Shown here: in pieces, positions 1-64,000 of the stretch
How positions within the stretch are numbered: the stretch's first letter is position 1
How the letters are laid out: the number at the start of each line of letters is the position of its first letter
Assembly: GCA_029959195.1 (NCBI GenBank)
Contig: CP114123.1
Span: 1,736,001 to 1,800,000 of the forward strand
Reading direction: 5' to 3'
Source of the DNA: Dictyophora rubrovolvata
Taxonomy: Eukaryota > Basidiomycota > Agaricomycetes > Phallales > Phallaceae
DNA length: 64,000 nt
Program-made: the position numbers and the translations under genes
Notes under the pieces: generated by a model
Told to the model about the DNA's origin: nothing
The model's input: the letters and a program-made list of their open reading frames with translations, nothing else
The model's database searches: none

Positions 1-189
1 ATAGTGTGTACTTGCATACTTCCTCGTATTCTGAAATTGAGGGATATCGTAAGCTGGGCAAGTGGGCGCAACATATAAGTTGAAGCCAAGTCCCTCACCC
101 TGTACTTCAGTACTCCACCTCCCGTCTGACCCTGTGGTCTGGACTTCTTCGGAACTATCCGGAATAGCTTTGGGCCACTGTACATAACA
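1..189 (-). mobile_element. R3-family LTR fragment running off the left edge
   Basis: The minus strand of this stretch matches the left part of the complete R3 LTR at 24608-25258, including the start TGTTATGTAC and the block GGCTTCAACTTATATGTTG. The LTR terminus is at 189 and the rest lies outside the window. No protein-coding capacity is seen. Confidence 0.75.
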
Positions 190-860
190 GTCTGTTATTG
201 AAACAAGTTATAATCTGAGATAACTTTTCCCTTACCCTGGGATTATGCTGCTGAGCTATACTGCAATTAGAGCAGTGTAATGGAACTACAATCTTAACAG
301 GTTCCTATGAAATTGGCTAAGTAGCGGAAAAAGGTTTAGGGGCCTTAGGCTTACATTGGGTCCCATGAATATGAATTTTAAATGAGAAAAGTTCTCAGTG
401 GAGACATTGGATGATGAAAGCTGATGGGGAATGACAATGGTTAATGAAGATGCTGGCGATGACATGGTTGGATGCAAAAAGAACTTGCGTGTTTGGTTAG
501 CACATGATGTACATGTGATACCCGTCTGTTGTTTAAACTTGGTTTGAACTCTCAACAAACTTCAACAAACTTCAACACACAGCTGCCAATGTTAGGCTCC
601 AAACTTAAATCTTCAGGTAAATGACTCGTTTATTAAACGGATCCAGCAATTTCAAGATCACTATCTATTTGACAGGTGAATCCTCACAGGATGTCAACAT
701 ATTTTGAATGGTCAGAGTGTAGAAGCTGCTTCTATAATTGTAAGTCAAGCTCGGGCACTATTACTTCCCCCATGAAACTAATTCTTTGTTATATAACCTT
801 GATCTTGTTTTCTATAGGATTAGTGTCAAGATGTTTGAACAGGAAAGAACTGTGTGTAAA
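190..860. other. Stretch without recognisable gene
   Basis: Only short reading frames without recognisable motifs occur here. I see no RNA gene, and no match to the repeat families defined elsewhere in the window. Confidence 0.5.
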
Positions 861-1129
861 GTTATTAAGTACCGATTCTTGGGTGTTGACGACGAATGTA
901 TATATGTTAATAATCGTATCTAATGATAATACAAATGTCACCGTAATGTCATAGAGCGCGGTCTCAACCTGAGTGGGTTGTACCATGACAGTCCTCTGGA
1001 CGTTGGCTCTACTTGTCTTGTCGTCAGAGAATATCATTGAGGTGAAGCTCTAAGAAGTCTAAAGTGATCTGGAAGAATAGATCGTCGACTAGAAAGCAGA
1101 AGAACAGGAGATGGAAGAAGTAGCGGATC
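861..1129 (-). mobile_element. R1 LTR-like fragment
   Basis: This sequence is repeated at 21994-22316 in the same orientation and inverted at 11862-12162. All three share the block with AACCTGAGTGGGTTGTACCA and end near TTAAGTACCGATTC. The copy is cut off at 1129 by the L1 LTR. R1 reads like one end of an LTR (terminus TGTTAAG in the copy at 21994). No terminal pair or target duplication is visible, so the LTR assignment is inference. Confidence 0.6.
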
Positions 1130-1536
1130 TGTCAGGGTACGCTAGCGTCATCCCCTTATTTTCCTCCATTTATCTTCGGTTCTGGTTTATTTTATTCATT
1201 TCCATATTTCCCGTATTTTATCCCATCTCTTGCTTTCCCTTTTCCTTCCGTATTCCCTTCTTTCCCTCCAATGGGCGCTGAGCGCCCGTTCCCATCAGAG
1301 CCATGGCCTAGGCCCCGGCTAAAAGTCTGGGACTGGTGCGTATCCGCGCCCAGTCCATGAACCGAAGGCCACATATGACCTTTGCCATTTTTCATAGTAT
1401 ATAGTTAGTAGCCCTAGAGGAAGGATCCCTAAGTTTGTTCTCTTAGGATCCCCTCCCTCTAGGTGAGTTAGTATTATTCCTAGAATATATTTTGCTTAGG
1501 ATCCCCTCCCTCTAGTCTGAGTGAGTAGCCCTGACA
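1130..1536 (+). repeat. L1-family LTR (left LTR of G1)
   Basis: The repeat starts TGTCAGGG and ends CCCTGACA, so its last 8 bp are the inverted complement of the first 8. Other copies are at 3115-3520 and 23242-23647 (inverted), 21858-21993, and 22317-23241. It is rich in hairpins: an arm pair around the AGCGCCCG block near 1280, a pair around the GGCC run near 1365, and two direct copies of a 21-bp GGATCCCC-containing unit (1442-1462 and 1495-1515), with an inverted copy at 1413-1432. A G1-type leader and gag start follow. Confidence 0.8.
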
Positions 1537-1869
1537 GTAGAACAAACTTCTCCCCTGGACCAGTCATTTCTATCGACATTCACCTTCGGAAAATTGTCCT
1601 TGACAACAACTCGTTCCATCTCAAGTCCCTCCTCATGCTCTGTCTATAACTTGACCCTTCCCCTCCTTCTTACTGTGCACCTAGGCTATTTTTACTATCA
1701 TGGAACCCAACCAGGCTACTCTGAATCTGGAGCAACACCTCGCGGTGTCGCGCACCAAAATCTTCCCCATTTGGTATTTAGGTTGTCCTTCCTAAAGTGG
1801 ACATTCAAATTCCCCTTCCTGGATAAATGACTTCCAACTACCCAAATTCCTTCATTCAGAAATAATAAA

Positions 1870-2226
1870 ATGTTCAAATTTCGTCTATCATCCTCTCTTT
1901 CCCTCAAAAATCCTACTTCTCCCTCTATTCCCCGAGAACCATCCCCAGAAGAAGATGTCACTCCTCCGTTATTTCGTTATACTCACGATAGTCCTCGCAC
2001 TCACGATTTGGATATCGAGACAACTTTATCCACTTATTACTCGCCTACTCCAATCCTCGAACTTGATCCCACAACTCTCCTCCCCATTTACTTGCCTGAG
2101 ATTCCCCAAGATATTCATAAGTGTCGAAGTTCAGATATCGTACACCCCTTCATGGCCTTCGGAAGAGAAGTTTATGTCGAACGAGAATTAAGATGGTTTA
2201 CAGTCACACATGTTTATTCTACTCAA
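1870..2226 (+). pseudogene. ORF C of E1, 5' part (unknown protein)
   Basis: The reading frame opens with an ATG at 1870 and encodes a Ser/Pro-rich start followed by DLDIETTLSTYYSPTPILEL and a DPTTLLP core. The same core occurs in the E2 copy and, diverged, in ORF A and ORF B. E2 has inserted at its right end and the remainder of the same ORF lies at 5442-5712. I know of no characterised protein family with this pattern. It is a fossil. Confidence 0.55.
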
Positions 2227-3061
2227 TGTAACAATCCGAAGATAATAGCTAAATGTCGTAGCTATATATACAATCGGAAAAACTATGAAGATATTTTGTT
2301 TGAGGCCGTCTAGTCTCCGTGGAGCGGGTCCTGGTGCTGATTTCGTAAGAAGGAGGGTGGGGGAATAATATGATATTTAGCGAGTGTGTGTGCGTCAATA
2401 TAAAACCAACAACAACAAAAAAATGATGATCCTAAGATCGTGTGTGTGTGAGGGGAATGATAAATGTGAGTTGCAATAAAATGGTGAGTCAATACGCCGT
2501 CAATAATACAGCGATGATAATCTGTTTAAAGTTAGTAAGGCTTCAACGACAATACGAATTGTTGAGTTTATACTCTGAGGCCTCACTCAGAGTAATCCAG
2601 TGAAATAGACGTGAGCGTAGAAATAGACTAGAGATGAAACCTTGACTTGAACTTGACTTAAACTGAACTAAACTGTGAGACAACCGTTCCGGTAGATTGC
2701 TGCTGTTACACGTATTTACATGCAGTATTTATACCATTTAGAACAAAAGAAATATTTTTGGAAATTTTAGGAGGTTTAACAATAAGCAATTGTAAACCGT
2801 TTTCATGACACAATAAAAGAAAAAGAAAGAAGAAAAAGAGAGGAAGAGTTACATTTGGGGAGAACAACAAGCGATGAGGAATTTTTCAGGGAGGAAATAG
2901 AAGTACAACAAACACAAACAGTCCCAATTTGGAAGAAAGTGATACTCTCCTTTTTTACCATTTTCGCACCATACTGCCACAGCAACAATTCCTCCATTTT
3001 CTTAATCTCTTATTCTTCTCCTCTTTATGAGTCGTACACCCTCTTCTTCCATCAGTCGAGG

Positions 3062-3910
3062 TCATCTAGTCGTCGGCAAATAAAATGTTACTGAATTAGT
3101 TGCCTCATAGCGAGTGTCAGGGCTACTCTCTCAGACTAGAGGGAGGGGATCCTAAGCAAAATATATTCTAGGAATAATACTAACTCACCTAGAGGGAGGG
3201 GATCCTAAGAGAACAAACTTAGGGATCCCTCCTCTAGGGCTACTAGCTATATACTATGAAAAACGGCAAAGGCCACACGCGGCCTTCGGTTCATGGACTG
3301 GGCACGGATATGTGCTGGTCCTGGACTTTTAGCTGGGGCCTAGGCCATGGCTCTGATGAGAACGGGCGCTGAGCGCCCGTTGGAGGAAAAATGGGAATAC
3401 GGAAAGAGAGGGAAATGCAAGAGATGGGATAGAATACGAGAAATATGGAAATAAATAAAATAGACCAGAACTGAAGATAAATGTAGAAAAATAAGGGGAC
3501 GACGCTAGCGTACCCTGACAGCGAGGGGATGGAGTAAGGGGATTGGGAGGGTTAGAATAGAAACTGGGAGGGTATGGGAACACGTCTAAAGGGGCATCAA
3601 GGAATAGGACTTGTCTGGCTAAAAGCACAGATCGTTGGAAGATGAGTCGCCATGCTAGCCATCCATCTCGATGCATCTGTAGATATGCTGCAAGTTCATA
3701 CAAATGTCCCTTTACTCTGATATGATATTGATCATATAAACAAAGTATTGGCGGTAACCTTAAATCATCGTAGTAGAGTGTATGTTGGATGTACCCATCG
3801 TGAAATGGTAACAAGGTTTCTTTGTTGACATCGATTAGTCCTTTTCGGCGGAGGACATATTCTCGTATGACCGTTTTGAAATCGCCATGTGGGTGATTGG
3901 ATGATGCCAT
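3062..3910 (-). pseudogene. ORF B of E2 (unknown protein), split by a solo LTR
   Basis: The ATG at 3910 opens a frame with VDVN-type spacing before KETLLPFHDGYIQ, then HLYELAAYL and WLAWRLIF, ending in LFLDAPLDV. The same order, (D)xxTL(L/W)P, H-x-YEL, W(R/A)xxF, LF(L/M)D(A/V)P, is seen in ORF A, so ORF A and ORF B are homologous. A solo L1 LTR (3115-3520) interrupts it. Function is unknown. It stands in the second-ORF position of the element, upstream of the 3' non-coding section. Confidence 0.55.
3115..3520 (-). mobile_element. Solo L1 LTR with GCGAG target duplication
   Basis: This is a complete inverted L1 LTR (TGTCAGGG...CCCTGACA, 406 bp), flanked by GCGAG at 3110-3114 and 3521-3525. 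The perfect 5-bp duplication shows integrase-mediated insertion into E2, followed by LTR-LTR recombination to a solo LTR. Confidence 0.9.
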
Positions 3911-4063
3911 GGTGTAAGAGGCTGTGAGGTCGATCATTATGGTAGCAAAGGGATAGAGTAAGGCTGAAGAAACTTGGAACTCCGAAACAAAAAGAGACCA
4001 GATGATTAAAATAGATGTTTACCCTTATATGTTATTTTTGTTCTTTATTATGTTCCAAACTGA

Positions 4064-4717
4064 TCAAGCTCGTTCTAGGAATCCAGAACAAACACGTCGG
4101 AGTGTGTGGATTGTTTGTTGATATCGAGGAGGGTGTATTGTTAAATTGGAAGAAGTTGGAGATAGGGGAGGTGAATTATGGTTAGATGAGGAGTTTGTTG
4201 GTTCTTTGGGAAGGGAATTGGCAGGTCAATAGAATCCTAAAACTGGTTGGTGATTGCATGATGATAGGATCCATCGACTAGGAATGTCCAGAACCATTAT
4301 CATGTATTCTAACCCAACTTGTGTCGTTAACCAGACACGGTATGAATCTTGTAAGGCTGATTCTGGCGTAGAATAAACATGAGTTACTGTATACCATCTT
4401 AGTTCCTTCTCGATGTAGACTTCTCTTCTGAACGCCAAGAAGGGATGTACAATATCTGAACTTCAACATTTATGGATACTTCTAGGAACCTTGTGCGAGT
4501 AGACTGGGAGAAGAGTTGTGGGGTCAATTTGGAGGATAGGCATCAGGGAATAATAAGTGAACAATGTAGTCTTGATATCCAGATCATGAGTACGAGGACT
4601 ATTATGAATATAACGAAATATCGGAGGGATAACATCTTCTGGGGAAGAATCTTGGGTGTCTGGGGAAGAGGTAGGATTTCTAATCGTGAATGTGGATGAG
4701 AGATGAAGATTGAACAT
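4064..4717 (-). pseudogene. ORF C of E2 (unknown protein)
   Basis: From an ATG at 4717 this copy reads a Ser/Thr/Pro-rich start, then FRYIHNSPRTHDLDIKTTL, a DPTTLLPVY core, ELRWYTVTHVYST and a C-terminal part with YMIMVLDIPSRW. It matches ORF C of E1 and, more remotely, ORF D of E3. The core pattern DxxTLLP...VLDxP resembles ORF A and ORF B, so the two ORFs of the element probably come from an ancient duplication. No known domain is recognised. It is decayed. Confidence 0.55.
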
Positions 4718-4758
4718 TTTATTGTTATTTGAATAAGGGAATTTGGGTAAGTTGATAG

Positions 4759-5352
4759 TGTCAAGATCCAAAAACATTCGAGTTCAAGAATACGATAATT
4801 TGGAGAACGAGGAACCTGGCTTCAACTTATATGTTGCGCCCGTTCCAAAGGCCTGATAATTGTTCCTCAATTTAGATCGTGACGAACGTACACTCACGAA
4901 TACGGAGTTCAAATGAAACGAGGCCTTTGACGACGAAGTCGTCAAAGACGAGTAAAACGAGAATTCGTGTAGAACGAAGGTTCGAGAATAAAGACAGTTT
5001 ATGGACAAAAGAAGTCTTAATTGAAAAAGGTATTTAATCGAATCAAAGTTCAATTTCAAGACGACCATAACTACATATTTACAAGGCGTTTAAATACTAG
5101 TTAAGTCGTGCAGGGTCAAGAACAAAGAAAGGACAGAAATAGAATAGTACTTAACAGTTCTCGACTACAACGTGTTTTTGTTAGAAAGAGATAGAACGAG
5201 ATAGAAATGTTCTATATATATCATGGGAACTTTACCAATCAAAGTAAATATAGAAAACAGTCGTCATGGTAAAGTTCGGTCGTAAATTGGTAAATCGTTA
5301 TGAAAACGTTAGTTCGGTAAAACGAGTGTCATGAGAAAATCGGCTCATGACA
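4759..5352 (+). mobile_element. Solo R2 LTR with GATAG target duplication
   Basis: This 594-bp repeat starts TGTCAAGATC and ends CTCATGACA. It is flanked by GATAG at 4754-4758 and 5353-5357. A second copy is at 22647-23220 with its own duplication. It contains a perfect hairpin, arms CTTTGACGAC and GTCGTCAAAG around a 3-nt loop, near 4925-4947. Confidence 0.9.
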
Positions 5353-5873
5353 GATAGTTGCTTTCTAGGAAGGGAGGATTTGAATGTCCACTTTGGATAA
5401 GCAGCCTAATCACCAAATGAGGAAGGTTTTGGTGCGCGACATCGAGCATCAGCCTTACAAGATTCATATCGCGTTTGGTTAACGACACAAGTTGGATTAG
5501 AATACATGATAATGGTCCTCGATGTTCCAAGTCGGTGGATCTTATCAACATGTAATCACCAACCAGTCTTAGGATTTTATTGCTTAGCAAATCCTATTCC
5601 CAAAGAACCTAAAGCATCTTTCAATAATCTTTCGTCCCCTCATTCCCTGACTTCATCTGATCTAACCATACGACCTCCCCGATATCAACAAACCCTTTGC
5701 ACACTTCGATGAGTCTGTTCTAGTTTCCTGGAACAAACTTGAATAGTTTTGGAGTATAATAAAGAACAAATAAAACAAATACGGACATATTTTCTTTTGT
5801 TTCATTCTCTAGTTTCTTCCCGATTCGGAGCTTAAAAATTTAATTTCATCCTTTCTTATCCTCCCCTCCCATC

Positions 5874-6410
5874 ATGAGTTCTGTGCTACCTCTTGGTTAT
5901 GAATCGCTTGCCCCTACTTCTTTCCTTCCTTATCCTTATTATCCTTTTACCAGGATAACTTCTGATGAACGATATGCTAATTTCATATCAACAATACAGA
6001 TCTATCGCATCTCTGGCGCGAACATTGAGGTAGATAAAAGTACGTTATGGCCGCCTTCTCTGGTCCCTATCCAGGAATACCAGGTACCCTACGAGAAACT
6101 AGAATTCCCCGAGAATCCAAAAATGAACGAAACAATCCATATCAATATATTGGCACATTCATATGAATTGGTCTGGATTCGCCAGTTTCTTCGTAGCGAA
6201 CAATCTGTTTGGCGGTTTGTATTCCATCAACCACTTCTATATCATGATGAATTCCTTTTCATGGATGTGCCCACAAATGCGATCAACAATCACCCTGCCC
6301 CTGCCTATTGTCCACTAGAGGTTGATACGTCCCAACTGCTTCCTGAGTATCTCGAACATAGACCTCTAGTTCTGTACGATTGGAGCCCTTTAACGAGAGT
6401 TCAACAATGA
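5874..6410 (+). pseudogene. ORF A of E1 (unknown protein)
   Basis: The frame starts MSSVLPLGYESLAP and encodes a protein closely similar to the one at 17482-18087 in E3. Shared landmarks are IEVDKSTLWPPSLVPIQEY, NETIHINILAHSYEL, SVWRFVFHQPLL and DEFLFMDVP. These correspond in order to landmarks in ORF B and ORF C. No signal peptide, membrane helix or catalytic motif stands out. It sits about 160 bp downstream of ORF C and about 350 bp upstream of the element's 3' non-coding section, the same layout as in E2 and E3. Treated as part of a broken mobile element. Confidence 0.55.
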
Positions 6411-7316
6411 AATACACGTATACATATGGCAGTGGCAAATGCACATCGTTTCTGAGGTTAGAGGAAGAGAATGGAAATCGATCTTGAGGCTGTGTAGCGC
6501 TTATCGATGGTGGTGTCTAAATTTGGGATAATTAGTAAGGATATTACCTCCTGTTTTCATCGTTCTTTCCTCTTTTGCTTTTTTTTGATCCTAATTCTCT
6601 TCGATTGTATCGCTCTGTTCTTTCTTTTTATCATCTCTTTAAATCCTTTTTATTTTTCCTCTATGTAGTTGTATAGCATCGCTGACTCGTCTGTTCCCCT
6701 ATTTATCCATCCAATTCTTCATTTCCTTCTTTCCTTTACAAATTGGGCATACAATTACTAATTGTGTTGCCACCCAAACTCCAAAAATATTTCTTTTGTT
6801 CTGAACGGTATAAATACTGCATGTAAATACATGTAACAGCAGCAATCTACCAGAACGGTTGTCTCATAGTTTAAGTCTAAGTCAAGTCAAGTTCAAGTCT
6901 AGTGTTTCGTCTCTTATCTATTTCTACGCTCACATCTATTTCTTGGATTACTCTGAGTGAGGCCTCGGAGTATAAACTCAACAATTCGTATTGTCGTTGA
7001 AGCCTTACTAACTTTAAACAGATTATCATTGCTGTATTATCGACGGCGTATTGCTATACCATTTTATTGCAAATCCACATTTATCGTCCCCCTCACACAC
7101 ACACGATCTTAGGATTATCATTTTTTTGTTGTTGTTGGTTTTATATTGACGCACACACACTCACTAAATATCATATTATTCCCCCACCCTCCTCCTTATG
7201 AAATCAGCACCAGGACCCACTCCACAGAGACTAGACGGCCTCAAACAAATATCTTCGTAGTTTTTCTGATTGTATATATAGCTACGACATTTAGCTTTTA
7301 TCTTCGGATCGTTACA
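6411..7316 (+). promoter_or_regulatory. 3' non-coding section of E1 with TATA-like site
   Basis: About 900 bases without an ORF. The last 552 (6765-7316) recur inverted at 2227-2781 and in diverged form at 16692-17135. A TATA-like GGTATAAATAC at 6807-6817 is kept in position in all three (TATTTATAC on the plus strand of the inverted ones), about 510 bp before the element's end. In an LTR reading this would be the U3 promoter, with R and U5 following. That role is inference. Confidence 0.45.
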
Positions 7317-9809
7317 GCGGCTATGGAACAAAATTTCCTTACATGCAACATTTGACTCGAACAACTCCTATCTCGTCTCGAACCGTTTCTCCAACCTCAA
7401 CTCCTGTCTGACTCTCCATCAGAACCTCCAGTAAACCCTCAATCCGCCAACATTCCCCCAGTCCGAGCATCAGTTCCATCTTCCACGTGAGATTCACGAA
7501 ATTCTCGTAACACCCGTCCTGCAGTGCCTCAGTCCTTTGATGGTGATAGAAACAAAGGATGCATGTTCTGGAACTCTATCCAGATCTATATGAGTGCATG
7601 TAGCAAGGATTTCGCGACCAACCAAGAAATGATTATCTGGACACTGTTGTACATGAACGATGGCTGCGCCCACATTTTTGCCAATAGCCTGCTACAGAAG
7701 TACCTCGCAGGTATCATTCCTTTCGCGACTTGGGGAGAATTCCGACTCAAGTTCAAAGAGGAATTTCTGCCCTTAACCAAACATGACGACACCCTCAACC
7801 TCCTCCTATCTGGCAGATATGCTCAAGGAGGTCGAACTGTAGAGGATTATGTGGACTCCTTCAATGTCCTCATAGAGCGTGCTGGCTTCACGGATGGCTT
7901 TGCCATCACAACGCACTTTCGGCAGGGATTAGACCCGACAATTCAGTCCAAGGTTGCTACCATGCAGAGTTGACCCACATACGAGGATTTCGAAGGCTGG
8001 GTCAAGGCTGCGTGCATTTTTGATCAAGATAGAAGAGCAAATGAAGCCTTCAGTACCACTCGATGTCGCCAACTTCCAACCCCGTCAGTTCCTAATTCCT
8101 TGATGATGGCTCCTATGTCTCGTCCTAGACTGGCACCCTTCCTGCCTCTAAGACCCACTATCCCCCAGTACCAACCACCTCCATTCCCACCTCCTAGGCC
8201 AGTTGCTCCTGGGTTTGCTGCTACTCTGCCTAGGCTGTCGATTCCAGTTCAACCTCCTCAACAACGTCATGACCCGATGGATGTTGATGCCACACGTCAA
8301 CGGATGACCGCGGAAACCACTAGATGTTACCATTGTGGACAAGCTGGGCATCTCATGCGTGACTGTCCTCGCACGCATGACATTCGTTTCGTGAACACAG
8401 ATGAGATTGACAACCTTGTCAAACTGCTCCTTGCCCAAAAGGACGTTGCAGAAGCGCAGAGTCGCACAGGGCCTGGACCAACAGAAGAAGAGACTCCTGC
8501 ACCAGTAGCAACAGAGGATTTTCAGGAAGGCGACAAGTGAAGGATACACCCTCATTGCCAACATTTAATAGATTCAACATTTTGTACATAGATTGTGAAC
8601 AAAATGATGACAGTGATTCGAATCCTATTACCCCTGCTGTATCTCCTAAAAACCCCCCTCTCCCTATGCCTTCTTCTACACCACCACCTCCACGACTTTC
8701 AACTTCAAAGCGGAAGTCATTACCCTCCAAATATCGACTCGCAGCCACCACTGGTACTCAGAAACTTGAAATCTCAGTAGAGCTCCAGAGTACTGACACA
8801 GGAGATCTGATCACCAGCAAAGCCATGCTTGATACGGGTGCTAGTGGTATGTTCCTGGACCGTGATTTCGTTGAGAGACATCGACTCCCAACTGTCAAAC
8901 TCCTGAAACCTATTCCCATATTCAATGTTGATGGTACACCCAACTAGGCTGGTGCCATCACACATGTGGTCGATCTGGTTATGAGGTATTGATCCCACTC
9001 TGAATGTGTCCTATTTGCTGTTACCACACTTGGGAAATACCCCGTATTACTGGGGCTACCTTGGTTCAAGGCCCACAACCTGGTGATTGATTATACTACT
9101 GGAGAAGTAGAACTGACGCGTTGTAGTCTCCAATGTTGTTCCTGTGCACCCAGCTGGCCTTCGGGTTGTTGCACTAAACATTCCTTTCGACAGATCTGAA
9201 TGTCTGCTGATGTGAAGCTTGACAACACTGAGGCTGAAGATCCTGACATGCCCGATCTGGCAGACATGGAAGACGAGCTCCAACTGGAAGACGGCGATCG
9301 ACTCTTTGGTATTTCGATGGTTGACACCAGACCCGAGTTCCATCACATTGGTGCAACTGAGACCATCTCGCAGAGACTTGCCCAAGCTCATGCCAAGAAC
9401 TCAGATACTCCTGCCCCCAAGGGTTTTCGTGATATCATGCCTGAACAATTCCATGACTTTGACGGCATCTTTTCCAAAGAATCCTTTGATTCACTACCAA
9501 TGTCTAAGAAATGGCATCACCCAATAGAACTCATCTCAGGTTCAGAGCCCAAATCCAGTAAGATCTACCCGCTGTCACTGAAGGAACAGGCCGAATTGGA
9601 TGCATTTCTAGAGGAAAACCTCAAATCAGGACGGATCCGACTCTTGAAGTCACTGATGGTCTCACTGGTCTTCTTTATCAAAAAGAAGGATGGCTCCCTT
9701 CGTCTCATTCAGGATTACCGAGCTCTGAATGCAATGATGATCAAGAACCGCTATCCATTGCCCCTTATACACGAGACTTGGAGGAACACTGTCGTATTAC
9801 TTGACGCGT
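7317..9809 (+). mobile_element. G1 gag, protease and start of reverse transcriptase
   Basis: After E1, the G1 coding region continues. The gag core (about 7524-7973) has WNSIQIYM and a downstream RYAQGGRTVEDYV segment typical of Gypsy gag proteins. A CCHC zinc knuckle CYHCGQAGHLMRDC lies near 8326-8370. An aspartic protease with DTGASGMFLD is near 8838, and the reverse transcriptase start has [13 protein letters not shown] and NRYPLPLI near 9710-9760. It is broken in several places. TRG is inserted at its right end. Confidence 0.8.
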
Positions 9810-10127
9810 TGTTGAGGATTATGACAGCTTACAAGGAGAATCCTTTGTTGAGTTCATTTTTATTATAATTCAGAAACTCTTTATTTTCTGCACATCTCTG
9901 TCCCCATTCCCAAGTGCTGACACAGCTTTCCTATGACCCCACAAATCCTTCCCATCTTTCAAATACTAAAACTCCGAATTTGCATTAGACTTATAATCAA
10001 AAATGTATATAAAAATTCTCTTTACACTAGAATAAGATTAGCTTTTGGCTCCCCCTTTGTTTTTGAGTGAGATACACATTCACTAATTCCCTGAAGCTCT
10101 CTGCTTAGCTCCTGCCCTCGCACATCA
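9810..10127 (+). repeat. Left LTR of TRG
   Basis: This is a 318-bp repeat beginning TGTTGAGGATTATGAC and ending CACATCA. It is matched at 19137-19454 at about 98% identity by eye. Confidence 0.85.
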
Positions 10128-10414
10128 CATTGGTGACCACCGCAGGGAATCATTTTGTTTTGTGTCTTTCACTCTTTCAAATCACTTTTAACAACCTTTA
10201 TTCTCATATATTTAATCTTCTACCTTGACTACATCGAATTACAAGTTACATTTGTAGAGAAATTCATCATTTGCGCCCATAATTCCTCTCTCGTCTGTAA
10301 TTCACATTTGGAGCTCAACGTTTCCCCAATCGCATTTGTGTCATCCCTAACATTGATTCCCATTTTCATTTCCTTATTTTCTCGACCTCGCATCCCTCGA
10401 TTGACCTAGATTCG

Positions 10415-11515
10415 TTGAGAGACGTAAATATTCGAAACACGATCCAAGAAGCAGCCATGACGACCTCGCCAGTACCCTTGCTCATGAGACGTTCGAAATC
10501 GGCCCCTCGTTTCGATCCCAAAACCCCTCTTTCATTGTGGGATTATTTTGTTGATTATGCAGTCCTTGCAGAAGCGGCAAAGTTAGATGAGAAGACAAAG
10601 ATCAAGAAATCAGTCATTTACCTGACTTGAGAAGATGTGGACTTTTGGGAGTCTTTAGATGAATATTCAGCAAACGATTGGCAAGCTTTTAAGTATGCAG
10701 TCTTATTGTTTTACCCTGGTTCTATTCCAACAGATAGATGGATGCTTGTCGACTTAGCAGCTCTTTGTGATGAGCAGAAGACGAAGGGTATCCAAACGTG
10801 AGGAGATTTCGCGGAATTCAACCGCCAGTTTTCTACAGTCTCAAAGTCTTTGATCAGTAGCGACTTATTTTCGGAATTGGAGGCAAAGAAACTTTTCTGG
10901 AGTGCATTGGATCAGGAGTTCAAGGATCGGATGATTAGAAAAGTAGAGCTCACCAAACCAGTATATACTTCGAGGACGATTCTGACCCTAGCAGAAATAC
11001 GCAACACAGCTAGCCTCGTTTTGGATGGAACGCCAGCAGAAACGAGCTCTGTTGCTTTGAAGAACACTAAAACGTCAACTCCAGTACCCGCTCTTGAACC
11101 AGGGAAAGCAGAATCATTTGATATGGAAAGTTTCGTCCAACAGATGTCGACCGTGATGGCGCAAACTGTTGAGACAGCAATTTCATTGGCATTTGATCGA
11201 GTATTGAGTATAGACGCACCTCCAGTGCAGATGAATATCAGCCATAATCATTTTGAAGCCCCTTATCTAGCGGGTGTCAACTCAGTAATTCCAGCCTATT
11301 GTCATGATCCGATTCATGATATCACTAGCGATACGGATTCCTTATTATATTCCCTTATCTTATCGTACTTAAATGTTATCTTATCACAATCGCTTCGCAG
11401 ACACTACGACCGGAAGTCTTATCAGACTTCATCGTCGTTTTCACGAAGTCCTAGACGCCGTCGTCCTCCTAGGACTTACAGTAAGCCGCGGATAGACCTT
11501 TGGTCGATATTCTAG
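10415..11515 (+). pseudogene. Gag-like region of TRG
   Basis: The frames here encode PLLMRRSKSAPRFDPK and DYFVDYAVLAEAAKL, then WQAFKYAVLLFYPGSIPTD and WSALDQEFKDRM. This is the arrangement of the gag (capsid-like) protein of large Agaricomycete Gypsy elements. It lies just after the left LTR and leader, as expected. It is a broken fossil. Confidence 0.6.
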
Positions 11516-11643
11516 TCCCAAACCGCATATGAGATCATCTATGACGGTTGTAGGTCTTTGTATGTGCTTTCCCTTTGTTCTTGTTACCTCATGTTTGCCA
11601 CATGGCAAACTGACCCTGCATACACTCATGATACTCACGAAAT

Positions 11644-12162
11644 GTTATGACATATATACGTTCTCAAGTTCGTTATCTATTTCAAACTGAGATTCAAATC
11701 TCTAGCATACTTGTATATAAAGCCTCCTATACTTCGTAGCTAGACTTCTCTTCAGACTTAATATCAAACCTAGTTTGATATCTCAATATAGTCTTCATTT
11801 CCCAATAGCACTTCAGTCATTTCCAAATGCTTTAAATCTAAACCATCAGTAGCGACAACGCCGTTCCGGCGTTGGATCCACTACTTCTTCCATCTCTTGT
11901 TCTTCTGCTTTCTAGTTGACGATCTATTCTACCAGATCGTTTTAGACTTCTTGGAGCTTCGGCTCAACGATATTCTACGACGACTCGAAGATCCCGAATG
12001 ATGTCAAGACAAGTAGAGCCAACGTCCAGAGGACTGTCGTGGTACAACCCACTCAGGTTGAGACCGCGCTCTACGACATTACGGTGATGTTTGTATCATC
12101 ATTAAATACGATTATTAACGTTTATACATTCGTCGCTGATACCCGAGAATCGGTACTTAACA
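11644..12162 (+). mobile_element. R1 LTR-like insertion in TRG
   Basis: The right part (11862-12162) is the inverted counterpart of R1 at 861-1129 and 21994-22316. The whole stretch could be an LTR from TGTTATGACA to GTACTTAACA. The left boundary is a guess because the other copies are truncated, and no target duplication is seen. Confidence 0.45.
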
Positions 12163-12892
12163 CCTATCCTCGAAACGTACCTTTGATGCGGAAAGAAGAC
12201 GATGTCTATAGCCGCTTTTTGAATGTCGCAACAGTCACCTCATTAAAAAAAGAAAGCTTTCGAAACATCAGCAAACCTAGTTGAAGTCAAGAGCGTTAAT
12301 CCCGCTGAAACTCAGGTTGAATCCAAGAGGGATCTGAACGCTTACATTGCTGGGCTCCGCTGGAAGATCAGTCAGCAAGGAGATGATGACGAAGAAGGAT
12401 TGGAAGAGATTATTCAGGTTCTAAAGACGTGTGTTAAGAAGAAGACGACGGATGGGACTTCGTATTGATATGCACCGCTCAGGAGTACGCAGAGATCCAG
12501 GGAACCAGTGTTTATGTATGTCGAGGGAAAATAAGAGATTTTTAGGTAGATAGAAAGAATTGGATAGTAGAATCCATAGATAGAAGATATATTTCTTAAG
12601 CTCAAACTGAAGGAAAAGTTGCGAAAAATGGGGGAAAAACTCTCTCCTGATGATATTTTTTGTTTAACTATTGGTTATTATATACATGGTTTATGAGTAA
12701 GCAGGAATGAGGAACTTAAGTATCTAATAAGTATGAAGGAAAGGCGAGAAACTGCACTCAATACGAATCAAATACTAATTGCAATATAGTCAAATGCTGA
12801 CCAAACGCGCCATTGCTAATTAGTCTATTCCACGTGATCTCCGTGTAAGCCGTTCCGGTCCTCAACAGTATCAAGGTCCCCAGGAAAAACAA

Positions 12893-15340
12893 GTGTCACC
12901 TACCTTTGCAATACCTAGCATCCCTGTTAGAGCTGTCGTTCCCCCGAAAGCAGTCCCTGAACCAGCCCCAGCCTCCATTCCACCCATTTTAAAAGTTGTA
13001 GAGCATCCCTATCGTGCTCAAATCACTCGTAAAGTCGTCGTCGAACCTGCAGATGCCTTTGAAATGAGTCGAAGTGTGGTGCTAAGTGTTGAAGAATTGC
13101 TCACCTTGTTTCCTGATGTTAGCAAATATTTTCAGGATGCTACGACAATTCGACAAGAGGTGAATTCGAAGAAAGATTTAGCCATGGTGAGCACAGTGGC
13201 TACCTATTTAGTCAGAGGAGTTTCTAGCGTTGAAGAAAACGCCATCGCAGAGAAGAAAGATCTAGAACGTCGAAGTGAAAAATTATTGAATAAAGAAAGA
13301 GAAGTTAGCCATGATCATCTTGATTGTGAATCATTTAAAGAAAGATATCGTCCCCCGTTGTTTCCCATGTTTTCTTATGCCATTGAATCCCACAGAATTG
13401 AACCGCCCATGTATTCGCCTTCCCCGCATGTAGGACTAAGTACATTGCCTGCTATTCGTTTGACTGCCCCTCCTGTATCCTCATGCCATTCTACTCTTGC
13501 TAATCCTCCTAGATCCGCATTCATCGAATCGTCCGTCATCGCCGTTGACCAAGAGGGTTTAGAAACGAAGGGTTCGCGACCACATGTTTTGAAGAAGATT
13601 GCGCCATTGCCTGGAGACCCTAAAGGAGAATTAGCTCAATTTAGAACGTCTCGGATAGTCGTACCTGACCGTCCATACCTTTCAAAGCTACCTTACGAAG
13701 AACGCCCGTCGTGTCTGGTCAAATTCGCGACGGCATCCATAGCACCGAAGCCCGGAAGAGAAGCTCCTATACGACATGCAGCAGTTGTCAACCAGAACGT
13801 AAAGAAAGCGCATCTTAGAAAGCATGCCCCTATCTTCCAGCTTGCTCATTTCATCCTTCCAATTGCTGTCCTCGCCGTTTATATTTTGTTTCGACCTTTA
13901 TTCCAGTTTAACAATTTCGTTGCGGAGTCATTTGATGAAGCTAGAAACGAAAGATTAGGAAGAATTGAGACATCTTGGATAGTCGTACCTACCCCCGCAT
14001 ATCTCGAAATGTCGTCTCATGAAGCATTCCTCATTCACATCGCATATCCAGAATCCTCGCCCTCGCCCCAATTTATAAACCCGCACTTGTTTTTCGTCGA
14101 ATTTCCAAGAGTCTCTATTACAACATTACGCGTAAACGAATTGTCCATCACCAACGTTATTCGAGGGAATCACGAGATGAAAGAATGTCGACGAGTTTTG
14201 AAGAAAGTCGCGCCGTTACCCCACGTCCCTGGAGAATTAGTTCAGTTAGGAGTGTTTCAAATCATTGTATCTACATGTCTGTCCCCTGCCAAGTTGCCTA
14301 GTGAAGAACGACTCGTGTGCCTGCAAAGTCTACGTGGAACGCTTCCTCCCAAGTTCAAGAGCCCACATGTTTTCCATATCAACTTTTCAACGTCTTTCCC
14401 AGCAGTGCAGCCCTTGGACGAAGTCCCTATGCTTAGTGTGAAGGTTTCCGCTTCCATAATAACAGAGCTTGCACCCATTTTCTCGGCTCAACCTTTAACA
14501 TTCCATTCACGCCCTAGTTTATCCATCGTTCCGACATCTCCACAAGCCAAATGCTTTCAGACGCGACTAGATGAGTCTCCAAGCTATACGCGAACGCGAC
14601 ACAATGTCGGATGGAAAGACCTGAGTCTGGCCCGGAACCTTGGCGTCGAAACAGACCAGAACGCTGAGACGAAACTTGGTTATATCGAGCCCATGTGCAA
14701 GGGTTGGAGAGATCAAAGGAGTCTGCACGCCAGCGGAAGAAGACAGCATCGTCAGCAGTGTTCATATCGAAGTGTTCCGTTACATACCACATCAGAGAAA
14801 ACTCGCATCGTCTATCGATATTCCCGTGTTCGGCTAGTCTCTTCCCAGATGCTCTTATTCCAGCTTGAAAATCCACACGCCTCCATTGTTGAAACTTCGC
14901 CAGCCTGCAAAACGTCACGAAACGATCTTTCTATGCCTAGTATGGTAGTCCCTGTTAAATGCGGAGAAATGGTAAGTCGAGAGAAGAATGCACAAGCAAC
15001 TACTCCAGAGAAGACTCGCGTAGTGTTTCTGTATCACTTTCCTTGTCCCATTCTCCCTTCAACGCTCTATCAAATATCCTTTATCTCGACATCCTTGCGA
15101 GCAAGACGATTGCAGACGTTATCAGAAGAGTCCCAAGGTGTACACGAACACGTCGAATGTAAAGACCTGGGTCTAGTCTGTATTCTTGGCATGGAAGTAG
15201 AGCCATTGTCCGGAAGACAAAGGGTGGAGTTTGAATCCCAGCCGAAATGGATGGTGCAGCGGGAGATTTGCCTCTTGTCGTGTCCCGATACCAACCTTAT
15301 TGTGTGCGTTCATTGGATGCTGAGAATATCGCTAAGATAG
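12893..15340 (+). CDS. Long 815-codon ORF inside TRG, internally repetitive
   Basis: The ORF is open throughout. Its first 100 residues (Pro/Val/Ala-rich, then VVLSVEELLTLFPDVSKYFQ and DATTIRQEV) resemble the linker between gag and protease in large fungal Gypsy elements. The rest matches nothing I recognise and shows internal repeats: VLKKIAPLP and SRIVVPDRPYLSKLPYEER near residues 235-275 recur as VLKKVAPLPHVPGEL and LSPAKLPSEER near 440-475, and two EKTR(I/V)V segments lie further on. A hydrophobic segment FILPIAVLAVYILFRPLF near residue 325 could span a membrane. It may be an accessory ORF of the element, or a chance survivor. Function is unknown. Confidence 0.4.
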   Translation: MSPTFAIPSIPVRAVVPPKAVPEPAPASIPPILKVVEHPYRAQITRKVVVEPADAFEMSRSVVLSVEELLTLFPDVSKYFQDATTIRQEVNSKKDLAMVSTVATYLVRGVSSVEENAIAEKKDLERRSEKLLNKEREVSHDHLDCESFKERYRPPLFPMFSYAIESHRIEPPMYSPSPHVGLSTLPAIRLTAPPVSSCHSTLANPPRSAFIESSVIAVDQEGLETKGSRPHVLKKIAPLPGDPKGELAQFRTSRIVVPDRPYLSKLPYEERPSCLVKFATASIAPKPGREAPIRHAAVVNQNVKKAHLRKHAPIFQLAHFILPIAVLAVYILFRPLFQFNNFVAESFDEARNERLGRIETSWIVVPTPAYLEMSSHEAFLIHIAYPESSPSPQFINPHLFFVEFPRVSITTLRVNELSITNVIRGNHEMKECRRVLKKVAPLPHVPGELVQLGVFQIIVSTCLSPAKLPSEERLVCLQSLRGTLPPKFKSPHVFHINFSTSFPAVQPLDEVPMLSVKVSASIITELAPIFSAQPLTFHSRPSLSIVPTSPQAKCFQTRLDESPSYTRTRHNVGWKDLSLARNLGVETDQNAETKLGYIEPMCKGWRDQRSLHASGRRQHRQQCSYRSVPLHTTSEKTRIVYRYSRVRLVSSQMLLFQLENPHASIVETSPACKTSRNDLSMPSMVVPVKCGEMVSREKNAQATTPEKTRVVFLYHFPCPILPSTLYQISFISTSLRARRLQTLSEESQGVHEHVECKDLGLVCILGMEVEPLSGRQRVEFESQPKWMVQREICLLSCPDTNLIVCVHWMLRISLR

Positions 15341-15539
15341 CGAGAGCGGAAGCAATAAAGAAGATATCGCCAGAACGAGAAGCCGAGGAAGACGATCCGG
15401 AACCCTCTTGTCGAATAAACCATTCCCCAACGTCCCCCTTTCACATTGCCGTCTTGATTTTAGTCGCCTTTATCTTCCATGTTTTGAGTGTCGCTTTCGC
15501 CTTTCTCGTTTATTCTCATGTGCTCGCCATTTCTTACAA

Positions 15540-16500
15540 TGTTCATCGTCTCTCCGCCACGCGATTTCGAGAAGAAGAACATGAAGGAAGAAATATTAAG
15601 GAAAGAATGTTGATTTTATACACTGCAAAGTCTTTCACTGCGTCTTTCTCTTCAACCAACTTCAACTGTATCAATGACAGTGTCGACTCATTCGCCCTCC
15701 AGCTCGCTTTCCATTTGTTATTCATCTCGAGCATCTTATTCTTCCACGTTATCATTCTTGTCATTCTCGCTGCTTAGAGATTTACCCATGAGACTGTGTT
15801 CTTATTGTCTTGCTGTCAACCTATTTTGATTTTTGTATCTGGTTTTCATTTCTTCCATTTTTTTCTGTCGCACATTCTTCATATTTCTCGTTTTATTTCT
15901 CATCTCACATTTCTCGTCTAATATTTCTTTCCTCATATTTCTTTATTCTCTCTCCCCTTTTGTTGTTCAATTTAATCATTTCTCTTTTATAAATTTCCGG
16001 ATACTCCCTTTTCATATCACTGTTTTGAATTGGTCGATTGCATGTTGTCGCCTCTGTCCTTTCACACATATTCTCAGGTTCCCACCTTTCTTGCAATGCC
16101 CATCGTCTCGCCGTTCACCACGCGATCTCAAGGAGAAAGAACATGAAAGAAGAAGAAATAATTGGCCAGGAAAGGACGTCGGATTTATACAATGCAAAGT
16201 CCTTCTCGCTACGTCTTTCTCTTCAATCAACTTCAACTGTATCAATGACGTCGTTGACCCAGCTTCACCTTTTAATTGCTATTCATCTCGAGCTTCCCAC
16301 TTCTTTGTCTCGTCATTCTAGTCACTTTCGCTGTGCAAGATTTCATGTTCTTCGAGGACCTTTGCCTTCATTTATTACGAGTTCCCAAATTTATTCGCAC
16401 TATCCATCAATACTCCCTATTTTCATTCCATATCCCTCGACCTCTCTTGATCCCCAAATCCATGCAGAATGAACAAGAGCCAGCTCCAACAAACCGACTG
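15540..16500 (+). repeat. Degenerate ~550-bp tandem duplication in TRG
   Basis: The stretch around 15540-15770 is repeated around 16090-16320. Both contain a segment with ACCACGCGAT or CCACGCGATT, then AGAACATGAA, ATGCAAAGTC or CTGCAAAGTC, and CTTCAACTGTATCAATGAC. Both encode hydrophobic, low-complexity reading frames. No gene function is assigned. Confidence 0.55.
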
Positions 16501-17481
16501 TCTCTGGTTTAGTATCATCTTTGGAGTATATGTCGCGAGATATCACATCCACAGCCATGCAAGACAAGAGTTATTGTTTATTAGGAAATTAATGGTGGAG
16601 CATGCTATTAGAGTCGTGTTGATAGCAATGGTCGTGGAAGAAGAGTAATGCCAGCAGCAGATCAAAAATGTGACCCTGAATCTAGTACCGGTGTAAGCTT
16701 CACTATGCACAAAAGGAAAATAATACGCCTAGCGAAATACACAAGAAAAGAATGGGTGAGGTAGTCAATCTCCGCGGAGCGAGTCCAGGTGCTGCTTAGT
16801 GCGTAATAGGAGGGGGAGGTGATGGAAACAACAACAAACAACAACAACCAAAAGACAGTTACTGTTAACAAATCAAGGGTTGCTTGTGAGGCAAAGTACG
16901 ATAATTGCAATAACTCAGATCGCAAGTTTATACTCCGAAATGTACAGTCTCAGAGTTTTCCAAAGGTAAAGACGTGAGCATAGAGATAGACAAGAGGCAA
17001 AACCAAAAACACTAAACAAAAAACCACAAACTTAAACTTGAGTCAAACCAACATAGGTATTGCTGCTGTTACAGGTATTTACATGCAGTATTTATACATT
17101 TTGGAACAATAAGAATGTTTTTGGACTTTGAGTGGCAACACAATTAGTAATTGTGAGCTGGATTTGTAATAAAGAAAGAAAAGAAACAAAGAGAAAGCGA
17201 GTAATGAAAAAAAGGGGCATATGAGTCAGTGAGGCTATACTATTATAAAGAGTGAACAAAAGAATTTCAAGGCAATGACAAAACAAAAGAAAGAAAGGAG
17301 CAATACAAAAGAATGGATTTAGAATCAATACAAGTACAAAAGGAAAGAAAAAGGAGCAAACAAGAAAGGAAACAATGGGGATAGGAGGTCATTTTATTCA
17401 TCCTTACTAATTTTCCCAAAATAGACATCACCATCGATAAGCGCTTCACAGCCTCAGAATTTCAATCTTCATCTCCTTCCT

Positions 17482-18087
17482 TTAACCTCGGAAACGATGT
17501 GCGTTCGCCACTGCCATATGTATCTGCGTATTTCGTTGTTGAACTCTTGTTAAAGAGCTCCAATCGTACGGAACTAAAGGTCTTCGTTCAAGGTACTCGG
17601 GAAGCGATTGGGAAGTATCAACCTCTAGCGGACAGTAGTCAGGGGCAGGGTGATTGTCAATCGCATTAGCAGGAGCATCCATGAAAAGAAATTCATCATG
17701 ATAAAGAAGTGGTTGATGGAATATGAACTGCCAAACAGATTGTTTGCTATGAGGAAACTGGCAAATCCAAGCCAATTCATATGAACGTGCCAGTATATTA
17801 ATATGGATTGTTTCATTCATTTTTGGATTCTCGGGGAATTCCAGTTTCTCATAGGGTACCTGGTATTCTTGAATGGGGACTAGAGAATGCGGCCATAACG
17901 TACTTCTGTCTACCTCGATGTTTGCACCAGAGATGCAATAAATCCGTATTGTTGATATGAAGTTGGCATATCGTTCATCCAAAGTTATCCCTGTAAAAGG
18001 ATAAAAGGGGTAAGGAAGGAAGGAAGTGGGGGCAAGTGATTCATAACCAAGAGGTTGCACAGAGCTCATGATGGAAGGGAAGGACAA
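17482..18087 (-). CDS. ORF A' of E3 (unknown protein, about 200 aa)
   Basis: This is the longest open copy of the second ORF. It begins MSFPSIMSSVQPLGYES and has IEVDRSTLWPHSLVPIQEY near residue 55, NETIHINILARSYEL near 90, SVWQFIFHQPLL near 112 and LFMDAPANAIDNHP near 130. It is about 85-90% identical by eye to ORF A of E1. No signal peptide, membrane segment or catalytic motif is evident, and no known family is recognised. Conservation of a long frame in a separate insertion suggests it encoded a protein when the element was active. Confidence 0.55.
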   Translation of the reverse strand: MSFPSIMSSVQPLGYESLAPTSFLPYPFYPFTGITLDERYANFISTIRIYCISGANIEVDRSTLWPHSLVPIQEYQVPYEKLEFPENPKMNETIHINILARSYELAWICQFPHSKQSVWQFIFHQPLLYHDEFLFMDAPANAIDNHPAPDYCPLEVDTSQSLPEYLERRPLVPYDWSSLTRVQQRNTQIHMAVANAHRFRG

Positions 18088-18209
18088 GAAAGGATGGAAT
18101 TAATTTAGGCTCCAAAAGAAAAGAAACAAGACAACAAAAGAGGGGAATAAGATAAAGAAGTCCTTGTTTTTCGTTTTAATTAGTCCTGATTATTCAAATG
18201 AAGTACTTC

Positions 18210-18878
18210 CTATAGCGTTATCCCAGATGTTTTAAATATAGCTGTACAGAATTTCCGAAGTTGATGTAGCTTGGGGACAGTAGAAACAGGAGTCGTAGGA
18301 CAAAAAGAAGGTGATGAAGGTTTGGTGGGAGGATCAAAGGTGGAGATAGGAGGTTTAGGAGTCATGGGAAATTGCGGAGTACCAGAATTGTAGAAAGGAA
18401 GGAAAATTTCAGGTTCTGGCATGTGCTGATATCGACGACGGATCCATGAACAAGGGACATTGAATACAATGTGCCAGAATGCATGTCCGTGTTCAGCAGT
18501 AGCCTATATCCTAGTAACCGTGTCCAGTAGACCTATGTGAATTGTGTATATATTCACCACAACGAACCATTCTTCATATCCTTCTAACCATAATCATGTT
18601 CCAAAAGAAACCTTCTTATCGCCTGCATCTGAATACAAGATCAGATCTGAAGCTTTATATCGACTGATAATAATGGAGTTCGGGTATAATGGTAATAAGG
18701 TGGAGGGATCGAGGTTGAGGTGTGCATAGGATGTGAAGTAGACGTAGTACTGAGTGTCCAAATCACAGAGATTGATATCAGGAGTAGGAGGGACAAAACG
18801 AAAACAATCAGAGTCATCGATAGAAGGAGCGCGAAGGGATGGCAGGAAACGAGAAGAGTGAATTTGGAGTGAGGACAT
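18210..18878 (-). pseudogene. ORF D of E3 (diverged counterpart of ORF C)
   Basis: It starts MSSLQIHSSRFLPSLRAP and includes INLCDLDTQYYVYFTS, then LDPSTLLPLYPNSIII, the same core as DPTTLLP in ORF C. The Pro/Ser-rich C-terminal section near 18210-18420 parallels the Pro-rich end of ORF C. It occupies the first-ORF position, about 160 bp after the element start. Function is unknown and the copy is decayed. Confidence 0.45.
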
Positions 18879-19136
18879 ATCTTTTGTATCAACGTTTTTG
18901 GGATAAAAAAAATGTTTGGATGTGGGTTTTAGGTAGTTGCAAAGGTGAATTCAAGCTCCGAGGGACATATTGTGGGATTAGGGAATCTTCAGAACATTTA
19001 CCCTAAATTTTGCCAAATATAGATTTTGGTGCGCGACACCAGTGAAGTGATAATGGCCACATTTGGGCTTGAAACGAGGATTTTTTTATTTTGGTGTCAC
19101 TGACGATGGAGTGTCAGTATTAAGGTCCCCAGGAGA

Positions 19137-19454
19137 TGTTGAGGATTATGACAGCTTACAAGGAGAATCCTTTGTTGAGTTCATTTTTATTATAATTCAG
19201 AAACTCTTTATTTTCCGCACATCTCTGTCCCCATTCCCAAGTGCTGACACAGCTTTCCTATGACCCCACAAATCCTTCCCATCTTTCAAATACTAAAACT
19301 CCGAATTTGCATTAGACTTATAATCAAAAATGTATATAAAAATTCTCTTTACACTAGAATAAGATTAGCTTTTGGCTCCCCCTTTGTTTTTGAGTGAGAT
19401 ACACATTCACTGATTCCCTGAAGCTCTCTGCTTAGCTCCCGCCCTCATACATCA
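19137..19454 (+). repeat. Right LTR of TRG
   Basis: Partner of the repeat at 9810-10127, with the same length and orientation. G1 coding sequence resumes immediately after it. Confidence 0.85.
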
Positions 19455-21857
19455 GCATACTCAAATGGCTTCGCGAGCACCAGCTATACCTTAAGGCAGA
19501 GAAATGCGAGTTCTGCCAGACCAAGATTGAGTACCTTGGGATGGTCATATCTGAGAATGCTGTTGAAATGGATCCTGTGAAGGTCTCGGGTGTCAGAGAC
19601 TGGCCTGTCCCGAGAAACGTCACTGAAGTTCAATCCTTCCTCGGTTTTGCTAATTTCTATTGTCGTTTCATCAAAGACTTCTCTCGTATCGCACTCCCAA
19701 TGTTCGGTCTGACCAAAAAGGACACTTTGTTCATCTGGTCCGACAATTGTCAGCAAGCCTTCGATACACTCAAGCTCTCAATCACTTCGGCTCCCATCTT
19801 GCTCATCCCAGACCCTGCTAAACCCTACAAGGTTGAGGCAGACAGCTCCGACTTTGCTTCTGGCGCAGTTCTCTCACAGCTATTGGATGAGGATGGTAAA
19901 TGGCACCCTGTCACATTCTTCTCCAAAGCCCTGAGCCCCATAGAATGCAACTACAAGATTCATGACAAGGAAATGCTGGCGATAATTCGAGCCTTGGAAG
20001 AATGGCAACACTTTCTTGAAGGCGCAAGTCACCCCATCGACATTCGCACTGACCATAAGAACTTAGAGTACTTTATGACTGCTCACAACCTCAATTGTCA
20101 GCAAGCTCGGTGGTCAGTCTATCTTGCTCGATTTGACTTCACCCTCCAGCACATCCCAGGTAAGTCAATGGGGAAGCCCAACAGCCTCTCTTGACATGCA
20201 GATCATGGATCGGGAAAGGACAATAACCAAGGGATCACCCTTATCTGACCCGAGATGTTTGCAATCAATGCCCTGCAAACATTCCATATCCGAGGAGAAG
20301 AGGAAGACTTCCTACGTCAGATTCGCAAGGCCAATCGAGAAGGCAAGCATGAGGATAGCGTCTCCAAAGCCATCACTTCTCTTCGAGCTCTCAGTGGTCA
20401 CTCGGTCCATACCAGCGAATGGTCTGAAGATCAGGATGTTCTCTACTACCGTGATAAGATTTACGTTCCCAATGTTGAGGATCTGTGACGAGAGATCGTT
20501 GCACGTCATCATGATACCAAAGTTGGTGGTCACCCTGGTCGTTTCAAAACTCTGGAACTGGTCTCTCGGACCTTTTGGTGGCCAGGTGTGTCCCGGTACA
20601 TCCAACGGTACGTCGAAGCCTGCGATCTCTGCTTGCGTACGAAAATAGCTCGCCACGCACCCTTTGGCAAGTTGTGCCCCACCGAGACACCACACTGTCC
20701 TTGGGAGTTCATATCAGTTGATTTCATTGTTGAACTCCCAGAATCTAATGGGTATGACGTGATCCTCTCTGTGGTGGATTCGCTAACCAAACGAGTTCAT
20801 TTCATTCCCACATTCACCACCATCGACGTGTCTGGTCTTGCAAATCTATACCTGTAACATGTGTGGAAGTTGCATGGTCTCCCTGACAAAATCATTTCTG
20901 ACAGAGGGCCACAGTTCGTGGCATGCTTCACGAAGGAACTCTCTCGACTCCTTGGCATTTGACTCGCCACATCCACAGCCTACCATCCCCAAACCAATGG
21001 TCAGACCGAGAGGGTTAATGCGGAAGTCAAACAGTACCTCTGACTCTTCACCTCGGAACGACAGGATGACTGGGATAGGCTGCTTCCCATGGCCAAGTTC
21101 GCATACAACAACCACGTACACTCAGCTACGCAAGTGACACCATTTGAGTTGGACACAGGCCATCAACCACGTATGGGCTTTGAACCTCATACCCCCGAAT
21201 CAAAAATCGAGTCTGTCAACGAGTTCAAAGACCGTATGTCATCGACTATTGAAGAAGCCAGAGCCACTATCATCAAGGCCAAGGAAGACATGGCCAAGTA
21301 CTATGATCGTAAATGACTCCCAACTCCCGAGTATAAGATTAGTGACAAGGTCTACCTCGATGCCAGTGACATTCGCACCACCAGGCCTTTGGCAAAGTTG
21401 TCCCATCACTTCCTAGGGCCTTTTCCTATAGCAGCAAAAGTTGGCTCTCATTCATATCATCTACTCCTACCCAAATCAATGTCATGGCTCCACCCAGTCT
21501 TTCATGTCGCGAAGTTATGTCCGAGAACAGAAGATACCATCCCAGGTCGTCGTTCTTGAATCCCTCCTCCTCCCGAGATTCACGATGATGGAGAACATTA
21601 TGTTGTGGAAGAGGTCTTGGATAGTCGAGTCCAATGGAGCAAACTCGAATTTAAGGTTCATTGGGAAGGTTATGGCCTGGAGCATGATCAATGGGTACCA
21701 GAGAAGGACCTTGCAGCCCCCGATCTCTTGGGTAAATTCTATCAAGAGCATCCTGATGCACCATGTGCAATAAATGGTCTATTGTTCTGTCCACGGCCAA
21801 TCCGACCTTGGGAGAGACTGCAGGTGTCGGGTCGATGCCTGGTCAAAGGGGGGGGGG
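19455..21857 (+). mobile_element. G1 RT end, RNase H, integrase and chromodomain
   Basis: After TRG, the G1 pol continues. LREHQLYLKAEKCEF and the connection FANFYCRFIKDFSRIALP come first, then RNase H with DSSDFASGAVLSQ and TDHKNLEYFM. An integrase follows with an H-H-C-C-type zinc region near 20500-20640 and a core containing SVDFIVELPES. A chromodomain LEFKVHWEGYGLEHDQWVPE is near 21650. A run of G residues (21848-21857) is the polypurine tract before the LTR. It is broken in several places. The chromodomain places the element among chromoviruses, which target heterochromatin. Confidence 0.85.
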
Positions 21858-23241
21858 TGTCAGGGTACGCTAGCATTGTCCCCTTATTTTCCTCCGTTTA
21901 TCTTTGGTTCTGGTTTATTTTATTTATTTCCATATTTCCCGTATTTTATCCCATCTCTTGCTTTCCCTTTTCCTTCCGTATTCCCTTCTTTCCTGTTAAG
22001 TACCGATTCTCGGGTATTGGCGACGAATGTATAAACGTTAATAATTGTTTTTAATGATAATACAAATGTCACCGTAATGTCGTAGAGTGCGGTCTCAACC
22101 TGAGTGGGTTGTACCACGACAGTCCCCTGGATGTTGACTCTACTTATCTTGACGTTGTTCGGGATCTTCGAGTCATCGGAGAATATCGTTGAGCCGAAGC
22201 TCTAAGAAGTCTAAAACGATCTAGAAGAATAGATCATCGACTAGAAAGCAGAAGAACAAGAGATGGAAGAAGTAGTGAATCCAACGCTGGAACGGCATTG
22301 TTGCTACGGACGGTTTTGTCAGGGTACGCTAGCGTTGTCCCCTTATTTTTCTATATTTATCTTCGGTTCTGGTCTATTTTATTTATTTCCATATTTCTCG
22401 TATTCTATCCCATCTCTTTCATTTCCCTCTCCTTCCATATTTCCATTTTTCCTCCAACGGGCGCTGAGTGCCCATTCTCATCAGAGCCATGGCCTAGGCC
22501 CTGGCTAAAGGTTCGGGACTGGCGCGTATCCGTGCCCAGTCCATGAACCGAAGGCCGCGTGTGGCCTTCGCCGTTTTTCATAGTATATAGTTAGTAGCCC
22601 TAGAGGAGGGATCCCTAAGTTTGTTCTCTTAGGATCCCCTCCCTCTTGTCAAGATCTGAAAACGTTCGAGTTCGAGAATACGATAATTCGGAGAACGAGG
22701 AACCTGGCTTCAACTTATATGTTGTGCCCGTTCCAAAGGCCTGATAATTGTTCCTCAATTTAGATCGTGACGAACGTACACTCACGAATACAGAGTTCGA
22801 ATGAAACGAGGCCTTTGACGACGAAGTCGTCAAAGACGAGTGAAACAAGAATTCGTGTAGAACGAAGGTTCGAGAATAAAGACAGTTTATAGACAAAAGA
22901 AGTCTTAATTGAAAAAGATATTTAATCGAATCAAAGTTCGATTTCAAGATGACCATAACTACATATTTACAAGGCGTTTAAATACTAGTTAAGTCGTGCA
23001 GGGTCAAGAACAAAGAAAGTACAGAAATAGAATAGTACTTAACAGTTCTCGACTACAACGTGTTTTTGTTAGAAAGAGATAGAACGAGATAGAAATGTTC
23101 TATATATATCATGGGAACTTTACCAATCAAAGTAAATATAGAAAACGGTCGTCACAGTAAAGTTCGGTCGTAAATTGTATATCGGTAAAACGAGTGTCAT
23201 GAGAAAATCAGCTCATGACACCTCTAGTCTGAGAGAGTAGC
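21858..23241 (+). repeat. Right LTR of G1 (partial), R1 fragment and a second L1 LTR
   Basis: An L1 LTR start (21858-21993) is cut by an R1 fragment (21994-22316). A new L1 LTR begins at 22317 and is itself interrupted by the R2 solo LTR at 22647-23220. The L1 end is incomplete at 23241, where an inverted L1 copy abuts it. The arrangement suggests recombination between L1 copies after insertion. Confidence 0.7.
22647..23220 (+). mobile_element. Solo R2 LTR with CCTCT target duplication
   Basis: The copy starts TGTCAAGATC and ends CTCATGACA. CCTCT occurs at 22642-22646 and 23221-23225. It is inserted in an L1 LTR and is closely similar to the copy at 4759-5352. Confidence 0.9.
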
Positions 23242-23866
23242 TGTCAGGGCTACTCTCTCAGACTAGAGGGAGGGGATCCTAAGCAAAATATATTCTAGGA
23301 ATAATACTAACTCACCTAGAGGGAGGGGATCCTAAGAGAACAAACTTAGGGATCCCTCCTCTAGGGCTACTAACTATATACTATGAAAAACGGCGAAGGC
23401 CACACGCGGCCTTCGGTTCATGGACTGGGCACGGATACGCGCCAGTCCCGAACCTTTAGCCAGGGCCTAGGCCATGGCTCTGATGAGAACGGGCACTCAG
23501 CGCCCGTTGGAGGAAAAATGGGAATACGGAAGGAGAGGGAAATGCAAGAGATGGGATAGAATACAAGAAATATGGAAATAAATAAAATAGACCAGAACCG
23601 AAGATAAATGTAGAAAAATAAGGGGACGACACTAGCGTACCCTGACAGCGGATATGCACCGGTCCCGGGCTTTTAGCTGGGGCCTAGGCCATGGCTCTGA
23701 TGGGAATGGGCACTCAGCACCTGTTGAAGGGAAAAATGGAAATATGGAAGGAAAGGGGAAGACAAGGAGGTGGGATAAAATACGAGAAATGTGGAAATAA
23801 ATAAAATAGATAGGAACCGAAAATAAACGGAAGAAACGAAAGGGACGGCATTAGTGTACCCTGACA
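23242..23866 (-). repeat. Inverted L1 LTR plus a second inverted partial L1 copy
   Basis: 23242-23647 is a complete inverted L1 LTR. 23648-23866 is a more diverged partial copy in the same orientation, ending GTACCCTGACA. Head-to-head L1 copies meet at 23241-23242 and form a near-palindrome. Confidence 0.75.
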
Positions 23867-24560
23867 TTGCCCTCACTCCAGAAAACAAACAACATGGAAT
23901 GAAGTCAAAAACTTCTGAAACAGAAATGAGGAATGGAGAGAACCTACCCTAGGGAGCATCCTAGCATGCACTGCCCCACTAATCCAGACAACCACACACG
24001 CAAACAAATCAATCCTCTGGCTATACACAATACTCCTATCCGAAACCACTTTTTTCATATGGAAACTAAGGTGTGAATGGAAAATTAGAGACCAAGGAGA
24101 CCCAACAAAACAACCCCATCACCACGAGATCGAAGTATAGTGGGAGAAACTACTATACCAGAAGATAAAGACTGATTTCCTCTCAACTAACCCGAGATTT
24201 GGCCAGAAAGCCATTTCGGAAACTGAAGTGATTGAGACTTGGAAACATGTCTTGACAACAGCTCAGATCCAAGAATACTTGGATCCGACTGTGCAGCTGG
24301 GGTTTTAGTGGGTAGTCTGACACGGCGACTCTGTGACCAATGGTCACGAAATCACTGTGACATCAGGAGCCCTACACTATTGGTGTCCTAAAGACGCCAA
24401 TGTGCATAAACACATTTCCCCTTGGGGCCACCCTGTCTCCAAATAAACATCACATTAAAGTAGGTTGAGATCCCTATGAAACCCCTGATGAGGCAGAAAG
24501 TGCTCTGAGTGAGTACCACCCCTGCCTATCCAAACATCCTTCCAAAAAAAAAAAAAAAAA
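23867..24560 (+). mobile_element. 5'-truncated LINE, 3' end with poly(A) tail
   Basis: The stretch ends in a run of 18 A residues at about 24543-24560. Upstream, in one frame, are TTFFIWKLRCEWKIRDQGDP, then LSTNPRFGQKAI and ETWKHVLTTAQIQ. This matches the order IWKLR(N/C)E, RFG(K/Q)KA, TW in the extreme C-terminal part of fungal non-LTR reverse transcriptase ORFs. The frame closes near 24308 and a 3' UTR follows. Only the last part of the element is present, as expected for an incomplete target-primed insertion. No target duplication is visible. Confidence 0.65.
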
Positions 24561-25540
24561 AAGATTCTAACAAAACACGATGTAGACAAGAACTATTAAG
24601 TACTATTTGTTATGTACGGTGGCCCGAGGCTATTCCAGATAGTTCTGAAGAAGTCCGGACCGCTGGGTCTGATGGGAGACAGAGTACTAAAGTACGGGGT
24701 GAGGGACTTGGCTTCAACTTATATGTTGCGCCCACTCGCCCAGCTTACGATATCCCTCGATTTCGGAGTATGAGGAAGTACGCAAGTATGCACTAATATG
24801 ACAATGCATGATGACGGTGTACAAGTCCACATCGTCTTTGACGATGTGAACGACAAGTACAAGTTGACTCAAACGTTAAGTCTGAGCCAACTATGCAATA
24901 TGGATTAAGAGTACGAGGTGAACTAGAGATGAGAGAATAACTGATTAAACTGATTATATTCAGACTGAGGATCCACAGCTGGGGAGCTGGGGTTTAAATA
25001 CAGGAAGGAGCGGAACTACAGAAATGGGGATAACAACAAATAAGGAAAGGTGGAACCTGACTAGTGCGAGCCAAGACGATGATAATATAATCTAGGTACC
25101 TTGTTACTAAGTGCACGGGACAGAATCCCCCATAAGGAAATTCTGTGATACGGGGTATGGACAAGAACGTGGAGTGTGGAGTTGGGGGAGTGGGATGGAA
25201 TAGAGTACGGAGTTCAGATATGTCCGGATTTGGACTACAGGGCACGCGGGGTGTGACACTATTCTATTTTTGTATTTTCTTTGTTCTTGACCCTGGACGA
25301 TTTAACTAGTATTTAAACTTACTGTAAATACGTAGTTAAAGTTGACTTGAAATCGAACTTTGATTCGATTCAATATTATCTTTGTTAAATTCTTATTTGT
25401 GTTACAAATCATTTCTATCTCGAACTCCCGTTTTCTCGAAATCTCCGTTCTCCTTGTCTTTGATGACTCTGTTGTCAAAGGCCTCACTTCTCTTCAATTT
25501 CTGTCTTTGTGAGTGTACATTTGTATAACAATTCTGCTTC
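24561..25540 (-). mobile_element. Diverged R2 LTR, inverted, split by an R3 LTR
   Basis: 24561-24607 and 25259-25540 match the minus strand of R2, for example TTTGTTCTTGACCCTG at 25280-25295. The two pieces flank the R3 solo LTR. The left end is cut at the LINE poly(A) tail. Confidence 0.6.
24608..25258 (+). mobile_element. Solo R3 LTR with CTATT target duplication
   Basis: A 651-bp repeat starts TGTTATGTACGG and ends GGTGTGACA. CTATT stands at 24603-24607 and 25259-25263. It lies within the R2 copy. The fragment at 1-189 is another, inverted copy. Confidence 0.9.
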
Positions 25541-26781
25541 TATAGCAGATGCATATCCTATGGACTTAGACATAAGTCCATTATACTACAACATGCAACT
25601 TAGCACATGCACTATGTAGCATGATTATGTAATAGTATGTAGGCGCTGGTAGCCTTTCTTACCATTTACCTGTGAATATACAGTTTTCCACTGTTACCTT
25701 GTGAACCTGTAAGAGCTGGGCTACACTATCTGTAATGAAACATTACACGCTTTGAGATGGGAGTAGGAGTTGCAACGATGCGACAATTGGATTCCCTTCT
25801 AGAACAATCCTAAAGAAATCCGATGTCGCAAGAAAAACACAATGGACGCTTGGCCGGACGCTAACCCTGATGATAGTTGACTGATTTCTTTTCTGATATG
25901 ATAGCAGTTGCGATGTGCTTACAAACGACGGCTTACTAAAGTAGCTTACAAAGAATTCTGGTCCGGCGCTCAAACAAGCCAATCACGAGTGGCAAAACCA
26001 GTACTGACTTTGCACAAAGTGGCAGGATCTTTGACGGATAGTGCACTGATTAATTTGCCAACCTGTTCCCGGCGCCATGACCATTAGTCTGGCACAACAC
26101 AGCATATACGTACATATGTATACATGTATGTATAGTACACGCCTATCATCACCTTCGAAGATATCTTCTTCACACGTAACATTTAGTTCACATTGCACAT
26201 ACACACACCCCAACCCAATACAATTTCCCACAGCAAGACATGCTATGCAGCCAGTGCACCAAAATCAGGTTCCTCCACGGCGCATCACCTGTTAAATGTA
26301 ATTCATTGCCACAATGTACTATGAAACCACCCATATGAAAGCGGCTGATGCTCAGTATCCCACCGACACAGCATTACACCGCATTCATACCGCCGACTAC
26401 GACAAACCAATTGAAACTCCCACAAAGCAATCACGTCACCATTGAACCATGGGCCCACTCAAACGGCATGTAATGTGTCGTTGACTAACAAAATTAAGTC
26501 CAAAGCGAGATGGATATCCCAAGATTAAGATAGTTGCCATTACTTCTGAAACGAATAACAATAAATTAAATTCCATACCCCGGACAGCGGCCATCCAGAA
26601 CTAATCACATCTGCCACGTTCCAAACATACGCCATGCCATATATGCGCATTCTTTCTCTCACTTTAGAATATAAAAACCCCTCACCTCGACGGGACCCTT
26701 TCCCTAGCTTCTTTGCTTCTCAGTTCACCACCCCCCAAACTCTAACATGCTCAGCTGACACTTGTTATTTGACCTCATTCG
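25541..26781. other. Intergenic stretch, 3' side of ALG11
   Basis: Only short frames without recognisable motifs. A small hairpin (GGACTTA...TAAGTCC) lies near 25562-25580. I see no RNA gene or repeat shared with the rest of the window. Confidence 0.4.
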
Positions 26782-29334
26782 TCATCCACCCCACTTCCAT
26801 CCCCCCTCCCACCCCTTTATAAACTCTTCCTCCGAAAATACTTCGACCGCCCGACGTCTCGCTCGTGTTCTGATAGCCAAATCTTCGTCCACGCCGAGCG
26901 ACAACGCTTCATGCATAGCCGACGCGAACAGTTCGGGTGTTTTAGCGTGGTAACCTGAGATAGAAAATGGGGAAGTGAGATGAGCGGGTGAATGGGTTTG
27001 TGGGTGACAAAGGGAGAAGGGAGGTAAAGGCTGAAAGGAGATGATGGAGAGGGAGAGAGAATGTAGAGAGAGTCGGGGGGGCGGCAAGTTGTTGACTATT
27101 AGGATATCCTTATCAAATATACATCATAACCCAATGATCTCGCCTCCGCAGCATGAAACGAAACGATGACGAGATAACATGAAAGAACAAAAACGCACCG
27201 GTAATGCCTCCTTCATGGAGTGCAACGATATCATATAGAGGCCCACCAGAGGCATGAACAATGGGTATCAAACCGGCCGCCTATTAGAGGAAGGAAGGGT
27301 GCAGTGCAAAAAGTGTGAGGGTGAAGGAACAGCGAGCTCAGCAAAAGGACAACGCCTCGAATAAACGCGAACGTACCATAAACTCAACAATATTAATCCC
27401 AAAATGTTCATCCACCATGGTACTAATCCCAATACTCGCTTCACTAAGCATATTCAATAGTTCATCGTATGGTACGTTCACTTCGAAATCTACGTTCTCC
27501 TACAGAAGCATGAATCAAGAACGGAAAAATAATGGTAGGAAGGATTCTCTTACAGAAACACCATGCACGCTGGATAGTGCCTTTAGCGCATCAACACGAG
27601 CAGCATCTTCCTCATTGCGACTACTTCCCATTAAAATGAGCTTGACATCTATATACCCGGTTTTATTCAAGGAAAAAGACAGGCGACTAATCGTTCTCAC
27701 GAACCTTGGCGATACTCAGGATGCTGTTTCAACAACTCGACAAAAGCCTCAATCTGGGCAATATGATCCTTTTCGGGTCTAGAAATTAGGTAACAATAAA
27801 CGCTAGGTATAAGCCCAAACCTAAGTATAACTTACCGAAACTGCGCCAAACTAACAATAATCCGCCTTCGACCTCCAAGCGGAAAAGAAGTTAATCGTTT
27901 CGTATCGCAAGGCGGATACACAATCTTTGTTTCAATTCCAATTTTAGAAGATTGCTCCGATAACTGCGGCGACGGAACTCGACCCCATACACCCCAAAAG
28001 AAAACTCTTGAAGCAAACCACCACAGCCATCCGAACCACCGTGGGCGCGAGTGCGACATTTTATTTGCATCGTTCTCTTTAGGACTATCTTGAACAAGAG
28101 CAATGACTTCATCGACGTGGGCTTTGGTCCAACTCGAATTGACCATTAAAAATGAGGCGTTGAGAAGCGAGAGGGCGTAAAGGTGCATCAAGATGGTATA
28201 ATATCTGACATAAATTTAAGGATATTTGTGTCACGCTTGACCCGTGAAACCAAGCTCACTCACATTATTTTCGCTTTTCTCTTCCATTTTTTAAATAGTG
28301 AATCATTTTGTTGGTTTCCCGGACCTCTTCGTCTTAGTTGATCAAAACTCGTAATCCCAATCCTGTTGACCATGGCACTACTTATAGTTGGGTAGTGCAC
28401 GTATGCGCCAACAGGAATTTGACAGAAAAGCCGAACGGGGTAAAATGTGAATGCGTAACCCATTGTATCTACAAAAAGTAAGAAAAGTAATAAAAACAAT
28501 GAAGATGAGTTCAATGATCTCACCAACAAATAAGTCAGGGATGAATTCTTTTACGGCTTCCAGGACTAAATATATAGATCCTAGACTCTGTCCGATGAGA
28601 GTAAAACGAGGCCAGGTGGAATCTTCGACCATGTATCGTGATTTGAGGAATATAAAATGAAGGGTTTGAGGTTTGAGGGATATTGAGAAACGAGACTAGC
28701 GAAAAAAAAAATGAGCGAAACTAACGATATTGTGAAATTAGGCTGATGGGCGCGCCTGGACTTTGTCAATAATATCTTGTTTAGTGACTCCTTTATCGCC
28801 TGAATAAATGACACATATGATATTTGGATGTGTGCGTTGGGTGTGTGATACGGCTGTCCAAAGGACACGTTCACCTCCTCCGCCTGCATTGCTAAATGAA
28901 TTGTACGTGGCATGTTATGATTGGCGAGTTTTTGAGAGCGGGTTAGGTTGAAGAGAGTGAAAGACCATCATGATAAATGGATATCCCGGAACAAAGTAGA
29001 TGGAAAGGGCAGAGCGGGAAATGGTAAGCAGGGTTAAGAAAAACTATGAGGAACGACATACCAATACGGATGGAAGAATCCTACGAAATGTAACGGAGGG
29101 TCCCCTAGATATAGTATCTTTGAATTCAGCTTTAAACCCTTCTATGGGCATCAATATCTCTGAAATCCTTTCCCACTCACCAGCAGCACTGTTCAACCCC
29201 AACTCCTCCCGAATTTGTCGTCTCTTCGCTTCGGAGTTTCTTTTCAACTTCGTCCGTACATAATTGACCAGAAAAATTTGGATAATATATAAGAAAACTA
29301 GGAATGGAAAAAAAAGAATGGGTAATAAAACCAT
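26782..29334 (-). CDS. ALG11: ALG11 alpha-1,2-mannosyltransferase (multi-exon)
   Basis: ALG11 adds the fourth and fifth mannoses from GDP-mannose to the dolichol-linked Man3GlcNAc2 on the cytosolic face of the ER, in N-glycan precursor assembly. The first exon (29334-29181) encodes an N-terminal membrane anchor, [20 protein letters not shown]. The next encodes VGFFHPYC and a glycine-rich loop [14 protein letters not shown], a hallmark of the family. Then follow [48 protein letters not shown] and [11 protein letters not shown]4 features near the C-terminus are SLAQFRPEKDH, an EX7E motif in [12 protein letters not shown], and [12 protein letters not shown]. About eight introns interrupt it, and the phases of the first three exons agree. 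The start is the first ATG before the anchor and the stop is at 26782-26784. Exon borders around 28700-28760 are uncertain. Confidence 0.93.
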
Positions 29335-30031
29335 CAAGACACTGCTGGGGCGCTGCCAGAATACGTGGAGGTCGTGACAGCGTTACGTCACGTTACGCCG
29401 CGTCACATCTTGTTTACAACTCTGCCAGCGACGATCAGCGATATCCACGCTTTGCTGGTTAGTCTACTGCCTTTGTTCGCTCAAGAACATCTCTTTTATC
29501 ATTTGGTCTCAATATCTCACAGATCGACTAGATCGCGAATGAATTGAAGCGAATGAACGCGACATCATTAGTGACCGAGCGAATTTTTAAGGTGTCCCGC
29601 ACAGCGGCACAGGTCCCAGACAGATTGATCTAGATGCGACATACGGTCATGTGCACGAAATACACATACACGACGCCCAAGTCTTGACATGAAATCAACA
29701 AGGCCGTGTTGTTTTTCCTCCTTTGGACGCTCTTAATCAGGCAGATTTAAGTATAGTGCTGTTACTTATGGAACATCGTGGGTTTATGCATGCGCATATG
29801 TACGCAACCTTCTAATTTCCCAGAGCTATCAACTTACTTAATAAATGCTAAGCATTTAAAGCGTTTCTCGATCTTCACTTCCATTATCATCTCACAACTT
29901 TCCCCGTCTTTCTCTTCGTCTTCTTGTGTTTACGTTTAGAGTTTTATTATCCAACTTCTAAAGTTATTAAGGATTCAAACAGTCGTGACGTAATTCCGGG
30001 AATCTCGATCGCGACAAGCGTAATAAAGACG
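29335..30031. promoter_or_regulatory. Divergent intergenic region between ALG11 and STM1
   Basis: The two genes face away from each other with about 700 bp between their start codons, so both promoters must lie here. Pyrimidine-rich stretches near 29880-29930 precede STM1, as is common upstream of fungal genes. No specific binding site is identified. Confidence 0.4.
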
Positions 30032-30900
30032 ATGCGGTTAGTTCCAGCCGTGAGCGAGACCACGAGTCATAGAATCACTCAGACGATGACTCAGAGTGGT
30101 TATACAACCGTTCTTGCACAAATAAGTACGTCAAACAACCCCGCCATAAGCCTCGCCACCCATATTCTTACCGCCACCGAAGATGAAGGTACGTTCTATG
30201 TCAACGCCACCCCCCATGCTGTCCTCTCATCTTTTACCAAAGACACAAATCTATTGTCAAACTCTTCGCTCCCCTCCACCTCCACCTCCACCTCGACGTC
30301 ACATGAAGGTCAAGATATGACCCACGCCTCATTCAGTCTTGCTCGAACCATCATAGCAGTGTTCGTGGCAATACGTGTGTTCCCTCTCTTTTTCTCGCTG
30401 TCTCCGTCGTTCCCTGATCTCATCACTTATGCTCAGTCATATTTTCTGCTCTGATTACTCTTCTCCTATGTCTGGGTATGCGAGGGAGAGGAAACGCCAC
30501 CGGAGAGCGTGAACTTCAACCCATGTCCGGAACGTTGGAGACGGCGAGTGCCAGAAGAAGGCAAGGAATCATACAAAACCCATTAGTAGCACCGCCACAA
30601 CCACCATATCACTATCCTCCCCCAGGTACATCAACCTCGCAGTTGACGCAAACCACCCTCAACCCCTTCTCAAACCAATTCTCAATGCCTCAACGAATTA
30701 GAGATAGACGACTGCGTTTTCCAGTGCTCACTAGTGCAATACTCCCAGAATTCGCGTTCCTATTTCATATACCCACACCGACGCCCGCTCACGTTCCCCA
30801 CCCAGCTGGCCCAGTGGCACAGCACAATACACAGCCCCCCATTGACGATTTCCCAAGTTTACCTTTCAACGACATGTCATATTTCCCTTCGCCGGTTTGA
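30032..30900 (+). CDS. STM1: Ser/Thr-rich single-pass membrane protein
   Basis: Two exons (30032-30374 and 30437-30900) separated by a 62-nt GT-AG intron give 268 residues with the frame kept. The N-terminal 110 residues are rich in Ser and Thr, with a run of alternating Ser/Thr near residue 90, suggesting an O-glycosylated exterior part. The membrane helix is ARTIIAVFVAI joined across the intron to LIFSALITLLLCLG, followed by MRGRGN and a tail with NPLVAPPQPPYHYPPP. No clear signal peptide is seen. The architecture matches the other STM genes downstream, but the tail differs. An exon upstream of 30032 cannot be excluded, because the frame stays open to 29924 without another ATG. Function unknown. 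A cell-surface sensor or adhesion role is only a guess. Confidence 0.6.
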
Positions 30901-32170
30901 GATATGGGGGGTGCCACCGATCTTTTGTGATACATATTATAATTAGATGTCATTTAGTTCGGCTGCAAGTCAGGAACGGGCCACGAACTCGGGGAGAAAC
31001 GGACCAAGAAATTCCCAAAGTTTCCTGGTTTTTCTGCATGTCGTCTTTGTTTTTAACAATTGCACTATGTGCATATACCCCGTATTTGTCTTCATCTTGC
31101 TTTCAAATATCTTGCACCAGATTTAAACCCTAATTCAAATTGCAGTGACTGCTTCATCAATTAGTTTTCAATGACTTAATAACATTACATTACGGTACTC
31201 ATCAGCATCAACAAGTCGTGTTCTTTTTTAACTGATTCAATATCACATACTTAAACCAAAGTTTCTCTGCTTAGCTTTGGCTGCGGGAAAGCGATACCAG
31301 TGTTGACGACTCTCCAGTCAGATACGGTGCGGCGCGGTCAGTTGATTTTGGGGGCACTTGGGTCATTGATAAGGCACCTGGCGGGCTTGACTATGACGAC
31401 ACTTGTATTTATTGAACTAAAGAAGAAACGCCACCTCGTATTAGCTCTTGTTTGAAATCATCGAAGGTTCTTGACTAGTGCGGTCATTGATATGGTACCT
31501 GACGGATTAATTGGCGGCCCTTGTGTTAAAAAGAAGCATCTCGTATTAATCCTTGTTAGAAGAGGTTAGAAGTCGTCGAAGCTCTTGACTACATGACTAC
31601 TTCTTGGGCTATTTTAAGCCTAGGTACGGTCTGGTTTACAATACAAACAAGCAGGAAAGGCGGATAGTCCCAGTTTTTTTTTTCACCGTCGGTGTCACCG
31701 CCCATATGTGTAATTCAGGATTGTCAGATAAAAATTAAATGGACACGTATATCCTACTGCGAACCGCTCTTCCCCTTTTGTCCGGACCCGAGTCGGATTC
31801 GATCACATAAATCATTCATATGGTCTGAGGATCTGAAAATGGCGAAAAGTTGAGAGTAGGAAGGTCGGGGCAAAGACGCAGCAAGATGTATGTAGTACGT
31901 GGAGAAAAATGTGATCGCAATGAAGCAGTGCTGTCCCACATCTCACCTCTGGGTAAGCGATCAAAAGCGCCCAAACTACGCTCTGAAGAACCTAGCCTTG
32001 CTTGTACCGAAGTCCGAAACGGATCTCAGATCTCATTGGCGGATATAAACGTTGACAGCCCGGGGTGGCGACATAAATACCCAACCCAATTTTACCTTAA
32101 AAGTCTTCAGAGCTTCAGCCCAGCTTCGATATTAGTCCCTATAGTCTTTCATCGACCGTTTCGAAACTGA
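30901..32170. repeat. Spacer with an imperfect ~115-bp direct repeat
   Basis: The segments at about 31362-31475 and 31482-31595 are imperfect direct repeats. Both begin GTCATTGATA, continue with a GGCACCTG/GGTACCTG block, have CTCGTATTA in the middle, and end near CTCTTGACTA or TTCTTGACTA. No gene is recognised. Part of the spacer (from about 31980) is repeated before STM2' near 38600. Confidence 0.5.
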
Positions 32171-33430
32171 ATGGCCCCATCCTTCCTTCGTAAAAATCCT
32201 ACGATGTCCTCTACGGCTAAACTCATCGACATCGGTACGTGATGTCAGGCCAAAGAAATCTCGAGGATTGATCCATCACAGAAGGAATAAACTCAAGTCC
32301 AGTCACCCTGCATGACCGCCACAGGGTCGAAAATCTCTCTTACACCTCCGAGGCACCGGCATTTAACATCACAGCCTCCTCGCATCCTGTCAATACCAAT
32401 GCAAGTACCCTTGCTCGTTATTCCTCGATTCCCCTTCTTCGATGGGATGCTCACCATGTTGACTGCTAGACGACTTCGACTTCAAACGGCGCGGTGTTTA
32501 CATGCGATGGTGTATGCATCACCATCACCATCGCTCTGGCCCTAGGTAAGAGCCTCAATAATTAAGCAAGATAGTTTCTCTTCGACCAGTGTTTTAAATC
32601 GTGTATCTAATAGTAATATTCTGTACATCCACCGGCCTTTTTCTCATTCTAGGCTTTAAATGCAAGAGAAATTTGAATAGATGGGTTCGGGACAATAGTC
32701 AGCAACGCACCAATTCCCCAGTGACAGCAACTGCAGCAATAAATCTCCACCCCAGAAGGTACATTTCCTTCTTCTCAATCTCCTCTTCTAAAATTGTTCT
32801 AGACCGCGACCATTGGCGGACACATCGACATCTGATGGACTGCCGCCTGCTCCTCCTTATCCCGGAAACTTTACCCTTCCACCATACTCTAACACTGCTA
32901 TCCAAGACGTTGCTGCTAACAACATCGGTCCCGGTGCCAATTCTCAAACAGACGATCAAGTATCCAGTACGCCACCAGTATATACCACCTCAGCAACATC
33001 ATTAAATTCAACCAGCTTTACTGGAGAATTACCCGTCCCTCCTACGCCTTTGATTTCAACTGTTCCACTCCCTCCTGTTGGAACCGAGAGCACTATCAAC
33101 GATGTTATTCATCCTGGTTTTATTCTCCAACACGATCCAAATGATGCCAGATCCAGGATAGATGGACAGTTAACACGAGCGGTCTGTTCGAACCATTCCA
33201 ACGACGGAATTCGGTTCGGGACCGAAGGCAACCCAAATAATTTTAATTTTAATTTTAATCTGGAATCAGTTCAGCCGACGGGAAGCCTGGGACTGATATT
33301 CAAATTGCCACTCACCTCATGTGACGTACACACGGACTTCGGTAATTCAAATCACGGCCTCGAAGACAATTCGTCAGCTTCCCTTATGGAAGGCGGTCCT
33401 TCCCCACGTCAATCTACATCAGGGATTTAG
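32171..33430 (+). pseudogene. STM2: family member with an in-frame stop in exon 2
   Basis: Four exons (32171-32234, 32282-32545, 32614-32758, 32803-33430) fit the STM gene model with consistent phases and 1,101 nt in total. Exon 2 encodes a Ser/Thr-rich exterior, then VFTCDGVC before the helix. Exon 3 gives VIFCTSTGLFLILGFKC and KRNLNRWVRDN. Exon 4 is a Pro-rich tail with APPYPGNFTLPPYSN, GELPVPPTPLISTVPLPPV and PTGSLGLIFKLP, and is longer than in STM3. A TAG at 32467-32469 lies in frame between the exterior part and the CDGVC motif. Splicing it out through nearby GT/AG pairs does not restore the frame. The rest is unusually well preserved, so the gene died recently or the stop is a variant. 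Confidence 0.65.
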
Positions 33431-34666
33431 TAAAATCCACTAAAGTTCGTTTTAGGTTTAGACATGTCGTCAAATACATGGGAAGTTCTGGCTATTTTCC
33501 CCCCTTCAATTGTTTCCCGCATATCTCTGTTTGGGTCATTTTTTGGTTTTTGTAAAAACATTAATTACCTATATTTCCGATGCACGCTAACATGTATGTA
33601 AAAAAACTGGCAACTTTGTTTGTAAAACTTTGGATTCACAGATGGAATGGTCATTGCATTTTGCAGGGAGTAGATCGTTACACCAATGCAAAAGAGGTGA
33701 CGTGATGCAGATTTGGGGTATACTAGTTGCCACTGTCAGGTTAAAAACATTGCGCCGGTCAAATATTGCTCCGGCCATTATCTGAATCATATTTAGTCGA
33801 AATGAAATGACGGATTTCGAGATCCATTTCTCGGTGCATGATCAAGAGCTCGCTTTGGTTTCCGCCAGCGTTATCGCTGATTTCCGAAGGTAGAATTCCT
33901 GGGCGTTAAATTGGTCTTGAACGTTAAATGGTCTTGAACTTTTAACGATGTGAAGAGGGGGTGTTCAAAAGGGCCAGCGCCCAATAGATCAACAATAGAT
34001 CCTTCTTTTGAGGGAAAACAAACGACGTTCCTTCTAAGCTTCCACCGCTCGCTTTTTGAGCTCAGTTTGCCGGTCTCGCCGCCTATATGCTCGCAGGTAA
34101 TATGATCGTCCTCGCTTATCGCTTTTGCAACTTCCTTATCTGCCTCTCCATGCTCGTCTGTCCCCATCTCCCGGTAAGGCATTATATGTGTAAGTGTTTT
34201 GACGTTTGGATTTCCATAGCTATATCCAGTACTAAGATCATTCTTACCAGCCCAGCCTCATGTCCCGTATGTTCCCGAGAGTAATATCGTCGATCTTTCT
34301 CTGCCATTCCAAAACAGTTCAAATGATATCCGGATTCAGAACACGAGTTGACGAACAACCAGTGTTTTCGGATCCGAACCGAACCCAATCACCACATTCA
34401 GAATTTCGGAGCGAGGCTTCTATATGCGCCCAGCCTGAGGTCTGCCGCAGAAGCGCGCACGGGCGCGCACTTTCAAAATCAAATTTGCCATCACTGCAAT
34501 CACTCTCAACTCCAATCACATACACACATGAAAAAAAATGATATTTTAAAAGTTGACCTCTGAAATCGATAAAAACTCATAATATATCAGTCTAAATTCT
34601 TCAAGCTTCAAACTTCATTAGATCTCCCGCCTGTCCTCCCACCAGGAATAATTACCCTAACAGAAC
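33431..34666 (+). pseudogene. Spacer containing a relic of STM4
   Basis: Most of this is without a recognisable gene. At about 34270-34400 the sequence matches exon 4 of STM4 near 42320-42430: both encode a segment like the FSDPN motif preceded by VDEQP. Block 1 therefore once had an STM4 gene between STM2 and STM3, as block 2 still does. Confidence 0.55.
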
Positions 34667-35762
34667 ATGTCACCCGTCTCTCTTGTCAACAACAACAACA
34701 GACATATAATATCCCCTATATCTGTCGACGGCGGTAAGTGATGTCATGCCATCAGGGAGGCACTAAAGCTGATCTGCTGGCAGGGATATCCAATTCGTCG
34801 TACGTTCATACAAGTACAATGGCTTTTCATGGCCTTTATATTGACAGTATTCCTCTCACCTCGGGACCTGTTTCCAGTATTACAGCTCCCGCCGCCCCGA
34901 CTTTGGTCAATGTCAGTGCAAGTCGGCCTACTCACTCTTCTTTTTCTTCTTCCACTACAATCCTTGCTCACCCTGTCACTTATCAGACGACGTTGGGTCT
35001 AAGTGGCCCGGTTCTGACACGCAATGATGTATGCGTAAGCGGGACCGTTATTGCGGCACTAGGTGAGAACCTTATGATTGATGAATATCTCCATATCGAC
35101 TCACATTACTCAAACTCACTTGCAAAACAGCGATATGCATTGTCCTTTTACTTTCTTCAGGCTTAGCATGCAGAAGAATCCGGGTCAGGTGGATTAGAAA
35201 CTACAGTCAGCGACGAATCAATTCCTCCACGGTGGCGACGGCAATGAGTTTCAATCACAGAAGGTTGCTTTCAGTCTTTTCAATCAAAACATGTCTTGTC
35301 CTGAGTTTTCCTAGATTACAAATGTCAATTTCTAGTGAGCTCCCATTTGCTCCTTACCCCGGAAACACCCTTCCATCATCCTCCAACGATGACGATGATA
35401 CTCAAGACGTTCCGGTCAACAACGCAGTGACTCCCGAAGATCAGATATCCAATGCGACCTTCACGAACACTAGCTTTGATGCAGCACAGACCTCAGTAAC
35501 GTCTTTAAGTTCAATCAACGTAGGTGAACTTTCGATGCCTCCAACCCCTTTTATTCCAACTATTCCACTTCCCTCTGTCGACACCCACGGTTATCTTCTC
35601 CACTCCAACTCAAGTTCTTCCAATCATGAAAATGATACCAGCATACAATCCTGTTCTACACCGGTTGGCGAAACACAAAGCAGTGAGAGCGAGGACTATA
35701 ATTCGAATTCAAATCCGGAACCGATTGGAAGCTTGGGGTTGATATTGGGAATAGCGCGGTAG
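34667..35762 (+). CDS. STM3: intact single-pass membrane protein, four exons
   Basis: Exons 34667-34733, 34784-35062, 35131-35263 and 35315-35762 total 927 nt and encode 308 residues without a break. The start MSPVSLVNNNNRH is the only ATG before the conserved first intron (GTAAGTGATGTCA). Exon 2 is exactly 279 nt, as in STM3' and STM5. It encodes a Ser/Thr-rich exterior and NDVC just before the helix. In this copy the first cysteine of the usual C-x3-C is replaced (RNDVC). The helix VSGTVIAALAICIVLLLSSG is split by intron 2. A basic stretch ACRRIRVRWIRNY follows, then a tail with YPGNTLPSSSNDDDD, ELSMPPTPFIPTIPLPSVD and EPIGSLGLILGIAR at the end. Topology (N-out) is inferred from the positive juxtamembrane residues. 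Function unknown. Confidence 0.7.
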
Positions 35763-37620
35763 GAGCACCGCTGGCATCAAGATTAGAAATGAAAACAAAA
35801 CGAGGTCATATGAGAATTGCGAATTTGGGATAAAACAAAATTTAGAATTATGGAACCTGACAAAAAAAACCATCGGAATGAAATCGCAGCGCATACAGGC
35901 ACAGAAAACCTGAGTCTTTCAAAGCTTCGTGATGTAGCTGATATATATATACATGACCAAGTTAGCAGCTAAATAAAAGGGAACAAATATTTAAATCAAT
36001 ACCCACGCAAACATCGAATCTGTAACCAATGAGAAGGCACGTGACTGAGGTAACCAGGATCGCGCAGCAGTAGGGGGTAGAAGGGTTTGTTCCGCTATCG
36101 TTTGATGCATCTTGGGGATGAAGTAGCGGATCTATCCGTTGGAAATATGATGTGTTCGAGCTAGCCTTGAGAAAGAGGTGGGCTTTAAAAGCGCCACTGA
36201 GACGAACCAATTAATCGTTAATCAGGACCAGGAGTCGACAAGAAACGGGTGTTTAGCAGCGGATGACATTGAATATACATAGGATAACGTTTCACTAACA
36301 ACAAGGACGGATGCGAACCTGAGCTGCCGAAAATGGTTATAGCTCTGAATTTGTTGGAATTAGCTCCTTGACTAGCTTGACGCCATAGGTCTGAGTACAA
36401 GTGTTGTATGAGTCGAGCGGACGAGTCCAAGACGAGTCACGACGGTTGAGAGGAGGTTCTACTAACACGGCACCACAGAGGTCCACTGTTGCACATCTAC
36501 AGTGAACCGAGATCACCGTGACCGCCGTCGTTGTCACTCTGCACTCAGTGCTCACTTCCTTGACACCTTATTGTCCGTCTAAGGCTAGTTGACTTGTGAT
36601 GCTCCATCTATTTTTGATAAAAAAAGCGTCTCTATAAGACGCAAACCAATCATTCACTTTTACTTCCACACACACCCATCTGGCATCATCGTCGACTGAT
36701 AGTCTAACTCAGGTTCCCAGATCGCTCTCACCGCCTCCAGCACAAACGTCTAAGTCTAGGGACGACTTGACTCAACACCTCCAAGTTTGCCATTTGCGAA
36801 CGTCGTGCGACGAGGTAATCTCAAGGTGCCTTCATGCGGCGACTGCAGAGCGCGACTTGATCTAATGTAAGGCGTCGGTGCTGGTTTTGCATTAGGGATG
36901 GATTGCATCGGTTGTGCATCGTCCGAGGAGATTTGGGAAGAGCCTGCTAGTCTTGCGTGGGATACTCTGGATCTAAAGGAACACGGTCAAGCATTGCTGC
37001 TACAGTGAGTAGTAGTTTGCGTCGTCTTGCCTACTTTCTGATGTTAAAGAAGGGTCCCCCTCTGGTGAGAGATCCCATAACTCCAACACGAGACTCATCA
37101 GTCTATGTGATGACTTTACACCAACCTGATATTCCCGCCGTCAAATTTTGAACTCCTCGAGTGCGTTCTAGAGCAGTTTTAGTACCGCTGTATATCTTTT
37201 TCTAAGGAAATGTGAATGCATTAGTTCCAAATTAGCAACGTTGGGCTTCATTCCTGACTGGTCGATTTAGGACTCATACCAAGCACCAGTAAATCCTCTT
37301 CTGTGATCTTTAATTTATATATATCAAGGCGGAACGGGAAAATGGGAGCATTGAGATTTTAAACCCATACGTTGGACATATTGACGAGGTAAACTCTCAC
37401 CGGAAATCAATGTCGCCCTCGCCTGATGAGTATTTGTCCTTATGTTCACCCCAGTCAGGCATACCAATTACCGTCAATGAACACGGGGGATCATACTAAC
37501 AGCTTCCGGAGTCGCATTCGAAAGAAAAGTGTCTGTGAAAATACACGTCATCCATAATGCAGTGAGTTCTTCCCTCGTAAATTAAACCAGCCACAAACCA
37601 AACTTCAGGAACAACGTAAA
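35763..37620. other. Spacer block S1, repeated twice more
   Basis: No gene is recognised. Long parts recur at 44534-46500 (S2) and 50870-52900 (S3), for example the stretch with TTAATCAGGACC at 36216, TTAATCAGGACT at 45026 and TTAATCGGGACC at 51172. The minus strand near 36850-36960 contains a degraded copy of the presequence-like fragment seen at 51717-51965. The repetition marks the boundaries of the tandem duplications. Confidence 0.55.
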
Positions 37621-37639
37621 TTTTGTCATAGGGTTTTTA

Positions 37640-38160
37640 GCACCGTCAGTCGTCCCAGCCTTCTTTTCATTTTCACTTTGTGAGATTATTTGCTGATGTA
37701 ATTACTCTTCTTTTATGTCTGGGCATGCGAGGGGGGGGGAAACGCCACTGGGGAGCGCGAACTTCAACCCATGACCGGAACCGAAGAGACAGCGACTCCG
37801 AGTACCAGAAGAAGGCAAGGAATCCTTTAGTAGCACCACCACCGTCATCACGCTATCCTCCCCGACCTTCACTCCCGAATCCATCAATATCGCGGTCGGC
37901 AGACCACCCTCAACTTCAAATTAACACCCAGCCGCACTGAGCGTAGACCAATTTTCAATACTTCAAAGAATTAGAGATAGATGACCGCGTCTTCCAGTGT
38001 TCACTAGTCATTACTCCCCGAATTCATATTTCTACTTTACACACACTCCATCTCTCGTCCCCCGCCCAGCTGACCGCAGTGGCACAGCCCAATACACAGC
38101 CCCCAGCGACGATCCTCCAAATTTTCAAAGACATGATATTCCATCACCGGTTTGATTTAT
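37640..38160 (+). pseudogene. STM1' relic (second-exon remnant of STM1)
   Basis: The stretch matches exon 2 of STM1 (30440-30900). It keeps the helix end VITLLLCLGMRG, a GAR.. juxtamembrane region, and the NPLVAPP segment, but the frame is lost after the first third by small insertions and deletions. No counterpart of exon 1 is found upstream. It marks the start of block 2. Confidence 0.65.
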
Positions 38161-38732
38161 GGGAGCACCACCGATCTTTTGGGATATCATTAGTAATTAA
38201 ATGCCATTTAGTTTGACTGCAAGCTAGATTCGAGCCACGAACTCGACGACAAACGAACTAAGAAGTTTCCAAGTTTTCAAATGAATTTTCCTGGCTTTTC
38301 TGCATGACATCCTAACGCGAGTACTTGGGCTATTTTGGGCTTGGGCACAATGTCCAAATGAAAGAAGTTCGGATATATCAGGTTTTTCCACAGTCGGCGC
38401 CACCGCCCGTATTCACATCACATACATAACTCAATCGTGCGCGTGAGGTTCTGCGTGGGCGGCGAGAATCAACGGCGAGAATCAAGCGTGAGAGTAAGAA
38501 ACTCACAGTACCACAACAAAGCCACAGCAAGATAGTCAGGCCTCAGGTCCCAGGGGGCAGATTCAAACAGATCCAAATCTTGATTCATCGGCGGCCGGCG
38601 ACGCGTGATAGTATGATATGTAACAGCCGTTTTAAATACTGTTAAATACCCAACATGTCAATTTTACTCCTCAAAAGTCTTCAGAGCTTCAGCGCAGCTT
38701 CGATATTAGCCCTCTAGTCTTTCATCGACCTT

Positions 38733-39919
38733 TTGGCACCATCCTTCCTTCGTAAAAATCCTCCGACGTCCTCTACGGCTAAACTCATCGACATCGGTAC
38801 GTGATGTCAGGCTAAAGAAATCCTGAGGATTGATCCATCGTAGAAGAAATGAACTCAAGCCCAGTCACCCTGCATGACCGCCACAGGGTCAAAAATCTTT
38901 CTTACACCTCTGAGGCACCGGCATTTAACATCACAGCCTCCTCGCACCCTATCAATACCAATGCAAGTACCCTTGCTCGTTATTCCTCAATTCCCCCCCT
39001 CGATGGGATGCTCACTATGTTTGCTAGGTGACTTCGACCTCAAATGGCGTGCCGTTTACATGTGATGGTGTATGCATCAGCATCACCATTGTCTTGGCCC
39101 TAGGTAAGAGCCTCAATAATTAAGTCAAATCGCTTTTCTTGACCAGTGTTTTCAAACCGTGCGTCTAATAGTAATATTCTGTACATCCATTGGCCTTTTT
39201 CTAGGCTTTGGATGCAAGAGAAACATGAATAGATGGATTTGGAACAATAATCGGCGACGCACCAGTTCCCCAGTTATAGCAACCGCAGCAGTAAATCTCG
39301 TCCCCAGAAGGTACATTTCCTTCTTCTCAATTTCTTCTTCTAAAATTGTTCCAGACCACGACCAGACATATTGACAATTGATGGACTCGGACTACCGCCG
39401 GTTCCTCCTTATTCCGGAAGTACCCTTCCACCATACTCTAGTACTGCTATTCAAGATGTTCCTGTCAGCAACATCAGTCCCGGTGCCAATTCTCCAACAG
39501 ACGATCAAGTATCCAATACATCACTAGCATATACAAGCTTTGCAGCACACACCTCATCTTTAAATTCAACCAACTTTACCGGAGAATTACCCGTCCCTCC
39601 TACGCCTTTGATTTCGACTGTTCCACTCCCTCCTGTGGAGAGCACCATCAACGATGTTGTCCATCCTGGTTTTATTTTCCAACACAATTCAAATGACAGA
39701 TCCGGAATAGGTGGACAACTAACACGGACGGTCCGTGATGAAGGGATTCAATTCGGGACCGAAAGCAATTCGAATGAGGGTTCTTGTTCTAATCTTAAGC
39801 CGACGGGTACCCTGGGACTGATATTCAAATTGCCACTCACCTCATGTGACGTACGTGCGGACTTTGGCAATTCAAATCACGGCCTCGAAGACGATTTCCC
39901 TTGTGGAAGGCGATCCTAG
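38733..39919 (+). pseudogene. STM2': damaged second copy of STM2
   Basis: It aligns with STM2 along its whole length at an offset near 6,560 bp. Exon-equivalents are 38733-38796, 38844-39103, 39172-39310 and 39355-39919, and the splice sites are kept. The start codon is TTG where STM2 has ATG, and no other ATG stands in exon 1. Exon 2 is 4 nt shorter than in STM2, which shifts the frame before the CDGVC-coding part. Exons 3 and 4 still read well: helix VIFCTSIGLFLGFGC, KRNMNRWIWNNN, then GELPVPPTPLISTVPLPPVE and PTGTLGLIFKLP. Probably no longer makes the full protein. Confidence 0.7.
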
Positions 39920-41444
39920 CCCACGTCAGTCTACATCAGTGATTGAGCCAAAGCTGAAAAAAATGTCAAATGCGTGGGAAGTTTTACCATGGTAGCTTTT
40001 GTTCCCCTTTACTTGTTTTCCGCACATACCTTTTTGGGTCATTTTTTTGGTTTTTGTAAAAACATAATTACCTCTATTCCCGATGCACGCTAACATGTAA
40101 CAAACTGGCAACTTTTTTGTAAAACTTTGTATTTTTGCAGGGAGTAGATTGTTACACCAATTGCAACACCAAAAAAGGGAACGCGATGCAGATTTGGGAT
40201 GCAAGCCGAGTACAGTTAGATGGATGTTGTCAGATTAAAAACATTGCGCTGGCCAAATACTCTGGCGCATTGAGATTCTGATTCATATTCGGTCGAAATG
40301 AAAGAACAGATCATATAAATCGGGATCTAATATTTCTCAGCACATGATCAGGTTAACAAATTGCTTTGATAAATATACCTAGTAATAGCAATGCAGATCA
40401 ATACTATCGCTGATTTCCAAATTGCGACGCAGTTGGTCAAGACGAAAATTCCTGAAAAAGCGCGAAAAGCGGCAAGCAAAATGGAACGGCGCCCATTCGC
40501 AGAGATTTAGAAAGAACTAGGAGAAAATGTAACAATCCATACAAAGAGAGATCATTGCGATGGCTATATCACACACACATATGACAACCCTGAAACGCAA
40601 ATGAAGTTTCCCATTCACATCTCCATTGTCTCTTATCGACATCATCTCTCGACATTATCCTTCGTCGCTATAGTTCAAACTAGCATGATAGAATTCCTGG
40701 GCGCTGAACGTCGATCATTGAGCAATGCACTGTGGTAGGTAGGCTGGTAGCGTTCCCACACAAAAAGGGGACCTTCTTCCGTGACAATTTTGCAGGGTGA
40801 TCTGTCGAGTTCTGGGCATTGATATTGGTAGCGAGGATTGAGTGGTATTCTTCAAAAGAAGCCGAATACTTATTGATGTCCTCTAGTCCATTTGAAGCAG
40901 GTGCCAGGCAAGAAGCTGGCAGGTCAACCTTACATGTGAAAAGGCGGAGTCCAAAGAGTTGGCGCCCATAGGTCCAGCAAAAAAACCGATTACGACTCAA
41001 GCGTATAGACCCACTAATAATTGCAGTACTGCCATCTCTTCAAAATCTCGATTCCGAATTAATAGATCACGCATGTGTATTAACTGGCTACTAGAATCAT
41101 CCAGATACATGGGTGATAGATTCCAAAAAATGACCTGATCTGAGATTTAGAAAAACGTTTTGAAAACATTCGTTTGTATCGCATTTTCTGCCGCAATTCA
41201 TATGTCTGGTATCGTTTTACAAATAGGAATTACACAGCATTATCGCCTCTCTGATCGGATTGCATTGAAAATTGACAGACGGTGCCGACATTGATGAAGG
41301 AATTTCCTAGTAGGAAAGTCGCCGCCTCGAGTTCAGCCTTTTAAATATACAGTGGATTTTTGCAATGAAAACTCCTAGTGTTCATTCAAAATTTTATTTC
41401 ATCTTTTCCCATCCTCTCGCCAAGAAAAATCGCACTGACAAGAC
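39920..41444. other. Spacer between STM2' and STM4
   Basis: No gene is recognised. The first 400 bases resemble the region after STM2 (33431-33830), as expected from the block duplication. A minus-strand frame at 40680-41000 has no recognisable motif. Confidence 0.4.
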
Positions 41445-42600
41445 ATGGCACCAATGTCTATTATCAGCTTCAGGCTTATGTCCATATCCAGCGACATTGG
41501 TAAATGATATCATGTGGGGAGGCATTTAAGCTGATTCATTCCAGGAAATCCCAACTCGTCCTCCACCCAAACAAGCCTACCGACTCTTCTCGGCCTCCAT
41601 ATTGTTAACAATCCCTCTTGCATCTTGGAACCTCCTAGTGCTTCCAGCATCACCGCCTCCGCCACTCAAAACCCTGTGAGTGTCAATGTAGGTATCGTTG
41701 CTCAATTCATCAGATGTCACTTCAACGGATGCTCACCATGTTAATCTACCAGGCGCTGTTCGTATGCAACGATGTGTGCATCGGTGTCACAGTTGTCTCC
41801 GCACTAGGTAAGAGCCTGACGGTTAATCAATATATATATCTCTCTCGACCAATATTTTCAAATATTTTACCTAACAGTGATATTCAGCATATCTATTGGC
41901 TTTTTTCTTTTCCTAGGCTGTGGATGCAAGAGAAATATGAACAGATGGGTTTGGAGCAACAATCAGCGACGAACCGATTCTCCAGTGGCCGTAGCCGCAG
42001 CAATAAGTCTTAATCTGAGAAGGTACTTTTACTCTGCGCATATTCTCAGTCTCACCCCTTAAGCCGTCCCCAGATCACGAACAGAACCCTCAACGTCTAT
42101 TGAGCCCCCACCCCTTCCTCCTTATCCCGGAAACGATCTTCCAGCATACCCTGACCACAGCGTCCAGAGTGTTTCTATCAACAACATAAGTTCCGGCCGC
42201 AGCCTCGCGACACACATTTCGGCAAGATACTCAGACTCAGCTGATACCAGTGAACTGATCGTCCCTCCTATACCTTCCATCCCAACTATTTCACTCCCTC
42301 CTGTTGACAACGGGAGTAATATGGACAATATCGTCCATCTTTCTCTGCCGCTCCAAAACAGTTCAGATGACACCAGAATTCAAGTTGTTGACGAACAGCC
42401 AATGTTTTCGGACCCGAACGGAGCCCGGGCCCAACTTGCATTCAGACTTGTTTTTCCAATTCAAGAAACAGGGAACAACTTGAGCGAGGGTCCAATTTCA
42501 ATTTCAGTTTGAATTTGGAAGCAGCTCAAAACCAATTGGAAGCCTGGCATCGGTATTTGGAAATGCCGCTAGACCGCCGCCTTTAAATATTAAATTCCCA
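41445..42600 (+). pseudogene. STM4: damaged family member
   Basis: Exon 1 (41445-41499) reads MAPMSIISFRLMSISSDI and ends at the conserved first intron, GTAAATGATATCA. Exon 2 starts at 41546 in frame with a Ser/Thr-rich exterior, but a frame change occurs before VCNDVCIGVTVVSAL, the expected C-x3-C and start of the helix. Exon 3 is clean: VIFSISIGFFLFLGCGCK and RNMNRWVWSNNQRR, with two cysteines at the membrane edge. The tail keeps PPYPGNDLPAYPD and IVPPIPSIPTISLPPVD but loses the frame near its end, where GSL remains in another frame. A short GT-AG pair around 41676-41713 (38 nt) does not restore the frame. Confidence 0.6.
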
Positions 42601-43481
42601 GTCCCCACCACATGTTTGCTACGGCACTGGTTTAAATTATGACACCGAGGATGGTTCTGGTTCTTCAGCTTTTGTTATGGAGGATGTTTGGAGAACGTCG
42701 ATCTTTAGATCACCTAGAATTTGATTAAAGGTTTAATGATGAACCTTGTTAGCCCGGTTTGATTATTTTTTAGAATCATCTATGTATGCATACCTGTATC
42801 ATATGTCATCAAGTGACAAGTCGGCTACTTATTTTCTGTAGCCATTCGTAATGGAAACCTTTTTATTCATCGACCGGCATTGTGCGAGACTCGAATTTCA
42901 ACTGTATGGGTACAATAAGTAGCTAGACGGAGCTGTGCTCTGAATCAGAACGCGGAACAAGACCGCCAGATGGGCGGGCACCTTGCTCGGCGAATTCGGA
43001 CACCATCGCTCAGAGTGACACAAGACTGCATTGCTTATAAGTATGAACAAGAACTGTGACGAAATATTTGAATGACCATGGTCTTTGTGAGCTGGTGTCT
43101 GGTGTCTTGGTTCGACTAAGATGAGCAAGTTTATTTCCGGCATATTCCCTCTTTAGGTTCCGGGTGTCTTATAATCACTTCATTTCGGTTTGTATGAAGT
43201 GGCGCTGTGCTCTGACATTACTGTTTTCCCCTGGCTCAAGCTGAGCTATAATTATCAACAACCCACCTTGCTCCGAACGCGAACGTCTTGCTGTGTTTCC
43301 GTAGGCGGAGATGCATATTCTGGCGCCATAATGATCTCCTGTTATGTAAGGTATCGGGACTACGTCTGCCATTTAAGTGCTCTTTAAGTTCAGACACAAA
43401 CATAAGAGAATGGGCCCGTTGGACCATCTACAATTACACTGACAGAACATATCGCCCGTTTCTCTTGTCAACAACAGGCCT
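42601..43481. other. Spacer before STM3'
   Basis: No gene is recognised. Near 43437-43460 the sequence matches the STM3 leader (ACAGAACAT), but the position of the STM3 start codon is ATA here. Confidence 0.4.
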
Positions 43482-44533
43482 ATGTCCCCTAGATCTGTCG
43501 ACGGCGGTAAGTGATATCACGTCAGGGAGGCATTAAAGCTGATATATTGGCAGGGATATCCAATTCAGGGTATGTTCAGACAAGTACAACGGCTTTTCGC
43601 AACCTTTATATTGACAGTATTCCTCTCACCTCGGGATCTGCTTCTAGTATTACAGCTCCTGCCACCCCGACTTTGGTCAATGTCAATGCAAGTCGCATTA
43701 CTCACACTTCTTCTTCCTCTCTGATCCCAATCCTTACTCACCCTGTCATTTATCAGACGACGGTGGGTACAAGCGGTCCGGTTCCGACATGCGATGGTGT
43801 ATGCGTAGGTGGGATCGTTATTGCTACACTAGGTGAGAACCTTGTGGTGGATGAATATCTCTCTATCGACCAGCATTTCTCAAATTCACTTACGAAACAG
43901 CGATATACATCGGCCTTTTACTTTCCTTAGGCCTAACACGCGGCAGAATAATCCCGAGAAGATGGACGAGGAAATACACTCAGCGACGAACCAATTCCTC
44001 AACGGTGGTGACGGCAATGAATCTCAATCACAGAAGGTTACTTTCAGTCTTTTCAACTCAAAACATTCCTCGTCCTGAGTTTTTCCAGATCACAAACGTC
44101 AGTTTATAGTGAGCCGGGCCCACTTTCTCCTTACCCCGAAGACACCCGTCCACTGCCATTCTCCAACGATGATGATGATACTCGATATGTTCTTGCCAAC
44201 AACACGACTCCCGACGATCAGACGTCATTAAATGCGACACTCACAAACTCCAGCTTCGACTCAGCACCTACATCGGTGACGTCTTTTAATTTAAACAACA
44301 CTGATGAACTTTCTATGCCTCCTGCTCCTGTTATTCCAACCATTCCACTCCCTCCTGTCGACACCCACGGTTATCTTCTCTCGTATAACCCAATTTCGCC
44401 CAATCACGAAAACGATAGCAGCATACAGTCATGTTCTGCACTGGTTGGCGAAACACAAAGCAGTGAGAGCGGAGGCTATAATTCGAATTCGAATTTGGAA
44501 CCGATTGGAAGCTTGGGGTTGATATTGGAATAA
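43482..44533 (+). CDS. STM3': paralogue of STM3 with shifted start
   Basis: Exons 43482-43506, 43554-43832 (279 nt), 43901-44036 and 44089-44533 total 885 nt and encode 294 residues without a break. The codon aligned with the STM3 start is ATA, so I chose the next in-frame ATG, 10-12 codons later (MSPRSVDG). The protein has a Ser/Thr-rich exterior, CDGVC, the helix VGGIVIATLAIYIGLLLSLGL split by intron 2, a basic stretch RRWTRKYTQRR, and the tail YPEDTRPLPFSNDDDD, ELSMPPAPVIPTIPLPPVD and LEPIGSLGLILE at the C-terminus. It is the block-2 counterpart of STM3 at an offset near 8,780 bp. Confidence 0.65.
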
Positions 44534-46540
44534 TGTCGCAGAAGCGCATCAAAATCAGAAATCAAAACAAAACAACGCGGGAATCGCGAATTTGGGATAA
44601 CTAGAAATTTGAAATTATGGAACCTGGCAAAAACGCCATCAGAATGAAATTGTAGTGCATGCAGGCGCAGAAAACCTGAGTCTTTTAAAGCTTCGTAATG
44701 TAACTGATAAATATATATGAATGACCAAGTTAGCAGCTAAATAAAAGGGATCAAATATTTAAACCCATACCCACACAAATACCCACACAAACGATGATCG
44801 AATCTGCATCGACCAATAAGAGGATGTGAAAGAAAGCCCGTATATGTGACCAAGATAATCAGGGTCGCACAGCAATGGGTGGTAGAAGGGTGTGTTCCGC
44901 GATGCATTGTCAAAGAGTTTGGTGCGTTTTGGGGATGAAGCAGCGGATCCGTCCGCTGGAGATGTGGAATGTTTCTGAGCCAACCATCAAAGAAGTGGGC
45001 TTCAAAAACACTTTTAATGAATTAATCATTAATCAGGACTAGAAGTCGACGAAAAACGGGTGTTTTAACGGATGGCATTGAATATAGGATACCGTTCCAC
45101 TAACATTGAGGAAGGATGTGAATCTGCATTGTCAATAACAGATCATAGCTGTGACTAGCTTTTTGACTGGCTTGACATTTTGACTCAGTCCCAAGTGTTG
45201 TAATAAGTCGAGCGGACGGTTGAGAGGAAAGAGGTTCTACCAACACGGCACCACAGAGGTCCACTGTTACACATTTCATATCGACAGAACGCCATCGTTG
45301 TCACTTCCCTAACACCTTCACCATTGCACCTCCCGTCTAAGACTAGTTGATTCGTATGTTGTGTTACTCCTTAGCGCATGTTCCTTGTATAAACCAATCG
45401 TTTACTTCCACACATATCACACCCATCGTCTCCCTTGAACGTCGACTGATAGTCTATTTCATGTTCCCAGGTCACTCTCACCGCATCCAGCACAAACGTC
45501 TGAGTCTAGAGTACGACTTGACCCAAGCACTTCGAATTTAAACGTTTACCGTCTGCGAGCGTCGTGTTAAAAAGTAACACAGCTCGCAATCTGCCAATGT
45601 CGAAAGCGTTGGCGCTGGTTTTGCGTTAAGGGTGGATTGCGTGGTACTGGTTGCGTATCGTTTGAGGAGGTTCGGGAAGGGCTGATCTTGCGCGGCATGC
45701 TCTGGATCTAAAAAACACGGCCAGGCATTACTACTACGGTGAGTAGCGTGCGTCGCCTTATTCAACTACTTTTTGATCAAAAATATTAAAGAAAGGTCCT
45801 CCTCTAATAAAAAATTCCCTAACTCTAACACGAAATTTGTCAGTCTGTGCTGAGTTTACACCAACAATCCCGCCGTCAATTTCTATGAGACCCGCGAGTG
45901 CGTTCTAAAGTCGGTGTAAATATGAAGAATGCCATGACGCTCCCGCGGTACGCAGTTTTAGTAACGCTTTGCTTTTTTTTTAAAAAAAAAATGCGAATGC
46001 ATTATTCCAAATTCGTAACGCTAGGCCGCATTCCCGACTGGCGCTGATCTAGGACCCATACCAAGCACCAGTAGATCCCCTTCTGTGATTTTATATACTA
46101 TCCAGATGGAAGCATTGATAGTCTTCAGACCACAGGTTCTCACATACATAGGATATATTGACGAGGTACACTTTTATCGGGAATTGTCCTCGCCTGATGA
46201 GCGTTTGTGCTTGTGTTCAGCCTCAAAGAGTCTCTGTACACGTTCGTTCACAATACAGTGAGTTCTTTTCTTTGTGAACTAAAACCAGCCATAAACCAAA
46301 TTTTCGGAATAACATAAATTTCGTCCGAGGGTTTTCAGCACCATCAGTCGTCTCAGCATTCTGCGAAACTATCAAAAATCCCCTCGCGCCAGTATGAAGT
46401 TTGAAGACACTGTAGCCAACACATTCCGTGTCTGACAACATATCTTTATGCACACGGTATCGTCTTGTCTCTACAACAATTGAGCTCAGAAGCCAAAGCC
46501 TAACGATTAGTTTATCGAGGATCATCGCTAACTTGGAGGA
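44534..46540. other. Spacer block S2
   Basis: No gene is recognised. It is homologous to S1 (35763-37620) and S3 (50870-52900). The minus strand at about 45590-45765 holds a presequence-like fragment with TQSTLNAKPAPTLSTLAD, lacking a usable start. Confidence 0.5.
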
Positions 46541-46711
46541 ATGGGACTACCTCCATGTCCGTTCTGCAAGTCGAACAGCAATACCGATGCGTTAGGGTTC
46601 GCTAAAGATACCATTTCATCGGTCAAGTTTTGTGGATGCTCAGATATGGTCCAAACTTGTGGCTTCCTTAGCCAAGGTCTCTTGTTTCGTTGGAGTGGAG
46701 GTCGTTTCTGA
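46541..46711 (+). CDS. Small cysteine-containing ORF (56 aa), hypothetical
   Basis: The frame reads MGLPPCPFCKSNSNTD at the start and later FCGCSDMVQTCGFLSQGLLF. It has a C-P-x-C pair and a C-G-C motif. Its counterpart at 52925-53122 keeps the frame although the two differ by indels of 3 and 24 nt, which favours coding. The 3' end may be spliced onward, and nothing downstream could be fixed. No known family is recognised. Confidence 0.35.
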   Translation: MGLPPCPFCKSNSNTDALGFAKDTISSVKFCGCSDMVQTCGFLSQGLLFRWSGGRF

Positions 46712-48250
46712 TCTTTTACTACATAACCTCTCTTCCTCGCCGCCCACTCCGCGCCTTGTGCCCTTTTTCACGTGATTATATATATTTTTCATTTCATTCG
46801 TTCTCAGCTGCTCTTCTTCATTATATCTGCGGTTCGGTTTTGGTTATGGTTTTGTTTGAGTTGACTCGGCCATCCTCGACGTTTTCGCACCTACACTCGG
46901 TTGTTTTCTTTTGCGTACCTTGGTTTAAGGGTCGTGTACCAGCGTGCTACTGATAAATGGTTATTTTTACAGGACATTTGACACTGACGCTGTACCTGTG
47001 CGTGAGAAGGTACTACGTATCTATATATCAGGACTTGGTGAGTCGACGTTAACTGATTGTGTTCTTGACGCGAATTGATTTAATAAACTACCTTCTACAG
47101 AGGTTGGAATGGGTATCTAATCCGACATGAGGGGGGGAACCACATCATTCGAATATTAATCCCAGGCTTCCAATTGCTTCAGGATTAAAATCCGAATTAT
47201 AATCCCTGCTCGGATTATCATTGCTCACTGGTTGGTGGACTGGAAAGTGGGAATGTATGCTATCATCGTTAGGATGATTCTCCGAATCAAAGCCGGAGCT
47301 TCGTTGGGAAAGATGATCGTTGCTGTTGAGAGGAGGAAGTGGGATAGTTGGAATCGAAAGTGTAGGAGGTACGGAAAATTCATTGTCGTTGGTTGTGTTC
47401 AGAGATGTTACCGAGTTTGTGTGTGGCGCGATGCTGAACTCTGCGGGTGTTGTACTGGATAATTCAGCGTCTGTTTGGGAATCGGCATTGGTATCCGTGT
47501 TGTTAACAGGAGTATCATCGTTAGAGTATGGTGGAAGATGGTTTCCAGGGTAAAGAGGAAGAGGTGGAAGTTCAATGGACGTTAACGTTTGTGATCTAGG
47601 TACGACTTCAGAATATGGAATTTCAGGCCGAGAAGCAAGTAATACCGTCTGGGATTAAGCTGTGTTGGTGTGGTTACCACTGAAGGATTGGTTCGTTGTT
47701 GACGACCGTATTTTCTAATCCATCTAGACACGTTTCTTCTACAGCTCGAGCCCAGGCAAAAGAAAAAGCCGAAGGAAAAGCAGGATATCACTCGTTAAAC
47801 GAACGTCAATCAATTAACGTTGCACTGGAATGGAAGAAAAAATGCTCATCGGTGCTCTCACCTATTGCAGAAACAACAGCTACGCTGACGCATACATTGT
47901 TGCATGCGAGCAGGGTGCCGTTTGTACTGGAGGTCCTTTGATAGTTGACTTGGTAAGAGATCGTTTGGGAACTTAAAGCACAGTCATGAGGAAGGAGGAT
48001 TGGGTTGGCATGGGATAGGTTAGTAGCGGTAGCGCTAGGAAACCATGTCAGGGTGGCGGTGTATGAGGGATTTCCAACGCTAATGTTGAGGCCCTGAAGG
48101 GTCATTGCACTTTTTCGAGTACATTCCGGGTTCGGTTGTTCTATATCGGCTTCAACCTTAGTGTTTCCCTGGCTTAACATCACGTACCGATGTAGCTGGA
48201 TATAGAGGACCCAAGGGTACAGTCTCTTGTATGATCTTGTGGAACCGGTG
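46690..48250. repeat. Near-identical repeat unit (partner 53100-54640)
   Basis: The two stretches, about 1.55 kb each and in the same orientation, differ at few positions, while sequence on both sides (46541-46690 against 52925-53098, and 48260-48370 against 54650-54760) is clearly more diverged. The unit covers the STM5/STM5' gene and about 450 bp beyond its stop. Either a recent duplication or gene conversion explains this. Confidence 0.75.
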
Positions 48251-48254
48251 ACAT
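47145..48254 (-). CDS. STM5: intact single-pass membrane protein, four exons
   Basis: On the minus strand, exons 48254-48188, 48140-47862 (279 nt), 47790-47646 and 47595-47145 total 942 nt and encode 313 residues. The start MSPVPQDHTRD resembles STM3. The exterior domain has a GNPSYTATLTWF segment and several N-x-S/T sites, then ACNNVC before the helix VSVAVVSAIVISCFSFGFFF, split by intron 2. Cys-containing SSCRRN and a basic stretch SRWIRKYGRQ follow, then the tail YPGNHLPPYSND, FSVPPTLSIPTIPLPPL and NPEAIGSLGLIFE at the end. All introns are GT-AG and about 48-67 nt. It points opposite to STM1-STM4. Function unknown. Confidence 0.7.
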
Positions 48255-48399
48255 TTCAATGTAGTTGTTTTTATTTGTGAGAAGAGGCTAAGCTTAAGTG
48301 TCCGGGTGAGAGTCTTGAGTGTTAACTCTTAAAGAACTGAGAACACAGATGTACATTATGGCTTTTATAACCGTCATATGTTATGCAGAATCATGCTTA

Positions 48400-48610
48400 G
48401 ATGTCATCGCTTTTCACATTTTAAAACCCCGGAATTTATCGCTGCGACTTCTCATATCTTTTAAACTCCATAATGCTGAAAAATCAGACTCCTACCCAAT
48501 CACCTTTCATATTCTTTAAACTCCGGAACTTTATTGTTGCGAAAAAATCAGACTCCTACCCAATCGTTTTTCACATTCTTTAAACTCCGAATCCTTGAGC
48601 GTCGACCTGC
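48400..48610. repeat. Short tandem repeat, ~65-75 bp units
   Basis: Units containing TCAGACTCCTACCCAATC and TTCTTTAAACTCCG repeat two to three times upstream of the STM5 start. The region is absent upstream of STM5'. It could affect the STM5 promoter, which is inference. Confidence 0.6.
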
Positions 48611-48749
48611 CAGTATTTTGACTCATTTGAAATCGTTCTAATTTCACCTTTGGCACGTGTACGGTATCGGAGCACTAAAGAGAAGCTTAGAGAAACTCAG
48701 CTGTCAAATACAAAAATTTCAAACGTGCCACCTTTGGTTTGAAAGATTA

Positions 48750-49020
48750 CCTTGCTTTTTGCCCTGACGCTTCTTGATCATCCGATAAGCATGGAAAACA
48801 CCAACACTAGTACCGTAGCGTGTGTACAAGCTATTGGCACGATTGGCCAAGACAAGATCTTCTTCCAATTCGGAACAGCCCGGGGTATCGATAGCTACAT
48901 ATTGTGGAAAAAAACAGGGATCCCAGATCTCTCACAACTGCTGTCACGCAATCCGTCCTTAACGCAAAACCAGTACCAACGCTTCCGACATTGGCAGATG
49001 TACGTGCTGGAGTAAACCAG
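48750..49020 (+). other. Exon-like fragment shared with three spacer copies
   Basis: One frame here reads TQSVLNAKPVPTLPTLADV, matching TQSTVNAKPAPTLSTFAD on the minus strand of 51717-51965 and similar fragments at 45590-45765 and 36850-36960. This copy is in the opposite orientation. The parent protein is not recognised. Confidence 0.4.
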
Positions 49021-49302
49021 CGTTTACCCTCAAGTGTTGCTTAATAGCTATGGGGGTAAAGTGGTATTCGGGATCAATGTTCCTTTTAAAAATCACTCCG
49101 TATTCCCCTTCTCTTGCATGTAAACTGGACCAGCATAGGTCTTACAACGGCTTATCCGCGTCATGTATTGTGACAACTGCGAAGAGTCTTAATACACATA
49201 GATTACAACAAACATCGGATCCAATAAATTCATATCTATAATGAAACCGATCAGAAAAAAGTGTAGATGTAAGATCAATTCTAAATCAGCATACCCAATT
49301 CC

Positions 49303-50226
49303 TCAGAACATTGATTCATCCGTTCCCTCTTTTCTCATCGAATATTTGTCCGTTGAGTGGTTTAAATGACTCGACCGGACTATCTCGCTCAGGTAGCGGC
49401 TACGGGCGTAGGAAGCGCAGAGCTGGGCGGAACAGGCAACCGCGCCACGATACGATAAAGATACAGGTATAAATTCTTGTTGTACGGTCGGTACAGACGG
49501 ACCACGTCCCGCCCTTTCGAATTTCTCATCCTCAAGTTCATACGCAGGTCTATAACGACGTGAATTCGAAGACGAAGCGATATCGGCGTTAGCATCGGTA
49601 TCTGTGTCTTGTTTTTCGATGAAGAGAGCGGGATTTGGAAACGGGTTGTATGTCGATCCTAAAGACGTGTATCTGCCGCGAGAAAGAGCAATCGTTAGTA
49701 CACTTGATAGTTTATCTGCATGGATCAATTGAGCACACACCCGATGTCAGAGATTGCAATACGCTACATCTAATGTCCGCAAAAAGCTCCAAACATCCGA
49801 ATACGACCAATCCAATATGGGGTGAACGCGCATGAAGTGAGGCCAATCGGGATCAGGCGGGTTAAAGGTAGACAATCTTCCTATATATAATAGTCGTTCA
49901 GACGGATCCACCGACCTGAATACGCCATACTCATCTGCCTCCATGAGGAGTTGTTCTTTTGTATTCCGATTAATATAGCTTCGGCGCTGGGGAAAGCATC
50001 CTTGTACGTCCGAAGCGCATCTCTCATGCCAGATTCACCGCATTGATGAAATAAAGAGAGATTGTACGCCTTTTCCAAATCTGAAAGGAATAAGTCCTTG
50101 GAATTTGGAGAAGATGGGAATATGTAGAGCGGTATAGTGAGAACAGTATAAGAAGGGTATGTTGCACCTATTTCTTTGTCTGAACCGTTGGTCGTTGTTA
50201 AGCAATGGGGATGCGCTGCATGCAAG
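49303..50226 (-). pseudogene. FAD1: FAD1 pseudogene, 5'-truncated
   Basis: The stretch aligns with the FAD synthetase gene at 57534-58753 from TYPSYTV through [19 protein letters not shown] and [16 protein letters not shown] to the C-terminal region. The first exons, with the PP-loop motif, are missing: homology stops at about 50226, where STM2-tail-like sequence begins. The substrate motif RRTDPHGG of the other copy is destroyed (an extra base, and the splice donor that follows is altered). It lies between STM5 and spacer S3. It cannot encode a working enzyme. Confidence 0.85.
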
Positions 50227-50345
50227 GGAAATTGCGACTCACCTCATGTGACGTACATGCGAACTACGGCAGTTTCACTTTCAATCCTTCAGCTCCCTTG
50301 TGGAAGGCGGCCCCATCGGACATCAATCTACACTAAGGATTTAGC
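50227..50345 (+). pseudogene. Relic of an STM2-type tail
   Basis: The stretch matches the end of exon 4 of STM2 and STM2', including CTCACCTCATGTGACGTAC, which encodes the LTSCDV segment. Nothing upstream of it survives, since FAD1 pseudogene sequence begins immediately to the left. Confidence 0.65.
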
Positions 50346-52900
50346 AAAAAGTCGAAAAAAAATCCAACATTTGTGAGAAGTTCTGTCCATAGGAGCTTTT
50401 ATTCCTTGGTTCTCGTATATCTCTATTTGGATCATTTTTCGTTCTTGTAAAAACAGGATTACCTCGCTAACATGTAACAAACTGGCAGCTCTGTTTCCTA
50501 AAACCTTGTATTCGCAAATGAAACGGTCATCGCATTGTGTAGAATCCAAAGAGTTAGCGCCCATTTTCATGACTGCACCGGCGCCCAATAGGTCCAGCGA
50601 AAAAACTACTCGATGGAACACGACGTATTGTTGAGCCATGATCCTGATCTCAATTCAACAAAGCACGCATGTGCATCAGCTGATACATGAATGATAGATT
50701 CACTTTTCTTTCCAATCCCATTTCAAAAATGTGCATTTGAATCTCACTGCCGCAATTCACATGTCTGGTGACATTTTAAATGGCCAATATAAAGCACAGG
50801 CTTTTTTTGAAACTAGCTTCGTGATGTAACTAATATATACCATATTAGCAAAATATCAGCGAAATGAAAGTGATCAAATATTTATTCCTATACCCACACA
50901 AACGATGATCGAATCTGTATCACCCAATAATTGGAATAAGAGGGTGAAAGAAAGACCGTGACAGGTAATCGGGGTCGTGCAGCAATGGGCGGTGGGGGGG
51001 TTTGTTCTGCTATGCATTTTATTGACAAAGAGAAGTCCTAGTTTGATGCGTTTTGGGGAGGAAGCAGCGGATCTGTCCGTTGGAGATATGATATGTTCTC
51101 GAGTCAGCCTTAACAAAGGAGTGGGCTTCAAACACGCTTTTAGGGATATTACATGGTAAATCAATTAATCATTAATCGGGACCAGAAGTCGACGAAAACG
51201 GTGTGTTTAACGGATGACATTGAACGTAGGATACCGTTCCACTAACATCGCAAATTTGTCAATAACAGATCATAACTGCGAATTTGTGGAATTAGCTCCT
51301 TGAATAGCTTGACGCTTTGGTTCCATTGGGCTGAGGTGTTGTGTGAGTCGAGCGGACGAGTCACGACGGTTGAGAGGAAAGGTTCCACCAGCATGGCACC
51401 ACAGAGGTCCACTGTTGCACATTCTACAGTGAAGCCGAGATCACCGTGACCGCCGTCGTTGTCACTCACTTCCTTGACACCTCACCATTGTACCGTCTTG
51501 TACCGCCCGTCTACGAGTTGACCTGTACGTTGTGATACTCCTTCCATCTGTTGCTTTTTGATAAAAAAGCGCCTTTATAAGGCACGTTTCTTGTCTAACT
51601 AATCTTTACTTCCGCGCATGTCACCTCTACTCCCTGAAATGATTAATGACGAATGATAGTACCTCAGGCCTCAGTTCCCAGGTCACTCTCACTGCCTTCA
51701 GCACAAACGACTGAGTCTAGCGTACGATTTGACTCAAGCACTTCAAAGTTAAACGTTCACCGTCTGCGAGCGTCGTGTTAAAAGGTAACACAGTTCGCAA
51801 GGTACCTTCGATGTTCATGTAATCTGCGAATGTCGAAAGCGTTGGCGCTGGTTTTGCGTTAACGGTGGATTGCGTGGCACTGGTTGTGTATTGTTTGAGG
51901 AAATTTGGGACGAGCCTGTGAGCGAGGGTTGGTCTTGCGCGTAATGCTCTGGATCTTAAAAACATGGTCAAGCGATTAGAGGAATGTGCGTCGTCTTAAC
52001 TACTTTCTAATTAATAAAGTTAAAGGAAGGCCCCCTCTTATGAGAGATTCCTTAACTCTAGCACGGGACTTGTCACTCTATGTAATAAGTTTACACCAAC
52101 CCGATAATCCCGCCGTCAATTTTTATGGGCTCCTTGAGTGCGTTCTGAGCCGGTGCACGAAGAATCCCATGGCGCTCCCATGGTACGCAACCGCTGTACT
52201 TTATTTTTCTAAGAGAATGCAAATTCATTAATTCCAAATTAGACAAGTAATGCTAGGCTTTATTCCTGACGGGTCGATCTAGGACTTGTTTCAAGCTCAG
52301 TAAATCCCCTCCTGTGAGGGATTTTCTTTGGTTTATACAGATAACCAAGCGGCCGGGAAACGAGAGCATTGGCAGTCTCCAGAGCAAAGAATCTGAACCC
52401 ATACATAGGACATTATTGACGAGGTAAACTCTTGCCGGAAATTAATGACGTCCTCACAATGATGAGCGTTTGTCCTTATGTTCAGCTCGGTCAGGCATAC
52501 CAATTCCCTGAAACAATGCAAGCAAGCCGTCAATAGAATGCGAGGAATTTTAACAGCAGCTTCCGGAATCACATTCGAGAGAGAAAAGAGTCTTCGCAAA
52601 ACTTTATGTCCTTCATGGCGCAGTGAGTTCCCTTTTGTTTTTCTTTGCGTAGGTTGAGACGAATCACAAACCAGAATTCGGAAACAACGTAAATTTCGTC
52701 ATAGATTTTTCCCCATCAGTCGTCCCACCCCTTTTCTCATTTCCACCCTGCGAAACTATCAAAAAATCTTTTCACACCTGTAGGAAGTTCAAGACGCTGT
52801 AAGCCGATACATTCAGTTTCCGACAACAAATCCTCGTGCACACGGTATTGTCCTGTCTTTACAATGATCGATCTCAGAAATCAAAGTCCAACAATTAGTT
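50346..52900. other. Spacer block S3
   Basis: No complete gene is seen. The first part resembles the region after STM2/STM2', and the rest is homologous to S1 and S2. The minus strand at 51717-51965 holds the best copy of the presequence-like fragment: MFLRSRALRARPTLAHRL and then a short QYTTSATQ segment, rich in Arg and free of acidic residues. This is typical of a mitochondrial targeting peptide, followed by a possible splice donor after NIEG. The downstream exons were not found. Confidence 0.45.
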
Positions 52901-52924
52901 TATGGAGGACCGTCGCACCTGGGA

Positions 52925-53122
52925 ATGGGACTACCCCGATGTCCGCTCTGCGAGGAGTCAAATAGCAATACTGATGTGTTGGGGTTCGCTGAAGATATCG
53001 TTGGTACACGATTTACATCTGTCGTTGCATCAGCCGAGTTTTATGAAGGCTCAAATATGGTCCAAGCTTGTGGCTCCCTTAGCCAAGGTCTCTTGTTTCA
53101 TTGGAATGGAGGTCGTTTGTAA
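52925..53122 (+). CDS. Small cysteine-containing ORF (65 aa), hypothetical
   Basis: Counterpart of the ORF at 46541-46711. It reads MGLPRCPLCEESNSNTDVLG and ends with VQACGSLSQGLLFHWNGGRL. The C-P-x-C pair is kept, while the later C-G-C of the other copy is absent. Conserved frame despite indels supports coding. Product unknown. Confidence 0.35.
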   Translation: MGLPRCPLCEESNSNTDVLGFAEDIVGTRFTSVVASAEFYEGSNMVQACGSLSQGLLFHWNGGRL

Positions 53123-53555
53123 TCTTTTACTGCATAACCTCTCTTCCTCGCCGCCCACTCCGCGCCTTGTGCCCTTTTTCACGTGATTATATATATTTTT
53201 CATTTCATTCGTTCTCAGCTGCTCTTCTTCATTATATCTGCGGTTCGGTTTTGGTTATGGTTTTGTTTGAGTTGACTCGGCCATCCTCGACGTTTTCGCA
53301 CCTACACTCGGTTGTTTTCTTTTGCGTACCTTGGTTTAGGGGTCGTGTACCAGCGTGCTACTGATAAATGGTTATTTTTACAGGACATTTGACACTGACG
53401 CTGTACCTGTGCGTGAGAAGGTACTACGTATCTATATATCAGGACTTGGTGAGTCGACGTTAACTGATTGTGTTCTCGACGCGAATTGATTTAATAAACT
53501 ACCTTCTACAGAGGTTGGAATGAGTATACTAATCCGACATGAGGGGGAGACCACA

Positions 53556-54643
53556 TCATTCGAATATTAATCCCAAGCTTCCAATTGCTTCAGGATTAAA
53601 ATCCCTGCTCGGATTATCGTTGCTCACTGGTTGGTTGACCGGAAAGTGGGAATGTATGCTATCATCGTTAGGATGATTCTCCGAATCAAAGCCGGAGCTT
53701 CGTTGGGAAAGATGATCGTTGCTGTTGAGAGGAGGAAGTGGGATAGTTGGAATCGAAAGTGTAGGAGGTACGGAAAATTCATTGTCGTTGGTTGTGTTCA
53801 GAGATGTTACCGAGTTTGTGTGTGGCGCGATGCTGAACTCTGTGGGTGTTGTTCTGGATAATTCAGCGTCTGTTTGGGAATCGGCATTGGTATCCGTGTT
53901 GTGAACATCGTTAGAGTATGGTGGAAGATGGTTTCCAGGGCAAGGTAGAAGAGGTGGAAGTTCAATGGACGTTAACGTTTGCGATCTAGGTACGACTTCA
54001 GAATATGGAATTTCAGGCCGAGAAGCAAGTAATACCTTCTGGGATTAAGCTGTGTTGGTGTGGTTACCACTGAAGGATTGGTTCGTTGTTGACGACCGTA
54101 TTTTCTAATCCATCTAGACACGTTTCTTCTACAGCTCGAGCCCAGGCAAAAGAAAAAGCCGAAGGAAAAGCAGGATATCACTCGTTAAACGAACGTCAAT
54201 CAATTAACGTTGCACTGGAATGGAAGAAAAATGCTCATCGGTGCTCTCACCTATTGCAGAAACAATAGCTACGCTGACGCATACATTGTTGCATGCGAGC
54301 AGGGTGCCGTTTGTACTGGAGGTCCTTTGATAGTTGACTTGGTAAGAGATCGTTTGGGAACTTAAAGGACAGTCATGAGGAAGGAGGATTGGGTTGACGT
54401 GGGATAGGTTAGTAGCGGTAGCGCTAGGAAACCATGTCAGGGTGGCGGTGTATGAGGGATTTCCAACGCTAATGTTGAGGCCCTGAAGGGTCATTGCACT
54501 TTTTCGAGTACATTCCGGGTTCGGTTGTTCTATATCGGCTTCAACCTTAGTGTTTCCCTGGCTTAACATCACGTACCGATGTAGCTGGATATAGAGGACC
54601 CAAGGGTACAGTCTCTTGTATGATCTTGTGGAACCGGCGACAT
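53556..54643 (-). CDS. STM5': near-identical copy of STM5
   Basis: Exons 54643-54577, 54529-54251 (279 nt), 54180-54036 and 53985-53556 total 921 nt and encode 306 residues. The protein differs from STM5 by a few substitutions and by in-frame losses in the tail (around 53905 and 53600). All splice sites, ACNNVC, the split helix and the C-terminal GSLGLIFE are kept. Small differences are in multiples of three within exons, which is the pattern expected if the protein is under selection. Function unknown. Confidence 0.7.
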
Positions 54644-57533
54644 TTCAATGTAGTTGTTTTTATTTGTGAGAAGAGGCTAAGCTTCAGTGTCCGGGTGAGA
54701 GTCTGAAGTGCTAACTCTTGAAGGACTGAGAACACAGATGTAACATTTAAGGCCTTTATATGCGTTGCCTTTGGATCATAATTTCTTAAATACCTAAGTA
54801 TGCGATACATTTCAGGCACCGGCTGCCATTGGTACAGAGATTGAGTGCCGGTGAGTGCCATCTATTTATGGCTGGGCTAATGATGCTCGCCGAACACATA
54901 GGTCAGTAATAATGAGCTGAGAGAACAAGAGCGTCTGACTACAATCAATCAATGCTTGACTAAACCTCTCCTCCGCCCGCATGACAGCAGCGCGCTCATT
55001 AAAAAAAACTACGGAGAGATTCCCCTGTGGAGTTTACGATGCGATCAGAGTATATTACATAACCTGTACAGTAATAACCTCAGGCGCCCGCCAAAAGACT
55101 CCTGTCTTTTGACGGAGCACCCCAAACTCACGTTAAACAACGAAATTATTTCCATCGACAAACTCTTGCTGGATTTACCAGCTAAGCACAACCCATTGCG
55201 AGTTGCACGTCGACACCATCGTTGCCATTTTTTGCTCAGCTACGTATTTATTTGGAATGGACTGTTGACGTGACCGATCTCCGCAGTCCTGAGATCCATC
55301 CAGACTAAAGCTTGAAACGCTTGAAATCCCATCTTTCCGTGGGCATTGGATTATATTAATGACGTGCAGTTATACATCAGGAACAAACACTTTATGTACA
55401 TATACATGACACCAGTTCTTTGAATCTTGATCGGGAAAGTGTTGGGGAGCAACGACACATTGCACAAAATTCGCTGTGAATTGATGCTGCCACCAGGGAA
55501 TGACATTGGATAGGATGCATAGCCAGTATCCCCGTCGTCCGGAACAAACTTGTCATTGTTGCCAGACGGGCGTACGCCGCTTGCGGTGATGTCCTCTTCC
55601 TATCGTGGCTGTGTGAGCCTGTGGCTGTGTGAGGTCAGTGGCGTGGCGCACCCTGTTTAAACCTCGACTTGCCTTGAGCTGGTCAAACTCAAATGGCTCT
55701 TTGATATGCTATCGTTCAAATAAATTGATAATTGTTGTGAAGGGGGCGCGCATTGTGTGTTCCAGTTATCCAATTCGATCACCAATCTAGACGTCTACGT
55801 CTATTGGTTAGTCGATTCTCGAATGTCAAAGATCAGTCCTGGTTGGTTGATATATATACGTTGATAGTTCACAAATTCCGCCAATCTTTTCCATTTCGTC
55901 TTTCGGGGCACCTGGGTGATTCAAGTATAATTCTTGAATTCTCAGGAGATCAACGCAAGGTTATCCATTATTGAGATTACAGGCACGGGGATGTTAGACA
56001 AGGAGGTAGAGCGAATAAAAGAAGATCATATATTACTAATAATTAGCTCGACTTTAAATACAAAAAGAAAATTATTACGTTGAGACATATTTTAGAGAAC
56101 GAAAATTATGAATATAAGACAGAAATAAAATAAAGAAATATTATTGGCTGCCACCTGCAATCCGCGGATTCGTGTATTAGCTAATGGCAGCGTTACTTTT
56201 CAACATCCATCTTGAGCGCAAGGTTATCTATCAAAAACATTCAGCGAATTAGCAGAGATAGCAAGCTTCCAAATTGAAAACTCTTCTGAATACACAAGAT
56301 CTTTGCGTGATGAAGTACGGTGACTTGGCTTTAGGAAGCTTCGCAATTTCGATGATTAAATACATTTAGGGGGTTTCACGTTGGTGAATTCCAACGTGAA
56401 TTCGGGCTGAATTCGTTCCTGAATTCGTTCTTGAATTCGTTCTTGAATTCGTTCTCGGAATTCTCCGGAAATCAGTTTTGGAGTTCAGGTTGGAGTTCAG
56501 TGCGAAAGCAGCTCAGAGCGCAGTTGGATCCACTCGCTAATTCGTTTTGAACTCTCGCTTAATTTTTGATCGGATTAAATTATTTATGTATGCCCGTATA
56601 AGGTACGAATTAATTATTTATCAAATATTACATTATCCATCGGTCCCCATGAAATATAAGCGAAAATGTAAGCAGGAATTCAAGTGGAATTACCGAAGGG
56701 GGGGGTTTCACGTTGGACAAACTCCATCTGAACTCGTTTAATAACTCGATGATAACTCAGGAATTCACAAGGAGTTCAAGGAGGAGTTATCCGCCGAATT
56801 CAGAGCGAATTCTCCAACGTGAAACCCCTTAATTAAATAATTCTTCCAGCATATTACTTTTCGCACTTGCCGCTGTTCAATGCCTTGCCACCGCCAACTA
56901 TACTTATGTTGAATCTGGACGCCCGCGCCGCACATGCTTGAGGTGAAGTGGCATCAAAAAGAAGCTAAGCTGTCAAACATGTCATGCCTTAAATATTAAA
57001 TATTAAATTTTCGAACTTGCTTGAGAAACAGCAGAAAACAGCCTTGCCAACCCGGTGTCCGCAGAAGTTCATTTTCTTGAACGACTTCAGCTCCGGAAAG
57101 ACCGGTACTAAGTAACAAAAGTAGCTACTTATCGGTATCCAATCTCGGGCTGGTCTGCATTAGAAAGGTCTTCGAAAGTTGACCGATTACCTCATATGTA
57201 TGCCTCAAAAATTATGATGTCCGTGTTGGTGCTTCCCACGAACGCGTGCGGTGCACCCCTTTACTTGAGAAAAGCCTCGACGTCTGTATTCCCAGTGTTG
57301 GGGTTAAGTTAATGCGTCTTTTTGAAGTCACTTTCTTTTCCCGCATGTAAACTGAACCAGCATAGGTCTTAGAAATGGGTTATCTGCGTCATGTATTGTG
57401 ACAACTGCGAAGAGTTCCTTACAATAAACATCGAATCCAATAAGTTGATATCTAATAATGAGTCTGATAAGAAAAACAAATAAAGTAGATATAAGATCAA
57501 TTCTAAATCAGCACACCCGATTCCTCAGAACAT
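54644..57533. other. Intergenic stretch with a TIR element
   Basis: Apart from the element at 56369-56828 I recognise no gene. From about 57340 the sequence matches 49090-49300, the 3' flank of the FAD1 pseudogene, so the duplication covered the gene and its downstream flank. Confidence 0.5.
56369..56828. mobile_element. Short TIR element (MITE-like) with nested or tandem copy
   Basis: GGGGTTTCACGTTGG stands at 56370-56384 and again at 56702-56716, and its inverted complement ends the element at 56814-56828. TTA flanks both outer ends (56366-56368 and 56829-56831), suggesting a 3-bp duplication like that of PIF/Harbinger elements. The left end also forms a perfect palindrome, TTCACGTTGG-TGAATT-CCAACGTGAA (56375-56400), followed by about four copies of a 12-bp TGAATTCGTTCT-type unit. 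There is no transposase ORF, so it is non-autonomous. The superfamily is uncertain. Confidence 0.65.
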
Positions 57534-58753
57534 TCATTCATCCATTCCCTCTGTCTCTGTTCTCACTCCACTGAGTGGCTTAAATGCGGTTGGATTATCC
57601 CGTTCAGGGACTGGTGTAGGAAGTGTCGAGCTGGGCGGAACAGGCAATCGCGGCACGATACTTTTGGATAAAGATACAGGTGTTGATTCTTGTTGTACAG
57701 TCGGTACAGACGGACCACGTCCCGCCCTTTCGAGTTTTTCATCCTCAAGTTCATATGCAGGTCTATAACGGCGTGAGTTCGAAGACGAAGGGATATCCGC
57801 GTTAGCGTCGGTATCTGTGTCTTGTTGTTCGATAAGGAGAGCGGGATTTGGAAACGTGTTGTATGTCGATCCTAAGGATGTGTATCTGCCGTGAGAGAGA
57901 GAGAAACGGTTAGTACACTTGAGAGCTTATCTGCTTTGATCAATTAATCACACACCCGATATCATAGAGATTGCAATACGCTACATCTAATATCCGCAAA
58001 AAGCTCCAAACATCCGAATACGACCAATCCAATATGGGGTGAACGCGCATGAAGTGAGGCCAATCGGGATCAGTCGGGTTGGAGGTAGACAATCTTCCTA
58101 TATGATAGTCGTCCAGACGGATCCACCGACCTGAATACGTCATACTCACCTCCATGAGGATCAGTTCTTCGTATTCCGATCAATATAGCTTCGACGCTGG
58201 GGAAAGCATCCTTGTACGCCCGAAGCGCATTTTTCATACCAGATTCACCGCTTTGACGGAGTAAAGAGAGATTGTATGCCCTTTCCGAATCTGAAATGAA
58301 TGATTCGAGTTTGGGAAATGGAGAAGGCGGGAATATGTAGAGCGCTGGTATAGTGGGAACAGTATAAGAAGGGTATGTTATCCCTGTTTTGGTCGTTGTT
58401 GAGCAATGGGGGTGTGTCCGGCGCCAGTTGTATAAAGCGGCCGCATAGAGATGAAGCAAGACTGTGCCTGTTTTTTTTTTGTGAATAAAAAAAGGTTATG
58501 AGCGTATACGCATAGGGAATCGCACAATCTTTGCCGCCGTTGAAACTCAGCGATATCTTGTCTTCTCTAGCATAAAAGTAAGATAGGCCTGTTCTAATAC
58601 CGCCGATAATGTAATTTATCCATATTTCTCCAAAGCAGAATAAATAACATCCAATCCTTCTTTCACCCTAAGTCCTAGAATATCTTGATGTCGAGCCACC
58701 GCCAGACAGGCATCGAGTTGAGTCGGTGATATGGACGACGATAACGGTGTCAT
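57534..58753 (-). CDS. FAD1: FAD synthetase (FMN adenylyltransferase), first splice donor altered
   Basis: FAD1 transfers AMP from ATP to FMN to make FAD in the cytosol. Exon 1 starts [20 protein letters not shown]. The PP-loop of the PAPS-reductase fold, SLSFNGGKD, begins in exon 2 and continues as [12 protein letters not shown] after a clean 58-nt intron (58525-58468). Later motifs are [47 protein letters not shown] and [16 protein letters not shown], all typical of the family. The C-terminal extension after about residue 250 is unusual in length. Exon phases fit if the first intron is 58619-58567, but that intron begins AT instead of GT, and an in-frame TAA follows if it is retained. No nearby GT restores the frame. 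The gene may be a recent pseudogene, or splice poorly. Confidence 0.85.
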
Positions 58754-61700
58754 GGCGGTTACAGTCTTCCCTCGTTGCGATAAAATCCCCACAGAACCTC
58801 AGTGACGACTGCTTGCCACTTGGAGCATTGCGGGTGCCGGTGTGGATAGAGTTCAGTGCGTCAAATTCAGTGATGGGTCTGGGAGATTAGTCATTTTAGC
58901 GGGCGCCCGTTGAAGTTCTTCATCGTGCCCTAGTTGCTCCCACCATCATCGCAAACGATGAGTACGTCCTTCATCACGTCCGGCTTGCATCATTAATCCA
59001 TGTCCACCTTGCTAATTTGACTGTCACCTTCCCACTCGCACCCCTTTTCACACCCTTAAATTTCAGCATGCCATCCGCACCAAGCATCACCGGCGACCTC
59101 ACTCAAGATGCGTAGCAGATTAGTCACATACAAGAGCTATTATCACTACCACTGCTACTAGACACAGCGAGAGGACTCATTACCGCGGCCTACTAAGGCG
59201 AGTGAATGATACTCCTAGGCGGCGACACCAAATTTTCACCATGGGTGTGAAAGAGGCAGGTCAGTTCCAATTTCTATGCACCCCAGGTGCTACCTTCGAG
59301 TGCGGTGAGCTCCATTATTTCTCTCTCGGGTCCGAGGAGACGGTGTCTCTAAGACAAGTTGGCCATTTCCAAGTGCAGTGCACTCCATTATACGCGGAGA
59401 CAGTGTTGGAGTCACCTGGCGCTCAGTGCGAGCTCGTGTCAATGCCAATGCTAAAGGGGAGGGTGGTGCCCAGCTCCGTATCCACGTATGCTTGCGTACC
59501 CACCGCTTTTCTTGCTCTAAAATGTAGTTACGACGCAATGGCTGACATGTTGATTTTTGGTTATAGTGATAAATCTACATGAGACCGACAATACCGTTCG
59601 GCTGTATTAGTCTGTACCTTATACAAGACGCCACATGGCATTTTCAATACTAACGTATGCGACGTCATGCTTTGAATAGTCCGAGCTGAATTGGTGTCAT
59701 GTTCCGCTACAACCCTGAACCGGCACTGCAAACATGCCAGAGTTCTCGGCTGGGGAAAAGCTCGGGAAATTTTTGAACCAAAAGCTTTTTACTCAAAATG
59801 TCAATTTAGCCATCATTTACAGGGTGTGGAAAAGGTTGGGTAAAAAGCCCCGATTCCATTTTCTTAACTGACTCTCGAATTTTACCTGCAGTTCGTGAAT
59901 GCCGTAAGTACACACTCTGTTTTGTACGAAATTGCATTGAGCTCCAATTGTTACATCAGTTTGTGTTAAGTATCCTGACCACTCTCCAAAATAGGTATGG
60001 ACATCTCCGTTTACACCACATTATCAATGTGTATCTTCAATTTCAAGCTTCTCAGCAATATTACTCGCCGATTTTACTCTGGATCTTCGTCAATGAAATT
60101 CCGCAGCAATTCAAGCTACGAATGCAACCTTAGCATCAATTCGATTTCAAAGCGCGGGGAATTATATACACCGATCCATTCTTGTGGAAATGGGCGATAG
60201 TGAAAATGCAGATATGAGGGGAAGGTGGCAATGACGATTTCTCGAGATCTCCAGATATTGAAATTCGGTGCGACGAGTCAGCTCAGGATCGCGCTTAATT
60301 GCACCAGCAACAAGAATCTGTCAACTTTTATGTAGCGAATTATTAAAAAGGGATTTTAAAGAAATATGACATTTGACCAGAAGCCAACACGAACACAGGA
60401 GTTCCTTCTTTTTAGTTTGGGATTCAGAGAATCGCCTTGCATCTTCTTTTGATGAGAATATTGCTTGCTATCAACGAGACCAGGGATGCCAGGTTGTGTA
60501 TTAACGACGAGCGAGGGTTCAGTGGGGATTATGGGCGAGAGGCAGAGGACTCGGCAACTATCATGACGCGAATTACGCGTGAAAGGACGGGACACAGAAG
60601 TGGTTGCCATGAATGTCCCCAGAAGACGGTACAAATGGGGGAGTGCGTGGCATAATGCAGAGAATTCAGTTTTGATGATTGCAATGACGGAAAAATGGAA
60701 TATCTACCCTGTTGAGTTTTGAGTAGCGATTGAAAGGCCCTGAGAGGTCGGTCGTCTTCTAATAAGGAAATGGACGTGTTTTCTTCTGTGATGAACTACC
60801 GTAACCATACGTCTGGAATTAAATGAGTCAAACTAGAGCTTGTTAGTACTGTTCGTGAAATCATGCGAAATGCCGTGGGCTCCGAGATGATACTGAATTT
60901 TTGGAATTGTGAAGAAGCCGACTGATGTTTGAAGTAATTTGGGGTTACCTCATTCTGAGCATTCAGCTACGTTACGAAGCAGAATCTCTACGGCTAGGCT
61001 AGCACTCGCGCTCAACCGTGACCAGAATACTGGTCCTGGTTCTCGGAATGATCCCAAACTTTTTGAGTGAAACGTGGTACCATATGTTCACTTTTTGTAA
61101 ATTAGATGCTATCATCAAGCAAATAACCCGATTAGCCGAAAGGAGACAACGGCGAATTGAAGATGCAGGTATTTAGTTGACTGGTTAACTGACGGTCCAA
61201 TCAGAAAGCGTCCAGGCCTGTACTTTTGAATTATGCAACTTCTCCGAGTGCCCGTCTGTCTATTTTAGCAAATATATAAGTTAAAGCAGATGTTGGAGTA
61301 AACAGTATTAGGCACCACGTACAGGAGGTGTTCTCCGGGAGAGGTATCCGGAATACATGCCGCCGGCTATCTTTGTGAAATGCCTTTATCGAAGAAGGCA
61401 CATATTTGAGCTTTTCTGGAGTTCATCTGCGCTGGCCTATCGATGACGGTGATACTTTGATCCCATGTGAGCACCTTTTTGAGCATTTCTCACAGTCATA
61501 CGTAACACGTCGGTGTGCGCTTTCGAGTCTTAAAGTAGAGAATCTATATAGTGCCAGGCATTCTTCTTCCTGACGCCAGGTTCGTCAAACATTGCGAGAC
61601 CCCGTGCTGAAGAACAGTTTATAGTAATTGTTCAACGTTTCGCAAGCGTTCGAGTTTCAAGCTGTAACATTGATCACGTGCTAGTTACGTAACGTTTAAC

Positions 61701-61835
61701 ATAACGCATAACGTGTCACACTGATATGAACCCCTGCCCTAACGAGCGCACACAGTACCACTCGCCTGAGATATCGAATATAAATTCTACCGATATGGTT
61801 TTTCTCTGGCCACCTGAGCTGCTCTTCCCCGCAGA
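58754..61835. other. Three kilobases without a recognisable gene
   Basis: Frames up to 126 codons occur (for example 59202-59582 plus) but show no known motif and have an open opposite strand. Nothing here matches the repeat families of the window. The last 100 bases (61,740-61,835), with a pyrimidine-rich tract, should include the promoter of the oxidase gene. Confidence 0.45.
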
Positions 61836-63782
61836 ATGAAATTATTCTTGTGGGCAACCGTTCTCTCGGCTTCCTCTATATCCTTTGCTCTTTCTACCCC
61901 TGAAGCAGCTGCACATGTTATCAACACTCGCGTGGCAATCTTGGGAGGGGGAATGGCTGGTATAATTGCGGCGAGGACGTTGAATCAAGAAGGAATAGAC
62001 TTTATTCTCGTCGAGGCACGCAATGAGCTGGGTGAGTCAAGTTCCTGTTGCTGTGTTTCGCTTATAGGGTCGACATGACGAACGGCGACTATATCAGGCG
62101 GTCGAATGCAAGATGTTGCTCTAAACAATGGTGTTCGTGTTGAGCTTGGTCCTAATTGGGTTCAAGGACTAGGAGAGGGTGCTACGCAAAACCCTATCTT
62201 CACACTAGCCCTTGAAAACAACCTACGAACTGAGTTTTCGGACTTTGACAATCTGACTACTTTCGATAATAACGGTCCCGTTGATATGGAGAAGCAACTA
62301 GATGCTTTTGACAATGCTTTTTCGGCCTTTTTAGCTGGTGCTGGTAAGATGATCGTTACTTTTTATCTTGGCCGCCACTGACGTTCCTCCCAGGACAACG
62401 TGTACTAAACCAAGTATGACACATCCTAAGACCTCTTTGGCGTATGCAAACATTGAAGTCACGTAGCAAGGTGATCTCACTGCACGGGCTGGTTTGAGTG
62501 TAATAGGGTATCGTCCCCTGACCTCTTTGGATGACGCAGCCGAATACTATACCATGGACTTGTGAGATTTACCCGTTTTTGATGTTGATTTTATCTTGAT
62601 CCACTGTTAAAAGCGAGTTTGCTCAACCTCCTGAAGAGACATCATTCCTTGCAGCAGCCGAGAACAACAATTTCACGTTCAACGGTACCGCTGAATTATA
62701 CTCTCCTTGCTATCTTAGCTTTATACATTCATTCAGGATTCTCTCCTGACAACAACCTTGTTATCGACCAACGTGGCTTTAAAGTCATTGCGCAAGCTAC
62801 AGCAGCCAAATTTTTGAATAACTCAGATCCACGTTTACTACTGAACCAAACGGTTGCCCAGATTGCGTACTCATTGAATGGTGTTACAATCCACACGCAA
62901 CAAGGCGTTATCATCAATGCCGACTATGCCATATGCACATTCTCGTAAGTGTGTTCCTTGTCCATCGAGACGATCAACGTTTTTATACCACATCACGAAG
63001 TGTCGGTGTCCTTCAAAACAGCGATGTCAGCTTCAACCCTCCTCTTCCCGACTGGAAACGAGAAGCTATTGATGGAATGAATATGGTAAATTACTTTTCA
63101 CGACCATAATACCATTTCTAAACAAGATAACCATCAGGCAATATACACTAAAATCTTCCTAACCTTCAACACAACCTTTTGGTCACCTACACAATACCAA
63201 ATCTACGCCGACCCGAGCAAACGCGGATTTTATACTGTATGGCAATCTCTCGATCTCCCGGACTTTCTTCCTGGGTCGCATGTGTTGTTTGCAACAGTTA
63301 CAAACCAAGAATCGATTCGGATAGAAAGGCAAAACGACGCCGAGACTCAAGCGGAGATGATGACTGTCCTGCGTTCGATGTACGGACCCGATATACCGGA
63401 GCCTACACAGTTCTTGTTCAAAAGATGGCACGCCGATCCTCTTTTCCGTGGAACGTATTCTAATTGGGGTCCTTCATATTCTCCTGGTGTGTTTGACGAC
63501 TTACGGGCTCCTCTTGGGACAAGACTTTGGTTTGCCGGAGAAGCTACCAGTTTCAAATTCTACGGGTTCTTACAGGTAAGTCAAAATATCTTGCTTGTTA
63601 ACTGTTTTCTGGTATAACGTCCGTAATAGGGTGCTTTTACAGAAGGACAATCCGCTGCGATGTCTGTCGCTCAATGCATTTTTGGAAATTGTTCAGTTAC
63701 ACCTACTTCCGCCTCCCAACACACCGTCGTACCAGCTTGTGGGAAAACGTTCTTGGAGGAAGATCCCGTTCTTATTTTCTAA
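61836..63782 (+). CDS. Secreted polyamine-oxidase-like FAD amine oxidase
   Basis: The product belongs to the FAD-dependent amine oxidase family. Related enzymes oxidise spermine, spermidine or their acetyl forms and release hydrogen peroxide. The first 20 residues (MKLFLWATVLSASSISFALS) are a signal peptide, so it is likely secreted or extracytoplasmic. A dinucleotide-binding motif VAILGGGMAGIIAARTL is followed by VEARNELGGRM, and then ELGPNWVQG, a signature of the polyamine oxidase group. The C-terminal FAD motif LWFAGEAT..YGFLQGAFTEGQSAA is complete. Nine exons are joined by eight short introns (for example 62032-62097), and each checked junction keeps the frame. The stop is at 63780-63782. 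No break is seen. Substrate cannot be told from sequence, and an N1-acetylpolyamine oxidase or a broader amine oxidase is possible. Confidence 0.88.
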
Positions 63783-64000
63783 AAATACTTACCATCTCAC
63801 TCAATGTAGAATTAATAATCCGACGAAAAAGAATATATATATTTTTTACCACGACAGGAATAACGGGTTGATTTCGAAAAAGAAAACGACACACGACTCG
63901 GTAACGTCTGAATTTGAAGCTGGATACTAAAGGTTTGAGCAAAACGAGGGAGGGGTCGTAGTGGTACACGAAGTTGCGAAGCAAGAGAAATATAAAAAAA
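63783..64000. other. 3' flank of the oxidase gene
   Basis: This holds the likely 3' UTR. An AT-rich run near 63828-63845 could hold cleavage signals. No further gene begins before the window ends. Confidence 0.4.

What the first reader, a model, noticed from the sequence alone, without database searches (positions are those of the whole stretch)
30032..54643. Tandemly expanded family of single-pass membrane proteins (STM) with a common gene plan
Seen: at least nine copies or remnants. In the full-length copies other than STM1 exon 2 is exactly 279 nt (STM3, STM3', STM5, STM5'), intron 1 begins GTAAGTGAT or GTACGTGAT, and intron 2 falls inside the helix. Proteins share a Ser/Thr-rich exterior, usually C-x-x-V-C at the membrane edge, a basic stretch, PPTPxIPTIPLPPV and a terminal GSLGLI motif. 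Inference: a lineage-specific surface receptor, adhesin or self-recognition family under birth-and-death evolution. I recognise no described family with this motif set.
Basis: partly seen in the sequence, partly recalled or inferred. Interest (0 to 1): 0.85.

Follow-up and report, generated by a model that had tools for sequence, protein, structure and literature searches.

The report
Orphan single-pass membrane protein gene cluster
A fungal genome stretch holds a tandemly duplicated family of unfamiliar single-pass membrane proteins whose best-conserved parts are short proline-rich motifs on the inside of the cell, which hints at a protein-trafficking adaptor rather than a variable surface receptor, though no function has been tested.

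Summary
I count eleven copies or remnants of one gene family at 30032-54643, in three tandem segments. Exon 2 is exactly 279 nt in the four named copies, and an intron splits the membrane helix. Coding-sequence indels mostly keep the frame (7/7, 2/2, 10/12 in three pairs); spacer indels do not (12/68, 14/62). Intact and full-length by canonical signals: STM1, STM3, STM5, STM5'. STM3' lost its usual ATG, STM4 its C-terminus, and STM2' is probably dead. STM1 is a distant member.

No model has a hydrophobic N-terminus, so these would be N-out proteins without signal peptide. Positive selection outside was not detected. The strongest constraint is cytoplasmic: a YPGN-LPPY (L/PPxY) block, a PPTPxIPTIPLPP block and the C-terminus. 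Best, unproven reading: a membrane adaptor for a Nedd4/Rsp5-type ligase, working like Commissureless or Rcr1; membership tests in both fail. STM5 and STM5' are about 98% identical over 1.6 kb between much older flanks: gene conversion or recent replacement. No relative was found, but no fungal genome collection was searchable.

The parts
30032..30900 (+). STM1, 268 aa, exons 30032-30374 and 30437-30900 (62-nt GT-AG intron in the TM helix); distant member
   Evidence: Open spliced frame; hhalign to the family over the TM only, probability 64%, E 6.5e-5, with the intron at the same aligned residue and phase as in STM5 (models)
32171..33430 (+). STM2, 338 aa; needs an extra 81-nt excision with a weak GTCAAT donor in exon 2, status uncertain
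   Evidence: 78.8% DNA identity to the STM2' segment
34283..34386 (+). remnant of an STM4-like copy in the first segment
   Evidence: 80.8% identity to 42327-42426
34667..35762 (+). STM3, 308 aa, exons 34667-34733, 34784-35062 (279 nt), 35131-35263, 35315-35762
35923..37689 (.). non-coding spacer X, copy A (copies B about 44689-46362, C about 50815-52759)
   Evidence: Three-way alignment, indels not in multiples of 3; BLASTN
37687..38306 (+). STM1' pseudogene (3' part only, frame broken)
   Evidence: 70.7% identity to 30440-31040; many indels not in multiples of 3
38733..39919 (+). STM2', probably a pseudogene (ATG to TTG, no GT at the extra-intron donor)
41445..42512 (+). STM4, 274 aa, extra 77-nt GTGAGT intron in exon 2; stops before the terminal motif, remnants of which follow in another frame
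43482..44533 (+). STM3', 294 aa from an internal ATG (usual ATG is ATA); exon 2 279 nt
47145..48254 (-). STM5, 313 aa, exons 48254-48188, 48140-47862 (279 nt), 47790-47646, 47595-47145; LPLY and LPPY motifs
46681..48303 (.). homogenised tract: 94-100% identical per 100-nt block (16 blocks) to 53092-54692; adjoining blocks 84% and 69%
   Evidence: Windowed alignment
50229..50542 (+). remnant of an STM2 copy (3' end and downstream flank)
   Evidence: 66% identity to 33302-33666, 69% to 39827-40133
53556..54643 (-). STM5', 306 aa, same plan as STM5; first PY motif lost by substitutions, LPPY kept

Best explanation
A tandemly duplicated family of N-out, C-in single-pass proteins without a cleavable signal peptide. 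The outside (roughly 70-110 residues, Ser/Thr-rich) is a loosely constrained stalk or bait. The working end is the cytoplasmic tail, where an L/PPxY block and a second proline-rich block recruit a WW-domain (Nedd4/Rsp5-type) ubiquitin ligase or another proline-binding partner, so that the protein steers other membrane proteins to endosomes or sets how long they stay at the surface. Shown by sequence: gene family, single hydrophobic helix, charge asymmetry, motif conservation, scarcity of lysine. Inferred: topology in the cell, ligase binding and the adaptor role. The copies would allow different partners or dosage, and gene conversion keeps STM5/STM5' alike.
For: Across the four old lineages (STM5, 3, 2, 4) pairwise identity is 0.62 in the PY block, 0.57 in the second proline block and 0.53 at the C-terminus, against 0.33 in the exterior. 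The two best 12-column blocks of the protein are these two proline blocks (0.72, 0.69). L/PPxY occurs in 5 of 7 STM2-5 models; shuffled tails give means of 0.04-0.15 per tail, and as many as seen in 0.2-6% of shuffles for those five. Lys:Arg is 8:54 in the four lineages against 52:69 pooled over 8 other ORFs of the window; tails hold 0-2 lysines. K+R is 0-1 in the 25 residues before the helix and 5-8 after it in 7 of 7 STM2-5 models. Parallels: Comm acts as a Nedd4 substrate adapter through PY motifs, and its own cytoplasmic lysines seem dispensable (PMC12101832, passages read). Comm and yeast Rcr1/Rcr2 are short single-pass L/PPxY proteins, Comm lacks a signal sequence, and Rcr1 binds Rsp5 (PMC5578492, passages read).
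Against: STM3, STM3' and STM1 have no strict L/PPxY; STM5' has lost the first of STM5's two. Pfam finds no RCR match; Comm appears in 1 of 5 members at E 0.18, 12.5 bits against a cut-off of 27, i.e. chance level. The same papers give contrary facts: one of two earlier studies found Comm's lysines to be required, Rsp5 is not needed for Rcr1's effect on chitin, and the Rcr genes did not enhance midline crossing in the fly as PRRG4 did. Motif and lysine statistics come from related sequences; for STM2' the motif is within chance (0.06). Of the 8 control ORFs, 4 are retroelement or duplicated-family ORFs and three have low Lys/(Lys+Arg) too (0.23, 0.27, 0.29). Low lysine is common in Ser/Thr/Pro-rich proteins (recalled).
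Confidence: 0.33

Rival explanations
1. Surface receptor, adhesin or self-recognition family whose exterior diversifies between copies and strains.
For: Exterior is Ser/Thr-rich (26-33% in STM2-5, 37% in STM1) with N-glycosylation sequons; it is less conserved than the helix, the basic stretch and the tail motifs, about like the rest of the tail; tandem copies with loss and homogenisation. STM3/3' exterior dN/dS is 1.02.
Against: That ratio has an interval of 0.49-2.34; the other exterior comparisons are 0.33-0.66. No structured exterior was predicted (a 92-residue piece with 4 rows, so weak). No strain data.
Confidence: 0.25
2. Cell-wall stress sensor of the Wsc/Mid2 kind: Ser/Thr-rich rod in the wall, one helix, tail that recruits a signalling partner.
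For: Same overall layout (layout of Wsc/Mid2 recalled): Ser/Thr-rich exterior, one helix, basic juxtamembrane stretch, conserved tail motifs.
Against: No signal-peptide-like N-terminus (highest 19-residue hydropathy mean near the N-terminus 0.95, in STM4); no WSC or SKG6 match in Pfam; exterior short.
Confidence: 0.2
3. A decaying orphan cluster: copies spread by segmental duplication and are mostly dead or near neutral, without a shared cellular role worth naming.
For: Of 11 copies or remnants only 4 are intact and full-length by canonical start, splice and stop signals; the window also holds retroelement pieces.
Against: dN/dS is 0.36-0.46 by region in two old pairs and 0.50-0.60 in helix plus tail of the younger pairs STM3/3' and STM2/2', with those intervals below 1; indels mostly keep the frame; motifs are retained at near-saturated synonymous divergence.
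Confidence: 0.15

Closest known systems
Commissureless (Drosophila) and PRRG proteins
   Same: Short single-pass proteins, no signal sequence in Comm and two PRRGs, L/PPxY in the cytoplasmic tail, Comm a Nedd4 adapter with apparently dispensable lysines (PMC5578492, PMC12101832; passages read)
   Different: No significant sequence match; STM3, STM3' and STM1 lack the strict motif; Ser/Thr-rich exterior with a CxxVC edge; fungal
Rcr1/Rcr2 (Saccharomyces cerevisiae)
   Same: Fungal proteins with cytoplasmic PY motifs and a Comm-like layout; Rcr1 binds Rsp5 (PMC5578492, passages read)
   Different: No Pfam RCR match in the members scanned; the second proline block and GSLGLI terminus are not known to me in Rcr (recalled)
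Wsc/Mid2 cell-wall sensors (recalled)
   Same: Ser/Thr-rich exterior, one helix, cytoplasmic tail
   Different: No signal-peptide-like N-terminus, no WSC or SKG6 match

Membership tests
Commissureless (PF15957) | Match to the family profile | tested here: not met
   1 of 5 members, E 0.18, 12.5 bits against a cut-off of 27
Commissureless (PF15957) | Single helix, no signal peptide, basic residues inside | tested here: met
   Hydropathy and charge count, 7 of 7 STM2-5 models; no trained predictor was used
Commissureless (PF15957) | Cytoplasmic L/PPxY that binds Nedd4 | tested here: inconclusive
   Motif in 5 of 7; binding not testable here
RCR family (Rcr1/Rcr2) | Match to the Pfam RCR profile | tested here: not met
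   No match up to E 10 among 5 members, with HMMER's filters on; STM1 none up to E 5
RCR family (Rcr1/Rcr2) | Role in surface level of permeases or chitin deposition | not testable with these tools
   Needs mutants
Wsc/Mid2 sensors | Cleavable signal peptide | tested here: not met
   No hydrophobic N-terminal stretch in any of 8 models; the STM3/STM3' BLASTN match begins about 17 nt before the STM3 ATG, which argues against a shared upstream exon
Wsc/Mid2 sensors | WSC or SKG6 domain | tested here: not met
Diversifying self-recognition family | Positive selection in the exterior | tested here: inconclusive
   dN/dS 0.33-1.02 in six pairs; of four intervals computed none lies wholly above 1 and two span 1; no strain data

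The most novel reading that the evidence does not exclude
A new fungal family of signal-peptide-less, lysine-poor membrane adaptors that evolved independently of Comm, PRRG and Rcr to the same working plan: a free-running exterior picks the cargo, a conserved PY plus proline-block tail recruits the ligase, and tandem duplication with gene conversion tunes the cargo range.
Probability: 0.2. Interest if true: 0.7.

Novelty: new variant of a known kind. Interest (0 to 1): 0.42.

Why it matters
If the adaptor reading is right, a fungal lineage made its own set of ligase adaptors with duplicated, loosely constrained outsides, a simple system for asking how adaptor families acquire new cargo. If the receptor reading is right, it would be a candidate for surface recognition in mushrooms, where few such genes are known (recalled). 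Either way it is a compact case of a membrane-protein array with frame-keeping coding sequence, dead copies and a sharply bounded homogenised tract.

Tried and rejected
Tried without result: Pfam on exon-level and spliced proteins (nothing at its cut-off); PDB profile search (0); viral contigs with the alignment (39 pattern matches, none a relative) and bacterial/archaeal genomes with STM5 (154 pattern matches, none a relative), neither a fungal collection; Rfam at gathering thresholds (0); AlphaFold of the exon-2 exterior (pLDDT 38.7, not used further). Seven answered paper searches listed no paper that I recognised as describing this family; only listings were seen except for the passages of PMC5578492 and PMC12101832. 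'Not in print' is not claimed.

Rejected: an extra exon-2 intron with donor GTACCC in STM2 (65 nt), because it breaks the frame there, and the 61-nt version breaks it in STM2' (my frame arithmetic). The spacer X as a hidden gene: its indels ignore the frame. Positive selection in the exterior: not shown. Membership in Comm or RCR: profile test not met.

Full report
WHAT THE WINDOW IS. The window reads as fungal nuclear DNA (short introns, 44-81 nt in the models; Ty3-type retroelement pieces), probably from a mushroom-forming basidiomycete. That last step is my inference: no genome is held for it and no fungal collection can be searched. Pfam places a retrotransposon gag (7491-7973), reverse transcriptase/RNase H (19436-20194), an integrase zinc-binding domain (20489-20857) and pieces of a flavin amine oxidase (62589-62948, 63090-63617) in the window.

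THE ARRAY. BLASTN of the window against itself and tblastn with the models resolve eleven copies or remnants in three tandem segments. Segment A: STM1, STM2, an STM4 remnant, STM3, spacer X. Segment B: STM1' (broken), STM2', STM4, STM3', X, STM5 and a copy of a FAD1-like gene at 49.1-50.2 kb that seems to lack the 5' part. Segment C: an STM2 3' remnant, X, STM5' and the other FAD1-like copy at 57.3-58.4 kb. The simplest history is repeated unequal exchange of a unit STM1-STM2-STM4-STM3-X-STM5-FAD1-like with later losses (inference). The FAD1 label rests on recalled motifs; Pfam gives only PAPS_reduct below its cut-off (14.8 bits against 22.5).

CODING. Spliced models give open frames (coordinates in 48, except that STM1 ends at 30900). 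Indels in aligned coding sequence are multiples of three in 7/7 (STM3/3', one of them the 42 nt that my internal start for STM3' causes), 2/2 (STM5/5'), 10/12 (STM2/2', whose models were spliced so as to keep the frame) and 8/10 (old pair STM3/STM5). In the spacer they are so in 12/68 and 14/62. dN/dS (Nei-Gojobori; 95% bootstrap) for helix plus tail is 0.50 (0.32-0.72) for STM3/3', 0.60 (0.44-0.86) for STM2/2', 0.44 (0.28-0.62) for STM3/STM5 and 0.46 (0.30-0.67) for STM2/STM4; for the exterior it is 1.02 (0.49-2.34), 0.44 (0.15-1.57), 0.41 (0.22-0.81) and 0.36 (0.19-0.77). In the exteriors of the last two pairs 856 and 785 of 1000 bootstraps were usable because synonymous sites are near saturation. 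Without intervals, STM5/5' gives 0.40 overall and STM4/STM5 0.54 overall with 0.66 in the exterior. STM2 and STM2' are uncertain models, so their values may mix living and dead sequence.

STATE OF THE COPIES. Intact and full-length with canonical start, GT-AG introns and stop: STM1, STM3, STM5, STM5'. STM4 also splices canonically, with an extra 77-nt GTGAGT intron, but stops early; a KPIGSLA stretch follows in another frame. STM3' lacks the usual ATG. STM2 needs a GTCAAT donor, and STM2' lacks both ATG and a GT at that donor. The removal lengths that restore frame (81, 77 and 77 nt) start at the corresponding place in STM2, STM2' and STM4 by my reading of the sequences, which favours an ancestral intron there.

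STM1 BELONGS, DISTANTLY. The tblastn does not link STM1 to the others, but that run used a mis-set second exon, corrected. Profile alignment matches only the helix (probability 64%, E 6.5e-5), which alone could be hydrophobic resemblance. But the intron falls on residue 115 in STM1 and 116 in STM5, both in phase 1, and these residues are paired in that alignment.

TOPOLOGY. Each of the 8 models has one strong helix (STM1 has a weaker second hydrophobic stretch near residue 206). Lys+Arg number 0-1 in the 25 residues before it and 3-8 after it (8 of 8, STM1 lowest). No N-terminus is hydrophobic, and the STM3/STM3' match begins about 17 nt before the STM3 ATG, so I see no sign of a shared signal-peptide exon. 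N-out without signal peptide is therefore the likely topology, by hydropathy and charge only.

WHERE THE CONSTRAINT LIES. In the four old lineages pairwise identity is 0.39 in exon 1, 0.33 in the exterior, 0.43 in CxxVC plus helix, 0.45 in the basic stretch, 0.62 in the PY block, 0.35 in the middle tail, 0.57 in the second proline block, 0.27 after it and 0.53 at the C-terminus. The two best 12-column blocks are the PPTxxIPTIPLP block and the PxxxYPGN-xLP block (0.72, 0.69). The tyrosine of YPGN is kept in 6 of 7 models (Cys in STM5'); a strict L/PPxY is present in STM2, STM2', STM4, STM5 and STM5' and absent in STM3, STM3' and STM1. Lysine is scarce: 0-2 per protein in STM1, 3, 3', 4, 5 and 5', 5-6 in STM2/2'. 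Lys:Arg is 8:54 in the four lineages against 52:69 in eight other ORFs of the window (binomial 3e-7 against these and 4e-4 against random codons, both overstated because the sequences are related; three control ORFs are themselves at 0.23-0.29).

MECHANISM. These facts point to the tail as the working end. The closest working parallels are Commissureless and yeast Rcr1 (PMC5578492 and PMC12101832, passages read): single-pass, cytoplasmic L/PPxY, Nedd4/Rsp5 partner. Whether Comm needs its own lysines was disputed between two earlier studies; the 2025 paper treats them as dispensable. Rcr1's effect on chitin does not need Rsp5, and the Rcr genes did not enhance midline crossing in the fly as PRRG4 did. 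STM proteins may work like these; they are not shown to be members, and the profile tests fail. SH3 or other proline-binding partners are equally allowed by the second block.

GENE CONVERSION. STM5 and STM5' are 94-100% identical per 100-nt block from 46681 to 48303, whereas the neighbouring blocks fall to 84% and then 69-80% over the next kilobase (nine of the blocks beyond; the farther 45543-45642 block is again 95%) on one side and to 69% on the other. Of the aligned intron bases 167 of 167 are identical, with one 1-nt gap. The FAD1-like copies beyond are 83% identical. The segment duplication is thus older than the identity of the genes: gene conversion, or a very recent replacement of just this gene. 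Within the tract the coding sequence carries 18 substitutions and two in-frame indels; a cluster of the substitutions turns STM5's LPLY into LLPC, removing the first PY motif in STM5'.

VERDICT. Not extraordinary, since orphan single-pass families are common in mushrooms (recalled), but the signal-peptide-less plan, the tail-centred constraint and the homogenised pair make it worth a targeted test.

Noticed in passing
49108-50213 and 57335-58414: Two copies (83% identical) of a FAD1-like gene on the minus strand (label recalled); the first ends beside an STM2 remnant and marks the boundary of the tandem segments.
   Followed up: partly
35923-37689, 44689-46362, 50815-52759: Three copies of a non-coding spacer between convergent STM3 and STM5, with better-conserved sub-blocks; a piece recurs inverted at 48945-49009.
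   Followed up: partly
56366-56832: Short MITE-like element with 26-nt terminal inverted repeats, 92% complementary.
   Followed up: partly
5805-6978 and 16925-18134: Another duplicated stretch (78.9% identical) with ORFs; the one scanned (17482-18099) has no significant Pfam match.
   Followed up: no
1-25500: Dense dispersed direct and inverted repeats with gag, RT/RNase H and integrase pieces: a transposon-rich flank of the cluster.
   Followed up: no
46681-47144 and 53092-53555: About 450 nt of non-coding 3' flank of STM5/STM5' lies inside the homogenised tract; it may hold a promoter or short transcript on the plus strand.
   Followed up: no
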